Assembly: GCF_001705235.1 (NCBI RefSeq)
Contig: NZ_MCGV01000001.1
Span: 1,860,001-1,924,000, forward strand
Length of the DNA stretch: 64,000 nt
Source: Clostridium pasteurianum
GTDB taxonomy: Bacteria; Bacillota; Clostridia; Clostridiales; Clostridiaceae
Direction of reading: 5' to 3'
Both the position numbers and the translations under genes were made by a program. A model generated the notes under the pieces. That model worked only from the letters and a program-made list of their open reading frames with translations, had not been told where the DNA came from and made no database searches. This document shows, in pieces, positions 1 through 64,000 of this stretch (its first letter is position 1; each line of letters opens with the position of its first letter).

Positions 1-377
1 TGAGCCAATATTATAGAAGGTGTCGCTACATCTGCCATTTTTAGAAAACTTAATTTTTTGCGTTTCGTATACAAATAAGCTGCTAAAAGCCCAAATATCA
101 AGCCACCATGAATAGCGAGACCACCATTTCTTATATTTATCATATCCCAAACATTACCGTTATATGTTTTAAACTGAAATATAACATAATAAAGTCTTGC
201 TCCAATTATACCTATAGGTAGGGATATAAGCACAACATCTAGTACAGACTCATAATCAACATCCCTCCATTTTGAATTTATATAAGCTATAAAAAGGCCT
301 AAAACCACCCCTGTAGCTATAAAAATTCCATACCATCTTATTTGAAGTCCAAATAATGTAAATGCAATAGGATTCAA
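1..377 (-). CDS. lgt: Prolipoprotein diacylglyceryl transferase (partial, N-terminal part)
   Basis: Lgt transfers diacylglycerol from phosphatidylglycerol to the lipobox cysteine of prolipoproteins in the membrane. The translated minus strand begins [16 protein letters not shown], the typical Lgt N-terminus, and continues through hydrophobic segments to [12 protein letters not shown], containing the conserved HGG catalytic region. About 125 residues are present; the gene runs off the left edge. I chose a TTG start at 377 because AGAGGAAG lies about nine bases upstream; the in-frame GTG at 386 sits directly on that ribosome binding site. It is divergent from the PBP gene at 683. Family assignment is clear; only the end is missing. 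Confidence 0.9.
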
Positions 378-682
378 AAAAATCACTTCCTCTTTTATCT
401 ATATATTACTATAAACGCGATAGTCTTATTTTAACATAAACTTTTAACTTTTTTAATGGTTATGTTTTAAATAAGTGTGAATAACAGTCCCATTAAAAAT
501 AAGTCATGGTAATAATTCCATTATAAAGCATTATGAAACGTTATAATTAAATTTATTATACAGTTTAAGTATTAAAACCTTATAATTACACTTATATCTA
601 ATTTATTTTAAAAATCAAATATGATATAATTTAAGGTATGTTTTTAATCCTTTTATTAGGTTAAATGAGAGGAGAATCTAAA

Positions 683-2488
683 TTGAAAAAAAGGCATATT
701 AATCCAAGGCTTATTTTAGGCAGAAAATTGTTTGCAGTTTTTTTTATTTTTCTTATTGTATTTTCCGCATTAATGTTTAAACTTTTCTCTATAATGTTCA
801 CGCATTCAAATGAGTATAAGGAGAAAGCCTTAAAACAACGGGTAAATCAAGTTACAATTTATCCTAAGCGCGGAGATATACTTGATAGAAATGGTAATAA
901 ACTTGCCACAAGTATAAGTGATTATAAAATAGATGTCGATATGAACACCTTAAGTTTATCTTTAAAAAACAATAAAATGACACTAAAAACACTTTGCGAC
1001 AAATTATCACAGATTTTAGGTACACCTTCTGATAAAATTTATTCAATTCTATCAGCTAAATCTTCTAATGGAGTGCCTGTAAAATTTGTAACACTTGCAA
1101 GACAAATTGGGAAAACAAAAGTTGATAAAATAAATGCACTTGGCATAACCGGTTTTGTTGCTTCAGATGACACCTTACGAGTTTATCCGAATAACAATTT
1201 TCTTGCAGAAGTACTCGGATTTACAAATTCTAATGGAGATGGAGTAGCTGGTGTAGAGTTATCCTACAATAAAGTTCTTGCAGGAACACCTGGTTATAAA
1301 ACTATTGAAACTGACGTTACAAGAAAGCAGCTTCCTTATGGTAATTCTGAATATGTAGCTCCAAAAAACGGTAAGGATGTAACTTTAACTATAGATAAAT
1401 CTATACAAGACTATGCTGAGCAATCTGCCGAACAGGCATTATCTGATAATAAAGCTAAAGCTGTTTCAATAACCGTAATGAACCCAAAAACAGGCGAAAT
1501 CCTAGCAATGGTAAATAAACCTGATTATAATCCTAACAACCCGTATGTAAAACAACCGGGAATATCACAGTCTACGGATGAATTATTTCAAAATAGTGCA
1601 GTTCAAAAAACTTTTGAGCCTGGATCAATTTTTAAAGTTATAACTGCCTACACGGGACTCGCAACCGGAACAGTAAAAGATCCAACCGCTGTAGATTATA
1701 GCTGTGATGGAAGCATATCCGTAAACGGAACTGTTATTCATTGTTGGCAACTGTCTGGACATGGTGGCGAAAGCTTCATTGATATTTTAAAACATTCATG
1801 CAATGTTGGTTTCGTAGAACTTGGTCAAAAAATCGGAAAGGATAATCTTCTTAAGTACATTGACATGTTTGGTTTTGGTCATAAAACTGGCATAGATCTT
1901 CCTGGAGAAGTTTCAGGACTCGTAAGACCAAGCGATAAGGTCAATTTAGTCGATTTATCAAATATAGCATTTGGACAAGGTATTGGCCTTACCACTGTTC
2001 AATACATGGCCGCTTTCAATGCTGTAGCAAATGGCGGAACCTGGATAAGACCTCACGTAATGAAGGACGTAACAGGAATGAAAAATGGACATCCTGTAAC
2101 TACACCATATGCTGATTACAAAAAAAATATACTAGATCCTAATATAGCTGCACAATTAAGAGGTTATCTCAGAAAAGTAGTTGGTGACAAAGATGGTGTT
2201 GGTAAGAATGCAGATATTCCTGAATATGACATAGCCGGTAAAACTGGTACAGCACAAAAAGCAGATCCAAAAACAGGTGGATATACTCCTGGAAAATATA
2301 TTTCTTCTTTTGCAGGTATGGCACCAGCCAACGATCCTCAAATTACATTGCTTGTTTCAGTGGACGAGCCTGGTACTGGAAGTTATTATGCCTCAGATAC
2401 AGCAGCACCTGTTGTTAAGGATCTTTATCAAAAAATCTTTAACTATATGATAATAAACGGAAAACTTAATTTACCTGCAACTAAATAA
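683..2488 (+). CDS. Class B penicillin-binding protein (PBP2/SpoVD/FtsI family transpeptidase)
   Basis: A D,D-transpeptidase that cross-links peptidoglycan, anchored by one N-terminal membrane helix (about residues 16-40) with the rest outside the cell. An N-terminal dimerisation domain (RGDILDRNG) is followed by the transpeptidase domain with SxxK (GSIFK, Ser near residue 315), SxN (HSCN, near 372) and KTGTAQ near the C-terminus. At ~601 residues it lacks PASTA domains, so it resembles a SpoVD- or PBP2-like protein without that tail. The start is TTG 683, eight bases after AGAGGAG; the in-frame ATG at 665 precedes that site. A terminator hairpin follows. Whether it acts in division, elongation or sporulation cannot be decided here. 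Confidence 0.9.
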   Translation: MKKRHINPRLILGRKLFAVFFIFLIVFSALMFKLFSIMFTHSNEYKEKALKQRVNQVTIYPKRGDILDRNGNKLATSISDYKIDVDMNTLSLSLKNNKMTLKTLCDKLSQILGTPSDKIYSILSAKSSNGVPVKFVTLARQIGKTKVDKINALGITGFVASDDTLRVYPNNNFLAEVLGFTNSNGDGVAGVELSYNKVLAGTPGYKTIETDVTRKQLPYGNSEYVAPKNGKDVTLTIDKSIQDYAEQSAEQALSDNKAKAVSITVMNPKTGEILAMVNKPDYNPNNPYVKQPGISQSTDELFQNSAVQKTFEPGSIFKVITAYTGLATGTVKDPTAVDYSCDGSISVNGTVIHCWQLSGHGGESFIDILKHSCNVGFVELGQKIGKDNLLKYIDMFGFGHKTGIDLPGEVSGLVRPSDKVNLVDLSNIAFGQGIGLTTVQYMAAFNAVANGGTWIRPHVMKDVTGMKNGHPVTTPYADYKKNILDPNIAAQLRGYLRKVVGDKDGVGKNADIPEYDIAGKTGTAQKADPKTGGYTPGKYISSFAGMAPANDPQITLLVSVDEPGTGSYYASDTAAPVVKDLYQKIFNYMIINGKLNLPATK

Positions 2489-2529
2489 CATCATACACCA
2501 GATTTGAGTTTTAGCTCACTATCTTTATT

Positions 2530-2582
2530 AATCCAATTAAGCATTCTTAATATTTTATTCAATGCTTAATTGGATTTTTTTA
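2530..2582 (+). terminator. Intrinsic terminator after the PBP gene
   Basis: A 16-bp perfect stem, AATCCAATTAAGCATT at 2530-2545 against its complement at 2561-2576, is followed by a T run. It lies about 40 bases after the PBP stop. Confidence 0.85.
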
Positions 2583-2620
2583 TTAATAAACCTTGGTAAA
2601 AAATCATAGAATATTTAGAT
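2583..2620 (+). repeat. B-element remnant (left arm only)
   Basis: It carries the subtype-2 left-arm sequence (AATAAACCTTGGTAAAAAATC...) that also occurs in the complete copy at 2833. It stops where a C element begins at 2621, so it looks like a copy broken by C insertion. Confidence 0.6.
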
Positions 2621-2680
2621 ATTATCATACGTGATATTGGGGTTATGCCAATTATTGTTCTTAACCCAACACCAGTACTT
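2621..2680. repeat. C-element remnant (degenerate)
   Basis: It begins ATTATCATACGTGATATTGGGG and continues with degenerate versions of the C terminal repeat (TTATTGTTCTTAACCCAAC). It lies inside a broken B arm, as several other C copies do. Confidence 0.5.
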
Positions 2681-2788
2681 TCCTAATATAAAATTCTAAT
2701 GCTAAAAACAAATTTCTCGCATGCTGACAACCAAAGCCATGTCAGCACCCTGCAAACTAACTATATTCAATGCACATTATTTACGCCC

Positions 2789-2818
2789 AAAATTCCGTAG
2801 GCACGGAGGAATTTTTTC
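2789..2818 (+). repeat. A hairpin, subtype 2
   Basis: A small stem-loop, AATTCCGTAGGCACGGAGG followed by AATTTTTTCC. The same sequence recurs at about 9590, 36205 and (reversed) 54925, each time on the gene-distal side of a subtype-2 B palindrome. Confidence 0.75.
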
Positions 2819-2832
2819 CTTGTTTCACCTTT

Positions 2833-3032
2833 AAAGAGAAGAAACAGTGCTGAAGGAACGGTTTAAAAAAATCCTAATAAGTCTTGGTAAAAAAATCATA
2901 GAATACTTAGATATTTCAATTTGTCTGAGCTTCTTTTCAGCGAGTTATTGAAATATCTTAGTATTCTATGATTTTTTTTGCCTTAGACTTATAGAATTTT
3001 TTTAATGTTCCAAAGCACTGTTTCTTCTCTTT
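2833..3032. repeat. B palindromic element, subtype 2, at the 3' end of the YgjP-type gene
   Basis: A 200-nt imperfect palindrome. The outer arm AAAGAGAAGAAACAGTGCT (2833) is exactly complementary to 3014-3032. Inner arms carry AAAAAAATCATAGAATACTTAGA, split here as AAAAAAATCATAG and AATACTTAGA, and its near complement. The asymmetric loop reads TTTGTCTGAGC...GCGAGTTATT. The right arm ends one base from the stop codon of the minus-strand gene at 3034. Confidence 0.9.
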
Positions 3033-3033
3033 C

Positions 3034-3738
3034 TTAAACATTCACGTACTTGTCTAATTCATCTCTTCTTGCTTCCCAATCTGGTATAAAATTGCTTACA
3101 TAATTATAAAATTCTTTTCTATGATTCCTATATTTTACATGACATAATTCATGAACTATAACATATTCTATGCATACTTTAGGAGTTTTTATTAACTGGG
3201 TATTTAAAACTATTTTATTTTGTGATGGGCTATAGCTCCCCCATTTTGATTTCATTTTTCTTATACTTAGCTGTGGCTTTTCATCATACATTCCACTAAA
3301 TAATTTATATACTTGATCATACAAAAATTTTAATTCTATCGAGGCAACCTTCTTGTACCATTTTTCTGCATAACTTTTTTTATACTTGAAATTATCTTTT
3401 TCCTTTACATACATATATATGTTATTCCCAAAAATCCTCATTTTATTTTTTATGCCTTTTTTAACTATAAGCTTGTATGGCGTTCCAAAAATATAAAATG
3501 TGTCACCATCTGAATATTTGATTTCTTCATTTACGTCAATAATATTTTCTATCCTCTTCATCTGCTTTAATATCCACTTCATTTTTTTATATACAACTTC
3601 TTTTACATATTCATCTGATACATTCTGGGGAGCAGTTACCTCTATACCGAAGTTCTTATTAACAGAAATTTTTATGCTCTTTCTTTCCTTACGAACCAGT
3701 GAAAATTCAATTTTTTGATTCATATACTCAATATTCAT
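3034..3738 (-). CDS. YgjP-type (DUF45) zinc metallopeptidase
   Basis: A predicted cytosolic zinc-dependent peptidase of the YgjP/WLM-like family. The signature is HELCHVKYRNHRKEF around residue 190, with the HExxH zinc site and a downstream WEARRDELD segment, the usual position of the third ligand. The N-terminal half is rich in beta strand and lysine, as in the family. At 234 residues it has family length. Substrates of YgjP proteins are unknown; in some genomes they are linked to restriction modules, but none is seen here. It is divergent from rarA, with a 430-base gap. Its stop codon abuts a B palindrome that would form its 3' UTR. Confidence 0.85.
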   Translation of the reverse strand: MNIEYMNQKIEFSLVRKERKSIKISVNKNFGIEVTAPQNVSDEYVKEVVYKKMKWILKQMKRIENIIDVNEEIKYSDGDTFYIFGTPYKLIVKKGIKNKMRIFGNNIYMYVKEKDNFKYKKSYAEKWYKKVASIELKFLYDQVYKLFSGMYDEKPQLSIRKMKSKWGSYSPSQNKIVLNTQLIKTPKVCIEYVIVHELCHVKYRNHRKEFYNYVSNFIPDWEARRDELDKYVNV

Positions 3739-4172
3739 GGCGCTTTCTTTCCCTTTTCATTTAAAATTTAAATATTTTATTACGATACTAAATTTATAAT
3801 ATTCCCATAAGTATCCCTCCCCCCACATTTAAATATTTTAAAATTTCGTTTCATCAGTTTAGTTTTATAAATTAACCATGATTTTCCTACAATTTTTTCT
3901 ATTTTTAATGATATAAGCTATTATTTTAACATTATCTTGAAGGTTATAAGTTTAATTTACGTATTTGTATAAGTTTATTATAACATAATATTTATTTTTT
4001 TACATATTTCATCATTAATTATTATTTTCGTTTTAATCTAGGTAAGTACATTTTTTTAACATTGTAAAAGTAACATTAGATCTGTTCATTATTTTTTATC
4101 TATAGCATTGAATATATTTTAATGCTATAATTGTTTGAAACATATGTTCGTATTTTGAAAGGAGATATTAAC
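3739..4172. other. Intergenic region without a recognisable gene
   Basis: It is very AT-rich and lies between the divergent YgjP-type and rarA genes. I see no repeat element, RNA gene or credible ORF; it must hold both promoters. Confidence 0.6.
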
Positions 4173-5486
4173 ATGAACTATAATCAAGGTTCATTATTTG
4201 AGAACAAAAATAGTACTCCCCTGGCTGAACGCATGAGGCCAAGAACTTTAGATGAATATATAGGTCAAGGGCATATATTAGGAAAAGGAAAAGCTCTTAG
4301 AAATATGCTCAAGAACGATAACATTACTTCAATGATATTCTGGGGGCCTCCAGGTGTTGGTAAAACAACTCTGGCCATGATAATAGCTGCTATGACTAAA
4401 TACGAATTTATTGAATTTAGTGCAGCAACTTCAGGAATAAATGAAATTAAGAAGGTTATGCTAAAGGCTGAAAATAATAAACGTTTTGGAATACGCACTT
4501 TACTTTTTATAGATGAAATTCACAGATTCAACAAATCTCAACAGGATATTTTTCTGCCTCATGTCGAAAATGGAGATATAGTTCTAATAGGTGCAACTAC
4601 AGAAAATCCGTCCTTCGAAATTAATTCCGCATTACTTTCAAGGTGTAGAGTTTTTGTTATGAAGCCACTTTCTATAGAAAATATAGTTGAACTTTTAAAA
4701 AATACCCTTAATGATTCAAGAGGCTTTAAAAACAAAAAAATACGAATTTCAGATAAGCTTTTAAATTCAATAGCAATATACTCAAATGGAGATGCTCGAA
4801 CTTCTCTTAATGTTCTTGAAATGGCGGTGCTAAGCAGCAAATCAAAAGATGGAACTATGACCATAACTAAAAATATATTAGAAGACTGTATGCAGAATAA
4901 ATCACTTTTGTATGATAAAAACGGCGAAGAGCATTATAATTTAATTTCTGCTTTGCACAAATCCATGAGAAATAGTGACCCTGATGCTGCAATTTATTGG
5001 CTTGCTAGAATGCTGGAAGGTGGGGAAAATCCTCTGTATATAGCAAGAAGACTTATACGTTTTTCTTCTGAAGATGTAGGTGTTGCTGATACTAATGCTT
5101 TGAATGTAGCGGTAAATGTTTATAATGCCTGTCACTATATAGGCATGCCTGAATGCAGCGTAAACCTTACAGAAGCTGTAGTTTATCTATCCTTAGCCCC
5201 TAAATCAAATTCTCTTTATGCTGCATATGAAAAAGCAAAAAAGGATGCAAAAGAAACTCTCTCCGAAGGTGTTCCTCTTAATCTCAGAAATGCCACAACG
5301 AAACTAATGTTAAGTTTGGGTTATTCAAAAGGCTATAAATACGCACATGATTTTGAAAATAAAGTAACAAACATGCAGTGTATGCCTGATAATTTAAAAA
5401 ATCAGAAATACTATTTTCCAACAGAAGAAGGTAATGAGAAAAAATTTAAAAGCAGAATGGAGTATTTGAAAAAAATCAAAAATTAA
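4173..5486 (+). CDS. rarA: Replication-associated recombination protein A (AAA+ ATPase)
   Basis: RarA/MgsA is a clamp-loader-like AAA+ ATPase acting at stalled replication forks. The N-terminus reads PLAERMRPRTLDEYIGQ, typical of RarA; Walker A is GPPGVGKTT and Walker B LLFIDEIHRFN, followed by sensor 1 GATTENPSFEIN and SRCRVF. The C-terminal half contains the conserved MLEGGENPLYIARRL region that supports tetramerisation. At 437 residues it is full length. The ATG at 4173 was chosen because AAAGGAG precedes it by eight bases; an upstream in-frame ATG at 4131 has no such site. It is a single gene, followed closely by a palindrome at 5492. Confidence 0.95.
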   Translation: MNYNQGSLFENKNSTPLAERMRPRTLDEYIGQGHILGKGKALRNMLKNDNITSMIFWGPPGVGKTTLAMIIAAMTKYEFIEFSAATSGINEIKKVMLKAENNKRFGIRTLLFIDEIHRFNKSQQDIFLPHVENGDIVLIGATTENPSFEINSALLSRCRVFVMKPLSIENIVELLKNTLNDSRGFKNKKIRISDKLLNSIAIYSNGDARTSLNVLEMAVLSSKSKDGTMTITKNILEDCMQNKSLLYDKNGEEHYNLISALHKSMRNSDPDAAIYWLARMLEGGENPLYIARRLIRFSSEDVGVADTNALNVAVNVYNACHYIGMPECSVNLTEAVVYLSLAPKSNSLYAAYEKAKKDAKETLSEGVPLNLRNATTKLMLSLGYSKGYKYAHDFENKVTNMQCMPDNLKNQKYYFPTEEGNEKKFKSRMEYLKKIKN

Positions 5487-5491
5487 GGAAG

Positions 5492-5646
5492 AAAAATTAA
5501 GAATGAATGTAACTTTTTCTCAATTTCACTATGAAAACTCTTAAACTTATAAGTTTTTTCATTTCAACTAATGGAAATGTTCTTTTCTAAATTAGTAGAT
5601 TTTCCAAAGCAAAGCGTCAGAAAATCATCATTCATTCTTAATTTTT
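5492..5646. repeat. Long hairpin downstream of rarA (divergent B-like element)
   Basis: Perfect 18-bp arms, AAAAATTAAGAATGAATG at 5492-5509 and its complement at 5629-5646, enclose about 120 nt. The arms begin six bases after the rarA stop. The enclosed segment includes an A-like motif near 5600 (GATTTTCC...GAAAATC). The architecture recalls B, but the arm sequence is unrelated. Confidence 0.7.
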
Positions 5647-5710
5647 ATTTTAATATGACAGATCCAAACCCATATATGATTCCTGCAGTTTAATTACGGC
5701 TTATGCCGTT

Positions 5711-5778
5711 ACTATTAAGATTACCTGTATAGGGTTACGAGATAATGGGTCTTTTTTACCCAAGCCCCTGGATGATTA
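5711..5778. repeat. C-element, partial (right end), abutting the EXLDI gene stop
   Basis: It contains ATAATGGGTCTTTTTTACCC then AAGCCCC and a GATTATA end, matching the C right terminal repeat. The preceding CTATTAAGATTACCTGTAT matches C internal sequence. The end coincides with the stop codon of the minus-strand gene at 5776. Confidence 0.65.
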
Positions 5779-6378
5779 TATATTAAGTACCTCAACTTCG
5801 CTGTCAAATTTCACAATTTCCTCTATTGTTTCATCTGGTATATCGCTTAAATTTCGTACTATTTCTTTTACTGTACTGTATAATTTATAAGAAAGCTCCT
5901 CTTTTATAATATACAGCTCTCTTTCAAAATCAAGATTAAGTTTTGAATATCTCATATGACTTTTATTTATATATACTAAAAACTTTCCCTTTTCAGTTTT
6001 ATATACAGTATATGAATGCTGAAGTACATCATCTCTTTGAAAATTACTTGCATCACATAAAACTCCATTTTCAGCAAAATAACCATTTGAAGTTTTCTTT
6101 ATAAATTTATTATCATTAATCCACCCACTATTAGCTATTTCTTTACCCATAAATTTTATTTGCCTAATAGTAGGTATTATAATGCTATTATTATAATTTT
6201 TAATCGTAAGACATACTTCCTTATTACTTTTTTCATTGCTCTGTATATAACTTTCTAACGCCTTACCAACTAAAGAAGATAACGACATATTATGATCTTT
6301 AGCAAAGTCCTCTGCTTCATCATAAATTTTTGCCTGTTCATCAGCAATATATATATTCTTTCTATTTGTCTGTGTCAT
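5776..6378 (-). CDS. EXLDI-type protein with ribbon-helix-helix-like N-terminus
   Basis: A hypothetical protein of 200 residues. The first ~45 residues (KNIYIADEQAKIYDEAEDFA, then LSSLVGKALESYI) have the spacing of an Arc/CopG-like ribbon-helix-helix DNA-binding segment. The last five residues, EVLNI, match the E-x-L-D/N-I ending that names the EXLDI family. The middle is a lysine- and tyrosine-rich predicted beta domain. It is transcribed on its own from an ATG preceded by GAGGT, with the MFS gene upstream on the same strand. A DNA-binding regulator is the likeliest role; no ligand or target is known. Family assignment is from memory of its ends, so moderate. Confidence 0.6.
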   Translation of the reverse strand: MTQTNRKNIYIADEQAKIYDEAEDFAKDHNMSLSSLVGKALESYIQSNEKSNKEVCLTIKNYNNSIIIPTIRQIKFMGKEIANSGWINDNKFIKKTSNGYFAENGVLCDASNFQRDDVLQHSYTVYKTEKGKFLVYINKSHMRYSKLNLDFERELYIIKEELSYKLYSTVKEIVRNLSDIPDETIEEIVKFDSEVEVLNI

Positions 6379-6510
6379 AATTTATACCTCCTATTCTCGC
6401 ATCAAACGTATACACACTATGCTTATATACTCATTGTACTACTTATGTTCAAAAAATCAATATAAAATATGACACTTTTAATATTAACTATAATTTATTT
6501 TAATTATTTT

Positions 6511-7923
6511 TTAAAAACGCTTCCTATATATTCTAAATGTAGTTAAAAATATTCCAAACAAACATATAAATACCAAAGTCATATACACATATCTCATTCC
6601 ATAAACAAAAACATCATCTCTTCCGAAAACATAGTCTACTACTCTATGTCCTATCTTAATACTCATAAAATTGTATAAAATAGTTGTAGATAATGTTATC
6701 CCTATCATTTGTCCTAAATTTCTTACTAGAGAATTAATACTGCCTGCTATTCCAAGCTTATTTTTAGAAACCGTAGACATTATTAGCGAATTGTTAGCTG
6801 GTTGAAAAAAGCCTTGTCCTAATGCTATTAAAACTATACACAATGCTGCATTTATTAAAAGAGAATGTTCATTCAAAAATGACATAAGTAAAAAACCGCC
6901 TGACATAGATATAAGTCCTACGAGTGTTAATATTTTTGCCCCTAGCTTATCTGACATATTGCCTGTAATAGGGGAAATTAAAGCTATAATTATTGGCTGA
7001 ATCATCATAAATAGTCCTGAATTTGCAGAAGACATTTTTAATGTATCCTGTAAATAAAATGGAATTATAATTATTGAAGCACTTATACAGACAAAAGATA
7101 CGAGAGCACAAAACAAACTTAATGAAAATAAATCATTCTTAAAAATTTCAAGATTCAAAAGTGGAAACTTAGTTTTCCTTTGTAATGCAATAAATACTAT
7201 TAAACAAATTATTGATAAAACAAAACTCACTATAATTATTGGATTTTTGTATCCAAGCTGCTGCTCGCCAATTAAAGACCCAAATAAGAGTATTATTACC
7301 ATAAAATATAATACTGATCCTTTTGTATCAAATTTTTCATCAATATTTTTACCTTTTGGAAGCACTAATAATCCTGCTATAAAAGCTATTATTCCTATAG
7401 GAACATTTACAAGAAATATATAATTCCAACTAAACAAACTTATGATGAAGCCACCTACTGGAGGACCTATCATTGTTCCTAGTGCAACTGCTGATGCTAA
7501 AATTCCAAGTGCTTTTCCTCTCTCCTCTTTAGGAAAAATTTGAGTTATAATACCTTGATTATTAGCCATATAGGCTCCAGCTCCTATACCCTGCAATACT
7601 CTAAAAATCAAAAGCATTATTAAAGAGCTTGAAAATCCACACATAAGTGAAGCAGCAGTAAACACTATAGTACCAATTTTAAATATACTTGACTTTCCCT
7701 TCATATCACCCAATCTTCCAAATATCAAAAGACTAGCACATATAACCATAACATAGCTAGCAACAACCCACTCTATTTCAGCCATACTCACTGAAAGCTT
7801 TTTCGCCATTACAGGTAATGCTACATTTACAATACTGCTGTCAACGCAAGATATAAAGGACATCATTACTACAACAAATAAAATAGTCCATTTGCTGTAA
7901 TGTTTATTTTCTACTAAATTCAT
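6511..7923 (-). CDS. MFS drug exporter, DHA2 (EmrB/QacA) family, 14 TM segments
   Basis: A predicted proton-driven multidrug exporter in the cytoplasmic membrane. Diagnostic features are the N-terminal SIVNVALPVMAKKL motif, motif A GRLGDMKGKSSIF after TM2, LQGIGAGAYMANN, and motif C in TM5 (GPPVGGFIISLFSWNYIFLVNVPIG). About 14 hydrophobic segments span 470 residues, the usual length for DHA2. It is divergent from an AraC-family regulator at 8110, a common arrangement in which the regulator controls the pump. The substrate cannot be inferred. The ATG follows an AAGGAAGG site. Confidence 0.9.
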   Translation of the reverse strand: MNLVENKHYSKWTILFVVVMMSFISCVDSSIVNVALPVMAKKLSVSMAEIEWVVASYVMVICASLLIFGRLGDMKGKSSIFKIGTIVFTAASLMCGFSSSLIMLLIFRVLQGIGAGAYMANNQGIITQIFPKEERGKALGILASAVALGTMIGPPVGGFIISLFSWNYIFLVNVPIGIIAFIAGLLVLPKGKNIDEKFDTKGSVLYFMVIILLFGSLIGEQQLGYKNPIIIVSFVLSIICLIVFIALQRKTKFPLLNLEIFKNDLFSLSLFCALVSFVCISASIIIIPFYLQDTLKMSSANSGLFMMIQPIIIALISPITGNMSDKLGAKILTLVGLISMSGGFLLMSFLNEHSLLINAALCIVLIALGQGFFQPANNSLIMSTVSKNKLGIAGSINSLVRNLGQMIGITLSTTILYNFMSIKIGHRVVDYVFGRDDVFVYGMRYVYMTLVFICLFGIFLTTFRIYRKRF

Positions 7924-8109
7924 TATTAAACTCGCCTTCCTTTTTTAGCATGTTATTGATATAATAAATTTTGTTATATAATGCATAAATTCTATTACAT
8001 TCTGCTTTATATAGATAAAACTTACGCCTATATATTAACAATATAGTTGTTATAATTCATTAATTATCTTGCTAAACATTAGCACTATTTTGCTATATAA
8101 GGAGGAACT

Positions 8110-8985
8110 ATGGAGAGAAATAATCAAAATTACTTTTATAAGAAAATGCCAGATAAAAATTTTGTTGTGGATATATTTAAAAAAAGTCATAATACTAAAG
8201 GTACTGTAATGAATGCACATTGGCATGAGCATCTCCAATTTTTTTATTTTATTAAGGGCAACGCACTACTTCGATGTGATTCTAAAGAAATACAGGTTTG
8301 TGCAAAAGACTTCATTGTCATAAACAGTAATGAACTTCATTATATGAAAAGCCTGTGTAATAACTTAACATACTATGTATTTAGAATAGATTTATCATTC
8401 CTCTTTAGTAATCAAGCTGACTCATGCCAAACCAAATTTATGACACCTCTTGCAAATAATCTGATTTCATTTAAAAACTTAGTTAGAAATAATACTAAGA
8501 TAGAGAAATGTTCTGAAAGCATTATAAAAGAATACTTTTCAAAGAAAATAGGCTTTGAACTTGCCATAAAATCATACGTGCTTAGATTAATAGTCATACT
8601 CCTCAGAAATTACATTGAAAAAATTTATACCAAAAAACAATTTGATTTTAAAGTAACCAAACTAAAACAAATTGATAATATATTGAAATATATACAAAGT
8701 AATTTCACTAAAAAAATAACTATAAATGAACTGGCAAATCTAGCCCACATCAGTAATTATCATTTTTGTAGACTTTTTAAACAATCTACCGGTAAAACAG
8801 TAATAGAATATATCAATGACTTGCGACTAAAAAAAGCTATACTGCTTTTAAAAGACAGCACACTAAATATAACTGAAATAGCCCTATCCTGCGGCTTTAA
8901 CGATGCAAATTACTTCAGTAGAGTTTTTAAAAACAATATAAAAATGTCACCTTCTCAAAAAAGAAGCGAAGTAAGAGTATTTTGA
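8110..8985 (+). CDS. AraC-family transcriptional regulator with cupin sensor domain
   Basis: A two-domain regulator. Residues ~35-110 form an AraC-type cupin (MNAHWHEHLQFFYFIKGNALL) that senses a small ligand; residues ~195-285 carry two helix-turn-helix motifs (ITINELANLAHISNYHFCRLFKQ and LNITEIALSCGFNDANYFSRVFKN). At 291 residues it is full length. The ATG follows AAGGAGGAACT. Its divergence from the DHA2 exporter suggests control of that pump. Oddly, the last six codons (EVRVF then TGA) lie inside the arm of a B palindrome, so the C-terminal tail may be element-derived. Confidence 0.88.
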   Translation: MERNNQNYFYKKMPDKNFVVDIFKKSHNTKGTVMNAHWHEHLQFFYFIKGNALLRCDSKEIQVCAKDFIVINSNELHYMKSLCNNLTYYVFRIDLSFLFSNQADSCQTKFMTPLANNLISFKNLVRNNTKIEKCSESIIKEYFSKKIGFELAIKSYVLRLIVILLRNYIEKIYTKKQFDFKVTKLKQIDNILKYIQSNFTKKITINELANLAHISNYHFCRLFKQSTGKTVIEYINDLRLKKAILLLKDSTLNITEIALSCGFNDANYFSRVFKNNIKMSPSQKRSEVRVF

Positions 8986-9158
8986 AACATTAAATAAAGC
9001 TCATAAGTCTAAGCTCCAAATTATAAAAAGACTAAGAAATTTTAATAACTCGCTGAAAAGAAGCTCAGACAAATTAAAATTACTAAGTCTTTTTATAATT
9101 TGAAGCAAGACTTATTGAGTTTTATTTAAATCGTTCCCAAAATACTCTTACTTCGCTT
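8964..9158. repeat. B palindromic element, subtype 1, overlapping the AraC gene end
   Basis: Its 21-base arm begins AAGCGAAGTAAGAGTATTT at 8964 and contains the last codons and stop of the AraC gene. It is exactly complementary to 9138-9158. Inner arms carry CTCCAAATTATAAAAAGACT and its near complement. The loop AATAACTCGC...GCTCAGACAAATT is inverted relative to the 2833 copy, matching the opposite gene strand. Confidence 0.9.
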
Positions 9159-9168
9159 ATAATAAAAG

Positions 9169-9250
9169 CACGGAGGAATTTTTTCCTTGCCTTACCCTAA
9201 AAATGAAGTAGCATTGATGACTTAACAATTTAAAAAAACTCTAATGAATG
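9169..9250. repeat. B-element remnant with A hairpin and a second copy of the ilvD-end arm
   Basis: CACGGAGGAATTTTTTCC (A, subtype 2) is followed by ATGAAGTAGCATTGATG at 9203 and AATTTAAAAAAACTC. This duplicates the left arm of the complete element at 9634. It is broken at 9251 by a C element. Confidence 0.7.
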
Positions 9251-9506
9251 TTATTATACACGAGGTTTGGGCAATTTAGAAAATGCTTATATGAAGTTGT
9301 TGGTCATAATGTAAAAAGTGCCTATTTATAGTTAAGAAGGATAATGGGTCTTTGACCCAAACCCCGTATATGATCGTTATCCTTCTTTATTTCAAAAGGG
9401 CACTCTCTCTTTATAGGAGGTTTAGATAAGTTTTTAAATCAAAGTTGTTATTTGTAAACATTAAGATAGCCTGTATTTCATAAAGAATGATAATTATCAT
9501 ATATGA
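9251..9506. repeat. Compound C element(s)
   Basis: The left end is TTATTATACACGAGGTTTGG. The right terminal repeat at about 9343-9385 contains GGATAATGGGTCTTTGACCC then AAACCCCGTATATGAT. A second C body follows to 9506 (ACATTAAGATAGCCTGTAT, TAATTATCATATATGAG). GGGTCTTTGACCC is itself a hairpin. This appears to be two C copies joined or one inserted in another. Confidence 0.65.
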
Positions 9507-9587
9507 GTTTTTGGCCCCCCTCATCACCTGCTGACGGGCGAAGCGATGTCAGCACTAATGATATCTAATACATATTATTCACACCTA

Positions 9588-9617
9588 AAATTCCGTAGGT
9601 ACGGAGGAATTTTTTCC
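9588..9617 (+). repeat. A hairpin, subtype 2
   Basis: AAATTCCGTAGGTACGGAGG followed by AATTTTTTCCTTGCC. It lies on the gene-distal side of the ilvD-linked B element. Confidence 0.75.
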
Positions 9618-9633
9618 TTGCCTTATCCTAAAA

Positions 9634-9824
9634 ATGAAGTAGCATTGATGAATTAACGGTTTAAAAAAGCTCTAATAAATCTTGGTGAAAAAATCGTAAA
9701 ATACTTAGAGTTTTAATTTGTTTGAGCATTTTTTAGCGAGTTATTAAAACTCTTAGGATTTTACAATTTTTTTACCTTAGATTTATAGAGTTTTTTTAAC
9801 GTTAATTCATCAATGTTACTTCAT
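9634..9824. repeat. B palindromic element, subtype 2, containing the ilvD stop codon
   Basis: The left arm ATGAAGTAGCATTGATGAAT then TAACG is complementary to 9800-9824 apart from a single mismatch. The right arm contains the last two codons and TAA stop of ilvD (9816-9824). The inner stem has AAAAAATCGTAAAATACTTA and its near complement, around a loop of TTTGTTTGAGC...GCGAGTTATT. Confidence 0.9.
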
Positions 9825-11534
9825 ATATCCACCCTTCATAGGTGATACAGCACATTTAGTGTAAAGTCCTAAAACTCCCTTAGTATACCTTGGTGCAGGT
9901 TTTACCCAATTTTTCTTTCTTTCTTTTAATATACTTTCAATTTCTTTTTCTGTTTTTTCTGTGCCAGCCACTCCTATTATGTCAAGCCTTCTTGCCGGTA
10001 TATCTACTCTAATTAAATCTCCTTCTTCAACAAGTGCTATGGGTCCACCTTCACTTGCTTCTGGAGAAACATGTCCTATTGCTGGGCCTCTAGTTGCCCC
10101 TGAAAATCTTCCATCAGTAATAAGAGCTATAGATTCCACTAATTCTGGGTCAGATGCAATAGCCTCTGTTGTATAAAACATCTCTGGCATTCCAGATCCT
10201 TTTGGTCCTTCATACCTTATGAATACAGCATCACCGGGTTTTATATCTTTAGTAAGTACAGCCTTAATTGCATCTTCTTCACAATTAAATACTCTTGCCT
10301 TTAAAGTTACCTTCATTAATTTTTTAGATACTGCGGAATGCTTTACTACTGCTCCTTCTGGGGCTAAATTTCCTTTTAAAATAGCCAAAGCTCCTTGTTT
10401 TTGAATTGGATTTTCTTTAGGTTTTATTATATCTTCCCTTTTTACTCCCAAAGCTTGTATTAATTTTTCATGTTCCCTATAATAATCACTTTTTCTTATT
10501 TCATCTAGATTTTCACCTAATGTTTTTCCAGTAACCGTCATAACATCTAAATGTAAAAATTCCTTAATCTCCTCCATTACTCTTGGAACTCCACCTGCAT
10601 TCCAGAAATATGAACCTGGATAAAATCCACTTGGTCTTACATTAAGGATATATGGAATCCTTCTGTGAATTTCATCAAATAATTCTGGTTTTATTTCTAT
10701 GTTAAGCTCATGAGCTATAGCTGGAAGATGCAAAATTCCATTACTTGAACCTGCAATAGCTGCATGTACCATTATTGCGTTTTCAAATGCTTCTTTTGTC
10801 ATTATATCTGATGGCTTTAAATCCAATTCTATAAGCTTAAATATTTGTTTTGAAACTTTTTCAGCAGCTTTTTTTAATTCTTTTGAAGTTACTGGTATTA
10901 AAGCTGTACCAGGAAGAGCCATCCCAAGCGCTTCTGACATAATCTGCATCGTAGAAGCTGTTCCCATAAAAGAACAAGCACCGCAGCTTGGACATGCATT
11001 ACATTTATAATAATCATATTGCTTCTTTGTTATTTCTCCTCTTTCATATTGAGCAGCATAAGTACCAATTTGCTCAAGTGTAAGCATATTAGGTCCTGCA
11101 TTCATAATTCCACCTGGAAGCATTATAGCTGGCATATCTAACCTTGCCATTGCCATCAAGTGAGCAGGCATTGCTTTATCACAACTTGCTATAAATACGC
11201 CCCCATCAAAGGGAGTAGCTTTCACATGAATTTCCATAAGATCTGCCATTATATCTCTTGAAGCAAGTGAATAATTCATGCCATCATGTCCTTGAGTCTC
11301 CCCATCACATATATCTGTAGCAAAATATTTAGCACCTCTGCCTCCATTATCTTTTAATATATCAAACACTTCATCAACTAAAGTATTAAGATGTGCACTA
11401 CCAGGATGACTATGACCAAAACTACTTTCAATCACTATTTGTGGTTTTTCCAATTCTTCAAGTGTCCAACCAGATCCCAATCTAAGTGAATCAATTTCGG
11501 GAGCTTTCTTTCTCATCTCTTGACTTCTTAACAA
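9816..11534 (-). CDS. IlvD/Edd-family dehydratase (dihydroxy-acid or sugar-acid dehydratase)
   Basis: An Fe-S dehydratase that removes water from 2,3-dihydroxy acids: either dihydroxy-isovalerate (IlvD) or an aldonate such as gluconate/xylonate. Cluster-binding cysteines and family motifs are visible: FATDICDGETQGHDGM, FIASCDKAMPAH and CNACPSCGACSFMGTASTM, with ITDGRFSGATRGPAIGH near the C-terminus. At ~572 residues it is full length. A TTG start at 11534 fits GAGGTGAT; the GTG at 11543 lies within that site. It is isolated from other branched-chain genes and sits beside a FadR-type regulator with operator-like palindromes between them, which favours sugar-acid catabolism over valine synthesis. 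The stop codon lies in a B palindrome. Confidence 0.8.
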   Translation of the reverse strand: MLRSQEMRKKAPEIDSLRLGSGWTLEELEKPQIVIESSFGHSHPGSAHLNTLVDEVFDILKDNGGRGAKYFATDICDGETQGHDGMNYSLASRDIMADLMEIHVKATPFDGGVFIASCDKAMPAHLMAMARLDMPAIMLPGGIMNAGPNMLTLEQIGTYAAQYERGEITKKQYDYYKCNACPSCGACSFMGTASTMQIMSEALGMALPGTALIPVTSKELKKAAEKVSKQIFKLIELDLKPSDIMTKEAFENAIMVHAAIAGSSNGILHLPAIAHELNIEIKPELFDEIHRRIPYILNVRPSGFYPGSYFWNAGGVPRVMEEIKEFLHLDVMTVTGKTLGENLDEIRKSDYYREHEKLIQALGVKREDIIKPKENPIQKQGALAILKGNLAPEGAVVKHSAVSKKLMKVTLKARVFNCEEDAIKAVLTKDIKPGDAVFIRYEGPKGSGMPEMFYTTEAIASDPELVESIALITDGRFSGATRGPAIGHVSPEASEGGPIALVEEGDLIRVDIPARRLDIIGVAGTEKTEKEIESILKERKKNWVKPAPRYTKGVLGLYTKCAVSPMKGGYMK

Positions 11535-11554
11535 ATTAATCACCTCTTATTTCT

Positions 11555-11568
11555 ATTTGTATTACAGG
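11555..11568. promoter_or_regulatory. Second FadR/GntR-like half-palindrome upstream of the dehydratase
   Basis: TTTGTATTACAGG contains TTGT-ATT-ACA, the T-N-GT-N3-AC-N-A pattern of FadR-subfamily operators, about 20-35 bases before the dehydratase start. It repeats the centre of the larger palindrome at 11611. Confidence 0.4.
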
Positions 11569-11610
11569 TTTATGAATATTATCTGTTTAAAAGAGTTTTA
11601 TTCTTTTATT

Positions 11611-11649
11611 ATTAATTATATCCTTAAAGTTGTAATACAACTTTAAGGA
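11611..11649. promoter_or_regulatory. Perfect 18-bp inverted repeat, probable GntR (FadR-type) operator
   Basis: TTATATCCTTAAAGTTGT and its exact complement are separated by AAT. The centre, TTGTAATACAA, fits the FadR-subfamily operator pattern. It lies between the GntR gene and the dehydratase it probably controls. It could also form a hairpin in the leader RNA. Confidence 0.55.
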
Positions 11650-11708
11650 TATAATACCCTGAAAACGTTTCTTAGTCAATATGCCCACATAATATTTTTC
11701 AATCTTTT

Positions 11709-11744
11709 ATAAAAAAAATAGAAAGTACTTTTAACTTTCTATTT
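11709..11744 (-). terminator. Terminator of the FadR-type regulator gene
   Basis: AAAATAGAAAGT and ACTTTCTATTTT form the stem, followed on the minus strand by a T run. The stop codon TAG (11741-11739) lies within the stem. Confidence 0.75.
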
Positions 11745-12422
11745 TAAGTTCTTCAATTTTTTTAAATCATCTATAGTTCTAAGTGCATGACCTTTTGCAT
11801 AAATAAAAGCCAATTCTGGATCTCTATTTTTTATAGCATCTAAGATAAGTCTGTGTTCACGTATTCCCCCTTTAGGACCAAGACATTCATATAATCCTCT
11901 TTGATGACAGTTAAGTATATTCGCAAGAAGCTCAGTTATTTTTATTATTAAAGAATTTTCACTTCCTTCTGCAATTTTAGTATGAAACTTTAAATCCTCT
12001 TCGGTGAATTTCTTTATATCATTTCTATAATCCATCATATTTTTATATGTTATTTCAAGTTCTTCAATTAATTTATCATCACATCTTTCAGTACATAATT
12101 TAGCCGTTTCTGGCTCCATAATTAACCTAAATTCTAATATATCTAAATAATTATCCTTATCTAAAATGAGCATTGGCAGTAAACTATTTAAATACACTGA
12201 AGGCCCCAAATCATTTATGTATGTACCTCCACCTTTCTTTTTGCTCAAAATATTAAACGCAGCTAATTTTTCTATGCCTTCTCTTACAGATACTCTGCTT
12301 ACATTTAGCTCTTCGGCTAGTTTAGTTTCAGACATAATTTTTTGGCCAGGTTTCCATTCCCCACTAAAAATTTTTTCTTGTATTTTCTTTAGAACCTTAT
12401 CGCTTGTTCTACCATCTTCCAT
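11739..12422 (-). CDS. FadR-subfamily GntR transcriptional regulator
   Basis: An N-terminal winged helix (residues ~5-70: DKVLKKIQEKIFSGEWKPGQKIMSETKLAEELNVSRVSVREGIEKLAA) precedes a C-terminal all-helical FCD ligand-binding domain (ILEFRLIMEPETAKL, HTKIAEGSENSLI, EHRLILDAIKNRD, with the acid/His residues that bind metal in FCD domains). At 227 residues it is full length. It lies upstream of, and on the same strand as, the IlvD/Edd dehydratase. FadR-type proteins usually respond to organic or sugar acids, consistent with the dehydratase acting on a sugar acid. The palindrome at 11611 is its probable target. Confidence 0.88.
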   Translation of the reverse strand: MEDGRTSDKVLKKIQEKIFSGEWKPGQKIMSETKLAEELNVSRVSVREGIEKLAAFNILSKKKGGGTYINDLGPSVYLNSLLPMLILDKDNYLDILEFRLIMEPETAKLCTERCDDKLIEELEITYKNMMDYRNDIKKFTEEDLKFHTKIAEGSENSLIIKITELLANILNCHQRGLYECLGPKGGIREHRLILDAIKNRDPELAFIYAKGHALRTIDDLKKLKNLK

Positions 12423-12503
12423 ATAATCAATCTCTCCCCTTATAAGCTCTTTATATTATACCAAATTTACTTTACATTTATCTAAAGCAGGCACAATTTG
12501 AAA

Positions 12504-13772
12504 TTAAGATGGATTTCTCATAACTCCCATAAACACGGGAATTGATGTTTTAGTATCTATAATCATATAAACAAATGGACGATTAAACTTAATTTCTATG
12601 TTATCTTTAGTAGGTCTACATAATGTCTCTTTCGGCTTTATTTCTGTTGCTGCCGCTGCTTCCGTTCCACTTTCATCAATTTTAACAAAAGTTTTATGCT
12701 GAATATCTGATATATAAAGATTATTGTCTATATCATTCGCCCTATAGTACATTTTACTAAAATCAGCTTCATTCTTATTAAATAAATTATCTAGTCCCAT
12801 ACTTTTAAGAACATCATTCAAAGACATTTGAAACTCGGATGTAAACTTAGGTAGCATTACAGTTACTTCACCGCCGGTCATGTTACCTAGCATATTCTTT
12901 ATTGTATTTTCATCAAAACTATTAATATAATCATTTAAGTTTATATTAGAAGCTGGCATTACAGCAATAAAATCAAATCGATTATCATCATATGGAAGTT
13001 CAACTGCTTCTTCTTTTTCTGTTTTTATAAAATTTATAAAAACAGAATTCTTCATAAACTTTACTTTTGTATTTCCACTTTCATCTTTAAAATCATCCTT
13101 AAAAGTATTTTTAGTTTTAAAAGGATCTTTCCATTTTCCTTTGAAACAAACTGTATTTATTAAGTACATTTTTGCATCAGGCTCTACTTTATCAATTAAT
13201 TTATCTATTAAATTATTAGTTTTATTTTTCACCCAATCATTAATTTTCTTTGCTACATCTTTATTACCAAAATTTATACCATAAGCTTCTGCATTAAAAT
13301 ATAATTGATTTTTTTGGACAAATTCCTTTTTTATCTTAAAATCTTTTGAATACCACAATGAATTTGCTATATTAAATTTTGTATTTCCCATGTTTTGAGT
13401 GAGATTACCAATTAAATATTTATAATTCAAATTGAGCTCATCGTCATTAAGCTTGTACTCATTTAGTACACTTTCCAGTGCTTCTTTTGTATTTCCATCA
13501 GCTCCATTTAAAGTTAATCCTAAAGCTATGTACGCAGATAAAGGTGAACTACTTACATTTTCCTTTGATAATGCAGTCCTTTTAAAAATTTCAACAGAAA
13601 AATCTGATGCCGATTTCGCAAAATCAGTATTTATTTTTCTTTCTGCTTGGATCTTCGGTGTTTTAGGCGTTACTTCTGCTTTGCCACATCTATATTTATT
13701 AAAAAAGGCAATTGAAATTGAGCCAATACATATTAAAATAAATACTATCAATATTTTGCTTTTAGCCTTCAT
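12504..13772 (-). CDS. Serpin (serine protease inhibitor), membrane-anchored or exported
   Basis: A serpin fold protein, which traps proteases by a conformational change after cleavage of its reactive loop. The N-terminus is a lysine-led hydrophobic helix (residues ~5-24), a signal anchor. The body shows SPLSAYIALGLTLNGADGNT, NTVCFKGKWKDPF and the hinge ESGTEAAAATE, the inhibitory type with small residues at P12-P9. Counting from the hinge puts P1 at the Thr in KETLCR, with Leu next, so the scissile bond is uncertain. RPFVYMIIDTKTSIPVFMG matches the family C-terminus. The ATG 13772 follows GGGAGTGGGG. It stands alone; a cell-surface defence against proteases is plausible. Confidence 0.88.
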   Translation of the reverse strand: MKAKSKILIVFILICIGSISIAFFNKYRCGKAEVTPKTPKIQAERKINTDFAKSASDFSVEIFKRTALSKENVSSSPLSAYIALGLTLNGADGNTKEALESVLNEYKLNDDELNLNYKYLIGNLTQNMGNTKFNIANSLWYSKDFKIKKEFVQKNQLYFNAEAYGINFGNKDVAKKINDWVKNKTNNLIDKLIDKVEPDAKMYLINTVCFKGKWKDPFKTKNTFKDDFKDESGNTKVKFMKNSVFINFIKTEKEEAVELPYDDNRFDFIAVMPASNINLNDYINSFDENTIKNMLGNMTGGEVTVMLPKFTSEFQMSLNDVLKSMGLDNLFNKNEADFSKMYYRANDIDNNLYISDIQHKTFVKIDESGTEAAAATEIKPKETLCRPTKDNIEIKFNRPFVYMIIDTKTSIPVFMGVMRNPS

Positions 13773-13885
13773 TTTATCCCCACTCCCAAAATAAAATCTT
13801 ATATACATATTACCACATTAAACCAGTTTTATTGTTCATATAGAAAAAAATAATTTCTTAATTATAATATATATGGCCACTATAC

Positions 13886-13936
13886 TAAACTAGGGGCTTT
13901 AGCAGTAAAAATACTACCGCTAAGCCCCCTAGTTTA
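13886..13936. terminator. Terminator hairpin between the gltD-like and serpin genes
   Basis: AAACTAGGGGCTTTAGC and GCTAAGCCCCCTAGTTT pair around a short loop. It terminates the minus-strand gltD-like gene that ends at 13969. Confidence 0.8.
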
Positions 13937-13968
13937 ATGCATTATTTTCTATTCATAAAACATTATTC

Positions 13969-15351
13969 TTATTCAGCTTTTATCTCTTCATCAATGGCCT
14001 TAGCAGCTCTTCTACCTGCCGCCATTGCAAGTATTACTGTAGCAGGTCCTGTTACATTATCTCCACCTGCATATACATGAGGCTTTGAAGTTTTTCCTGT
14101 CTCCTCATCAACTACAAAACAGTTCTTTCTATTTACATTAATTTCCTTTGTAGTATCGGATATTAAAGTACTTGCCCTTGTTCCTATAGCCATTATAACT
14201 CTATCTGCATCTATTATAAATTCTGAACCTTTTATTGGAATAGGTCTTCTTCTGCCAGAATCGTCAGGTTCTCCAAGCTCCATTTTTATGCATTTAATGC
14301 CCTTAACCCATCCTTCTTCATCACCTAATATCTCAACTGGATTAGTTAAAACATGAAACTCTATTCCTTCTGCCTTAGCAAACTTAATTTCTTCAACCCT
14401 TGCAGGCATTTCTTTTTCAGTTCTTCTGTATACTATGTGAGCTTCTGATCCTAGTCTTAACGCTGCACGAACAGCATCAATAGCAACATTTCCTCCACCA
14501 ACTACTACAACCTTTTTACCTGAAATAAGTTGCTTATCATATTCATCTTTATAATCCTTCATTAAATTTATTTTAGTTAAAAATTCATTTGCAGATGCTG
14601 CTCCCTTTAGGTTTTCACCAGGTATACCCATAAAGTTTGGCACTGCAGCTCCTGTTCCTAAAAACACAGCTTTAAAATTCTCTTCATTTAAAAGTCCATC
14701 TACTGTTACTGTTTTTCCAACAACAACATCTTTTTTAATTTTAACGCCTAATTTTTTTAAATTCTCTACTTCATGTTTTACAATGTTCTTAGGAAGTACA
14801 AACTCTGGTATTCCCCATGTTAAGACTCCGCCTGCTTCATGTGCTGCTTCAAATATAGTAACATCATATCCAAACTTTGCAAGATCTCCAGCACATGCAA
14901 GTCCAGCTGGGCCACTCCCAATTACTGCAACTTTTTTACCGTTAGATTCTCCCTTCTCATTAAAAGAAACATCATTTTTTCTGCACCAATCAGCTGCAAA
15001 TCTTTCAAGTTTTCCTATTGCCATAGGCTCACCTTTTATACCAAGCACACATCCACCTTCACATTGAAGCTCTTGAGGACATACTCTTCCACATACTGCA
15101 GGAAGTGAACTTGTATTAGATATTATCTTGGCTGCTTCAGCATAATTATCTTCTCTTATAGCTTTTATAAAACCGGGTATATTATTTGATACTGGACATT
15201 TTTTCATGCATCCTGGTTTTTTACATTGAAGACATCTATTAGCCTCTAATTTAGCTTCTTCTTCACTATATCCAAGGCAAACCTCTTCAAAATTTTTAAT
15301 TCTATCTTCAACCTTTTGCTCTCTTATTGGCGTTCTTTTCATTCTATCCAA
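13969..15351 (-). CDS. NADPH-dependent glutamate synthase small-subunit-like oxidoreductase (GltD family)
   Basis: A flavin and iron-sulfur electron-transfer protein. The N-terminal region binds Fe-S clusters (CLQCKKPGCMKKCPVSNNIPGF, then CGRVCPQELQCEGGCVLG); an FAD site (VIGSGPAGLACAGDLAKFG) and an NADPH site (VVVVGGGNVAIDAVRAALRLG) follow, ending AGGDNVTGPATVILAMAAGR. At ~460 residues it has the length of the homotetrameric GltA/SudA type. No glutamate synthase large subunit or NfnA-like partner lies next to it, so it may act alone or as the NfnB-like half of a transhydrogenase. TTG 15351 fits GGGGTG; the ATG at 15342 is possible. Confidence 0.85.
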   Translation of the reverse strand: MDRMKRTPIREQKVEDRIKNFEEVCLGYSEEEAKLEANRCLQCKKPGCMKKCPVSNNIPGFIKAIREDNYAEAAKIISNTSSLPAVCGRVCPQELQCEGGCVLGIKGEPMAIGKLERFAADWCRKNDVSFNEKGESNGKKVAVIGSGPAGLACAGDLAKFGYDVTIFEAAHEAGGVLTWGIPEFVLPKNIVKHEVENLKKLGVKIKKDVVVGKTVTVDGLLNEENFKAVFLGTGAAVPNFMGIPGENLKGAASANEFLTKINLMKDYKDEYDKQLISGKKVVVVGGGNVAIDAVRAALRLGSEAHIVYRRTEKEMPARVEEIKFAKAEGIEFHVLTNPVEILGDEEGWVKGIKCIKMELGEPDDSGRRRPIPIKGSEFIIDADRVIMAIGTRASTLISDTTKEINVNRKNCFVVDEETGKTSKPHVYAGGDNVTGPATVILAMAAGRRAAKAIDEEIKAE

Positions 15352-15460
15352 AACTAGCACCCCTATTCTTTCAGTAATTTAACTATTTTATATATAATTA
15401 ATCTCTCCTATAAATACTACATCATAATACCTTTTCTTAAAATATATTTTATCATAAATT

Positions 15461-17431
15461 TTAATCAATATATATATCGGCAAACTCTATATTTACTTTT
15501 TCCACAATATTTTTAATGTTATTATCATCTACTTTTTTCACATTTACATATTCCTTCATAATTTCATTCTGTATTGCTGGAAACTCTATAGTAAATTTCG
15601 TCCCCACATTTTCCTTGCTTTCTACACTTATTTTCCCATTATTCATCTCTACTATGGATTTCACTAATGAAAGACCTATTCCGCTCCCCTGACATGAACT
15701 TGTGCGAGATGGATTAACTTGCTTAAATCTTTTAAATATTATATTTTGTTTTTCCTTAGGAATTCCTATACCATTGTCCTCTACCTCAAGTACTATTTTA
15801 GAACCCTTATCATGCATATTAATAAGTACCTCTCCATTCTCTCTTCTGAATTTTACTGCATTAGATAATAAATTTAGCATTATCCTCTCTATCATATCAG
15901 GGTCACATTTAACATACTTTTCTTCCACATCAGTATCAAATATCAGTTCCATTCCCTTTTGATGTAGGTAAGGTACTATAGACATACTTATATTTTCTAC
16001 TAAGCTTATTATTTCCCTGTTACTAACACATGGTTTTAAAAATCCCGTATCAATCTTGGTTATATCAATCAAATTACTTATAATCCTAAGAAGCCTATAA
16101 CAATTTTGCTTTAATATCTTTATATACTTATCTATACCAGCTTTCTCATCAATTTGCTTACCAAAATCTATTTTATCAATTCTTATTTGCATGACCTGCA
16201 ATGCACTATATATAACATTTATAGGTGTTCTAAGTTCGTGAGATATATTGGCAAAGAATTCTCCCTTAGCCTTATCATTTTCTCTCATCTTAACAATTTC
16301 AGTCTCAATTTTTTCAGCATGCTTTATATTAGAAATATCCTTTACTACATTCAAAACTAACTTTTTTCCATCAACTAGTATATCAAATTTATTAACCTCT
16401 AAATATAATTCTTTGCCCTTAACTGTAGTTACTTTCCCATCAGTATCTTTTTTATCATCAGAATACCCTTTGTGTATAAAATCGCTTATACCTTTATCTT
16501 TAACAATTTCATTAGCAGATAAATCAAACATATTCCTTTGAACTTTATTCATAAATATTATCTTATTTTGTTCTTGTATTATAATTCCATCCTTGAATTT
16601 TTCAAGCACATTTTTATATGACTCTTTTTCTAGCTTTATTTTATTAATATTTTGCTTTGTATCATAAAATACTTTACGCAAACTTTTGTAAAATATTTTT
16701 TCGGACACCATAATGTAGATTAATATTGAAGATATAAGCTCCATAAAAAGACTAAAAAACACTAACGCCCTATTAATGCAAAATATGTTAGCCATCATTA
16801 TAATTAAATACAAAAATATGTATTCCTTAACCAAATTTTTCTTCTTTATATATTGGCCTTTTAAGAATAAAGTATAAAGAAAAATTAAAGTTATTATTAC
16901 GCATGTAACTATAGGTAAATACTTAAAGTTAACATTAAATCTTGCCATGCACATAATAAAAGCAACAACTATACCTATACTTGCAAAAAATATAGAATAA
17001 GTAATTTTTATATTTATATTTGCTTTTTTTCTTCCCAGTACAATAAAAGTACCATAAATATACGCATATGTAATACAATCCGTTGCTGAGTTAATGTTGA
17101 CTATTAAATTTAAAAACTCATCAGATACAGCAATATATTTAATAATACTAGTTAAACAAATTATATCAATGCAGGTAATAGTAGAACATGCTATAATAAT
17201 ATAAAAAATATATGTTTTATGTAAAATCTTATAAGTTATAACAGCCGAAAATAGCACAAACATATTAAACAATGCTTTAAAAACTTCGTTCACTTCTATA
17301 GAAAATTTATAATTTAAAAATACAACTTGTAAAACGACATATAATCCAAATGCTAAAATGAAAAAAAGATTTCTAAAAAACTTGTCCTTATTATAATTAG
17401 TTTCAAGCTCCTTCACATTAAGACTATTCAA
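15461..17431 (-). CDS. Membrane PAS sensor histidine kinase
   Basis: A ~656-residue kinase. Residues ~20-255 hold about eight hydrophobic segments without a large outer loop, resembling MASE-type membrane sensors. A PAS-like domain follows (~280-370, YKNVLEKFKDGIIIQEQNKIIFMN), then HisKA with FFANISHELRTP (His near 398) and HATPase boxes NLLSNAVKFR, DNGIGIPKEKQ, FKRFKQ and GSGIGLSLVKSIVEMNNG. No receiver domain and no adjacent response regulator, so it is an orphan; in clostridia such kinases can phosphorylate Spo0A directly, which is only a possibility here. TTG 17431 is chosen for GGAGGGGG five bases upstream. Confidence 0.88.
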   Translation of the reverse strand: MNSLNVKELETNYNKDKFFRNLFFILAFGLYVVLQVVFLNYKFSIEVNEVFKALFNMFVLFSAVITYKILHKTYIFYIIIACSTITCIDIICLTSIIKYIAVSDEFLNLIVNINSATDCITYAYIYGTFIVLGRKKANINIKITYSIFFASIGIVVAFIMCMARFNVNFKYLPIVTCVIITLIFLYTLFLKGQYIKKKNLVKEYIFLYLIIMMANIFCINRALVFFSLFMELISSILIYIMVSEKIFYKSLRKVFYDTKQNINKIKLEKESYKNVLEKFKDGIIIQEQNKIIFMNKVQRNMFDLSANEIVKDKGISDFIHKGYSDDKKDTDGKVTTVKGKELYLEVNKFDILVDGKKLVLNVVKDISNIKHAEKIETEIVKMRENDKAKGEFFANISHELRTPINVIYSALQVMQIRIDKIDFGKQIDEKAGIDKYIKILKQNCYRLLRIISNLIDITKIDTGFLKPCVSNREIISLVENISMSIVPYLHQKGMELIFDTDVEEKYVKCDPDMIERIMLNLLSNAVKFRRENGEVLINMHDKGSKIVLEVEDNGIGIPKEKQNIIFKRFKQVNPSRTSSCQGSGIGLSLVKSIVEMNNGKISVESKENVGTKFTIEFPAIQNEIMKEYVNVKKVDDNNIKNIVEKVNIEFADIYID

Positions 17432-17650
17432 TTTAACCCCCTCCAATTAGTTATCATCATTTATGCTATATTATTCACCATATGTAAAATCAATACATTT
17501 AAGTGCAATTTTATGCCTGTAAAATTCCTACTTTACACACATTATATTTTATCATAATAATTAACAAAATATAAATTTAAACCCAAATAATCTAAAAATA
17601 TTTTTTTATTGTATATTTATCATAATAATATAACCAAAAATTAGAAAAGC

Positions 17651-17776
17651 AAAAAAAACTAGAAGTTAAATTAGCCCTATCCGTTAATATCCTAAAATAA
17701 GAATCTTTCACATAAAAACTTACTCTATACCTATTAACGAATTTAAACTCATAAAACTTCTAGTTTGTTTTTTTAT
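17651..17776. terminator. Long nested hairpin downstream of the EAL gene
   Basis: The outer arm AAAAAACTAGAAGTT pairs with 17754-17774, and the inner arm CGTTAATA (17682) with TATTAACG (17732). T runs lie at both ends. It separates the kinase promoter region from the EAL gene end and probably terminates the latter. The rest of the 360-base gap shows nothing else. Confidence 0.6.
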
Positions 17777-17793
17777 ATTAAGTATTATACACG

Positions 17794-19032
17794 TTACATA
17801 TTCATATAATCTGGATTAAAATCAACACAAAGTATATACTCTTTACCTTCCACATTCTTAAATGTTGCTGCTATAGTTATACATAAATTACCCGTAGCTA
17901 AAGATATGTACGGTTCCGTAACATATTTATTAAGCTCCATAGTTTTTAAGAAATAATAATACTTTTTCAAAGAATGATTTGTTCCCTTTTTAGCAGGTCT
18001 GAATATGAGTGCTTTCTGAGATATCATATCTGTAAATTTAGTAGCTGTATCACCTACCTGGATACCATTTTCATCTAAAACATATACACATTCAAGTTTA
18101 CTATTTTTATTAATAACACCATTTATAGATTCATCAAATTGTTCTTCCTTTAAATCTGAAAGTTTATTTAAAGCATCATTAATAACCTTATTGTAACCAC
18201 TATAAATCATTTCTTTAGCATTTACTTCTTCTTCTATATATCTTCCATATTTTTCTGCCGTACCATATACAAGCTTTCTACTTGACTCTAGGAACTTTTC
18301 ACCTAAATCAGAATCATTTTCGAAATAAGCTCCTTCAAGCATATCAGCACCAAGCTCCATGATAGTCATAGTTTCCTGTTCAGATACTATATCCTCACAT
18401 ACAACAAGTGCTCCAATTTTTTTAGATAAATTAACAAGTGATCTAAACACTTCTTGTCTGTAATAATCAACTTCTATTCCTTTAGTTAGAACACTATTTA
18501 TTTTTATAATATCAGGCTCCACATAAGATATCTTATCCATATTTGCAAAACCTGTACCCAAATTTTTAAGTGCTACTAAAAATCCATTGCTTCTATACAA
18601 GTATATGAATTTTTTAAGTGCTTCTAAGTTAGTCATTTTCCCTTCTATAATTTGAAGTACAACGTTTTTACTTGCAATGCCTGAATCTGAAATTAAATTC
18701 ATTATTGCACCTGAACCAATATACTTATCTATTACAGATATATTTACATCTATAAACAAAAGCAATTCTTTATTTTTTTTATAGACTTTTAAAAATTCTT
18801 TAACTGATTTTTCCCTATAAAGTCTGTCAAGCTCTATGGAAACATTTTGCTCATCGGCAGTCTTAAAAAGCTTTGATGCGGAAATAACTCCCCCATTACC
18901 ATCTGAAGCTCCTAAACAAATTGCCTCTAAACCAATTACAGATTTTTTTATTACAGATACAACGGGTTGAAATTTTATAATTAAATTTTTATCAGCTAAT
19001 ATGTTTTTCATATCAACCTTTTTTGTCTCCAT
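17794..19032 (-). CDS. EAL-domain protein with degenerate active site and YkuI-like C-terminal domain
   Basis: The N-terminal ~245 residues form an EAL (cyclic-di-GMP phosphodiesterase) fold: IIKFQPVVSVIKKSVIGLEAI, VDVNISVIDKYIG-like strands and GALVVCEDIVSEQE. Key residues are altered: EAL is EAI, the DDFGTG loop is KNLGTG, and the KID strand motif is KIN. The metal-binding aspartates are thus missing, so it is probably a c-di-GMP receptor or scaffold rather than an enzyme. The remaining ~150 residues resemble the YkuI C-terminal sensor-like domain. It is cytosolic with no TM segment. ATG 19032 follows GGAGGGTGG. It is monocistronic. Confidence 0.82.
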   Translation of the reverse strand: METKKVDMKNILADKNLIIKFQPVVSVIKKSVIGLEAICLGASDGNGGVISASKLFKTADEQNVSIELDRLYREKSVKEFLKVYKKNKELLLFIDVNISVIDKYIGSGAIMNLISDSGIASKNVVLQIIEGKMTNLEALKKFIYLYRSNGFLVALKNLGTGFANMDKISYVEPDIIKINSVLTKGIEVDYYRQEVFRSLVNLSKKIGALVVCEDIVSEQETMTIMELGADMLEGAYFENDSDLGEKFLESSRKLVYGTAEKYGRYIEEEVNAKEMIYSGYNKVINDALNKLSDLKEEQFDESINGVINKNSKLECVYVLDENGIQVGDTATKFTDMISQKALIFRPAKKGTNHSLKKYYYFLKTMELNKYVTEPYISLATGNLCITIAATFKNVEGKEYILCVDFNPDYMNM

Positions 19033-19573
19033 TATAGACCACCCTCCATTAATAAATATACTTAGAATTATACAGTATATTTATAAATAAAACAATAAAT
19101 CTTAAGTTACATATTTATACTTTTCTAAATATTTAGGTACATGTTTTAAAAGAATGTCAATAAGCACAATATGTTTAATCCTAGTCATCGTGTAAATAAA
19201 ATTGTCAATCTTGTGACGCATAATGTTCATTAAAGTGTCTATGTACACTCCTTAATTTTCCTCTAAAAATTCAATTTATATGTATGTACATCTAATTTGT
19301 AAGTCATATTTATTACCATTTTATTCTACTTTTCGAAAACAAATTAGTATACTTTGTTTCCTATATATCAAAACTAGTTGTTTTGACTGTTGAAATGATG
19401 ATAAAGATATTCTACACTTAGGAATAACAAATATGAATTATTTAACAAATACTTATAAATAAGGTTACTAATCAAAACTATTACAAATAGGCTGTTTAAG
19501 TTAATTCAAATTGGCACTATATAATAGAAAATCTCTAGCTTAAAATTTAATTTTTATGAAAGGAGCTCAAAAC
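19033..19573. other. 540-base gap between divergent EAL and SDR genes
   Basis: No RNA gene or credible ORF is seen. It contains the operator-like motif at 19368 and must hold two promoters. Confidence 0.5.
19368..19394. promoter_or_regulatory. Putative TetR operator upstream of the SDR gene
   Basis: Inverted repeat TCAAAAC-N5-GTTTTGA at 19368-19386, extended by TTTTGACTGTTGAA. The same compound motif occurs, inverted, at 23092-23118 in front of the TetR gene. Confidence 0.55.
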
Positions 19574-20335
19574 ATGCATAGATTCGAAGGTAAATATGCT
19601 ATTGCTACAGGTGGGACAGATGGCATTACAAAGGAAAGTGTTATTCGTATGGGAAGAGAAGGATTAAGTGGTGCTATAATCGCTGGTAGAAATGAAAAGC
19701 GAGGTATAAAAGCTGCTGAAGAAATCAAAAATTTAACAGGTTGTGAGTGTTATTATGTGCAAACTGACGTCTCAAAACCAGAGGATATAGTAAATTTATT
19801 TAAAGTAGCAAGATTGAAGTTCCCTACTATTCACATTTTAGTAAATGGTGCTGGAATATGTCCATCAATGCCAATTGAAAATGTTGATGCGCGAGAATGG
19901 GACAGAGTAATGAACATTAATTTAAGAAGTATTCACCTATGTATATTAGAGGCTCTTAAATTTATGAAACCTCAGAAATATGGAAAGATCATCAACATTT
20001 CTTCTGCCTCAGGTAGAATTGGTGGTATTGAATCATCTATAGCTTATTCTGTATCAAAAGGTGGAATGATTACTGCTACTAAATGTTATGCAAAAGCATA
20101 TGGTGCTTATAATATTAATGTAAATGGTATTTGTCCAGGAGCCATTAAAACAAATATGATTGCTAATTTCACTTACACAAGTGCTCCGGAAACTTTAATT
20201 AAACAAATCATTCCGTTAGGTAGATTCGGAAAAGTTGAGGATTGTAGTGGAGTTATAGCATTTCTAGCTAGTAATGATTCAAATTACATCACTGGATGCA
20301 GTATCGATGTAAATGGAGGAGTATTCATGAATTGA
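19574..20335 (+). CDS. SDR-family oxidoreductase
   Basis: A short-chain dehydrogenase/reductase with a Rossmann fold. The cofactor loop is TGGTDGITKES, where the usual third glycine of TGxxxGxG is Thr. Other motifs are VNGAG, the active-site serine in NISSASG, the YSVSK catalytic pair and the C-terminal GCSIDVNGGVFMN. At 253 residues it is family length. The ATG at 19574 follows AAAGGAG; an upstream ATG at 19556 does not. It is convergent with the amidohydrolase and probably co-regulated with the OYE cluster through the shared motif at 19368. The substrate is unknown; FabG-like activity is less likely, as there is no fatty-acid gene nearby. Confidence 0.88.
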   Translation: MHRFEGKYAIATGGTDGITKESVIRMGREGLSGAIIAGRNEKRGIKAAEEIKNLTGCECYYVQTDVSKPEDIVNLFKVARLKFPTIHILVNGAGICPSMPIENVDAREWDRVMNINLRSIHLCILEALKFMKPQKYGKIINISSASGRIGGIESSIAYSVSKGGMITATKCYAKAYGAYNINVNGICPGAIKTNMIANFTYTSAPETLIKQIIPLGRFGKVEDCSGVIAFLASNDSNYITGCSIDVNGGVFMN

Positions 20336-20400
20336 AAATAACGCACTTACTACCACCAGTAGCAGAAACCTATAATTGTACGGCCCTAAATAATAATTTA

Positions 20401-20459
20401 ATAAGGCTTATATAATCTCCTAATATTTAAAATAGTTTTAGAGATTATATAAGCCTTAT
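20401..20459. terminator. Bidirectional terminator between the SDR and amidohydrolase genes
   Basis: A perfect 19-bp stem, ATAAGGCTTATATAATCTC at 20401-20419 with its complement at 20441-20459, lies between convergent genes. Confidence 0.85.
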
Positions 20460-20538
20460 CCCATACAATTAATTATCTCATTTGTTTAATCCATAATCTT
20501 TGTTCTTTTGCTTATTTTTATAATGGCGTCATAGAATT

Positions 20539-21561
20539 TTAATTAGAAGCTTTCTTACCTATTCGTCGTACCGTTGTATCTATTCCTAGAAGTTTAGCTA
20601 AGTTACCACCAAAAATCTTACGCTTATCATCATCCGTCAAAGGTAAATAGCCATATTGCCATTGTAATTCCTCAGGAATTTGGAAATTGCGCAATCCTAT
20701 GGCCGCTGCACCAATTTGAGCTCCAAATCCAGCACTGTCTGTACCCCAAATAATACGGTCTGAGCCCACAAATCGCATTGCTTCCCCAAGGATTTTTCCA
20801 AATTTATATGGTGCATTTAATGCCCAAGGTACAAGCAGACTTAAACATAAGTATATATTGGGATGCCCCATTGCTACCATATTTAGATCATCACAATATG
20901 GATAGCCCATGTGAAAAGCTACAATCTTTAAGTTTGGAAAATCACGAGCAACATCATCAAGTTGGATAGGCAAGCAATATTTGCTCTTCCCAGGTGGTAC
21001 CCAACAAAAACCTGTATGAATATCTAACACGATATCGAGTTCCTCAGCTCTCCTATAAAATGGCCATAGTTCCGGATCATTAATATAGGTATCCTCTGGT
21101 GGATAGTATTTAAATATCTTTGCACCACGCTCTACCCAATATTCCATCTCCCATATAGCATTATCTACTCCTCTATGTTTAATAGGAGAAAGATTTGGTT
21201 CAATAATAAAGCGGTCGGGATGTTTTTGAACAACCTCCCAAGTATCACCATTAGTGCACCAACGACTGGAATACCCCGTAGTATCCATCATTGATTCAGG
21301 TAAAAGACATGCAATATCCACACTGTATTTATCCATTGCACGGAGGATATTTTCAGGATCAGTACTTTTTTGAAATTCCCAAGGTTCCAGCATATCTTTT
21401 AACTCTTTCGGTGACCCCTGTAATATGGGACGTGTAATGCCATCAATGGCTTTCCACCACATTTGCACACCTGGGAAATGATTAATTGGTTCCATATTGC
21501 CGATTAAATGGCATTCTGGATCTATTTTAAAGAAACTATCATCAAAATATTTTTCACTCAT
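20539..21561 (-). CDS. Amidohydrolase-family (amidohydro_2) metal-dependent hydrolase or decarboxylase
   Basis: A TIM-barrel protein of the amidohydrolase-2 group, which contains hydrolases and decarboxylases such as ACMSD and resorcylate decarboxylase. Recognisable are LDIHTGFCW, IVAFHMGYPYCDD and WGTDSAGFG with the conserved Asp near the C-terminus. The usual N-terminal DxHxH pair is not obvious, so the metal site may be incomplete. The ATG at 21561 follows AGGAGC; the longer ORF would overlap the upstream gene. It lies 16 bases downstream of the OYE gene, so the two form an operon. Base composition looks richer in G+C than the neighbours by eye. The substrate is unknown. Confidence 0.8.
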   Translation of the reverse strand: MSEKYFDDSFFKIDPECHLIGNMEPINHFPGVQMWWKAIDGITRPILQGSPKELKDMLEPWEFQKSTDPENILRAMDKYSVDIACLLPESMMDTTGYSSRWCTNGDTWEVVQKHPDRFIIEPNLSPIKHRGVDNAIWEMEYWVERGAKIFKYYPPEDTYINDPELWPFYRRAEELDIVLDIHTGFCWVPPGKSKYCLPIQLDDVARDFPNLKIVAFHMGYPYCDDLNMVAMGHPNIYLCLSLLVPWALNAPYKFGKILGEAMRFVGSDRIIWGTDSAGFGAQIGAAAIGLRNFQIPEELQWQYGYLPLTDDDKRKIFGGNLAKLLGIDTTVRRIGKKASN

Positions 21562-21577
21562 TTTAGTTGCTCCTTTC

Positions 21578-22969
21578 TTATATGAGAGGTAAACCTTCTC
21601 GTTTATCCATAAACTTTTTTGCACGTACATCCATCAAACCATTGTCTTTCCAAAGCTGTGGATAGTATTTTTCAAAACCTGCAGTAGGATTTACAGAACA
21701 GCGAATCCAACGTGGCTCAAATAAGTTCATGTAACATTGTTGACAGCGGATACATTTTACAATATCTTCATAACGCCCAGCTTTCACCTTTGCAGGCCAG
21801 TAAGGATCAGCAATAGATTGACGCCCTAGTGAAATAATGTCTGTCATTCCACTATTGATTGCATCAGCTGCCGTCTCTGGGTTAATAAAATTGGGTGTAA
21901 TAACTGTTAAACCTCCACTTGCCTTTTTAAAACCAGGCGCCCATCGAGTAAAATCATTTTCACCATCAGGTGCGAATGCAGCTCCCGGATTTTCATAAGA
22001 TCCTTGTGATACATTAAAATAATTTGCGCCTGCATCAGTAAAAATCTTGACTAGCTTACAAACTTCTTCATGTCCTAAACCACCTGGCATTAATTCATCA
22101 CCAGAAAGGCGGCAACCCAATACCTTCTCCGGACCAACTTTTTTACGGATACGCTCAATGATATTTGTAACTATACGTGCACGATTTTCAGTACTTCCAC
22201 CATACAAATCTGTACGATGATTAGAGCGTGGTGACAAGAATTGGTGCAAAAGATATCCATGTGGTGTATGAAGTTCCACACCATCATATCCAAGCTTATA
22301 AGCAGCACATGCCTGTTCTACCATGAATTTTTCTATCTTCTCTATTTCTTCAATAGTAAGCTCTCGTGGAGTATGTCCTTTGAGTACATGAAAAAATTCG
22401 GGACAATCTTTTTTTAAGTAGCTAAAGGCTTTAGCCCTAACATCCTCATACTCTTCATCACTAAGACTCTTTAATTTTTCAATTCCGCCAAGATCATCAA
22501 TCAGCGTTATTCCTATTCGCTTGAATTGTTTAGCCCATCCACTGTTTAGGTTACGCAAATCTGTTTCCATAGGGATAGCTGAAGGAGCACCCGCAGCAAC
22601 GTTATCGTGCATCATATCTGGATGCCCTTGTCGTCCCCAACCAGGAGAAAGCTGCATAAACACTTTTGTCCCCTTATATGAATGAATAACTTCGACCATT
22701 TGGCTCAAATATCGGTATTTCCTTGGGCTGTCACATAGTAGCGGATTAAGTGAATCACTGCCACGCCATGGATAAGGGTTTGCTACTACACATTCAGTGA
22801 TGATAAGACCAAAACCACCCCTTGCCCTAGTCGCATACCATGCATTTGATTCTTCACTTGCATATCCTTCTGGGCCAGTGTAACCCATGTTCATTGGTGA
22901 CATCGCAATTCTATTCTTCAGTTCTACATTACCAATTTGAATTGGCTCAAATAATATATCTGTATTCAT
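21578..22969 (-). CDS. Old Yellow Enzyme-family flavin oxidoreductase with Fe-S motif, lacking the C-terminal FAD/NAD half
   Basis: An FMN TIM barrel of the 2-enoate / 2,4-dienoyl-CoA reductase group (PIQIGNVELKNRIAMSPMN; AAYKLGYDGVELHTPHGYLLHQFLSPRSNHRTDLYGGS). The His/Tyr-type active-site region and the 4Fe-4S cysteine cluster CIRCQQCYMNLFEPRWIRC are present. Family members with this cluster usually continue for about 200-300 residues of FAD/NAD(P)-binding domain; this protein ends ~40 residues after the cysteines, at 463. It would need an electron-donor partner. It is the first gene of an operon with the amidohydrolase, divergent from TetR. A reductase for an unsaturated or aromatic acid is plausible. 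Confidence 0.85.
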   Translation of the reverse strand: MNTDILFEPIQIGNVELKNRIAMSPMNMGYTGPEGYASEESNAWYATRARGGFGLIITECVVANPYPWRGSDSLNPLLCDSPRKYRYLSQMVEVIHSYKGTKVFMQLSPGWGRQGHPDMMHDNVAAGAPSAIPMETDLRNLNSGWAKQFKRIGITLIDDLGGIEKLKSLSDEEYEDVRAKAFSYLKKDCPEFFHVLKGHTPRELTIEEIEKIEKFMVEQACAAYKLGYDGVELHTPHGYLLHQFLSPRSNHRTDLYGGSTENRARIVTNIIERIRKKVGPEKVLGCRLSGDELMPGGLGHEEVCKLVKIFTDAGANYFNVSQGSYENPGAAFAPDGENDFTRWAPGFKKASGGLTVITPNFINPETAADAINSGMTDIISLGRQSIADPYWPAKVKAGRYEDIVKCIRCQQCYMNLFEPRWIRCSVNPTAGFEKYYPQLWKDNGLMDVRAKKFMDKREGLPLI

Positions 22970-23091
22970 TTAGATACCCTCCTTAATTTATTAACAATTG
23001 TCGTATCCTTAACATATTTATAATATTATTAACACATTTGTTAGATAATTGACATTTGTTATTTTTAAGTATAAAATACTTTTATTGTTAG

Positions 23092-23118
23092 TTCAACAGT
23101 CAAAATAGCTGGTTTTGA
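23092..23118. promoter_or_regulatory. Putative TetR operator between the OYE operon and tetR
   Basis: TTCAACAGTCAAAA (exact match to the inverse of 19381-19394) runs into TCAAAAT-N5-GTTTTGA at 23100-23118. It is placed between the divergent OYE and TetR promoters. Confidence 0.6.
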
Positions 23119-23169
23119 TAAATAAAAAACAGAATGTACTAATCTGTTTCTAAAAAGGAGACTAAAATT

Positions 23170-23742
23170 ATGAATAAAAATGACTTACGAGTTATCCGTA
23201 CATACAAATCATTGACAGAAGCTTTTTTACAGCTTATGAGTGAAAAACATTTTGAAAATATAACAATAAATGAATTATGTGAAAGGGCAATGATTAGAAG
23301 AACGACATTTTACAAACATTTTGCAGATAAATATGAGTTTTTTGGTTTTTTCGTCAGGCGCCTACAAACTGATTTTGATGCAATAAATCCTGCTTCAACT
23401 GACTATAGTGACCCATATTCTTTTTATATCAGTATTACTCGTGATGTTCTTAGTTTCTTAAATCACCATGAAAAGTTTGTCCACATGGTATTAAGTAGTA
23501 ATTTACTTCCTACTCTCCTTAACATACTTTCAGAACAAATTATTTCTGATATTACAGAAAAAATTAAAATTAGCATAAAAAAAGGTATAGCTGTGTCCGC
23601 ATCTCCTGAAATAGTCGCATCTTTTTTCACTGGTGCAATAATTCATACAATTGGATGTTGGCTCATGCAAAAAAATAGAATATCAGAAGAAGAATTAATT
23701 AAAGAAGTAGAAAAAATTCTCCACAGGTTAACTATCGCTTAA
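23170..23742 (+). CDS. TetR/AcrR-family transcriptional regulator
   Basis: The N-terminal helix-turn-helix (residues ~10-55: TYKSLTEAFLQLMSEKHFENITINELCERAMIRRTTFYKHFADKYEFF) is typical; the C-terminal helical domain with hydrophobic VASFFTGAIIHTIGCWL would bind a ligand. At 190 residues it has family length. The ATG follows AAAAGGAGACT. It is divergent from the OYE-amidohydrolase operon, and the shared palindrome upstream of it, of that operon and of the SDR gene suggests it controls all three. Confidence 0.88.
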   Translation: MNKNDLRVIRTYKSLTEAFLQLMSEKHFENITINELCERAMIRRTTFYKHFADKYEFFGFFVRRLQTDFDAINPASTDYSDPYSFYISITRDVLSFLNHHEKFVHMVLSSNLLPTLLNILSEQIISDITEKIKISIKKGIAVSASPEIVASFFTGAIIHTIGCWLMQKNRISEEELIKEVEKILHRLTIA

Positions 23743-23835
23743 TGAAAAGTAATGTTTAAGAATTGCTAAATATCAACCTTATTAAAAATAAGCTGTTTCA
23801 ACTATTGAAATTCATGAGCTGAATATATGGTAAAA

Positions 23836-23880
23836 ATTAAGAGTGTCTGCTAAAATAATGTTTTGGCAGACACTCTTAAT
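23836..23880 (+). terminator. Terminator after tetR
   Basis: A perfect 15-bp stem: ATTAAGAGTGTCTGC at 23836-23850 with its complement at 23866-23880, then T-rich sequence. Confidence 0.85.
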
Positions 23881-23912
23881 CTTTATAATTGACTAATTCT
23901 TATAGTAAATTG

Positions 23913-24298
23913 GGATTTTCAGGAGCGCCAGCGGAAGAAAATCTTCCTTGCTTTTATCTTTATGCGAAGTAACAGTATTTTGTAAACTGTTTAAATAAAA
24001 TTGTATAAATCTTAGGGTGATATTTTGAAATTTCTTAGGAGCTTCATATCTTAAGGCATTACTTTATATAATCTTTTATTCCAGATTTTCTGCAGCGCTA
24101 GCGGAAGAAAACCTTCCTTGCCTTTACTTCTATGCAAAGTAACAGTATTTTGTAAACTGTTTAAATAAAATTGTATAAATCTTAGGGTAATATTTTGAAA
24201 AGACTTAGAAATTTCAATCTGTTTGAACGTTAGTGAGTTATTGAAATTTCTTAGGAGCTTCATATCTTAAGGCATTATCTTATATAATCTTTTATTCC
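23913..24298. repeat. Tandem A-plus-truncated-B repeats
   Basis: Two units each begin with an A hairpin (GCGCCAGCGGAAGAAAATC at 23924, GCGCTAGCGGAAGAAAA at 24094). Each continues GAAGTAACAGTATTTTG or AAAGTAACAGTATTTTG, then TGTTTAAATAAAATTGTA, and ends TTATTCCAG. The second keeps a half loop (AATCTGTTTGAACG); the first lacks it. A third A at 24299 leads into the complete element at 24350. Confidence 0.8.
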
Positions 24299-24336
24299 AG
24301 ATTTTCCGCAGCGCCAGCGGAAGAAAATCCTCCTTG
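24299..24336 (+). repeat. A hairpin, subtype 1
   Basis: GATTTTCCGCAGCGCCAGCG then GAAGAAAATC forms a stem of about ten pairs. It is the best-preserved subtype-1 A copy, just left of the complete B element. Confidence 0.75.
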
Positions 24337-24349
24337 CCTTTACTCTAAA

Positions 24350-24539
24350 CCAAATAACAGTGTTTTGGAAACAATTTAAATAAAACTCAATAGAACTTTG
24401 CCTCAAATAATAAAAAGACTTAGAAATTTTAATTTGTCTGAGCTTTTTTCAGCGAGTTATTAAAATTTCTTAGGCTTTTTATTAATTGAGGCTTAGTTCT
24501 ATGAGTTTTATTTAATGTTTCCAAAATACCGTTATTTGG
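24350..24539. repeat. B palindromic element, subtype 1, after the response regulator gene
   Basis: CCAAATAACAGTGTTTTGG (24350) pairs with 24519-24539, with two changes. The inner arm ATAATAAAAAGACTTAG pairs with the complementary right side around the loop TTTGTCTGAGC...GCGAGTTATT. The right end lies five bases from the stop codon of the regulator gene at 24544. Confidence 0.88.
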
Positions 24540-24543
24540 CAGT

Positions 24544-25236
24544 TTAACCCCTGAATCTATATCCGGCACCCCAAACAGTTTCAATATATTCCGGATTAGA
24601 AGTGTCCTTTTCAATTTTCTCTCTTATCTTTTTTATATGAACCGTAACTGTAGCTATTTCACCTAAAGAATCCATTCCCCATATCTTATCAAATAGCTCT
24701 TCTTTGCTAAAAACTCTATCTGGATTTTGAGCCAAGAACACTAAAAGGTCAAATTCCTTAGCTGTAAATTGTACTTCACGGTCATTTACAAAAACCTTTC
24801 TAGATGCTTTATTTATATTAAGACCTCTCACTTCAATTTCATTATACAAATCGTCACCATTACTATTTACTAATCTCTCATATCTGCTTATATGTGCCTT
24901 AACTCTTGCCACAAGCTCACTAGGGCTGAAAGGTTTTGTCATATAATCATCAGCCCCAATTCCCAGACCTCTTATCTTATCTATATCCTCTTTCTTTGCA
25001 GATACCATTAAAATAGGGATATTTTTTATTTTTCTTATTTGCTTACATACCTCAAAACCATCTAATTCAGGCAGCATTAAATCAAGTATAATAAGATTAT
25101 AATTTTGGTTTTTTGCAGCTTCCAGTCCAGATTTTCCTGAAGTCTCTATATCAACTTTAAAATTACTAAGTTCTAGATAATCTTTTTCAAGTTCTGCTAT
25201 ACTAACTTCATCTTCAATAATTAAAATCTTTTTCAT
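24544..25236 (-). CDS. OmpR-family response regulator
   Basis: A receiver domain (phosphoacceptor Asp52 in LIILDLMLPELDG; acidic pair E8-D9; Lys in TKPFSPSEL) joined to an OmpR-type winged-helix DNA-binding domain (FTAKEFDLLVFLAQNPDRVFSKEELFDKIWG, ending ETVWGAGYRFRG). At 230 residues it is full length. It is the last gene of a minus-strand operon: kinase, MacA-like, MacB ATPase, permease, regulator; 64 bases separate it from the permease. It probably responds to the kinase at 28416 and controls this exporter, in the manner of antimicrobial-peptide or envelope-stress systems. Confidence 0.93.
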   Translation of the reverse strand: MKKILIIEDEVSIAELEKDYLELSNFKVDIETSGKSGLEAAKNQNYNLIILDLMLPELDGFEVCKQIRKIKNIPILMVSAKKEDIDKIRGLGIGADDYMTKPFSPSELVARVKAHISRYERLVNSNGDDLYNEIEVRGLNINKASRKVFVNDREVQFTAKEFDLLVFLAQNPDRVFSKEELFDKIWGMDSLGEIATVTVHIKKIREKIEKDTSNPEYIETVWGAGYRFRG

Positions 25237-25300
25237 TTTAATACCCCCAAATATAATAGTCTCATATCATTTTCCTATAATTATATCCTTATGAGTTACT

Positions 25301-26500
25301 TTATTCAAATCTTAATGCTTCCATAGGACTCAATTTTGATGCTTTGTTTGCAGGATATATACCAAATACTATACCTACAAGAACAGAGAATAAGAACGAG
25401 CCTAAAACCACATTAGTTGAAATAGCAACATTGGTTTTTAATACTACTGCTAAAAGCCTTGATCCTCCACACCCTATAGCAACTCCTATTATTCCTCCTA
25501 TAGCACTCAAACTAGCCGCTTCAATTAAAAATTGTATTAGTATAGTTCTTCTTTTTGCACCAATTGCTTTTCTTATTCCTATTTCTCTAGTTCTCTCTAT
25601 TACTGAAACAAGCATAATATTCATAATCCCTATACCACCAACTATAAGTGAAATGGCAGCTGTGCCTGTAAGCATTGTTGTCATACTACTAGTAGTTTTA
25701 GTAGCAGTATCTAAAATACTGGATTGACTTAAAATTCTATAGTTGCTATTGGCAGTATTATTACTACTGCTGTTTTCCTCTACATCTCTATACTTGTTGT
25801 TAAGAAATAGCTGTAAATATCCCATAGCCTCATCTACTGTATCCTTACTTTGAGCTTCTGCATAGAATGTTTTTATTTGTGTTGTTTGCATAAGCCTTTC
25901 AGCTGTACTTAATGGTACTATTATCTGATCATCATTAGAACCAGATATTGAGCTTCCTGTTGAAGTTAGTATTCCCACTATGGTAAAATCAACTCCATTT
26001 ACATTTATTGTTTCACCAACAACATCTGTGGAATTAAAAAGTTCATTTGCAACATCTATACCAACTACAGCAACCTTATATCTATCATCAACATCTCTGC
26101 TATTTATAAATCTTCCAGAACTCACTGAAACATTTCTTATACTTGCATAATTAGCTGTACTTGCCTCCATACTTGTTGATGCCGTATTATCGCCTGCTTT
26201 GACATTAACATTACCAGTTAAAACTGGTGCTATATCCTTTATGCCAGGCTTTGTCTTCAATACATTTAATTCCTCTTGCGATATAGCCTTATTTCTATTT
26301 CCGATTATATTTACTGATATAAGGTTTGTCCCAAGGCTTTCAATTTGGCTAGAAACACTGTCCTTAGTTCCCTGTCCTATGCCCACAAGAACTATTACAG
26401 ATGCTATACCTATTATTATACCAAGCATAGTAAGAAATGATCTCACTTTATTTGACCAAATGGATTTTATAGACATACTTACAAGTCTCGCAAATTCCAT
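25301..26500 (-). CDS. MacB-type ABC transporter permease (FtsX-like)
   Basis: The membrane part of a MacB-like tripartite exporter. An N-terminal TM helix follows SMSIKSIWSNKVRSFLTMLGIIIGIASVIVLVGIG, a typical MacB permease start; a large extracellular MacB-PCD domain spans ~60-270; three C-terminal TM helices carry IMLVSVIERTREIGIRKAIGAKR and end LSPMEALRFE. Length ~399 residues. ATG 26500 follows GGGAGG and lies two bases after the ATPase gene end, so the two are coupled. With separate ATPase and membrane-fusion genes, it exports peptides or other envelope-active compounds (family knowledge). Confidence 0.92.
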   Translation of the reverse strand: MEFARLVSMSIKSIWSNKVRSFLTMLGIIIGIASVIVLVGIGQGTKDSVSSQIESLGTNLISVNIIGNRNKAISQEELNVLKTKPGIKDIAPVLTGNVNVKAGDNTASTSMEASTANYASIRNVSVSSGRFINSRDVDDRYKVAVVGIDVANELFNSTDVVGETINVNGVDFTIVGILTSTGSSISGSNDDQIIVPLSTAERLMQTTQIKTFYAEAQSKDTVDEAMGYLQLFLNNKYRDVEENSSSNNTANSNYRILSQSSILDTATKTTSSMTTMLTGTAAISLIVGGIGIMNIMLVSVIERTREIGIRKAIGAKRRTILIQFLIEAASLSAIGGIIGVAIGCGGSRLLAVVLKTNVAISTNVVLGSFLFSVLVGIVFGIYPANKASKLSPMEALRFE

Positions 26501-26501
26501 A

Positions 26502-27200
26502 CTATTTCCTCCCTTCCTGAGTATTCTTTTCATCCGAAATTATCCTTCCATCCCTTACCGTAACTATTCTCTTCGCTTCTTTAGCTATATTCATATCATG
26601 AGTTATAAGAATAATCGTATTGCCTTCTTCATTTATTTTCTTAATCATCTCTATAACTTCTATACCAGTTTTACTATCAAGTGCTCCCGTAGGTTCATCT
26701 GCCAATATAATTTCAGGGTTAGAAGCCAGCGCCCTAGCAATAGCTACTCTCTGCTTCTGACCTCCTGATAATTCTGAAGGCTTATGATTTATATGTTCTT
26801 CAAGTCCAACCTTCTTAATAACTTCCATAGACTTACTTCTTATTTCGCTAGAACCTACTCCCTGGTATATAAGAGGTAATTCTACATTCTCTCTAACATT
26901 TAATTTAGGAAGCAAGTTATAGTTTTGAAATATAAATCCTATTTTTTTATTTCTTATTTCTGCAAGCTTATTATCACTACAGTTGGTGTTAACTCCATCC
27001 AAAAGATATTCTCCTTCACTAGCATTATCAAGACATCCTATAATATTCATAAGTGTTGATTTTCCAGCTCCTGATGGACCTACAATAGATACAAATTCAC
27101 CTTTTGAAATCTCTAAATTAATATCACTTAAGGCTCTATATTCATTTTTACCCATTTTATAAACCTTACCTAAATTTTTCATTTTAATTGATAAAGGCAT
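26502..27200 (-). CDS. MacB/LolD-type ABC transporter ATPase
   Basis: The nucleotide-binding subunit of the exporter. Walker A GPSGAGKST, Q-loop FIFQNYNLLPKL, signature LSGGQKQR, Walker B IILADEPTGALD and H-loop ITHD are all intact. At 232 residues it has the length of the MacB/LolD subfamily. ATG 27200 follows GAAGGTG; the longer ORF start is less likely. It lies between the MacA-like gene (21 bases) and the permease (one base). Confidence 0.94.
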   Translation of the reverse strand: MPLSIKMKNLGKVYKMGKNEYRALSDINLEISKGEFVSIVGPSGAGKSTLMNIIGCLDNASEGEYLLDGVNTNCSDNKLAEIRNKKIGFIFQNYNLLPKLNVRENVELPLIYQGVGSSEIRSKSMEVIKKVGLEEHINHKPSELSGGQKQRVAIARALASNPEIILADEPTGALDSKTGIEVIEMIKKINEEGNTIILITHDMNIAKEAKRIVTVRDGRIISDEKNTQEGRK

Positions 27201-27221
27201 TCTTACACCTTCTTTCATACA

Positions 27222-28400
27222 TTATTTGTTAGATGATTTATTGCCCCCTTGGGACTGCCTGCCACCGCTCATTCCTCCAAATCCGCCCATTGATCCAAAA
27301 CCACCTCTACTATTTTGTGAATTAGTACTTGTAGTTTGAGGAAGCTGAATCATAACCTTTTGTCCTTCATTTATACCTGAAGTTATCTCAACATAATTTT
27401 CATTTTCCAGTCCTGTTTGAACCTGAACTAAGTTTCCAGCCATATTAGTTCTTGATCCACTGTTTTCACTTCTTGAACTTGATTTATTATAACTTTCCTG
27501 AGAATCTGCCTTTGAACCATTGCTGCTTTGAACTCTTACGTATTTGTTTCCATTTCTTTCTACAAGTGCTTCAACTGGAATAACTAATGCATTCTGTTTT
27601 GATGTGACTTTTATATTTACATTGGCATTCATACCTAATTTTATAGCTGAATCTGCATTATCAACATTTACAACAACAGAATATGTAGTTACATTATTAG
27701 TAGTAGTACCAAGCTGAGATATAGTTTGTACAGTTCCTGAATATGTTTTACCACTTATAGCATCAAATTTTATATCTGCTTTTTGTCCAACTTGTACTTT
27801 TGATATATCAAGTTCGTCTACCGAAAGATTTACTTTTAACGAACTTGTATCAGCTATTGTAATAAGAGCTTTTCCCTGCTGAGCAGTATCTCCATTATTA
27901 TTATTTTTAGCAACAACAAGTCCTCCTATTGGAGCCGTTAATGTCATCGCATTTTGCTGATCCTGCGCACTTTGAAGAGCACTTTGATCCGACTCAAGTG
28001 TAAGTTCTGCCTTTTGTTTATCTGCATCAACTTTTGCACTGTTTACCGCAAGTTGATCCTGCTGAACAGCTAAATTTTCCTTATTAACCTGCTGATTTAT
28101 AGTATCGCTTCCAACATACGCAATTGTCTGACCTGATGTAACGGTATCCCCAACATTTACATTTAAATTTTCAATAGTTCCTGTATTATTTGCCACTACA
28201 TCCTTTGTCTGCGCTGCCCCAACCGTTCCTGTACCCGATACTGTAACATCTATATTACTTTTCTTAGCAGCTACAGCATAATATCTATTATTCGTCAAAC
28301 TTTTAGCACTTACAGATTTTTTATAAAAATAATATGCTCCTCCACCTGCAAGACAAACTATAAAAACACCAACTATTATATTAATAACTTTTTTATTCAT
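27222..28400 (-). CDS. MacA-like (HlyD/RND) membrane-fusion protein of the exporter
   Basis: An adaptor protein with an N-terminal membrane anchor (residues ~5-24), a biotinyl-lipoyl-like half motif (GTIENLNVNVGDTVTSGQTIAYVG), a coiled-coil insertion (~95-150, Gln/Ala-rich) and a second lipoyl half (LTAPIGGLVVAKNNNNGD), followed by beta-barrel domains. The C-terminal ~35 residues are Gly/Ser/Gln-rich low complexity (GGFGSMGGFGGMSGG). Length 392. In Gram-positive MacAB-like systems this partner lies outside the membrane and presents substrate to the permease. It lies 15 bases after the kinase gene. Confidence 0.9.
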   Translation of the reverse strand: MNKKVINIIVGVFIVCLAGGGAYYFYKKSVSAKSLTNNRYYAVAAKKSNIDVTVSGTGTVGAAQTKDVVANNTGTIENLNVNVGDTVTSGQTIAYVGSDTINQQVNKENLAVQQDQLAVNSAKVDADKQKAELTLESDQSALQSAQDQQNAMTLTAPIGGLVVAKNNNNGDTAQQGKALITIADTSSLKVNLSVDELDISKVQVGQKADIKFDAISGKTYSGTVQTISQLGTTTNNVTTYSVVVNVDNADSAIKLGMNANVNIKVTSKQNALVIPVEALVERNGNKYVRVQSSNGSKADSQESYNKSSSRSENSGSRTNMAGNLVQVQTGLENENYVEITSGINEGQKVMIQLPQTTSTNSQNSRGGFGSMGGFGGMSGGRQSQGGNKSSNK

Positions 28401-28415
28401 AGCGTAAACCTCCTA

Positions 28416-29906
28416 TTAACTTTCTAATTTATTAATTTTTATAGAAAACCATATTTCAGTTCCAATATCTTTCTTACTTTTTGCTCCTACTCTGCCTCCG
28501 TGTTCATCTATTATTTTTTTACATATTGCAAGACCTAACCCACTGCCACCATGTAAAGTATTTCTTGATGAATCTTCTCTGTAAAATCTATCAAAAATAT
28601 ATGGAAGAGCTTCTTCAGATATTCCCTTGCCATTATCCTTAACTTTTACAGTCACATACTCATCATCACTGCTCATTTCCACACTAATTTTACCTTCCGC
28701 CTTATTCATATACTTAATCGAGTTTGAAATTATATTTGTTATTACTCTGCTTATACTTTGAACATCTATATGGGTAATTATTTTTCCCTTTGCTAAATTG
28801 TTATAATAAAATTCCATGCCGTTCTTTTCAACATCAAATCTGCATTCCTCCATAATGTCACTCATGTATTTCACAAAATCTATATCAATAAAATGAAATG
28901 GAAGCTTTTTTAAATCCAATTTAGAATAAGTTAGAAGTTCTTCTATAAGATGATCCATGCTTTGAGTTTTATTGTATATAGTATTTATATATTTATCCAT
29001 TTTTTGAGGGGTATCTGCAACACCATCCTTTATTCCTTCAACATATCCCTTTATTGCCGTTAATGGAGTTTTTAAATCATGTGATATATTTGATATAAGT
29101 TCTTTCCTATTGTCTTCATATTGTATTTGCAGTTCAATTGATTCCTTTAATTTTTTTCTCATATCATCAAAAGCTTCACATACTTCTCCTATTTCATCCT
29201 TCGATTCAGCCTTAACCTCAAAATTTAAATTTCCATCCCTAATCTGTTCTGTACCTACCTTAAGCTGTTTTAAGGGAATAATTATAGATCTTGATACCAA
29301 AAATGTTATAAAACCACTTGTCAAACACACTATTAGTATTATTGAAATTATAATAGCTATAACAAATTCCTTTGATATCTCCAATAACTTACTCGAATCT
29401 ATTATGAAAAATAAGTTTCCCTCTTTTCCATTTGAAAACACAAATTTAATCTGTTTTACAATCAAATTACTATCATCATAAATATTTTGTGATTCCCTGA
29501 ATTTTTCTTTACGGGTACTGTAATTAGCATTAACTATTTCATTAAGCAACTTCTTATTATTTTTTGAACCACCATTAAAAATAATTTTGTCATTCTTTTC
29601 TACAATAATATACGAATTTTTCTGTACTAGCGATTTGTTTAGATCTTTCAAAAAATTTCCATTTAAAAAGTCATCGGGAACCGCATCCAATTGTTTTTGT
29701 ATATAATCAAACTGTTTCATATCAATAAATTTTAATTCCATATACGGATTTAAGAAAGGTCGTTCTCTTCTAGTGTCTATACTATAATAGGAATATAACT
29801 TTTTATTATATAAATTATTTAATCCAACAAAGGTAAATATACACAGAACAAGCGGAATTACGCACATTGCAATATTAGATAAAACAAGTTTAGTTTTTAT
29901 TGACAA
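28416..29906 (-). CDS. Sensor histidine kinase of the exporter operon
   Basis: A two-TM kinase of 496 residues: TM1 at ~8-28, extracellular sensor ~35-178, TM2 ~180-205, HAMP ~206-258, HisKA with ISNISHDLKTPLTAIKGY (His276) and HATPase boxes (NIISNSIKYM, VKDNGKGISEEAL, FDRFYREDSSRN, GGSGLGLAICKKI). It heads the operon that ends with the OmpR-type regulator, an unusual split of the two-component pair to the two ends. The TTG start follows GAGAGGAGC by six bases. The sensor domain has no recognised fold. Confidence 0.92.
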   Translation of the reverse strand: MSIKTKLVLSNIAMCVIPLVLCIFTFVGLNNLYNKKLYSYYSIDTRRERPFLNPYMELKFIDMKQFDYIQKQLDAVPDDFLNGNFLKDLNKSLVQKNSYIIVEKNDKIIFNGGSKNNKKLLNEIVNANYSTRKEKFRESQNIYDDSNLIVKQIKFVFSNGKEGNLFFIIDSSKLLEISKEFVIAIIISIILIVCLTSGFITFLVSRSIIIPLKQLKVGTEQIRDGNLNFEVKAESKDEIGEVCEAFDDMRKKLKESIELQIQYEDNRKELISNISHDLKTPLTAIKGYVEGIKDGVADTPQKMDKYINTIYNKTQSMDHLIEELLTYSKLDLKKLPFHFIDIDFVKYMSDIMEECRFDVEKNGMEFYYNNLAKGKIITHIDVQSISRVITNIISNSIKYMNKAEGKISVEMSSDDEYVTVKVKDNGKGISEEALPYIFDRFYREDSSRNTLHGGSGLGLAICKKIIDEHGGRVGAKSKKDIGTEIWFSIKINKLES

Positions 29907-30025
29907 TTGTAAGCTCCTCTCTATAATTTTTTAATAAACCAAAGTATATCCTGCTTTATATATTTTATCTTACTCTCTTATTCTTAAACCACTATAAATT
30001 AAATATAAATATTGCATAAATATTG

Positions 30026-30210
30026 CGAAGTAATAATTTTGAGGAACATTAAATAAAGCTCATAAATGAAAGCACCAAATTATAAAAATGCTAATAGCTT
30101 CTAATAACTCGCCTTTAGGCTCAGACAAATTAAAATCTCTAAGTATTTTTATAATTTGGTGCAAGACTTATTGAGCTTTATTTAAATCGTTTCCCAAAAC
30201 TATTACTTCG
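30026..30210. repeat. B palindromic element, subtype 1, not at a gene end
   Basis: CGAAGTAATAATTTTGAGG (30026) pairs with 30191-30210 with few changes. Inner arms ACCAAATTATAAAAATGCT and the complementary right side surround the inverted loop AATAACTCGC...GCTCAGACAAATT. It lies 120 bases upstream of the kinase start and 230 from the argF end; it is preceded by AATATTGCGAAG, as in the gmk gene end. Confidence 0.85.
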
Positions 30211-30220
30211 GTTGAAACAA

Positions 30221-30252
30221 AAGCAAGGAAAATTTTCTTCCGCTAAGGCTGT
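30221..30252 (-). repeat. A hairpin, subtype 1 (reversed)
   Basis: AAGCAAGGAAAATTTTCTTC then CGCTAAGG is the reversed subtype-1 A motif, on the expected side of the inverted B element. The rest of the interval to argF shows no gene. Confidence 0.55.
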
Positions 30253-30442
30253 CGAAACTCAAGACCTAAAAAAACAGTGCAAATTAATATGCACTGCTTC
30301 TCAGTTTCAAATTTATATTAGTTTTCTATTTTTAAAAAAGCTATACTTTAAATAACCGCTTATTTACACACTTATTTAAAGCATAACTTCCCCTTACCCC
30401 TAAATGGTACAAATTTTCATAAATATTATTTACAACATATCT

Positions 30443-31444
30443 TTATACATTTCCAAGTGTTGCAACCATAATAGCCTTTATTGAATGAAGTCTATTTTCT
30501 GCTTCATCAAATGCTAACGAATAATCACTTTCAAAAACTTCATCTGTAACCTCAAATGGAAGCTCATTAAATTCTTCATAAATGTCTTTTGCCGCATCTG
30601 TACTAAAATCGTGAAATGCAGGAAGGCAATGCATGAACTTTACATTCGGATTTTTAGTCTTAGAAATCATATCCATATTTATTTGATATGGTTTAAGCAT
30701 TTTAAGTCTTTCCAACCACACTTTTCTGTCCTCTCCCATTGAAACCCACACATCTGTATATAATACATCCGCACCAAGTACAGCTTCATCTACGTTATCA
30801 TTAAGTGTTATTGTTGCCCCTGTTGTCTTTCCTATCTCAATACATTTTTTCACTAAATCATCACTTGGGAATAACTTTTTAGGCGCTGCAATTCTAAAAT
30901 CCATCCCCATTTTAGCTGCCCCAATCATTAAAGCATTTGATACATTATTTCTTCCATCGCCGCAATATACAAATTTTATTTCATTAAGTGGTTTATTAAA
31001 CTTTTCTCTTAAAGTCATAAAGTTTGCAATAACCTGAGTTGGATGCTCCTCATCCGTAAGTCCATTCCATACTGGGACATGAGAATATTTAGCTAATGTT
31101 TCAACTATTTCTTGACCGTAACCTCTATATTCAATAGCATCAAACATTCTCCCAAGCACTCTTGCTGTATCTTTTATAGATTCTTTTTTACTTATTTGAC
31201 TTCCCGTAGAGCCTATGTAAACAGCATGAGCTCCCTGATCATGTGCTGCAACTTCAAAAGAACATCTAGTTCTAGTAGAATCTTTTTCAAATATTAAAGC
31301 TATATTCTTTCCCTTCAAATATTGTATTTCCGCACCCTTTTTTTTATCTTCCTTTAATTTTTTACCCAAATCAAGTAAATATTTTATATCTTCTGGAGAA
31401 AAATCAAGCAAAGATAAGAAGTTTTTATTATTTAAATACCCCAT
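30443..31444 (-). CDS. argF: Ornithine carbamoyltransferase
   Basis: Transfers the carbamoyl group to ornithine to make citrulline in arginine synthesis. Visible motifs are the carbamoyl-phosphate site STRTRCSFE, the ornithine loop region [23 protein letters not shown] and HCLPAF. At 333 residues it is full length. ATG follows AGGAGG. No other arginine gene is adjacent. The upstream region contains ARG-box-like half sites (31478-31515), so ArgR control is likely. The catabolic form (ArcB) is a possible alternative because these forms are not separable by eye, but no arc genes are near. Confidence 0.92.
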
Positions 31445-31477
31445 ATTAATCCTCCTAATCTATGATCAAATATTATT

Positions 31478-31515
31478 TTGTTATAAATATTCATTGTTTT
31501 GAATAATTATAACAT
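31478..31515. promoter_or_regulatory. Possible ArgR operator (ARG boxes) upstream of argF
   Basis: ATAAATATTCA and TTGAATAATTAT form an interrupted dyad resembling paired ARG-box half sites (TGAATnnnnATTCA-type), about 35-70 bases before the argF start. Confidence 0.4.
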
Positions 31516-31570
31516 TAATTTAATAATAATTCAACCTTTATAGTTTAGGAGATTCAATTCATAATTTATA

Positions 31571-31620
31571 AATATTGCGAACTAACATTGATTTGCAACA
31601 TTAAAAAAATTATATAAATC
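31571..31620. repeat. B-element remnant (one arm)
   Basis: AATATTGCGAACTAACATTG then AACATTAAAAAAATTATA matches the outer and middle portions of a subtype-2 arm. It is broken at 31621 by a C element. Confidence 0.6.
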
Positions 31621-31720
31621 TTATGATATGTGGGGTTTGGGTCAAAGACCCGTTATCCCTTTGTATAAAATACAGACTATCTTAATATTTACGATTAATA
31701 ACTTTGATTTATAAATATAC
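31621..31720. repeat. C element, partial
   Basis: TTATGATATGTGGGGTTTGG then GTCAAAGACCCGTTATCC is a C terminal repeat. ATAAAATACAGACTATCTTA and TTTACGATTAATAACTTTGA are the C interior, inverted relative to 9400-9480. Confidence 0.65.
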
Positions 31721-31771
31721 GGAATTTTATGCATAGATTAAATTAGTAAATTACTATTTAGACAAGTAAAC

Positions 31772-31945
31772 TTTCAATAAGACTTGCTTCAAATTATAAA
31801 AAGACTTATAAATTTTAATTTGTCTGAGCTTTTTTTTCAGCAAGTTATTAAACATTTGGCCACACACAAACTTTTCGCCCAGATTTTCCGCAGCAGAGCG
31901 TAAGAAAATCTTCCTTGCTTTTCTCCTATGGGAAGTAACAGTATT
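31772..31945. repeat. B/A remnants at the 3' end of the GNAT gene
   Basis: Half a subtype-1 palindrome (TTCAATAAGACTTGCTTC...TTTGTCTGAGC...AGCAAGTTATT, 31772-31852) is followed by an A hairpin (AGATTTTCCGCAGCAGAGCG at 31881). The B end GGAAGTAACAGTATT (31931) comes next, against the stop codon at 31949, as if the palindrome body had been deleted. Confidence 0.7.
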
Positions 31946-31948
31946 TAT

Positions 31949-32479
31949 TTATTTGAAGAACCAGTATCTTCTAACTAGTCCTTTTTTCCATTCATCTACT
32001 ATTTCTTTTTCAAAAGTTCCTCCATTTTCCTCAATAATTTTTTTAGATCCTATATTTGAGGAAGCACAAGTCACAAGAATTGGAGAAACATTAAGCTCTT
32101 TAGATTTTTTAAGTCCCAACTTCAAAATAATTTTGCCATATCCCTTTTTCCTTTGAAGCGGTGCTATATCATATCCTATATTTCCTGCTATATCTTTTAG
32201 AAATTTACTTGTAAGCTCTTTTCGTATCCTTACTACCCCTAGTATATCTTCATTCTTATCTACTAACCAGTAATTACAGCATGGTACCCAGCCCTCTTTG
32301 AGATTTATACCCCTAGCTTCATTTTGAATTTTTATAACATAACTATGAAAATCCTCTAAGGCCTTACTGTACATATCAAAATATTCTTTTTCTCCGTATA
32401 TTTCATATTGCTTGACCATATTTTGAAATGCTTCTCTATATTTTAAGGAAGGTTCTACAAGTCTTATGTTATTATCCAT
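31949..32479 (-). CDS. GNAT-family N-acetyltransferase
   Basis: A cytosolic acetyl-CoA-dependent N-acyltransferase. The acetyl-CoA loop region is NIGYDIAPLQRKKGYGKIILKLGL (Q/RxxGxG/A variant), preceded by the strand LGVVRIRKEL and followed by ILVTCASSNIGSKKIIEENGGTFE, typical of the family. At 176 residues it has family length. The N-terminal RLVEPSLKYREAFQNMVKQYE resembles predicted acetyltransferases of unknown substrate. ATG 32479 follows AGGAGA and lies 13 bases after the DUF1836 gene, so the two are probably co-transcribed. Confidence 0.88.
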   Translation of the reverse strand: MDNNIRLVEPSLKYREAFQNMVKQYEIYGEKEYFDMYSKALEDFHSYVIKIQNEARGINLKEGWVPCCNYWLVDKNEDILGVVRIRKELTSKFLKDIAGNIGYDIAPLQRKKGYGKIILKLGLKKSKELNVSPILVTCASSNIGSKKIIEENGGTFEKEIVDEWKKGLVRRYWFFK

Positions 32480-32492
32480 ATTGACTGTTCTC

Positions 32493-33086
32493 CTATTCTT
32501 CCTCTGTATAATCATCAATTATCTTTTTAGCAATATTTTTTATGACACTAGCTTGTGCTATCAAAGTCATCACTATGGTAAACACAACTATTTTATCTTC
32601 ATCTTTTTCATTTAAATCAAATTTTTCCGTTATACCTTTAAGTTTTTCTTTACTAAAATATTGCTCTGCAAACACAGTATCAAAATAATCTTTTTGAACA
32701 TCAGAAAATACTTTATACGCTTGCTCCCATGATATTATGTCATCACTGCTGTCATTTATTTCATTAAAAGCTAACTTAAAAACTTTTTTTATTTCATCTG
32801 TACTAAGGACAGGCCTCATATAACTTAAAAGTAAAAGCTGCGCTATATGGTCTTTTGTATAACCTTTTTTTCTGCCATCCTCAGGTTTTGATATAACACC
32901 ACTCTTAATATAATTTTGTACTATATTATTAGTATACTTTTCGCTTTTAAATTTATCGTTTAAGAAATCTATAACCTGTGATAAAAATAAATCTAGCTTC
33001 GGTAATTCATCATAAGATATTATGCTATCTGCTGCTATACCTGCTACTAGTTTTTTTATAGTATTTATATCAAATTCCTCTTTCAT
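32493..33086 (-). CDS. DUF1836 domain-containing protein
   Basis: A 197-residue cytosolic protein of the DUF1836 family, found mainly in Firmicutes. The family signature is YTNNIVQNYIKSGVISKPEDGRKKGYTKDHIAQLLLLSYMRPVLS, which resembles a MerR-like winged-helix with the pattern GYT-x-DHIAQL; a helical C-terminal half follows. A DNA-binding role is plausible but unproven. ATG 33086 follows GGAGG. It is the first gene of a pair with the GNAT gene. Confidence 0.82.
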   Translation of the reverse strand: MKEEFDINTIKKLVAGIAADSIISYDELPKLDLFLSQVIDFLNDKFKSEKYTNNIVQNYIKSGVISKPEDGRKKGYTKDHIAQLLLLSYMRPVLSTDEIKKVFKLAFNEINDSSDDIISWEQAYKVFSDVQKDYFDTVFAEQYFSKEKLKGITEKFDLNEKDEDKIVVFTIVMTLIAQASVIKNIAKKIIDDYTEEE

Positions 33087-33442
33087 GATAAGTACCTCCA
33101 TCATTATTAAATTTATTTACAAAAATCATAATATATAGCCATAAGCTTATTATGTTTAAAATATATGAATCTTTTAGTTACATTATAAGTTAAATATAAC
33201 CCTATTACAAGTTATCTTTTATCTAAAGTGGCCTGTAAATTAGTGATATTTCGAGATAAACAGTGCTTGTACACTTTTTTTGTTTTAAATAATTATTTAA
33301 ACCCTAAAATAAGTTTATTTATATATTGTAATATGGTATTTAATATTATATAATTTACTCATAACTTAAATAACCTTTAAAAATACATACTCAACGGATT
33401 TATTTTATTATATAATTAGATATATAGATATATCTTTAGGGG
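33087..33442. other. Divergent intergenic region, no gene seen
   Basis: AT-rich, between the DUF1836 gene and the PspA operon. I see no repeat element or RNA gene. Confidence 0.5.
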
Positions 33443-33901
33443 GTGTTTAAAATAAAACGAAAAAATATAGTAGCGTGTTTTCTTTTTATCTTTATGTTTT
33501 TTACTGCAAATATATTTATTCCATCAAATATAAAAGATTACACGCTGCAAAATAATATAGTATATGCCTCTCCAAGAGGTGGATTTCACTCGGGAAGTTT
33601 CAGTTCCCACTCAAGTTCTAGCAGTGGAGGATTTAAATCAGGCAGCTTTAGTAACTCTCATTCAAGTAGCTCAAAAAGTTCTAAATCAGGATTGTTTGGA
33701 GGTTCCAGTAATAAAGGTTCCAGCTCTAGTTACTCACAAAAGCGAAGCTACATACCAATACCAATCCCTATATTTGGACATCATTACTACGGAGGCAGTT
33801 ATGGAATGGGATCATTTTTTGTATTCCGCATTATAAAATTTATATTATTTATAATAGTGGTAATATTTATATATAGATTCATTAAAAAAATGCGAAGATA
33901 A
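33443..33901 (+). CDS. Ser/Gly-rich membrane protein, first gene of the PspA operon
   Basis: No named family recognised. The protein has an N-terminal signal-like helix (residues ~9-30) and a low-complexity Ser/Gly/Lys/His segment (SPRGGFHSGSFSSHSSSSSG onward, ~45-90). A PIPIPIFGHHYYGGSYG stretch and a C-terminal TM helix (~128-145) ending in KKMRR follow. It would sit in the membrane with a flexible serine-rich outer loop. The start is uncertain: GTG 33443 lies inside the AGGGGG site, while an in-frame ATA at 33452 has better spacing. It lies 25 bases before the pspA-like gene, suggesting a role in envelope stress. Confidence 0.7.
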   Translation: MFKIKRKNIVACFLFIFMFFTANIFIPSNIKDYTLQNNIVYASPRGGFHSGSFSSHSSSSSGGFKSGSFSNSHSSSSKSSKSGLFGGSSNKGSSSSYSQKRSYIPIPIPIFGHHYYGGSYGMGSFFVFRIIKFILFIIVVIFIYRFIKKMRR

Positions 33902-33926
33902 TAAAATTATTAGGAGGAAAAAAATT

Positions 33927-34583
33927 ATGGGAATATTTAAAAGAGTATCTAATATGATGAAGGCAAAGGTAAACAATACACTAGACGAAATGGAAAATCC
34001 AATTGAATTACTTGATCAAAAAATAAGGGATATGGAAGAAAGCCTTAATAATGCCAAGATTTCTTCAGCACAAATACTTGGAAATGTTCATGAAATAGAA
34101 AAGAAACTTCAAAAAGCTAAACTTGAATCAAGCGATTATGATGCTAAAGTAAAACTTGCTGTAAAAGCTGGCAATGATGAACTTGCTAAAAAAGCTTTAG
34201 AAAGAAAACTAGATGCTGACAAACGTTCAGAAGCTTTAACCAAAAGCTATAACGATGCTTCACAAAAAGCCAAAGTTTTAAAAGATAAATTGAGATCTCT
34301 AGAAGATGAAATAGAAAAAACAAGAGCTTACAGGGACGAAGCTGCTGCAAGATATAATAATGCTGAAGCTACAGAGAAAGTAAATGAAGTTATAGCTAAT
34401 GTAGACACAGGTTCAAACAACATAAATCTTGATGATATAGAAAGAAAAATTGAAAAGAAAGAATCTATGGCAGAAGGTTTAGGAGATTTAAAGGAAGAAG
34501 ATTCATTAGATAAAGAATTTGAAAAACTAAATGAAGTAAATCTTGATGATGAACTTGCAAAATACAAAAATGACACTAAATAA
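33927..34583 (+). CDS. pspA: PspA/IM30-family membrane-stress protein
   Basis: A peripheral membrane protein forming large oligomers that protect the membrane. The N-terminus MGIFKRVSNMMKAKVNNTLDEMENPIELLDQKIRDMEESL is the family start with an amphipathic helix; residues ~25-150 are a long coiled coil; the C-terminal part is acidic. At 218 residues it is full length. ATG follows AGGAGG. Neighbours are the Ser-rich membrane protein and the Cys-rich protein, in place of the LiaSR-type genes often seen, so regulation here is unclear. Confidence 0.92.
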   Translation: MGIFKRVSNMMKAKVNNTLDEMENPIELLDQKIRDMEESLNNAKISSAQILGNVHEIEKKLQKAKLESSDYDAKVKLAVKAGNDELAKKALERKLDADKRSEALTKSYNDASQKAKVLKDKLRSLEDEIEKTRAYRDEAAARYNNAEATEKVNEVIANVDTGSNNINLDDIERKIEKKESMAEGLGDLKEEDSLDKEFEKLNEVNLDDELAKYKNDTK

Positions 34584-34594
34584 GGAGCTAGCTT

Positions 34595-35251
34595 ATGAGT
34601 AAAACAGAAGATTTTATAAAATCAGAGAAAGATCATTATGGGAAAGTATTTTCAGATATATCATTTGCAATAAATGATATATCTGATTTCCTAGATAAAA
34701 ATACACTGCATAACAGAAAATATGTATCTAGAGTACCCGTATTGTCTAAATACATGGAAATTTTAGACTCAGCCAATTCCGAAAGTAAAAAAGGTGGTTT
34801 CTTTAATAACGTTTTTAACGGAAATAAGTATATAGATCTTATTGAAAGTTACAAAAGTGACAACTTAAAAGATTTTAATCAACTTGAAAATTGTTCAACC
34901 TGTGAATGTCTAAGATGTACCTCTGAATGTAAATTTGATTCCTGTAATGGATGCTGTGATGGTAGGCGAGTTGCATATTGCGATCATAAACGCACAAACG
35001 TAGTACTATGGAAGAACAAAATTTTAAATTTAACCAACAATTCCACTGGAGAAGATGATAGGTATTCAGTTTTAGCCTTAGTTCAGGATATTCTAAAGGA
35101 CAAGCGCTATATACTAATTGAAAATCTAATTAACTCCGAAAGATTTATTCTATACTATACACCTGGAATTTCCGAAGATTCCTATGGTGAAATAACAAAT
35201 GAGGATGACTTCAATTTCGCAGCATCTGCTTATGAAAATTTATCACGCTAG
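34595..35251 (+). CDS. Cysteine-rich protein of unknown function, PspA operon
   Basis: No family recognised. The 218-residue protein has an acidic N-terminal half without TM segments and then a dense cysteine cluster at residues ~100-130 (CSTCECLRCTSECKFDSC, then NGCCDG and YCDH). It holds ten cysteines, with spacings C-x2-C-x-C-x2-C-x3-C-x4-C-x2-C-C, enough for two zinc sites or an Fe-S site. The C-terminal half looks alpha/beta and ends EDDFNFAASAYENL. It follows pspA by 11 bases with its own AAGGAG site, so the products may act together. Confidence 0.75.
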   Translation: MSKTEDFIKSEKDHYGKVFSDISFAINDISDFLDKNTLHNRKYVSRVPVLSKYMEILDSANSESKKGGFFNNVFNGNKYIDLIESYKSDNLKDFNQLENCSTCECLRCTSECKFDSCNGCCDGRRVAYCDHKRTNVVLWKNKILNLTNNSTGEDDRYSVLALVQDILKDKRYILIENLINSERFILYYTPGISEDSYGEITNEDDFNFAASAYENLSR

Positions 35252-35304
35252 TAGTATAAATAAAATTATATACAAAAATTTCTTGGCTAAATTTTTATTT
35301 TAAA

Positions 35305-35413
35305 GAGCTGTTGTATTTATTAAAAGAATTAATAACCCTTAGTTTGTAAAGTACCTTTTACCAAAACCTCAAACTAAAGTTAATTTCTACTTCTTTTATT
35401 AATGCAGTAGCTC
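35305..35413. terminator. Long imperfect hairpin between convergent genes
   Basis: Arms beginning GAGCTGTTGTATTTATTAAA (35305) and ending AATGCAGTAGCTC (35413) pair imperfectly over about 40 positions around a short loop. It probably terminates both the PspA operon and the membrane-protein gene. Its sequence is not that of B. Confidence 0.65.
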
Positions 35414-35421
35414 GATTTCTT

Positions 35422-36105
35422 TTATTTTATTAATATGATTCCACAAAACAAAAGGGATATTGACCATATTTTCATTGATATTTTATTGATTCTATTTCCA
35501 CACTTAAAGCCTACCCATTCTAATGGCCCACAGATTATTCCAATACCTGAAATAATAAAAATTATACCTATTATTAAAGGAAACATAGAAGTACAAATTA
35601 TAGAAGCTCCTAAAATACAAATCCATATTCCCATGCATAAAAATCCCATTGTTTCTCCAATTGAGTTTCCGGCATAAACATGAAATGAATTAAAAATAAG
35701 AGCAATGGTATCTTTAGTTTTTAAATCAGTATTTTCCCTTGTATATGTCTTTGATAAAGTATCAGCTAAAAAAACCCATCTCATAAGCCCTAAACAATAA
35801 AAAATTGATGATGCAATACCAAAGGAAGCTCCAATAATTAAATATGGCGTTTTATTGGTATTCAAAATTTTATAAAATATTGTAGACACAGGAATAAGCA
35901 TTAAAGAACTTAAAACAAATAACATCCAAAAAAACCTTAATGTTTTTCCACAACTTTGATATTTATTTAAAATTGAATCTACTGGTTCTCTAAGAATGCC
36001 AGGATAATTAAAAAGTTTTGCAATTCCTATATTGCTTATGCTAAAACCTAAAGCAACTAAGATAATAAAAATACCTGATAATTTGTAAAATGTAATTAAA
36101 TCCAT
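35422..36105 (-). CDS. Integral membrane protein of unknown function, MarR-linked
   Basis: A 227-residue protein with about six or seven hydrophobic helices (e.g. FYKLSGIFIILVALGFSISN, MLFVLSSLMLIPVSTIF, IWICILGASIICTSMFP) and short loops; resembles DUF4386-like membrane proteins, but this is not certain. ATG follows AGGGGGAT. A perfect palindrome at 36122, 17 bases before the start, also occurs at the promoter of the MarR gene at 36528, so the MarR protein probably represses it. Confidence 0.7.
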   Translation of the reverse strand: MDLITFYKLSGIFIILVALGFSISNIGIAKLFNYPGILREPVDSILNKYQSCGKTLRFFWMLFVLSSLMLIPVSTIFYKILNTNKTPYLIIGASFGIASSIFYCLGLMRWVFLADTLSKTYTRENTDLKTKDTIALIFNSFHVYAGNSIGETMGFLCMGIWICILGASIICTSMFPLIIGIIFIISGIGIICGPLEWVGFKCGNRINKISMKIWSISLLFCGIILIK

Positions 36106-36121
36106 AATAAATCCCCCTAAA

Positions 36122-36142
36122 ATGTTTTAGTAACTAAAACAT
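36122..36142. promoter_or_regulatory. Probable MarR operator at the membrane-protein gene
   Basis: ATGTTTTAGT and its exact complement ACTAAAACAT flank a single A, giving a perfect 21-bp palindrome just upstream of the ribosome binding site. The same motif is repeated upstream of the MarR gene at 37018. Confidence 0.65.
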
Positions 36143-36203
36143 AATTTGACATAAATTAATAGTGATAAATTATTTGAATAATGTACTACAAAGATTCTGG
36201 CCT

Positions 36204-36236
36204 AAAATTCCGTAGATACGGAGGAATTTTTTCCAT
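36204..36236 (+). repeat. A hairpin, subtype 2
   Basis: AAAATTCCGTAGATACGGAG then GAATTTTTTCC. It lies on the gene-distal side of the MarR-linked B element. Confidence 0.7.
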
Positions 36237-36252
36237 TGCACTACCATTGGGA

Positions 36253-36537
36253 GAAGTAACAATGCTAGAGAAACGATTTAAAAAATTCTAATAAACTTTG
36301 GTTCAAAAATTGTAAAATTATCATCCACAAAGTTTGGACTTTGCCCATTATTCTTCTTAATTCAATATAAGCACTCTCTACATTGTACAATTCTTAATTA
36401 AAAGATCTAATTTGTTAATTGTAAACATTAAGATAGGCTGTATTTTATAAAGAAGGATAATAGGATTATATTCCAAACCACAGTTATGATAAAATTCATG
36501 GGATTGTTTTAATGCGACGAAGCATTGTTATTTCGTA
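36253..36537. repeat. B palindromic element, subtype 2, containing the MarR stop and interrupted by a C element
   Basis: The left arm GAAGTAACAATGCT...AACGATTTAAAAAATTCTAA (36253-36316) and the right arm ending GCATTGTTATTTCG carry matching outer sequence. The right arm contains the MarR stop codon at 36528. The body between 36317 and 36492 is replaced by a complete C element. Confidence 0.75.
36317..36492. repeat. C element, apparently complete (~176 bp)
   Basis: The left end ATTATCATCCACAAAGTTTG then GACTTTGCCCATTATTCTTCTT is mirrored by the right end AAGAAGGATAATAGG...CCAAACCACAGTTATGATAA. The interior includes AAGCACTCTCT and TAAACATTAAGATAGGCTGT. It is nested in a B palindrome. Confidence 0.75.
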
Positions 36538-36971
36538 GGCCAATTTTCAATGGTCCAATCCAAAAAATTATTTATAACTTTAATGTCATTTTCGCTTGAA
36601 GCACTGAAATATTGATGTATTTTGTTATAAAGTTTTTTGTGATATTCATTATGCAGTGCATTTACTTTTTGGCCATGTTCAGTAAGCTTATAAAAAACAT
36701 CTTTTTTATTATCAGGACTTTGATATTGTTCAATAAGTCCCTTTTTTATAAGCTTGTTTGTAACTTGACTAACAGCACCATTTGTTATACCAAGAATACT
36801 TGAAATTTCACTGGCATTAACATTTTTATGATTGTATATTGCTTCAATAGTATGAATTTCAGAATGATAAAGAACATCACCAGTCCCATAATCTCTAGGC
36901 TTTTTATTACCTTGATTCATAATATTTAACAACCGTTCAGCCTTTTCTATAATTTCCATTTCTTCTTTCAT
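36528..36971 (-). CDS. MarR-family transcriptional regulator
   Basis: A winged-helix repressor of ~147 residues with NASEISSILGITNGAVSQVTNKLIKKGLIEQYQSPDNKKDVFYKLTEHG as the DNA-binding region. ATG 36971 follows GGTGAT. Operator-like palindromes occur at its own promoter (36990 and 37018) and at the membrane-protein gene (36122), implying autoregulation and control of that gene. The last codon and stop (AAA TAA) lie in the arm of a B palindrome. Confidence 0.9.
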   Translation of the reverse strand: MKEEMEIIEKAERLLNIMNQGNKKPRDYGTGDVLYHSEIHTIEAIYNHKNVNASEISSILGITNGAVSQVTNKLIKKGLIEQYQSPDNKKDVFYKLTEHGQKVNALHNEYHKKLYNKIHQYFSASSENDIKVINNFLDWTIENWPTK

Positions 36972-36989
36972 TTTTATCACCAATATTAT

Positions 36990-37038
36990 TTTATAGTAGC
37001 TAAACAAAAATGTCAATATGTTTTAGTAGCTAAAATAT
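36990..37038. promoter_or_regulatory. Two MarR-operator-like motifs at the marR promoter
   Basis: ATGTTTTAGTAGCTAAAATA at 37018 is a near-perfect match to the palindrome at 36122. A weaker copy, TTTATAGTAGCTAAACAAAA, lies at about 36990-37010. Confidence 0.6.
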
Positions 37039-37045
37039 ATTATGT

Positions 37046-37235
37046 GACGATTTAAAAAAATCCTAATAAATCTTGATGTAAAAATCATAAAATTATCATA
37101 CACGAGGTTTGGGCTTTATCCTATTATCCTTTTTTACCAAATATAATATATTAAATATTATTGGTAACAAAATATGACCCAAGCCCCATTTATAATAAGG
37201 CTTATAGTATTTTACAATTTATACCTTAGACTTTC
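37046..37235. repeat. B-element remnant split by a C element
   Basis: The left arm GACGATTTAAAAAAATCCTA...AAAAATCATAA (37046-37091) and the right arm TAGTATTTTACAATTTATAC then CTTAGACTT (37207-37235) are subtype 2. A C element occupies 37092-37198. The outer ends are lost. Confidence 0.65.
37092..37198. repeat. C element with shortened interior
   Basis: Ends ATTATCATACACGAGGTTTG and AAGCCCCATTTATAATAA are the terminal inverted repeats. The interior (AATATTAAATATTATTGG) differs from the other copies. Confidence 0.7.
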
Positions 37236-37262
37236 TAGAACGCTAGTGGAAGAAAATCTTCC
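37232..37262 (+). repeat. A hairpin, subtype 1
   Basis: AGAACGCTAGTGGAAGAAAA then TCTTCCTTGCC, immediately left of the complete B element. Confidence 0.6.
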
Positions 37263-37275
37263 TTGCCTTTTCTCT

Positions 37276-37466
37276 AATCGAAGTAACAGTCTGTTGGGGC
37301 GATTTAAATAAAATTCAATAAGTCTTGCTCCAAATTATAAAAATACTTAGAGACTTTAATCTGTATGAGTCTAAAGACGAGTTATTAAAATTTCTTAGGA
37401 TTTTTATAATTTGGAGCTTAGTCTTATGAATTCTATTTAATGTCCCAACAGACTGTTACTTCGATT
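37276..37466. repeat. B palindromic element, subtype 1, well preserved
   Basis: AATCGAAGTAACAGTCTGTT (37276) is exactly complementary to the right end at 37447-37466. Inner arms TTGCTCCAAATTATAAAAAT and the complementary right side surround the loop AATCTGTATGAG...CGAGTTATT. It lies 228 bases from the CCA gene stop, with the DnaA-box cluster in between. Confidence 0.88.
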
Positions 37467-37663
37467 TTATCCACTTATGCACAGTTTTTGTGTGATTTTT
37501 TATGTTAAAGCACAACTTATCCACATTGTACACAATATTGTCCACAGCTTTTGTGTATAATGCACAGTATAATTGTTACTATTTATGGTATATCACTATT
37601 TATTTTATTTTCTATACACATTATCAACAGCATGTTAATAAAACTTTTATAAGATTTTACACA
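37467..37663. promoter_or_regulatory. Cluster of DnaA-box-like sequences (non-coding)
   Basis: Boxes on the plus strand: TTATCCACT 37467, TTATGCACA 37475, TTATCCACA 37517, TTGTACACA 37526, TTGTCCACA 37538. On the minus strand TTATACACA reads 37560-37552. Weaker copies are TTATCAACA 37621, CTATACACA 37612 and TTTTACACA near 37655. Three match TTATNCACA exactly, all within about 100 bases. The DNA between is AT-rich and no gene starts here. A DnaA-binding (titration or regulatory) locus is the likely meaning. Confidence 0.7.
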
Positions 37664-37694
37664 GTTTCTGTGAATACATGTTGATATGTTTTTT

Positions 37695-39062
37695 CTACTT
37701 CATTTCTAAAACAAAATTAAACTGTTCATCCCTACTTTTAACTTTTCCTAAATAAATCTGCTTATCAAGTTCCTTAATTACTTGACCGATTCTTTGTCCA
37801 CTAAAACCAAGTTCTTTTAAATCATTTCCATCTATTAACCTTTTATTTTTTACATCACAAAAGTTTTCATAAGTATTAATTAAATCTGAAATAAATTCTT
37901 TAAATTTATCTTTATCCTTCTGAGCATCCATATACATTTTAGTTGCATAAACATCACAAAATGATGCCGTTATAATATATGGAACATACTTATTAAACTT
38001 TACAAAGAAATCATAAGTTTTTGATTTCAGATTACTATTATCCAATTTAAAAAGCATGAGTGGATACATATGATTTTTAACAACTGAACATACCATTTTT
38101 TTTGCATCGCCCGGAAACTTTAATTTGTCGCATACTTTTTCAATAATTTCAAACCCTTTCTCATCATGCCCCTTAAAACTTACCTTATCTTCTTCTTTTT
38201 TATAGCTTACATATTTACCTATATCATGAACAAATGTTGCAAATGCTAAATAATCACTTTCATCATATATGCCTATTTTTTTGTTAAATATTTCGATGTC
38301 TAAATTCTTAACCTGCATAATTCCCTTTTGAAGATCTTTAAATACATGATATGCAGTATTCATATGTGTGAACGCATCTACCAAATGATATTTACATTTT
38401 CCTACTGTTTTTAACTCCTCCATGTACGGTAATATATTTTTTAGAACCATGTATTGATCCATAACTTCAAAAAAGATTCCATTTTCATCATCATGTATAC
38501 CATGGATAAATTCATCTAGTACTCTATCTGCAGGAAACTTCAATATATTTTTTGCTTCTGATCTTATATATTCTTCGGTATATCCACTAAAATGCATACC
38601 ATACTTTATATAAAATCTTATGCCTCTAAGTATTCTTACTGGATCGTCCTTAAAACTATCTTCATCTACTGATTGAAGAATTCTTCTTTTAATATGCAGC
38701 CTACCTTTTAGTGGATCAATAATCTTATTATTTCTTAAATCTAATGCTATAGCGTTTGCAGTAAAATCTCTTTTAAGCAAATCTTCTTCTATACTTTGTC
38801 CTTTCATTTCAGATATATCTACAACATAATTATTTAAAGTAGCTCTATAAATATTACATTCACCTCTAAGTACAAATACTTTAAACCCCTTCTCTTGAAA
38901 TACATCTAACACTTTTTCTATATTCCCTGATAAAACTATATCTAAATCATTAGGCTCATTTTTTATATTAATAAGTTTATCTCTTATATATCCACCAACT
39001 AAATATGCTTGTATATCTGTATTACAGATTATGCTTTTTACTAATTTTATAATTTCTCTCAC
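37695..39062 (-). CDS. cca: CCA-adding tRNA nucleotidyltransferase / poly(A) polymerase family with HD domain
   Basis: Adds or repairs the tRNA 3' CCA end. The class II nucleotidyltransferase head has AYLVGGYIRDKLINIKNEPNDLDIVL (the DxD metal site), then RDFTANAIALDL and DPVRILRGIRFYIKYG. A C-terminal HD domain (~250-370, FVHDIGKYVSYKKEED, FKGHDEKG) follows, as in bifunctional CCA enzymes. Length ~455. The GTG at 39062 follows AGAGGTG; a GTG at 39071 lies on that site. Poly(A) polymerase activity cannot be excluded by eye. Confidence 0.88.
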   Translation of the reverse strand: MREIIKLVKSIICNTDIQAYLVGGYIRDKLINIKNEPNDLDIVLSGNIEKVLDVFQEKGFKVFVLRGECNIYRATLNNYVVDISEMKGQSIEEDLLKRDFTANAIALDLRNNKIIDPLKGRLHIKRRILQSVDEDSFKDDPVRILRGIRFYIKYGMHFSGYTEEYIRSEAKNILKFPADRVLDEFIHGIHDDENGIFFEVMDQYMVLKNILPYMEELKTVGKCKYHLVDAFTHMNTAYHVFKDLQKGIMQVKNLDIEIFNKKIGIYDESDYLAFATFVHDIGKYVSYKKEEDKVSFKGHDEKGFEIIEKVCDKLKFPGDAKKMVCSVVKNHMYPLMLFKLDNSNLKSKTYDFFVKFNKYVPYIITASFCDVYATKMYMDAQKDKDKFKEFISDLINTYENFCDVKNKRLIDGNDLKELGFSGQRIGQVIKELDKQIYLGKVKSRDEQFNFVLEMK

Positions 39063-39158
39063 AGTAATCACCTCTTAAATAATTATATCATTTTGCTTTT
39101 AATGATATACATAATAAGTCGAAAAACTAATTTTCCTATTTATATTTTTTAACTGACT

Positions 39159-39166
39159 TTTCGACA
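39159..39166. promoter_or_regulatory. Possible Spo0A box upstream of abrB
   Basis: TTTCGACA is the inverse of TGTCGAAA, the core Spo0A box. A second TCGAAA core lies at 39120, and a partial TTTGTCGGA at 39484 is near the abrB start. Spo0A represses abrB in Bacillus; the sites here are only suggestive. Confidence 0.3.
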
Positions 39167-39350
39167 TCTTGCCAAGATTAAACCATATAATTACTTTTTT
39201 GTTTTGTAACGTATTTTAATATTGACATATTCCAACTAATAGCTACTTTTTACAGTAATTTGTACTATATATCACTTAAATTTTTTCATTTACATTGATA
39301 TTTCTAGCTTTGAGGGCATGGAAAAATTTTGTATTAATATAAAAAAAGCA

Positions 39351-39379
39351 TTGACTTTTCAATTATATGGTAGTATATT
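39351..39379 (+). promoter_or_regulatory. Sigma-A-type promoter P1 of abrB
   Basis: TTGACT at 39351, exactly 17 bases, then TATATT at 39374. Confidence 0.6.
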
Positions 39380-39441
39380 ATCTATTAGATGGAAGTTACT
39401 AAAAAAAATGTAACTATATTTAAAACATTATAATTTATTCA

Positions 39442-39470
39442 TTGACTTTTAATGTAATATTTGTTATTAT
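39442..39470 (+). promoter_or_regulatory. Sigma-A-type promoter P2 of abrB
   Basis: TTGACT at 39442, exactly 17 bases, then TATTAT at 39465. It lies 50 bases before the start codon and repeats the P1 layout. Confidence 0.65.
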
Positions 39471-39517
39471 TTAATTGCAATGTTTGTCGGATGATGTAAT
39501 TTAAGGAGGAATTTGAA

Positions 39518-39763
39518 ATGAAATCAACAGGAGTAGTTAGAAGAGTAGACGAATTAGGTAGAATTGTAATACCTATAGAATTAAGAAGGACTCTAAATAT
39601 AGCAGAAAAAGATGCTTTAGAAATTTATGTAGATGGAGAACAGATTATTTTAAAGAAATATGAACCAGCTTGTATTTTCTGCGGAGATGCAAGTGATGTT
39701 GTTAATTACAGAGGTAAAAATATTTGTAAACATTGTCTTCAGGAATTAAAAGAAGGTAGATAA
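39518..39763 (+). CDS. abrB: AbrB-family transition-state regulator with C-terminal zinc ribbon
   Basis: A DNA-binding regulator of stationary phase, sporulation and (in solventogenic clostridia) solvent genes. The N-terminal ~50 residues are the swapped-hairpin SpoVT-AbrB fold (MKSTGVVRRVDELGRIVIPIELRRTLNIAEKDALEIYVD). The C-terminal ~30 carry CIFCGDAS...NICKHC, two CxxC pairs suited to zinc, as in clostridial AbrB. At 81 residues it is full length. ATG follows AAGGAGG. Two tandem promoters precede it. It is convergent with the NlpC/P60 gene across a perfect terminator. Gene order to rsmI, ricT and holB matches the Bacillus abrB neighbourhood. Confidence 0.93.
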   Translation: MKSTGVVRRVDELGRIVIPIELRRTLNIAEKDALEIYVDGEQIILKKYEPACIFCGDASDVVNYRGKNICKHCLQELKEGR

Positions 39764-39852
39764 TGTTTTAACCATATTAAACTCAAATAAATTATAGGAT
39801 AACTAATTTATAATCCCCTATAATTTAAATGCATTTTCTAAAAAATCACCTT

Positions 39853-39890
39853 AAATAAATAGACTGTCTTAAAAGACAGTCTATTTATTT
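39853..39890. terminator. Bidirectional terminator between abrB and the NlpC/P60 gene
   Basis: A perfect 18-bp stem, AAATAAATAGACTGTCTT and its complement, with a two-base spacer and T/A runs outside. Confidence 0.9.
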
Positions 39891-39902
39891 TATATGTTTT
39901 TA

Positions 39903-41033
39903 TTAATGTAATATTCTCCTCGCTGCACAATATGAACCTGGATATAACGGTGAAATTTTAACAACATCACCAGTATGAGGTGCTTGTATAAAAGCATTAT
40001 CTCCTACATAAATTCCAACATGATCAGGTCCTTTAGCTGATGGATAAAAGAACACCAAATCACCCGGTTGAAGTGAACCAGTGACAGCTTCTCCATCATT
40101 AACTTGCGAATATGTATCTTCGCCTAATGTAATACCAAAATGTTTATATACATACCAAACAAGCCCAGAACAATCAAATTCATTAGGTCCTTTTGCACCC
40201 CAAACATATTTATCTCCTAGAAAATTCTTTGCATAACTAACTATAGCCTCTCCGGTTACACCGGTGTATATAGTGCCTCCATTTGTTCCTCCAGAAGACC
40301 CTTGTGATGATGAAGTTGAAGGCTTTGCAGTAACATTAGTAGGAACATTTAAAGCTTCTATCTTCTTCTTTTCAGCATCCATAGCCTGCTGAATCTTTTG
40401 CATTTCGCCACTGTGCTTTGCTTCTTCCGCCTTAGCATCTGCTATAAGCTTGTCTTCTTGGGCTTTTTTATCATTTAAATCTTTTAATTTCTTTTTATTT
40501 TCATTTTGAAGTGCTTGAAGTTTACCATTTTCATCTGATAAAACCTTCTGCTGTTTTTCTACATCATCCTGCTGTGTTTTAAAATTTGTAATAATCTGCT
40601 TGTCATAATCCGCTACACTTTTAACTGCATCTATTTTCGAAATAAGGTCGCTAAAATTTTTGCTATTTAAAATAACATCCATATACTGCGTAGTAGTACC
40701 ATTTACATACATAGCACGCAATCTTTGACCATAAAGTTCCTGTTCACTGCTAATATCACTCTTAGTTTCATTTATTTTTTTCTGTGTTGCATCAATATTT
40801 GACTGACTTTGAGCTATTTTCTTATCGGTACCTGCCATACTCTCATTAAGCTGTCCTATTTGATTGTCTAATACTGATATTTTGCCTTCTATATCTTGTA
40901 CACCTTTAAGTGCATTTTCATACTGCTGTAAGCTTTGATTATATTGATCCTGAAGTGGGCTCGCAAATACATTGCCACTACAAGTCACTACAACACTCAA
41001 TGCTACAAGTGCAGTTAAAAATTTTTTATGCAT
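39903..41033 (-). CDS. Secreted NlpC/P60 peptidoglycan endopeptidase with coiled coil (copy 1)
   Basis: A cell-wall hydrolase. A signal peptide (MHKKFLTALVALSVVVTCSGNVFA) precedes a long PcsB-like coiled coil (~28-230), a Ser/Gly/Thr linker (~232-255) and an NlpC/P60 domain with Cys in NEFDCSGLVWYVYKHFG and His in GPDHVGIYVG. Length 376. It is the downstream member of a tandem pair with 41109-42200 that shares domain plan and about half of the sequence. The two have separate terminators, so each may be expressed alone. Confidence 0.92.
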   Translation of the reverse strand: MHKKFLTALVALSVVVTCSGNVFASPLQDQYNQSLQQYENALKGVQDIEGKISVLDNQIGQLNESMAGTDKKIAQSQSNIDATQKKINETKSDISSEQELYGQRLRAMYVNGTTTQYMDVILNSKNFSDLISKIDAVKSVADYDKQIITNFKTQQDDVEKQQKVLSDENGKLQALQNENKKKLKDLNDKKAQEDKLIADAKAEEAKHSGEMQKIQQAMDAEKKKIEALNVPTNVTAKPSTSSSQGSSGGTNGGTIYTGVTGEAIVSYAKNFLGDKYVWGAKGPNEFDCSGLVWYVYKHFGITLGEDTYSQVNDGEAVTGSLQPGDLVFFYPSAKGPDHVGIYVGDNAFIQAPHTGDVVKISPLYPGSYCAARRILH

Positions 41034-41067
41034 TCCACTTCTCCCCTTCTATACAAAATTTAAATTA

Positions 41068-41096
41068 TAAAAGGGCAACAATAAATTGCGCCCTTT
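41068..41096 (-). terminator. Terminator of NlpC/P60 copy 2
   Basis: AAAAGGGC and GCCCTTTT pair around ~13 bases, just after the stop codon of the upstream paralogue. Confidence 0.7.
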
Positions 41097-41108
41097 TATT
41101 TTTCAATT

Positions 41109-42200
41109 TTATCTTACTCTTTTAGCTATACTAAGATCTCCCCTATTAGCTGATGTAACTCTTACAAATGCTCCAGTATGAGGTGCTTCTATCATCTGTC
41201 CACCACCAACATACATAGCAACGTGATGTGGTGCTGATGCGCTTCCAAAGAATAGTAAATCACCTGGCTGTAAACTATTTAAACTAACTGTAGTTCCCAC
41301 ATTTACTTGATCATATGTAGTCCTTGGAAGACTAACTCCAAAATGAGCATATACATACTGTACAAGGCCTGAACAATCGAATCCAGCTGGCGATGTTCCG
41401 CCTGACACATATGGAACACCACAGAATTGCTCTGCAAAACTTACAATGTCAGTAAAGTTTCCGCCGCCTCTTGGTATAGGCTTACTACTATTACTAGTAG
41501 TAGTAGTTTTATTATCTGCTAAAAGCTTAGCCTGTGCTGATGCCTTTATTGCATTTTGTGCATCCTGCTGAGATTTAAGAGCAGATGCATCTTTGCTTTC
41601 CTGTGCTTTTGCTTGAGCTACGACAACGTTCTCTTTAGCCTTGTCGTCATTGATCTGCTTAAGTTTAGAATCATTTTCTTTATTTAAAGCAACAAGCTTT
41701 TCCTTTTCCGACACAATTTTATCTTTCTTAGCTTGTACTCTATCTTGTGAATCTTTTAATTCACCAATAAGTTTATTGTCATAATCTGTAACTTGCTTTA
41801 TAGCTTCTACCCTTGCTAACATATCGCTAAAGCTTTTGGATTTAAGAAGAATGTCTATGTAACTTTGATTACTTCCGCTTATGTATAATGCTCTCATTCT
41901 TTCACCAAATTTATCTTTTTCCTCTTTTATATTTTCTTTAGCTGTTCCTATGTCCTTTTGTGCTTGATCTATGTCCTTCTGTGCTTGGTCTATTTTTTTG
42001 CTATTATTATCACGGTCATTCATAATGTTTTCAATTTTGTTGTCCATTTGCTGGATCTTATCTTCTAACTGAAGCACACTCTCATGTGATTGGTTGTATT
42101 TTGCCTGACTATCATCTAGTGGTGTCGCTAAGACGGTAGTAGTTCCCATAGATGTTATTACACCTAACGCAACTACAATCATTGCTATTTTCTTGTGCAC
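41109..42200 (-). CDS. Secreted NlpC/P60 peptidoglycan endopeptidase with coiled coil (copy 2)
   Basis: Same plan as its neighbour: signal peptide (MHKKIAMIVVALGVITSMGTTTVLA), coiled coil (~30-225) with the heptad-like repeat KIDQAQKDIDQAQKDIG, a short linker and an NlpC/P60 domain (PAGFDCSGLVQYVYAHFG with the catalytic Cys, PHHVAMYVGGGQMIEAPH with His). Length 363. Repeat-driven coiled-coil length differs from copy 1. It cleaves peptide stems of peptidoglycan during growth or separation (family knowledge). The tandem pair probably arose by duplication. Confidence 0.92.
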   Translation of the reverse strand: MHKKIAMIVVALGVITSMGTTTVLATPLDDSQAKYNQSHESVLQLEDKIQQMDNKIENIMNDRDNNSKKIDQAQKDIDQAQKDIGTAKENIKEEKDKFGERMRALYISGSNQSYIDILLKSKSFSDMLARVEAIKQVTDYDNKLIGELKDSQDRVQAKKDKIVSEKEKLVALNKENDSKLKQINDDKAKENVVVAQAKAQESKDASALKSQQDAQNAIKASAQAKLLADNKTTTTSNSSKPIPRGGGNFTDIVSFAEQFCGVPYVSGGTSPAGFDCSGLVQYVYAHFGVSLPRTTYDQVNVGTTVSLNSLQPGDLLFFGSASAPHHVAMYVGGGQMIEAPHTGAFVRVTSANRGDLSIAKRVR

Positions 42201-42250
42201 TATATATCTCCCCCTTAATTAGAATGTAAATATTTTCAGCTTTGCCCTAA

Positions 42251-42276
42251 AAAAAAAAGTTATACAACTTTTTATT
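42251..42276 (-). terminator. Terminator downstream of rsmI
   Basis: On the minus strand AAAAAGTTGTATAACTTTTT is followed by a T run. It lies about 140 bases after the rsmI stop. Confidence 0.6.
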
Positions 42277-42411
42277 TTATTTTATCATATTGTTTATATT
42301 ATAACATTAAATTTGCTTAATTTACAACATAGATGTTTAATACTATATTTAAGTTTTTAAAAGCATACCTAACAATAAAAAGATTATTCAAGTGTATTAG
42401 AGAAATATAAA

Positions 42412-43257
42412 TTATTTTATGTCTATTGAATATTTATATACCTCTGATTTAGGAATATTTCTATCCTTTGCTACCTTTTTTACAGCTTCTTTTTTAGATA
42501 ATCCTTCATCTATATATTTAATTATATGCTCTTTAATACTTATATCTTCCCATTCAGATAATTTTTCTTTTAATATTTCTTCTTCACTTTTTCCGTCAAT
42601 GATTAGTACATACTCCCCCTTAGGCTTTCCGTTTTCATACAATTTAACTGCTTCTTCTAATGTAATTCTTTTTATGTCCTCATGAATTTTAGTAAGCTCT
42701 CTGCATATTGATATTTTCCTGTTTCCCAAATTATCAAGTAAGAATTTCAAAGTATTAAGAAGCTTATGAGGTGCTTCATAAAATATCAAAGTTTCTCTTG
42801 CATTTTTAACTTCTTCGATAATTTGCTTCTTATCCTTAGTCTCTTTAGGTAAAAAGCCTCTAAATAAAAATTTCGAAGTATCAAGTCCAGAATATACTAA
42901 CGCTGTTATGAGTGCAGTTGGTCCAGGTATAACTTCAAACTCAACATTATTTTCTATACATTCCTCCGCAACAACACTTCCTGGATCAGAAATACCTGGC
43001 ATCCCAGCATCTGTTACTAATGCTATGTTTTTTCCGCTTCTAACCATATTAAGTAACTCAGGGCTTCTATCTTTTTCATTAAATTTATGATAACTTATTA
43101 GTGGTTTTTTTATATTAAAATGATTTAGAAGTTTTAAACTCTGCCTTGTATCTTCCGCTGCAACAGCATCACAATTTTGAAGAACTTCTAAGGCCCTAAG
43201 AGTTATATCCTTCAAATTTCCTATAGGTGTTCCAACTAAAAACAACTTTCCACTCAT
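42412..43257 (-). CDS. rsmI: 16S rRNA 2'-O-ribose C1402 methyltransferase
   Basis: Methylates C1402 in the 16S decoding centre using SAM. Family motifs are LVGTPIGNLKDITLRALEVL, AAEDTRQSLKLLNHF, ALVTDAGMPGISDPG and FRGFLPKE. At 281 residues it is full length. It follows trmN6 by nine bases in the same order as yabB-yabC in Bacillus. Confidence 0.96.
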   Translation of the reverse strand: MSGKLFLVGTPIGNLKDITLRALEVLQNCDAVAAEDTRQSLKLLNHFNIKKPLISYHKFNEKDRSPELLNMVRSGKNIALVTDAGMPGISDPGSVVAEECIENNVEFEVIPGPTALITALVYSGLDTSKFLFRGFLPKETKDKKQIIEEVKNARETLIFYEAPHKLLNTLKFLLDNLGNRKISICRELTKIHEDIKRITLEEAVKLYENGKPKGEYVLIIDGKSEEEILKEKLSEWEDISIKEHIIKYIDEGLSKKEAVKKVAKDRNIPKSEVYKYSIDIK

Positions 43258-43266
43258 AATAATTTC

Positions 43267-44001
43267 CTACCTTCCATATATCTCATTTAATTCTTCCGTA
43301 TAATCTCCGTTATCCTTATGTATATACAAGGATTTTTCCCATTTTAAAAACTTTCCCCCATCACGCTGACCTTCTATTAGGAGTATATTAGGCGGTTTTT
43401 TAGTATTAGGATATACCATTTTTATGGATTTTGGCTCAATTTTATATTCTCGCATTAAACAAAGAATATCTGCAAGTCTTTCTGGTCTATGAACCATAAA
43501 TAGTCTTCCATTATCCTTTAGCACAATCCTAGCAGCTTTAATAACATCCTCCAAAGTACAGCATATCTCATGACGTGCAATTGCATTTTTGTCAAAACTA
43601 TTTACAATTCCAGAATTCTTTAGTTTATAGGGTGGATTTACCGTTACAACATCAGCTCTTTTTATACTCTTTAAAAACTCCACATTCTTAATATCCTCAT
43701 TAATAAATTTCATTTTATCTTGGAATTTATTGTACAGAACTGTCCTGCTGGCCATTTCCACCATGTCTTCTTGTATTTCAATCCCCGTAATAAAACCCGG
43801 TGACTCTTTACCTTCTATAATAAATGGTATTATACCTGTACCACTACATAAATCGATGACTGTTTGATTTTTCTTTACTTTAGCATAGTTTGCAAGTAAA
43901 ACAGCATCTACACCAAATCTAAATCCACTTTTCTTCTGTATTATATGTATATTTTCTATTTGCAAATCATCGAGTGTCTCATCTAGTTTAACTAAGCTCA
44001 T
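43267..44001 (-). CDS. trmN6: tRNA1(Val) (adenine37-N6)-methyltransferase-like protein
   Basis: A SAM-dependent class I methyltransferase of the YfiC/YabB group. SAM motif I is TVIDLCSGTGIIPF and the catalytic motif VVTVNPPYK is the N-methyltransferase NPPY. At ~244 residues it has family length. ATG 44001 follows AGGAGTG. It is paired with rsmI, as in Bacillus yabB-yabC. The tRNA target is from the family; other N6-adenine substrates are possible. Confidence 0.88.
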   Translation of the reverse strand: MSLVKLDETLDDLQIENIHIIQKKSGFRFGVDAVLLANYAKVKKNQTVIDLCSGTGIIPFIIEGKESPGFITGIEIQEDMVEMASRTVLYNKFQDKMKFINEDIKNVEFLKSIKRADVVTVNPPYKLKNSGIVNSFDKNAIARHEICCTLEDVIKAARIVLKDNGRLFMVHRPERLADILCLMREYKIEPKSIKMVYPNTKKPPNILLIEGQRDGGKFLKWEKSLYIHKDNGDYTEELNEIYGR

Positions 44002-44074
44002 GTACTTCACTCCTAAATTATTTTAAACTGCTTTAATTATATTACACTCTAAATATTTTTTCTACAAAAACACA

Positions 44075-44128
44075 GGGTTTACAAATTTAATTTGATTTAT
44101 ACATACATCAAACTAAACTTGCAAACCC
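44075..44128 (-). terminator. Terminator of the motAB operon
   Basis: AGGGTTT-CAA-TTTA-TTTGAT pairs with the complementary arm ending AAACCCT around a short loop. Confidence 0.7.
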
Positions 44129-44169
44129 TTAAATATGTTAACTCTGTAACCATTTATTTCTTAAAATTA

Positions 44170-44931
44170 CTACTTACTTTCTTGCTCAACAGCATTAAAC
44201 TTACTATTCAATATTACAATATCAACTCGCCTATTTTGTGCTCTTCCAGCATCAGTATTATTATCTGATACCGGTCTTGTTGCCGCATAACTTACTGTAC
44301 ACATTTGAATATCAGGTATTTTAGCATTGTCTATCAAAATATGCTCAACATTATTAGCTCTAGCAGAACCTAATTCAATATTTGAGCGAAAGAGTGAATT
44401 TTGTATAGGCTTATTATCTGTATGTCCTTCAACCCTTATGTAATTATTAATAGTTTTTAATATATTTCCTATTGAAACAAGTTTATTTTGGAAATCAGGT
44501 TTTACATCGGCTTTTCCTTCATCAAACATAAGTGTATCAACTATACTAACTACTAATCCTTTTTCTTCAAGATTAGTACTAACACTGCCCTGCATATTAT
44601 TCTGTTTTACATATTGATCAATTTTTTGTTTTACGTCCTTTAATTTATTTTCCTCTGCCTTTTCCGCGGAAGCGTTGTCTTTACTAGCCTCTTGTGTGAC
44701 ATAATTTTTACTCGATTTTATATCAACAGCATCATCTTCGCCTACAACAGATTTACCGCTTCCATTAAAAGCAACTCTGAGTGACTCAGCAACCTGTTGA
44801 AATTTTTGTTTATTAATTGTACTTGAAGCATATAGGACTACGAAGAACGCCATAAGAAGGGTTATTAAATCCAAATATGTAAGCATCCAACGTTCGGAGT
44901 TATCCTTTTCTGCCTGCTGCTTTTTTTTCAA
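44170..44931 (-). CDS. motB: Flagellar motor stator protein MotB
   Basis: One TM helix at ~16-40 (RWMLTYLDLITLLMAFFVVLYA) carries the proton-binding Asp. It is followed by a periplasmic-side linker and a C-terminal OmpA-like peptidoglycan-binding domain (VSIVDTLMFDEGKADVKP, IRVEGHTDN). At 253 residues it is full length. It lies two bases after motA, so the genes are translationally coupled. No other flagellar gene is close. Confidence 0.95.
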   Translation of the reverse strand: MKKKQQAEKDNSERWMLTYLDLITLLMAFFVVLYASSTINKQKFQQVAESLRVAFNGSGKSVVGEDDAVDIKSSKNYVTQEASKDNASAEKAEENKLKDVKQKIDQYVKQNNMQGSVSTNLEEKGLVVSIVDTLMFDEGKADVKPDFQNKLVSIGNILKTINNYIRVEGHTDNKPIQNSLFRSNIELGSARANNVEHILIDNAKIPDIQMCTVSYAATRPVSDNNTDAGRAQNRRVDIVILNSKFNAVEQESK

Positions 44932-44933
44932 AT

Positions 44934-45722
44934 TTATTCACCCTCTTTTCCACTCATGCTTTCATATCTCTCAAGTTCCTTCTTGTCCAAAAATCCTTTT
45001 AACTTTTCATCAAGGGTATTAGGATTTATACCTTCCTGTATGCATAGTATTGCTTCTATTATTAAATTCTTTTCTTGCATTTCAATATTATTATATCTCT
45101 TTAATTTATTAGCTATAGGGAAATATATTAAGTTAGCACAACTTATACCGTATAAAGTAGCTATAAATGCAGATGATATTGACTTTCCAATTTGTGATGT
45201 ATCACTGCCTAGATTAGCAAGAACAACAACCAGACTACAAACAGTACCTATAATTCCAAGTGTAGGTGAATATCCGCCGGCCATCTCCATTATACCTATA
45301 CCAACTTTATGTCTCTCATCTATAAGGTCAACACTTAATTCAAGCGTTTCCTTTACTGTTTGTGGCTCTATACCATCAACTACCATTTGAAGTCCCTTCT
45401 TTATAAAAGGATCTACGTCATCTCCAGATATCATTTCCTCTATGCTAAGTAAACCTTCTTTTCTAGTCTTAAATGCTATCTGTTTAAAATATCCTATAAG
45501 TTCAGGTAAATCAATATTTGGTTTTTTAAATGCCATTTTAACAGCACTGCCCAGTTTTTTTATGTCACCAATTGGAGTTGACGCACATACCGCTCCTATT
45601 GTTCCTCCAATAACTATTAGTGCTGGTGCAGGCCCTAGAAGATTTATTGGATTACCTTCATCAATAATAAACCCTCCTATAACTGATGCAAATGCCACTA
45701 ACATAAATATAATACTCTCCAA
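44934..45722 (-). CDS. motA: Flagellar motor stator protein MotA
   Basis: Four hydrophobic segments (~5-22, ~28-48, ~150-170, ~180-200) and a cytoplasmic loop with the charged rotor-contact region; motifs PAPALIVIGGTIGAV, MEMAGGYSPTLGIIGTVCSLVVVLANLG and ISSAFIATLYGISCANLIYFPIANKL are typical of MotA/TolQ. Length ~262. TTG 45722 follows AAGGAGGAG; the longer ORF start precedes that site. It forms an operon with motB. Confidence 0.95.
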   Translation of the reverse strand: MESIIFMLVAFASVIGGFIIDEGNPINLLGPAPALIVIGGTIGAVCASTPIGDIKKLGSAVKMAFKKPNIDLPELIGYFKQIAFKTRKEGLLSIEEMISGDDVDPFIKKGLQMVVDGIEPQTVKETLELSVDLIDERHKVGIGIMEMAGGYSPTLGIIGTVCSLVVVLANLGSDTSQIGKSISSAFIATLYGISCANLIYFPIANKLKRYNNIEMQEKNLIIEAILCIQEGINPNTLDEKLKGFLDKKELERYESMSGKEGE

Positions 45723-45914
45723 ACCATTCTCCTCCTTAATACCGGTCAATTAAAAAACTCTTTTAACTTTATATGTATAATAAAATATCTATTTCAAATA
45801 AGCAACTCATATATATTATCGTATGCCTCTCTAATTAATTTACAATTATCTTAAAACTTATTAATAAAAGAATTTTGAGTATTTACCACAAATTATTAAT
45901 TAATTATATCCTTA

Positions 45915-45967
45915 GAAATTAAAAAGTCCGCATCCTATTTATTTATGTATGCGAACTTTTTAATTAT
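45915..45967 (-). terminator. Terminator of the ferredoxin gene
   Basis: ATTAAAAAGTCCGCAT and ATGCGAACTTTTTAAT form the stem, close to the ferredoxin stop. Confidence 0.8.
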
Positions 45968-45973
45968 TTTTAT

Positions 45974-46144
45974 TTATTCTTGAACTGGAGCTCCTACTGG
46001 GCAAACATTAGCACAGTTTCCACATTCAATACAAGTATCTGCATCAATTACAAACTGAGTATCTCCTTGGCTTATAGCACTAACTGGACATTCTGAAGCA
46101 CATGTACCACAGCTAACGCAAGCATCTGTTATTTTATATGCCAT
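45974..46144 (-). CDS. 2[4Fe-4S] clostridial-type ferredoxin
   Basis: A 56-residue electron carrier with two CxxCxxCxxxCP motifs (CVSCGTCASECP and CIECGNCANVCP), each binding a 4Fe-4S cluster. It couples pyruvate:ferredoxin oxidoreductase, hydrogenase and similar enzymes in anaerobes. ATG 46144 follows AGGAGGTG. It is monocistronic with a strong terminator. Confidence 0.97.
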   Translation of the reverse strand: MAYKITDACVSCGTCASECPVSAISQGDTQFVIDADTCIECGNCANVCPVGAPVQE

Positions 46145-46257
46145 ACTAAAACACACCTCCTTACACTTAGGCGATATTACTACATGTCCATTGTAACATG
46201 ATTTTGATAAATTTCAAACAATTTTATATAATTTGTATAAAACAATAATTTACATAT

Positions 46258-46461
46258 TCAGATTATTATATAGCCTAATTTTTCTATAGAATCAATCATA
46301 TCTTCTAGATTTAGAAGTTTATCATCGTATATTACTTCAACTTGCAATTTTTCTTTATCTATATAAAAAGCAATTACTCCTTCATTTCTTGATATAGAAT
46401 TTCTAACTTTTGTTATATCACTTGAAGTATTCATATTACTTATTTTTAAAATAGACTTCAT
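46258..46461 (-). CDS. Small ferredoxin-fold (HMA-like) protein without metal cysteines
   Basis: A 67-residue protein with the length and pattern of a heavy-metal-associated domain (ILKISNM...ITKVRNSISRNEGVIAFYIDKEKLQVEVIYDD...IDSIEKLGYI). The CxxC metal site is absent, so a copper chaperone role is unlikely. It lies 14 bases after ricT with AGGAGG before its ATG and so belongs to the holB-ricT operon. Function unknown. Confidence 0.75.
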   Translation of the reverse strand: MKSILKISNMNTSSDITKVRNSISRNEGVIAFYIDKEKLQVEVIYDDKLLNLEDMIDSIEKLGYIII

Positions 46462-46475
46462 CCTAAAAGTGCCTC

Positions 46476-47387
46476 CTAATCAGCTTTAAAGAGTTCCTTT
46501 ACTTCTTTGGAATCTGCATCTTGAAGTTCAAGTTTTATTTGTGATTCATCTACATTTCCTTCATATGAACCTGACACAAGCTTTACATCCTTAACTGGCA
46601 CTTCAACTTCGCATACATTTTGTTCCTTATCTGCTGTATACTTAATTTTAATCGTTTCCTTTATTATATTGTTACCTGTAACTTCTACATTTCCATACTC
46701 TTTTGTGCTTACTATAGAGCCAATCTTAGGCATTCTCTTCCTTATACTTTCGTAAGTTTCCTGCTCATAATTAAGACAGCACATTAATCTACCACATACC
46801 CCTGAAATTTTAGATGGATTAAGTGACAAACTCTGTTCCTTTGCCATCTTTATTGATACAGGTGCAAAATCTCCAAGGTAAAGTGCACAACACATAGGCC
46901 TGCCACACACACCAAAACCACCTATCATTTTCGCTTCATCTCTTACTCCTATCTGTCTAAGCTCAATTCTAGTTCTAAAAACTGATGCTAAGTCTTTAAC
47001 AAGTTCTCTAAAATCAACTCTTCCTTCTGCTGTAAAATAGAATATTATTTTATTATTATCAAATGTATATTCTACATCTATAAGCTTCATTACAAGGTTA
47101 TGCTTCTTTATTTTATTAAGGCAAATCCCAAATGCCTCTTTTTCTTTGTTTTTATTATTTTTGTATTGTATATTATCTTCATGTGTTGCTACTCTTATGA
47201 CATTTTTAAGTGGAGAAACTATGGTATCTTCACTTACTTCTTTTAAACCTATAACACATGTTCCATATTCAATCCCTCTCGCTGTTTCAACAATAACATC
47301 GTCTCCCTTATTTATATGGAGATCACCAGGAGAAAAATAATATATCTTTCCGGCCTTTTTAAACCTTACTCCAACTACTGTTACCAT
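46476..47387 (-). CDS. ricT: PSP1-domain protein RicT (YaaT)
   Basis: In Bacillus YaaT/RicT joins YlbF and YmcA in a complex that promotes Spo0A phosphorylation and RNase Y-dependent mRNA processing. The PSP1 domain is clear: VIVETARGIEYGTCV, then FTAEGRVDFRELVKDLASVFRTRIELRQIGVRDEAKMIGG and the cysteine-rich GVCGRPMCCALYLGDF...ISGVCGRLMCCLNYE that can bind Fe-S. At 303 residues it is full length. It is two bases after holB. Confidence 0.93.
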   Translation of the reverse strand: MVTVVGVRFKKAGKIYYFSPGDLHINKGDDVIVETARGIEYGTCVIGLKEVSEDTIVSPLKNVIRVATHEDNIQYKNNKNKEKEAFGICLNKIKKHNLVMKLIDVEYTFDNNKIIFYFTAEGRVDFRELVKDLASVFRTRIELRQIGVRDEAKMIGGFGVCGRPMCCALYLGDFAPVSIKMAKEQSLSLNPSKISGVCGRLMCCLNYEQETYESIRKRMPKIGSIVSTKEYGNVEVTGNNIIKETIKIKYTADKEQNVCEVEVPVKDVKLVSGSYEGNVDESQIKLELQDADSKEVKELFKAD

Positions 47388-47389
47388 AT

Positions 47390-48334
47390 TTAGACCTCCT
47401 GTATTTTAAACAACATTTCAACATAAGTCAAAGGCATGTTGACATTGCTTTCTAAATTGAATTGACCGTAATCTATTGCTTCTACTATTTTATTTAACTG
47501 CTTCATCGAAAATTGAGCAGCTATTTTCTTTATGTCTTCCATTTTATCAAGATTTATTACTAGCTTTTTATTTCCCGTTTCTTTATATATAAGAGCATCC
47601 CTTACATAAGAAAGAAAACAGTTACAAACCTCACGCCATAAATTTTTATATTCTGAAAATTTATATGAATAGTCTATTATTGACTTTGAACCTATCTTTT
47701 TTATATTCAAAATACTATCTATAGTAATATCTCTTATAGCTTTCAATGATTCATCTGTCAAAAATTCATCTGCTTTACCCGGAACACCGTCGCTAAAAGC
47801 CAATATAGTCCTGATTTTCTCATCATTTGTAATATTATATTTCTTATATATAAATTTCTTCATATCTGTCTCGCTAAGTCTTTTCAAATTAAAAACTTGG
47901 CATCTTGATTTTACAGTATCTAAGACTTTACCTTGAAACTGGCACAATAGAATTATATATACGCCATTTGGTGGTTCTTCAATTGTTTTTAAAAAAGCAT
48001 TTTGTCCTTGAACTGTCATATAATCCATGTCATGAACCACTATTATTTTATTATTGCCTTCATAAGGTTTTTTATTTACTTCTTCTATTATATTTCTGAC
48101 TTGATCAACAGATATGCTTTTTTTACCCTTTAATATTTTCCACTCAATTAAGTCCGCATATTCCTTTATTTCATTCTTATTTAAAATTTTCGCAGCAATT
48201 TCCTTAGCTATAAGGCTTTTTCCTATTCCATCCTCACCACATAATATAATTGCATGTGAAAGTTTACCATTACTAATTAAACTATCAAACTGTTTTCTAA
48301 TTTCTTCATGTCCAAGTATCTCTTCAAATTTCAT
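47390..48334 (-). CDS. holB: DNA polymerase III subunit delta'
   Basis: A clamp-loader subunit with a degenerate AAA+ fold: GHEEIRKQFDSLISNGKLSHAIILCGEDGIGKSLIAKEIA (Walker-like), VHDMDYMTVQGQNAFLKTIEEPP and LLCQFQGKVLDTVKSRCQVF (SRC motif). At 314 residues it is family length. It lies between darA and ricT as in Bacillus (yaaQ-yaaR-holB-yaaT), but yaaR is absent here. Confidence 0.92.
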   Translation of the reverse strand: MKFEEILGHEEIRKQFDSLISNGKLSHAIILCGEDGIGKSLIAKEIAAKILNKNEIKEYADLIEWKILKGKKSISVDQVRNIIEEVNKKPYEGNNKIIVVHDMDYMTVQGQNAFLKTIEEPPNGVYIILLCQFQGKVLDTVKSRCQVFNLKRLSETDMKKFIYKKYNITNDEKIRTILAFSDGVPGKADEFLTDESLKAIRDITIDSILNIKKIGSKSIIDYSYKFSEYKNLWREVCNCFLSYVRDALIYKETGNKKLVINLDKMEDIKKIAAQFSMKQLNKIVEAIDYGQFNLESNVNMPLTYVEMLFKIQEV

Positions 48335-48350
48335 AGAAACTCTTCCTCTA

Positions 48351-48680
48351 TCAAATCTTAATAAATTTATCTACATCAACTACAAATATAGTAGCCCCTC
48401 CAACCTCTACATCAATTGGATACGGTACGTACACACCTGTAGAGCCTGCAACTGGAGAAGGAGATGTTACAACCTGCTGACGCGTTTTACATACATCTTC
48501 TATTGACTTTATGACATCATCAACGTCTTTTTCATCTACACCTATCATAAGGGTTGTATTTCCTGATTTTAAGAATCCACCTGTCGTAGCAAGTTTTGTA
48601 ACTCTTAAACCTTTATCAGTTAAAACATCAATCAGATCACCTGCGTCATCATCCTGAACTATACATATAATTAATTTCAT
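48351..48680 (-). CDS. darA: Cyclic-di-AMP receptor DarA/PstA (YaaQ)
   Basis: A PII-like small signalling protein that binds c-di-AMP. MKLIICIVQDDDAGDLIDVLTDKGLRVTKLATTGGFLKSGNTTLMIGV is the diagnostic sequence, with the ligand-contact TTGGFLKSGNTT. Length 109. ATG 48680 follows GGGAGGGG. It heads the darA-holB-ricT operon; a repeat-filled gap separates it from gmk upstream. Confidence 0.95.
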   Translation of the reverse strand: MKLIICIVQDDDAGDLIDVLTDKGLRVTKLATTGGFLKSGNTTLMIGVDEKDVDDVIKSIEDVCKTRQQVVTSPSPVAGSTGVYVPYPIDVEVGGATIFVVDVDKFIKI

Positions 48681-48839
48681 TTTTACCCCTCCCTCACAAC
48701 ACATAAAACTTTTATTACATTTATTTTATCACATTTTAAGGTAAATACTACGATTTCTTTAATGCATAATATTAAAATATTGCAAATTATTCTGATATCT
48801 ATATTATCTGATTTTTAAATATGTTAATGTATTTTTCGT

Positions 48840-48870
48840 AGGGAAGCTGAGAAAAATTCACCTTGCTTTT
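48840..48870 (+). repeat. A hairpin, subtype 1 (degenerate)
   Basis: GTAGGGAAGCTGAGAAAAAT then TCACCTTGC corresponds to the A motif with the stem decayed, on the expected side of the B element. Confidence 0.45.
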
Positions 48871-48879
48871 ATTTTTAGC

Positions 48880-49126
48880 AAAGTAATAGTATTTTGGGAA
48901 CGGTTTAAATAAAATTCAATAAGTCTTGTTTCAAATTATAAAAAGACTTAGAAATTTTAATTTGTTTGAGTATTATCATATGCGAGGTTTGGGCTTTGCC
49001 CATTATCCTTCTTAACCATATAAAAGCACTCTTATCATATGTGAGTTATTAAAATGTCTTAGTATTTTTATAATTCGGAACTTACACTTATGAGTTTTAT
49101 TTAATATTTCAAAATACTATTGCTTC
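48880..49126. repeat. B palindromic element, subtype 1, containing the gmk stop and a C insertion in its loop
   Basis: The left arm AGCAAAGTAATAGTATTTTG (48880) pairs with 49106-49126. The right arm contains the TAG stop and last codons of the gmk-like gene. Inner arms TTCAAATTATAAAAAGACTT and the right side are complementary. The loop TTTGTTTGAG / TTATTAAAAT is split by a C element at 48971-49045. Confidence 0.88.
48971..49045. repeat. C element, short form, in the loop of a B palindrome
   Basis: TATTATCATATGCGAGGTTT then GGGCTTTGCCCATTATCC and AAGCACTCTTATCATATGTG. The decamer TTATCATATG is directly repeated at 48973 and 49032, as expected of a target or end duplication. Confidence 0.7.
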
Positions 49127-49713
49127 GCAATATTTAGAATTATATCATTTTTTATTTCTTTTACACATTTACTAAGCTTATAATTATCATAATATTTTTT
49201 TATTCCACATTCTCTTAACTTCTCTTCACTAAAATCACTACTATCAGCTAAAAACCTTCTACACATCTCTTCATAATTGGGTTTATACTGGTGCCTTTCA
49301 CGTCTAAGCGCCCTTTCGAGTCTGGCACCATCTTCTACATTAATATAGAATGGAACTACCTTATCCTCTCCAAAATAATTTCTTATATTTTTATAGGCTT
49401 CTGGAGTCGTTATAAGCAAATAATTATAAGTTTCAAATATGATTTGTCCATCATCTATAGTACAATAATGCCATTTTCCATTTACGGTATCATATATTCT
49501 CTCTTCTATTATCTTACCTTTCTGCTCGTACTCCTTAAGCTCATCTTCATTTATAAAATAATATTCAACTCCATCAGTTTCTTTATCTCTTTTAGGCCGT
49601 GTAGTATACGGTATAATTGGCTTTAACTTTAAAGTTTCATCTCCTCTAAGTTTTTTAAATACAGTATCTTTTCCTGAACTACTTTTACCAAGTAGACAAA
49701 ATATTTTACTCAT
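49117..49713 (-). CDS. Guanylate kinase-like protein
   Basis: A P-loop nucleoside-monophosphate kinase of the Gmk fold: Walker A LLGKSSSGKDTV, then PIIPYTTRPKRDKETDGVEYYFINEDEL (GMP-binding region) and RALRRERHQY (lid). At ~198 residues it is family length. The P-loop differs from canonical GPSGVGKGT, so it may be a paralogue rather than the housekeeping Gmk. It occupies the place of tmk in the Bacillus yaaO-tmk-yaaQ order. The last codons, GCG AAG CAA TAG, lie in the arm of a B palindrome. ATG 49713 follows GGAGG. Confidence 0.82.
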   Translation of the reverse strand: MSKIFCLLGKSSSGKDTVFKKLRGDETLKLKPIIPYTTRPKRDKETDGVEYYFINEDELKEYEQKGKIIEERIYDTVNGKWHYCTIDDGQIIFETYNYLLITTPEAYKNIRNYFGEDKVVPFYINVEDGARLERALRRERHQYKPNYEEMCRRFLADSSDFSEEKLRECGIKKYYDNYKLSKCVKEIKNDIILNIAKQ

Positions 49714-49733
49714 ATTTTCCTCCAATTTGCTAT

Positions 49734-51179
49734 TTAATCTTTACAGATAACATCTACTATAATATCTTTACCGTTATTTTTTACTCCTAATACTTCCACA
49801 TTATTTTCAATACATTTTTTAATATCCTTAATAACATCTAAGTTAAATACTTCTCCGGGCATAATTATAGGAACACCAGGCGGATAAGGCACCACAGCAC
49901 TTTTAGACACCTTGCCCCTACTGTCTTCCAATTTCACTTTTTTATAACTCGCATTTAGAGTTTCATACGGATTAAGCTTACTTTCTGGTATAGATGAAAT
50001 AACTACTTCCTTTTTATTATTCTTTAATTTTACAACATTGCATCTTCTAAGCACATCATATAAATTTTTAAGCTCCGTCTCTGCATTAAAAGGCGAACAT
50101 ATTAAAACTACATTTCTTTCATCACACATCTCAGGTTGTATATGATTTTTTCTTAAATATTCATCCAGCTTAAAACCACTAAGCCCTTCAGAAACATTAA
50201 CTACTAATCTAGTAACGTCAAAATCAAGTGTTTTTCCATTCACATTTAAATCATTACTATTTAAAACATGTAGTCCCTTAATATCACTTATCTTCTTAGA
50301 ATACTCCGTGCATAAATCTGCAAGATTATCATAATCCTGTTTTCCCTTTTCGTCTAGGTAATATCTTGCATAGTCCATAGAACTCATGAATATGTATGAA
50401 GGACTTGTACTTAAAAATGCACTCGTGTAAAAATCTACTTTACTTACATCTATTCTATCAGTACATAAATGTAAATATGCAGTTTGTGTTAAGCTTGGCA
50501 AAGTCTTATGAGAACTCATAACTACCATATCGGCACCTAGCTTAACAGCACTTTGTGGTAATTTGTCACTTATTCCAAAATGAGCTCCATGTGCAGAATC
50601 AACTAAAACCTTCATATTGTATTTCCTTGCTTCATTTATTATGTTCTTTAAATCACAACATACACCATAATAATTTGGATAGGTTATTATTATCCCCTTT
50701 GCATCCTTATTTTCCTTTATAATTCTCAAAAAATACTCCTCATCAATAGACAAAGGAGCATTCATATCATCATTGAAATAGTTTCTTATATATACAGGAT
50801 TAAGTTTTCTTAGCACAATTCCATTGAAGATAGACCTGTGACAATTTCTTTCCACTATTACCTTATCTCCTTCATTAAAACATGAAAATATCATGATAAG
50901 ATTGCCACTTGTACTTCCATTCACAAGAAAATATGATTTTTTGCTTTTATACAAATCCCTAAGCTTTTCTTCAGCTTCCTTTATAATTCCATGTGGAGCA
51001 TGAAAATTATCAAGTCCATCAACTTCGGTTAAATCTATTTTTACAATATTTTCGTATAACCATCTACCTTTTTCTGTAGCTAAAAATCCCTCTCCACCTT
51101 TATGTCCTGGCATACAAAACAAACTATTTTTTTTATTTATATACTTCATCATTCCATCTAAAATTGGTACCTTAGACAA
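49734..51179 (-). CDS. PLP-dependent Orn/Lys/Arg decarboxylase-family protein (YaaO/SpeA type)
   Basis: A fold-type I PLP enzyme related to lysine and arginine decarboxylases. The N-terminus PILDGMMKYINKKNSLFCMPGHKGGEGF, the aspartate/histidine region VLVDSAHGAHFG and the lysine motif VVMSSHKTLPSLTQTAYLH (Schiff-base Lys) are clear; the C-terminal domain reads PYPPGVPIIMPGEVF. Length 481. The substrate (arginine, lysine or ornithine) cannot be set. TTG start with AGGAGAG. It sits between gin and the gmk-like gene, as yaaO does in Bacillus. Confidence 0.9.
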   Translation of the reverse strand: MSKVPILDGMMKYINKKNSLFCMPGHKGGEGFLATEKGRWLYENIVKIDLTEVDGLDNFHAPHGIIKEAEEKLRDLYKSKKSYFLVNGSTSGNLIMIFSCFNEGDKVIVERNCHRSIFNGIVLRKLNPVYIRNYFNDDMNAPLSIDEEYFLRIIKENKDAKGIIITYPNYYGVCCDLKNIINEARKYNMKVLVDSAHGAHFGISDKLPQSAVKLGADMVVMSSHKTLPSLTQTAYLHLCTDRIDVSKVDFYTSAFLSTSPSYIFMSSMDYARYYLDEKGKQDYDNLADLCTEYSKKISDIKGLHVLNSNDLNVNGKTLDFDVTRLVVNVSEGLSGFKLDEYLRKNHIQPEMCDERNVVLICSPFNAETELKNLYDVLRRCNVVKLKNNKKEVVISSIPESKLNPYETLNASYKKVKLEDSRGKVSKSAVVPYPPGVPIIMPGEVFNLDVIKDIKKCIENNVEVLGVKNNGKDIIVDVICKD

Positions 51180-51198
51180 TAGTGTTTCACTCTCCTGA

Positions 51199-51414
51199 TC
51201 ATGGATTTTTTATGCATTTACTAACTCCATTTTTATACTTTTCTCCCAAATTGTTAATTATTCCTATTTTTATACGGTTTTTATAATATTCATAAAAATC
51301 ATTTCCACACTCAAGATTTATTAATCTCTTTTCGCAGTTCTTACAAATACCTTTGCCCTTTATTATTATACCATCTTTTAGAGGTTTTCTGCATATAATA
51401 CACTCCCTTTTCAT
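51199..51414 (-). CDS. gin: Gin-like anti-sigma factor (CsfB), inhibitor of sigma-G
   Basis: A 71-residue protein with two CxxC zinc knuckles (CIICRKPLKDGIIIKGKGICKNC), matching CsfB/Gin, which binds and holds sigma-G inactive in the forespore and sigma-E-related factors in Bacillus. ATG follows GGGAGGTG. It is first in the minus-strand block that continues yaaO, gmk, darA, holB and ricT, the position of csfB in Bacillus; this synteny supports the call. Confidence 0.82.
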   Translation of the reverse strand: MKRECIICRKPLKDGIIIKGKGICKNCEKRLINLECGNDFYEYYKNRIKIGIINNLGEKYKNGVSKCIKNP

Positions 51415-51577
51415 AAATCACACCTCCCATACAAAGAAACCAGTATATTATATATTATTCACAATGTCCCGTAATTTTATTTTGTCCAACATATTTTTTT
51501 AATATATTTTTATTTTTAAGTAAATACTAAATACAATGCATAAATTCTATTACACACTAAAAGAGGAGTGAATAAAA

Positions 51578-52720
51578 TTGAAACAGGAAATGATTTCATT
51601 TTTGAGCACAATTGAAAATAGACTTTTTGACCTTACAAAATACCTGCATGATAATCCTGAAAAAAGCTTTCATGAATATAAATCATATAACTACATAATT
51701 AAACTTTTACAAGACTATAATTTTAATGTCTCTAAAAACTATCTAAACATACCAACTTCATTTTTAGCTAAATTAGGAGAAGGTCATCCAAAGATATGTT
51801 TTATATGTGAATATGATGCTGATGAGAATTCAGGGCACATATATGGTTATAACGGTAAAACTACAATATCTATCGCTGCTGCAATTATGCTTTCAAAAAT
51901 AATTTCCAAAGTTAGTGGAACCTGTATAGTTCTTGGTTGCCCCGGTGAAATATTGCATGGCTCAAAAACAACAATGTTCAAGCAGGGAACCTTTAACGAC
52001 ATAGATGCAGTTTTAGCAGTTCAACCTCACGTTGTAACCGCACAAAGTGGAAGCTCAATGGCAACACTCCCAATTCAATTTAAATTTGAGGCAAATGATA
52101 CTTCTATGGATTTAAAGAATGTCTCTCCATGCCTTAATACATCTTTAATTACCTTTAATACCCTGAATGCTTTGATAAATAATCTAGATCATAATTGTAT
52201 TATAGATAATCTGAATCTATCAAGTTCGACAGACTTAAATTCAAAAAGTTCAGAAATAACCTTTTCTATAAGATCTGCATCTTCAAAAGATATTATGGAA
52301 CTGGCTAGCAAGATTAAGGATTTTGTAAAAGTTTTAAGTTCTCTACTAAATATAAATTATGAATATCATTTAACAGACGTTCCCTGTAAAGAGCTAATAA
52401 CAAGTTGTACAATTTCAAGGCTTTTCTCTCATAATTTAAAGGAAAATGGAATAATAAATATAGATGGGGTTAATAACATTTACTCATGCCTCAATTTGGG
52501 TATAGTCAGTCACTCAATACCATGTATACACCCATATGTGTCAATAACAGAAGATTCTTCAATAAAATACGGAACAAAAAGATTTGCTGATGAAACTATA
52601 ACTCACTATGCTCATGATACTTTCATGAAATCCGCAAAAGCTTTAGCCTTTACTGCCCTCGATTTAATCGAAAATAAAAATTTATTATTTGAAGCCAAAA
52701 GTGAATTAACTCACAAATAA
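51578..52720 (+). CDS. M20-family peptidase/amidohydrolase homologue with degraded metal site
   Basis: The overall fold is M20D (AbgB/amidohydrolase): LTKYLHDNPEKSFHEYKSYNYIIKLLQDYNFNV, IVLGCPGEILHGSKTTMFKQGTFNDIDAVLAVQPH and a C-terminal YAHDTFMKSAKALAFTALDLI. The metal-binding HxCGH segment reads GHIYGYNGK, with Cys and second His replaced by Tyr, and the PAEE glutamates read PGEI. At 380 residues it is full length, so the protein looks stable but probably not a standard two-metal peptidase. TTG start after GAGGAGTG. It lies upstream of corA and ldcA on the same strand. Confidence 0.8.
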   Translation: MKQEMISFLSTIENRLFDLTKYLHDNPEKSFHEYKSYNYIIKLLQDYNFNVSKNYLNIPTSFLAKLGEGHPKICFICEYDADENSGHIYGYNGKTTISIAAAIMLSKIISKVSGTCIVLGCPGEILHGSKTTMFKQGTFNDIDAVLAVQPHVVTAQSGSSMATLPIQFKFEANDTSMDLKNVSPCLNTSLITFNTLNALINNLDHNCIIDNLNLSSSTDLNSKSSEITFSIRSASSKDIMELASKIKDFVKVLSSLLNINYEYHLTDVPCKELITSCTISRLFSHNLKENGIINIDGVNNIYSCLNLGIVSHSIPCIHPYVSITEDSSIKYGTKRFADETITHYAHDTFMKSAKALAFTALDLIENKNLLFEAKSELTHK

Positions 52721-52839
52721 AAACTTATGAATTGAATTCTAAACCCTTTAACAGTTATAATATACTTATAATTATAAATTTGATTAAAAGAAGGGAGGAA
52801 CTGTATAAAGACTTTGAGCTTTGTGCAGGACCATTAAGC

Positions 52840-53787
52840 ATGATATCCATTTATAAAAGCATGGACCTTAATAATCCATCAAAAATTGAGAGGCTTGAAA
52901 ATATTGAACCCGGCTGCTGGATAGACGTAACAGCCCCAACTAAGCAAGAACTCACTTTAATACAGAAAAAAACAAATGTACCAATGGATTTTTTAAATGC
53001 CGCTATGGATGATGAGGAAACTTCAAGACTTGAAATAGAAGATAATAATATTTTAATTATTGTAGATATACCTTTCACTGAAATGGAAGATAACTCTTTA
53101 TCTTATGACACTTATCCACTTGCTATAATACATACAGAAAAAGAAATAATAACAATATGTCTTAAAAATAGCAAGGTACTAACAGATTTTATAGACGGAA
53201 AAGTCAAAACATTTTTTTCCTTTAAGCGTTCAAGATTTATACTGCAAATACTATACAAGGTAGCTACATATTATCTTCTATACTTAAGGCAAATAGACAA
53301 AAAAAGTGTTATGGTTGAGAAACACCTTCATAGATCTTTAAAAAACAAGGAGCTAATTCAACTTTTATCTCTTGAAAAGTCTCTTGTATATTTTTCAACC
53401 TCACTTAAATCTAATGAAATAACTCTAGAGAAAATGTTAAAGTTACAAATAATGCAAAAATATCCTGAAGATCAAGATGTTCTAGAGGATGTAATAATAG
53501 AGAATAAGCAAGCAATTGAAATGGCAAGCATATACAGTGATATTTTAAGCGGAACAATGGATGCCTTTGCATCAATAATATCAAATAATTTAAGTGTAGT
53601 AATTAAGTTTTTAGCTTCAGTAACAATACTACTGGCAATTCCTACGATGGTTTCAAATTTATTCGGCATGAACGTAGCCGGAATACCATTTGCAACCTAT
53701 AGGTATGGATTTTGGGCAATATGCGCAATTATAGCAGTAATAGTATGCTTAACAGGCATAATTTTGCATAAAAAAAATACTTTTTAA
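52840..53787 (+). CDS. corA: CorA-family magnesium/divalent cation channel
   Basis: An N-terminal cytosolic domain (MISIYKSMDLNNPSKIERLENIEPGCWIDVTAPTKQEL...), a long stalk helix and two C-terminal TM helices; the GMN selectivity signature is in LFGMNVAG after TM1, as required for CorA. Length ~315. ATG 52840 is preferred because CorA proteins begin with this sequence; an in-frame ATG at 52732 would add a lysine-rich leader. It is two bases before ldcA, so the genes are coupled. Confidence 0.88.
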   Translation: MISIYKSMDLNNPSKIERLENIEPGCWIDVTAPTKQELTLIQKKTNVPMDFLNAAMDDEETSRLEIEDNNILIIVDIPFTEMEDNSLSYDTYPLAIIHTEKEIITICLKNSKVLTDFIDGKVKTFFSFKRSRFILQILYKVATYYLLYLRQIDKKSVMVEKHLHRSLKNKELIQLLSLEKSLVYFSTSLKSNEITLEKMLKLQIMQKYPEDQDVLEDVIIENKQAIEMASIYSDILSGTMDAFASIISNNLSVVIKFLASVTILLAIPTMVSNLFGMNVAGIPFATYRYGFWAICAIIAVIVCLTGIILHKKNTF

Positions 53788-53803
53788 TATGGAAGGTGAT
53801 AAT

Positions 53804-54721
53804 TTGATAGGAAAAAAGCTTGAACTAGGAGGTACAATTGGAATTATTGCTCCTTCAAGTCCCGAAAAATCCGATGCAATAAAAAATGCCACGGATTTTT
53901 TTACTAGTAAGGGATTTAAAATTAAACTTGGAAAACATGTCTATGATAAGCGAGGTTTCCTTGCTGGAAAAGATGAAGATAGAGCAGAAGATATTATGGA
54001 TATGTTTAAAGATAAGGATGTAGACATAATTTTATGTGCACGCGGCGGTTATGGATCCATGAGAACTCTCCCATATATAGATTTTGACCTAATAAAAAGC
54101 AATCCAAAAATATTCATAGGTTTTAGTGATATAACTTCATTTTTAAATAGTTTTTATTCTAGGACAGGTCTTATAACCTTTCATGGTCCTATGTTTACTT
54201 CTAGCTTTGAGGATAACTATACTGTTGAATCATTTTTTAACACCATAATGAAAGGGATAGCTCCTTACGAAATATCAAATCCTCCTGAAGTTAAGTTAAA
54301 TTGTGCTGTAAAAGGCAAAGCTAAGGGTCATTTAGTTGGTGGAAATTTATCATTAATAAGTAACACTTTAGGAACGCCCTATGAAGTTGACTTTAAAGAC
54401 AATATACTTTTCATCGAAGATGTCCATGAAGAACCTTATGCACTTGATAGGATGCTTACACATCTTGAACTATCAGGCAAGCTCAATGAGTGCAGTGGTT
54501 TTATATTAGGTCAGTTTAAAAACTGTACTCTACCTCACTATGAAAGAAGCTTGACCCTTGATGAGGTTTTCCAAGATAAAATTTTAAGTTTGAACAAGCC
54601 TACTTTAACAAACTTTATGAGCGGACATGATTACCCAAAATTAACCTTACCCATCGGAGCTTATACTCTTATGGATGCAAATAAAGGTACCATAAAAATA
54701 AATGAAGCCGTTGTCGTATAA
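53804..54721 (+). CDS. LD-carboxypeptidase (S66 family, LdcA/MccF)
   Basis: A cytosolic serine peptidase that trims tetrapeptides during murein recycling, or hydrolyses microcin C-type compounds (MccF). The nucleophile Ser is in CARGGYGSMRTLPYIDF; IGFSDITS, FIEDVHEEPYALDRMLTHL (Glu) and the C-terminal GHDYPKLTLPIGAYTLMD (His) supply the rest. Length ~305. TTG 53804 follows GGAAGGTGAT; the upstream ATG 53789 precedes it. Last gene of the M20-corA-ldcA set; its stop codon touches a B palindrome. Confidence 0.9.
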   Translation: MIGKKLELGGTIGIIAPSSPEKSDAIKNATDFFTSKGFKIKLGKHVYDKRGFLAGKDEDRAEDIMDMFKDKDVDIILCARGGYGSMRTLPYIDFDLIKSNPKIFIGFSDITSFLNSFYSRTGLITFHGPMFTSSFEDNYTVESFFNTIMKGIAPYEISNPPEVKLNCAVKGKAKGHLVGGNLSLISNTLGTPYEVDFKDNILFIEDVHEEPYALDRMLTHLELSGKLNECSGFILGQFKNCTLPHYERSLTLDEVFQDKILSLNKPTLTNFMSGHDYPKLTLPIGAYTLMDANKGTIKINEAVVV

Positions 54722-54903
54722 AATAACATTGATGAGGTAACATTAAAAAAATCCTATAAAGCTAAGATAAAAAAATCGTAAAATACTAACAGTTCTTAAT
54801 AACTCGCAAAGCTCAAACAAATTAAAAACTCTAAGTATTTTACGACTTTTTCATCAAGATTTATTAGAATTTTTTTAAATCGTTACCTCATCAATGTTAC
54901 TTT
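54719..54903. repeat. B palindromic element, subtype 2, at the LD-carboxypeptidase stop
   Basis: TAACATTGATGAGGTAAC (54724-54741) is exactly complementary to 54882-54900. The left arm starts within the TAA stop. Inner arms AAAAAATCGTAAAATACTAA and the complementary right side surround the inverted loop AATAACTCGC...GCTCAAACAAATT. Confidence 0.88.
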
Positions 54904-54918
54904 AATTTAGGAGTAAAA

Positions 54919-54953
54919 CAAGGAAAAAATTCCTCCGTACCTACGGAATTTTA
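54919..54953 (-). repeat. A hairpin, subtype 2 (reversed)
   Basis: AAGGAAAAAATTCCTCCGTA then CCTACGGAATTTT. In the gene-sense direction it resembles a weak intrinsic terminator (stem followed by TTTT). Confidence 0.75.
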
Positions 54954-55046
54954 AGCATGAACTGTATAGATTAAATAGTTGATTTACTTTCATATCTATA
55001 TTATTTATCATTTATATAAATTAATGCATTATAGGATTTTAATTTC

Positions 55047-55085
55047 AGATTTTCCGAAGAGTTAACGTAGGAAAATCTTCCTTGC
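55047..55085 (+). repeat. A hairpin, subtype 1
   Basis: CAGATTTTCCGAAGAGTTAA then CGTAGGAAAATCTTCC. It lies on the gene-distal side of the B element at 55098. Confidence 0.65.
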
Positions 55086-55097
55086 CTTTATTCTAAG

Positions 55098-55286
55098 GGA
55101 ATTAACAGTATTTTGGGAACGATTTAAATAAAACTCAATAAGTCTTGCTCCAAATTATAAAAAGACTTAAAAATTTTAATTTGTCTGAGCTTCTTTTCAG
55201 CGAGTTATTAAAATTTCTTAGTATTTTTATAATTTGGAGCTTAGACTTATGATCTTTATTTAATGTTCCAAAATACTGTTGCTTAC
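55098..55286. repeat. B palindromic element, subtype 1, best consensus copy
   Basis: Left outer arm GGAATTAACAGTATTTTGGG (55098), right arm CCAAAATACTGTTGCTTACC. Inner arms GCTCCAAATTATAAAAAGAC and the complementary right side enclose the loop TTTGTCTGAGC-TTCTTTTC-AGCGAGTTATT. The right end lies six bases from the TAG stop of the DUF3006 gene. Confidence 0.9.
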
Positions 55287-55292
55287 CTACCG

Positions 55293-55508
55293 CTAATTAA
55301 ATAAATCCTTCATTAACTTTTCTATTTCCTTTATCTTTCTCTCTGTTCCTTCAACATCTATTCCAATTTTACCATTATCATGTAAATTTAATACAGTTCC
55401 TTCTTTAGCCCCCTCGGGAATTTTATCCTTTAAAATGTTAATCATCTTTCTATCTTCTTTTTCACAAACAGCAAATTCCCCTTCAAATCTATCAATTATA
55501 ACCTTCAT
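55293..55508 (-). CDS. DUF3006 family protein
   Basis: A 71-residue protein with the DUF3006 pattern: MKVIIDRFEGEFAVCEKEDRKMINILKDKIPEGAKEGTVLNL, a small beta domain beginning with IDRFEG. Family members are widespread in Firmicutes and often lie beside a metallo-beta-lactamase (ComEC-like) gene; not here. It starts four bases after the MTHFR gene, so it is co-transcribed with it. Function unknown. Confidence 0.85.
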   Translation of the reverse strand: MKVIIDRFEGEFAVCEKEDRKMINILKDKIPEGAKEGTVLNLHDNGKIGIDVEGTERKIKEIEKLMKDLFN

Positions 55509-55512
55509 AAAA

Positions 55513-57303
55513 TCACATTCCTGACTTTTTTAATATTTTTATGACCATTTCAATTCTGTTAAAAGGTGTGACAATATATATACCATCCACATAATTTTTA
55601 ATTTTATTTATAAGCTCTACTGATAAATTCACACCAACTTCTTCTGCTTCCTCACGCGTCATATCAGGTTTAAATCTTTCAACATATTCTTCAGGAATAT
55701 TAACCCCAAAGAGCTCATTGTTTATAAATTGAACATTCCTATAACTTACTAATGGAAGAACTCCACCAATTATCTTCACATCTTCATGCTTTCCCATATT
55801 TGATAGAAAATCAATAGTTTTATCCTCAAAAATAGGTTGTGTTAAAAAGAACTTTCCTCCATTTTCCGCTTTTTTATTCATCCTGGCCACTTCATGCTCT
55901 TTATTTAACACATTTAAATTTAAAGCTCCACCTACGCTTATCTCATCACCTTTAAAAACTTCCTTATTCATCCCACTTATGAGATTCATAAGCTTAAAAG
56001 AATTAAGATTAAAAACACTTTTTGTATTTACTTTATCAATTCCGGTAACGGGATCTCCTGTAATTGCAAGTATATTTCTTATTCCTGCTATGTGAGCAGC
56101 TAAAAGACTCGATCTTATTGCATTTATATTTTTATCTCTGCAGCACATATGCGGCATTGCATCTATACCTATTTCTCTTTTAATTTTAGCTGCAATAGCA
56201 ATTGAATCTACTCTAACCTTTGACATTGGTGAATCAGCAACAGTAACTAGGTCAATATCATTTTCCTTGCACACTCTAGCCGCATGCATAATCTTTTCTG
56301 TATTAACATCAAAAGGTGGATCTAATTCGACTGCAACAGGGCATTCACCATTAAGTAATTTATCCCAAAATTTATTATTTTCTTTAATTCTTTTTATGGT
56401 ATTTTCTTCTTTTACCTTGATATCATGATTTAATACACCAAAATTTCTGTTAAGTTTTGAAACCAACTTTTCTATATGTTTAGGGGTAGTGCCACAGCAT
56501 CCTCCTAATATTTTTGCTCCTATGTTTTTAATTCTTGCCACTTTATCTGCAAAATAATCAGGATTATCTACATAAACCATACGCTCATTAACTATTTCTG
56601 GATATCCTGCGTTAGGTAAAACAGATACTATATCCCCATCTATCTTTAAATTCTTTACAATTTTATATAAATGTGTTGGACCTGAACCGCAGTTAAAGCC
56701 ATAAGCATCTATGCTTTTTATTTCTTTAATCTCCTCTATAATTCTTTTTATGCTAATTCCCTCTCTTGTAAATCCATCCTGCATAACTGCAAACTGAGTT
56801 AATATAAACGCATCCCTATTTTTACTTTTTATGTATTCAGAAACTTTTTCCAAATAATCGGCACTGCTCAATGTTTCAAATACAAAAATGTCTGCACCTA
56901 AATCCATAAAAACATCTACTATAAACTTATATTCGTCAATTACATACTCTATTGGTTTCTCCATCTCGAACCTATTTATTGGCCCAATATCTGCAGCAAC
57001 AAATACATTCTTACCAGCTGCCGCCTTTTTAGCTATCATATACCCTTTTGTAATTATTTCTTTTAGTTTCTCCCTTGATACATCAAGAGTTAATGTATTA
57101 GCTGAAAAAGTATTTGTTCTAAGCAATTTGGCTCCAGCCTTGATATATCCCCCATGAATATTGGATATTATATTAGGATTATCTATATTGGCAAATTCAC
57201 AAAAAGAATTATAATCTTCAGTAACTTTAGAATAGTATGTACCCATAGCCCCATCTGTAACCAAAATATTGTCTTTTAAATATTCACGTATCACTGCATT
57301 CAT
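55513..57303 (-). CDS. Bifunctional homocysteine S-methyltransferase / methylenetetrahydrofolate reductase
   Basis: Links one-carbon and methionine metabolism. The N-terminal ~290 residues are a Zn-dependent homocysteine methyltransferase (LVTDGAMGTYYSK; zinc cysteines in GFNCGSGP and GGCCGTTPKH). The C-terminal ~290 residues are a MetF-like TIM barrel (CPVAVELDPPFDVNTEKIM, NILAITGDPV, KFFLTQPIFE). Length ~596, as in the known fusion (YitJ type). ATG 57303 follows GGGGTG; the longer ORF start is poor. No S-box or T-box leader is seen in the ~180 bases upstream. Confidence 0.93.
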   Translation of the reverse strand: MNAVIREYLKDNILVTDGAMGTYYSKVTEDYNSFCEFANIDNPNIISNIHGGYIKAGAKLLRTNTFSANTLTLDVSREKLKEIITKGYMIAKKAAAGKNVFVAADIGPINRFEMEKPIEYVIDEYKFIVDVFMDLGADIFVFETLSSADYLEKVSEYIKSKNRDAFILTQFAVMQDGFTREGISIKRIIEEIKEIKSIDAYGFNCGSGPTHLYKIVKNLKIDGDIVSVLPNAGYPEIVNERMVYVDNPDYFADKVARIKNIGAKILGGCCGTTPKHIEKLVSKLNRNFGVLNHDIKVKEENTIKRIKENNKFWDKLLNGECPVAVELDPPFDVNTEKIMHAARVCKENDIDLVTVADSPMSKVRVDSIAIAAKIKREIGIDAMPHMCCRDKNINAIRSSLLAAHIAGIRNILAITGDPVTGIDKVNTKSVFNLNSFKLMNLISGMNKEVFKGDEISVGGALNLNVLNKEHEVARMNKKAENGGKFFLTQPIFEDKTIDFLSNMGKHEDVKIIGGVLPLVSYRNVQFINNELFGVNIPEEYVERFKPDMTREEAEEVGVNLSVELINKIKNYVDGIYIVTPFNRIEMVIKILKKSGM

Positions 57304-57482
57304 CACCCCAACTTCTAAATTGTTTAAATACATTTTATCATATATAGTCAAAACTTTTCATAATTTATTGACTATTTAAATAAAAAAAGAAGCATATCTG
57401 CTCCCTTTCTATTATTGTATTTTAATGTTCGTAATTTTAGGTAAACCTTCTTACTCTTTGTTCAATCATTTAAATTAATTAA

Positions 57483-58448
57483 TCACTTGCTTGTACGTCC
57501 AGTAAATGCACCGATAGAAAAGCAAACAATTGCAACAATTATAATTCCTATCTGACTTAATGGATTACTAGTTGTATACCTAAAATATTCAATAATTACA
57601 CTCACCATATTACTAGCTGTAAAATCCAAACCTAATGAAACTATAGCCGCTATAATAACAGCAATAGGAACCTGAATTAGGCATATAAGTCCTAATAAAA
57701 TTCTTATATTTATATTAAAAATTTTTTCTATATAATATTTGTTAAAGCCTGAAATAATAAGCATACTGGTAAACACCGGTATAACCATATAATTCTTTTC
57801 TAATTTATATATTGAAAGCCCATAAATAATACTCGAAATGGCACAAATTAATAAAGCAATTAATATTGCTTTACCCATATTATTATCTTGTTTCTCAGAG
57901 TTTTCATTCAAAATATCATCATTATCTTTCTGTACAGCTTCACTATTATTTATTTGATCTTCAACAGTTAATGATAGTTTTACAATATCTATATCATTAA
58001 AATACATTATTGGTATCTGAAAAGAATACGCTGGTACACCAACTAATGAATTAAAGCTACTGGATATAGATCTCTTTTTATTTACATCTTTTTTAAGTAA
58101 TATTGCAAGTGCAACATTTTTATTATATTTATATGCTTCTGCTTTGTCTATTTCTCCCCAATAAGCTATTTTACACTTAAATGGTGAAGAAAATTTTATA
58201 TACTCTGATGTAATTTCAATATAAAACTTTTTTAAAATAACTACTGTTACAAGAAAATATGCAATAAATACGCTTAATACAAGCATAAATAATCCACCAA
58301 GTAGTCCAATAATAAAATCATCTTTCATAATAAAAAATAAAAATAAAATTGCAAAACCAGCCATGAGTAACATAAGAAATAAATAACCTATGCTTTTACC
58401 TAATTTCAAATTTGATTTTCTAAAAAATGGGACATCATACTTCTCCAA
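57483..58448 (-). CDS. Multi-pass membrane protein of unknown function with PH-like domain
   Basis: A 321-residue protein. Two N-terminal TM helices (~20-42, ~47-75) are followed by a ~110-residue cytosolic part resembling bacterial PH-like domains (FYIEITSEYIKFSSPFKCKIAYWGEIDKAEAYKYNKNVALAILLKK). At least four further TM helices follow to the end. The TTG start follows AAAGGAGGAAG. Standing alone between the MTHFR gene and the tRNA/rRNA operon, it has no informative context. DUF1648/SdpI-like proteins are a distant possibility. Confidence 0.6.
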   Translation of the reverse strand: MEKYDVPFFRKSNLKLGKSIGYLFLMLLMAGFAILFLFFIMKDDFIIGLLGGLFMLVLSVFIAYFLVTVVILKKFYIEITSEYIKFSSPFKCKIAYWGEIDKAEAYKYNKNVALAILLKKDVNKKRSISSSFNSLVGVPAYSFQIPIMYFNDIDIVKLSLTVEDQINNSEAVQKDNDDILNENSEKQDNNMGKAILIALLICAISSIIYGLSIYKLEKNYMVIPVFTSMLIISGFNKYYIEKIFNINIRILLGLICLIQVPIAVIIAAIVSLGLDFTASNMVSVIIEYFRYTTSNPLSQIGIIIVAIVCFSIGAFTGRTSK

Positions 58449-58520
58449 TGAAACTTCCTCCTTTGTAAATTCTTAAATACTTTGTAATTATACTATATAA
58501 CTCCAATACCAATAATTTAA

Positions 58521-58577
58521 AATAAAAAATAACTTATACACTAATTTACAAAAAATTAATGCATAAGTTATTTTAAT
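58521..58577 (-). terminator. Terminator of the rRNA-tRNA operon
   Basis: AAATAACTTATGCATTAATTT (minus strand) pairs imperfectly with the opposite arm around a short loop, followed by T-rich sequence. It lies just after tRNA-Cys. Confidence 0.7.
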
Positions 58578-58594
58578 TACCGATACTAAATAAA

Positions 58595-58668
<74 letters not shown>

Positions 58669-58674
58669 GTATTT

Positions 58675-58750
<76 letters not shown>

Positions 58751-58757
58751 AAAAATA

Positions 58758-58874
58758 CCCGGCAATGACCTACTCTCCCACAGGGCAACCCCTGCAGTAC
58801 CATCGGCGCTTTGGTTCTTAACCTTCGTGTTCGGTATGGGAACGGGTGTTGCAACCAAGCTATGATCACCGGAT
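58758..58874 (-). rRNA. rrf: 5S ribosomal RNA
   Basis: About 117 nt with the conserved CCCGTTCCCATACCGAACAC region (minus strand) and a TCCGGTGATCATAGC start. It follows 23S by about 165 bases. Confidence 0.93.
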
Positions 58875-59039
58875 TTACATTTTGTTTTTGAAAGTCAAGC
58901 TTTCTACTCAACTACTAACTTCCACATGTACCATAATACTTTGAAGCTAGTATTTTGGAACAAGTACAAGTTAAGTTTCGTAAAGAAACTTGTATGTGCT
59001 TTCAAAATTGCATAGTAACTTATATATTTACTCTTTATT

Positions 59040-63629
<4,590 letters not shown>

Positions 63630-63699
63630 TTTGACTTAAGCTCATCGCTTATATATTAAATAGAATAAATTCTATTCAAAAGAATTGCTGGTTTATAAT

Positions 63700-63720
63700 T
63701 CTCTGTTTAATTTTCAAAGT
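63700..63720 (-). promoter_or_regulatory. boxA-like element in the rRNA leader
   Basis: GAACTTTGAAAATTAAACAG on the minus strand, upstream of 16S, matches the clostridial rRNA boxA-type leader motif and is repeated in the spacers. Confidence 0.5.
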
Positions 63721-63751
63721 TCAATTCCTTGCTGTACGAGACAGCTTTTAT

Positions 63752-63780
63752 ATAATATCACCTATGAGCTTTCATGTCAA
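63752..63780 (-). promoter_or_regulatory. rRNA operon promoter
   Basis: On the minus strand TTGACA (63780-63775), exactly 17 bases, then TATTAT (63757-63752): a near-ideal sigma-A promoter about 125 bases before 16S. The remaining sequence to 64000 shows no gene; further upstream promoters are possible but unclear. Confidence 0.8.
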
Positions 63781-64000
63781 CACTTTTTTTTAAGTTTTTC
63801 AAAACTTATTAAGTGTTATCATTTGTACTCATTAAATGCTGCTGTCTTGCGACAACGTTTAATATAGTAACATATTCTTTACTTTCATTTATTATTGTAC
63901 ATGTTATTAGGCAAAACTACTTTATTCATACTTACTTATACACTTCAAATTCTCTATTTTACTTATGCAGATACTCTAGGAAATGTGTACATGTCATTGC

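What the first reader, a model, noticed from the sequence alone, without database searches (positions are those of the whole stretch)
2833..55286. A dispersed ~190-nt palindromic element (B) placed at gene 3' ends, with host stop codons inside its arms
Ten near-complete copies (2833, 8964, 9634, 24350, 30026, 36253, 37276, 48880, 54719, 55098) form stems of ~75-80 bp around the conserved asymmetric loop TTTGTCTGAGC...GCGAGTTATT. Eight abut or contain the stop codon of a gene, and orientation follows the gene strand. The A side always points away from the gene, so the element is the gene's 3' UTR. I do not recognise this family. It could be a stop-codon-targeted mobile palindrome, a giant RNA hairpin stabilising mRNA ends, an RNase III substrate, or a bidirectional transcription barrier (inference).
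Basis: partly seen in the sequence, partly recalled or inferred. Interest (0 to 1): 0.88.

Follow-up and report, generated by a model that had tools for sequence, protein, structure and literature searches.

The report
Stop-codon hairpin repeat shared across phyla
A bacterial genome carries well over a hundred long hairpin-shaped repeats sitting where genes stop, and the same short hairpin tip turns up in unrelated bacteria on completely different stems, which points to an undescribed mobile hairpin element.

Summary
B is a ~190-nt near-perfect palindrome. The genome has 155 exact loop matches (0 for the reversed pattern). Of 91 full copies examined, 67 have a same-strand stop codon 50-110 nt before the loop; none of 122 loop places lies inside an ORF. 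Element-free orthologs show insertion: at all 11 gene junctions that could be compared, the next open frame is farther away than in the element-free congener G160, while protein ends align to within 8 residues in 51 of 51 ortholog pairs. The outer arm carries stops in all three frames. The tip AACTCGC-N-GCTCARACA also occurs, patchily and multi-copy, in Marinobacter, Flavobacterium, Dysgonomonas, Desulfobulbus and others, at the apex of palindromes with unrelated arms. Each copy's arms match each other better than other copies' arms. A.C mismatches are not rarer than G.U on the mRNA strand, so selection on a sense-RNA hairpin alone is not supported. Best reading: a non-autonomous mobile hairpin recognised by its tip, placed at gene 3' ends, its arms kept complementary by templated repair. 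The mobiliser is unknown; Y1 transposase and reverse transcriptase are missing from several carriers. No Rfam match and no paper found in the searches listed.

The parts
2833..3032 (-). B palindrome; loop 2923-2949; stop codon 3034-3036 of ORF 3034-3738 (YgjP-like) abuts it
8964..9158 (+). B palindrome; contains the stop codon of ORF 8110-8985 (AraC-type regulator)
9634..9824 (-). B palindrome; contains the stop codon of ORF 9816-11543 (dihydroxy-acid dehydratase)
24350..24539 (-). B palindrome; 4 nt from the stop codon of ORF 24544-25236 (response regulator)
30026..30210 (+). B palindrome; exception, no same-strand gene just upstream
31793..31874 (-).
36253..36539 (-). disrupted B: outer arms kept, tip replaced by another repeat; gene-side arm contains the stop codon of ORF 36528-37016
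   Evidence: absent
37276..37466 (-). B palindrome; exception, 228 nt from the stop of ORF 37695-39071 (polyA polymerase-like)
48880..49139 (-). B palindrome with another repeat inserted in its tip; contains the stop codon of ORF 49117-49725
54719..54904 (+). B palindrome; contains the stop codon of ORF 53789-54721 (LD-carboxypeptidase)
55098..55286 (-). B palindrome; abuts the stop codon of ORF 55293-55508 (71 aa)
2790..2811 (-). A hairpin (TTCCTCCGTNCCTACGGAATTT), about 20-25 nt beyond the distal arm of B
   Evidence: terminator-like
9588..9609 (-). A hairpin
36205..36226 (-). A hairpin
54930..54951 (+). A hairpin

Best explanation
B is a non-autonomous mobile hairpin element of a so far undescribed, cross-phylum superfamily. 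What defines the family is the tip: a long outer stem, then an asymmetric internal loop (5' AACTC / 3' TCARACA), then a two-pair GC..GC stem with a variable cap. An unidentified factor recognises this tip. The element inserts at gene 3' ends, at or within a few codons of the stop, in one orientation; its outer arm supplies stop codons in all three frames, so the gene keeps its end and gains the hairpin as 3' UTR. The arms drift freely but are kept complementary, most simply by intrastrand template switching during replication, so the distal arm comes to mirror the last letters of the host gene. Shown: a shared tip at the apex of palindromes in several phyla, copy-specific arm complementarity, stop-codon position and orientation, insertion relative to an element-free relative, three-frame stops. 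Inferred: mobility by a tip-recognising factor, targeting rather than only survival at 3' ends, and template switching as the arm-matching process.
For: 155 exact tips in the genome, 0 reversed-pattern matches; 3 of 4 genus members carry it (155, 41, 99) and 5 of 206 family genomes; a covariance model, with at most 150 candidates scored per genome, gives G000 150, G160 0, G161 85, G162 149. The tip occurs in other phyla; of 118 such hits outside these Clostridium species (17 more at contig edges set aside) 111 sit in palindromes. It is patchy: 18 of 229 genomes of one class (up to 32 copies) and 4 of 118 of one phylum (28 copies in the centre genome). 67 of 91 full copies have the stop 50-110 nt before the tip and 0 of 122 lie inside an ORF. 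The next shared open frame is farther away than in G160 at 11 of 11 comparable junctions, e.g. 658 vs 57 and 512 vs 16 nt. Stops in three frames within 40 nt of the arm edge: 84 of 91, shuffles 38.9. Own distal arm beats other copies' arms: outer-arm sum 1694.5 vs permuted 912.9, sd 27.8; 32 of 53 model pairs show changes on both sides. Dispersed copies up to 98.9% identical.
Against: No mobiliser was found, and blastp clustering of 283 ORFs near 93 loci would miss remote families. No clean empty site with a target duplication could be defined, because the far side of B runs into a mosaic of other repeats. Stop-codon placement could be survival rather than targeting; 24 of 91 full copies lack the stop at the usual place. 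Outside Clostridium the orientation bias is weak (32 only-sense vs 17 only-antisense, with 16 hits inside an ORF of 100 aa or more set aside). The sameness of the tip letters across taxa is partly built in, since the tip was the search key. Mirrored changes between close copies are mostly single letters (41 of 43 runs), not the multi-letter blocks that would mark template switching. In Marinobacter the element is kept at the same gene in different species, which could mean a useful function. Both intact Y1 transposase genes of this genome sit inside B-A units.
Confidence: 0.57

Rival explanations
1. B is a functional RNA 3' UTR hairpin (mRNA stabiliser, RNase III substrate or protein-binding site) maintained by selection on the transcript; the tip is the binding site.
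For: Strict sense orientation behind genes (51 only-sense, 0 only-antisense); position directly after the stop makes co-transcription likely; very stable fold; 32 of 53 pairs with changes on both sides; kept at orthologous genes in Marinobacter with co-diverged arms.
Against: On the sense strand A.C mismatches (73) are not rarer than G.U (48), and isolated mismatches lean the same way in all three groups counted (78 vs 121, 29 vs 74, 15 G.U vs 49 A.C), though fixed positions are counted repeatedly there. Distribution is patchy and multi-copy; relatives run the same genes without it.
Confidence: 0.25
2. B is a REP-like element moved by a REP-associated Y1 (HUH) transposase.
For: High copy number, palindromic, intergenic, tandem and inverted pairs, as described for REPs (PMC2817692, start of abstract and passages). 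In this genome both intact Y1 genes lie at the same point of a B-A unit, between B and A after GCAA.
Against: 8 of 18 genomes searched (17 carriers and G160) have no Y1_Tnp, including G162 with 99 copies, while element-free G160 has four matches; none of the 30 Y1 loci L160-L189 has the tip; the own Y1 genes are IS200-like with their own different hairpin ends and read as insertions into B-A units; no GTAG/GTGG head; 190 nt rather than roughly 20-40.
Confidence: 0.07
3. B marks gene ends only because insertions elsewhere were lethal; it is a plain MITE-like palindrome of a conventional DDE transposon with no site preference.
For: No ORF is hit (0 of 122); tandem copies and mosaics pile up downstream.
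Against: Edges cluster within about 30 nt of the stop rather than spreading over the intergenic space, and in one orientation; arms are unrelated between taxa while the tip is shared, the reverse of a transposon recognised by its terminal repeats.
Confidence: 0.1

Closest known systems
REP / REPIN elements with RAYT transposases
   Same: short, palindromic, extragenic, more than 100 copies, inverted pairs
   Different: the REPs seen in the table of PMC2817692 are about 20-40 nt and nearly all start with a GTAG/GTGG-type head (passages); B is ~190 nt, defined by its tip, and several carriers lack Y1_Tnp
ERIC, NEMIS/Correia, Ype and Efa stem-loop repeats
   Same: intergenic hairpin repeats co-transcribed with genes; Ype and Efa were said, as preliminary data, to enhance mRNA stability (passages of PMC1590033)
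   Different: those are species- or genus-level families with conserved arms (recalled); here the arms are unrelated between phyla and only the tip is shared
MITEs
   Same: non-autonomous, inverted repeats, dispersed
   Different: no parent transposon with matching ends found; target duplication not demonstrated
Intrinsic terminators
   Same: hairpin directly after the stop codon
   Different: no terminator-like site on B; such sites fall on the separate A hairpin (window 1-12000)
Quasipalindrome correction by template switching
   Same: known process that makes inverted-repeat arms alike and maintains hairpins (abstract of PMC8794818; starts of abstracts of PMC8604942 and PMC7202029 in the listing)
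   Different: a mutational process, not an element; it would explain the arms, not the shared tip or the position

Membership tests
REP/RAYT | Y1_Tnp (RAYT) gene in carrier genomes | tested here: not met
   8 of 18 genomes without any match, incl. G162 with 99 copies
REP/RAYT | element next to the transposase gene | tested here: inconclusive
   no tip in any of 30 Y1 loci L160-L189, but in the own genome both intact Y1 genes lie inside B-A units, which reads as insertion of IS200 into them
REP/RAYT | roughly 20-40 nt imperfect palindrome with GTAG/GTGG head | tested here: not met
   arms of 78-95 nt in 74 of 91 copies, ends around GAAGTAAC; REP table passages
MITE of a DDE transposon | conserved terminal repeats recognised by the transposase | tested here: not met
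   arms unrelated between taxa in 33 aligned copies; within the genus the arms are alike
MITE of a DDE transposon | target-site duplication | tested here: inconclusive
   far boundary hidden in a repeat mosaic
RNA families in Rfam 15 | match at gathering score | tested here: not met
   window: only rRNA and tRNA; 15 non-Clostridium loci: none; permissive search of 4 loci: 16 hits, all below their gathering scores
Retroelement-driven element | reverse transcriptase in carrier | tested here: not met
   RVT_1 absent from 8 of 14 genomes searched, among them the three genus carriers G000, G161, G162
Intrinsic terminator | GC-containing stem followed by U tract | tested here: not met
   no site on the three B copies in window 1-12000
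ERIC/NEMIS-type hairpin repeats | RNase III cleavage, effect on mRNA stability | not testable with these tools
   needs transcript data

The most novel reading that the evidence does not exclude
A new class of mobile element defined only by a hairpin tip: a widely distributed factor recognises the internal loop AACTC/TCARACA, places the hairpin at gene ends, and the stems are continually rewritten, taking up the host gene's last codons, so that the element has one fixed 16-nt core and no other conserved sequence across several bacterial phyla.
Probability: 0.35. Interest if true: 0.9.

Novelty: new variant of a known kind. Interest (0 to 1): 0.7.

Why it matters
If right, a single recognition tip unites hairpin repeats in Clostridium, Bacteroidota, Marinobacter and others that share no other sequence, which suggests an undiscovered recombination or binding factor. 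It also gives a natural system to separate hairpin maintenance by DNA template switching from selection on RNA, because the arms mirror host codons under a coding constraint. And it shows insertions that rebuild gene 3' ends at a large scale (155 exact tips in one genome) without losing stop codons.

Tried and rejected
REP/RAYT: Y1_Tnp search in the own genome and 18 genomes, inspection of Y1 loci: not supported, with the caveat that both intact own Y1 genes sit inside B-A units. Reverse transcriptase PF00078: absent from all three carriers of the genus. Rpn nucleases PF12784: present in the three carriers of the genus and absent from element-free G160, but absent from all 10 other tip-bearing genomes searched and no tip within the loci; a weak lead only. 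Recurrent neighbour genes (283 ORFs from 93 loci, blastp clustering): nothing beyond palindrome ORFs and orthologous genes. Phage origin: only 6 stretches in IMG/VR. Organism name through plasmid similarity: no useful match. Multi-letter mirrored blocks between close copies as proof of template switching: not found, 41 of 43 runs are single letters. A G.U test over all isolated mismatches counts fixed mismatch positions repeatedly, so the column-based count is preferred; it too is not free of shared ancestry. C-terminal lysine preference at insertion sites is modest (29 of 67 vs 31-34% background).

Limits: placement statistics come from the window and 70 loci of the own genome (122 loop places up to base 3,006,463, in 66 of these 71 sources), not from all copies; one search listed only the first 100 of 155 places. 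Genes are ORFs of at least 80 aa (100 aa); no annotation was used. Rows lost: 31 of 122 loop places with weak arms (tandem, truncated or degenerate) before the 91-copy counts, and 17 more (loop string under 24 letters or not beginning AATAACTCGC) before the 74-copy alignment. Copies from other taxa were found by the tip letters themselves, so the sameness of those letters is partly by construction; the independent facts are the palindromes around them and the zero reversed-pattern controls. Loci L120-L156 were fetched without a shown name and were assigned to Clostridium or not by arm sequence.
Full report
OBSERVATION. The ten places named were read directly. Nine are near-perfect palindromes around TTTGTCTGAGC..GCGAGTTATT or close variants of it (one of them, 48880, with an insertion in the tip); on the mRNA strand the tip reads AATAACTCGC..GCTCAGACAAATT. 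The copy at 2833 folds with z = -16.6 against dinucleotide shuffles as RNA and -14.7 as DNA. A covariance model of the tip plus about 28 nt of each arm, built from 33 copies of many taxa, finds 11 places in the window at E < 1e-4. Eight of ten copies abut or contain a stop codon; 30026 and 37276 do not.

GENOME-WIDE. The window lies at G000:C1:1860001-1924000 of a 4.68-Mb genome. The exact tip pattern occurs 155 times, 80 on one strand and 75 on the other, and never in the reversed-pattern control. In 70 loci plus the window I found 122 tip places (up to one substitution allowed), 91 with full arms; 74 of the 91 gene-side arms are 78-95 nt long and 76 of 91 copies have 65-85 Watson-Crick pairs. 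A same-strand ORF of at least 80 aa ends 50-110 nt before the tip in 67 of 91, most often at 69-70 nt, the TAA of GAAGTAAC. None of the 122 lies inside an ORF. Among 84 palindromic copies counted another way, 51 have only a sense stop within 250 nt and none only an antisense stop. The rule has exceptions: 24 of 91 have no such stop (19 none within 400 nt, 5 farther), but at least one of these (55098) abuts a 71-aa ORF that the 80-aa limit missed.

INSERTION, NOT ANCESTRY. In the family, 5 of 206 genomes have the pattern; in the genus 3 of 4. The covariance model, with at most 150 candidates scored per genome, gives 0 in G160, 85 in G161, 149 in G162 and 150 in G000. For 24 element-bearing genes I sought orthologs with one joined query and read their ends: 51 gene-relative pairs for 22 of the 24 genes, at 34-100% identity. 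The alignment reaches within 8 residues of the protein's end in 51 of 51 and within 4 in 44 of 51. A complete tip lies within 400 nt in 1 of 51 (L312); by eye at least four more have arm fragments (L316, L322, L323, L343). In some genes the element supplies the last codons: the arginase-like protein (name recalled from the sequence) ends FKNLK in G160 and FKNLKRNSNDVEH here, and the gene before the 467450 copy ends KIKII in G160 and KIKLINIDL here. One search looked for a shared next open frame behind 21 of the genes; 13 genes, at 11 junctions, gave one. The distance to it is larger here than in G160 at 11 of 11: 758/146, 1021/375, 181/67, 658/57, 512/16, 341/78, 884/47, 894/53, 1323/153, 937/110 and 924/151 nt; against G161, which has elements of its own, one junction is not larger (894/907). 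The outer arm has a stop in all three frames within 40 nt in 84 of 91 copies, against 38.9 for shuffled arms; of the 67 stops, 42 are inside the arm and 25 just before it. Upstream similarity between copies stops at the arm edge, downstream it runs on through a mosaic of other repeats, so the far boundary and any target duplication stay undefined.

THE ARMS. Proximal and distal arms of the same copy match far better than arms of different copies: outer-arm scores sum to 1694.5 against 912.9 (sd 27.8) when permuted, and in 45 of 91 copies the own distal arm beats all 90 others. Of 53 consensus pairs in 74 aligned copies, 32 show changes on both sides; 3721 of 3913 cells are Watson-Crick, 48 are G.T and 73 A.C on the sense strand. 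The mirrored letters reach into host codons: before the 2902351 copy the coding end AAATTAAAATAG is mirrored in the distal arm, where related copies read TTACTTCTCTTT; the AAATTA part is also present in the G160 ortholog. So the distal arm follows the gene, in at least this case; in others (1183033) gene-specific letters are not mirrored. Template switching between inverted-repeat arms is a known process of this effect (abstract of PMC8794818; starts of abstracts of PMC8604942 and PMC7202029). Against a simple version of it, mirrored differences between close copies are mostly single letters (41 of 43 runs). In Marinobacter the copies in L062 and L105 lie at the same junction (ribosomal protein L17 and uvrA, names recalled from the sequences) and differ by a matched five-letter block in both arms (GCTGTGTGTATTTTC with GAAAATACACACAGC against GCTAGATCTATTTTC with GAAAATAGATCTAGC), with the tip kept.

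THE TIP ACROSS PHYLA. Outside these Clostridium species 111 of 118 hits examined sit in palindromes, 17 more at contig edges being set aside. A first, more lenient test over all loci then held, the own genome included, passed 153 of 166 and let through a few chance hits in coding DNA. In 33 aligned copies AACTC, TCA and ACA are invariant while the arms are unrelated between taxa; the invariance of these letters is partly built in by the search. The inner two pairs are GC..GC with a cap of varying length, sometimes an extended stem (GCAGC-TAAA-GCTGC); a Clostridium variant CTCACTAACGTTCA changes a pair on both sides. Distribution is patchy: 18 of 229 genomes of the class of G206 (up to 32 copies), 4 of 118 of the phylum of G207 (28 copies in G207), both counts including the centre genome, control 0 in both. 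Outside Clostridium the sense-stop excess is weaker: after setting aside 16 of 111 that fall inside an ORF of at least 100 aa, 46 of 95 have a sense stop within 250 nt and 31 an antisense stop; 32 only-sense against 17 only-antisense.

WHAT MOVES IT. Not found. Y1_Tnp is missing from 8 of 18 genomes including G162. In the own genome the two intact Y1 genes (IS200-like) both sit at the same point of a B-A unit, after GCAA between B and A (L157, L158). I read this as IS200 inserting into a target present in B-A units, because its ends carry other hairpins, but it keeps a Y1 link alive; on finding the second case while checking this report I raised that rival from 0.05 to 0.07 and lowered the best explanation from 0.58 to 0.57. 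Reverse transcriptase is missing from G000, G161 and G162. Rpn nuclease genes (PF12784) are in the three carriers and not in G160, but in none of 10 other carriers, and no tip lies in those loci. No protein family recurs beside 93 non-Clostridium loci at the level of blastp.

FUNCTION. Position and orientation make B part of the 3' UTR. Terminator-like sites fall on the A hairpin, not on B (window 1-12000). The absence of a G.U excess on the sense strand argues against selection on the transcript alone, though related copies are not independent. I therefore put a mobile DNA hairpin first (0.57) and a selected RNA hairpin second (0.25).

LITERATURE. Searches of the held library found no description. 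The motif strings occur in papers that, by their titles, are unrelated (listings, none opened). Nearest are stem-loops near stop codons in low-GC Firmicutes and the ERIC, NEMIS, Ype and Efa repeats (passages of PMC1590033) and REPs (passages of PMC2817692). Most subscription papers are not held, so 'new' means not found there and not in Rfam 15.

Noticed in passing
window 36315-36500 and 48975-49040: Another repeat (GAGGTTTGGGCTTTGCCCATTATCCTTCTTAAC in the second place, flanked by TTATCATATG) sits inside two B copies and similar stretches recur beside other copies in the genome: nested insertion of a second small palindromic element.
   Followed up: partly
L157 and L158 (G000:C1:2316527 and 3408652): Both intact IS200-like elements (182-aa open frame) are inserted at the same point of a B-A unit, after GCAA between B and A; a possible target preference of IS200 for these units.
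   Followed up: partly
G000:C1:2997548-2998234: Four B copies in tandem at 220-nt spacing; other arrays at about 195 and 260 nt (e.g. 1729546-1730091). Most later copies have weak gene-side arms.
   Followed up: partly
window 37430-37690: Cluster of TTATCCACA-like (DnaA-box-like, recalled) sequences between a B copy and a polyA-polymerase-like gene.
   Followed up: no
L139, L214, L226, L236 and others: In many Bacteroidota and Proteobacteria copies a second hairpin of the type CTTTTCTTTGCGTCGCCAAAGAAAAG, followed by AACCAAAAGAAAGG, precedes the tip palindrome; it may be a second conserved part of the superfamily.
   Followed up: partly
L322 (G161), after the gene orthologous to the one at 1480277: Only the two outer arm ends of an element seem to remain (GGAAGTAACGGTATTTTTTAATG..AACACTGTTACTTCTC), as expected if the palindrome centre was deleted.
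   Followed up: no
G000:C2:18849-24497: Two open Rpn-type nuclease genes and a decayed one (190509-191193) on the 191-kb second contig; the family has no match in element-free G160.
   Followed up: partly
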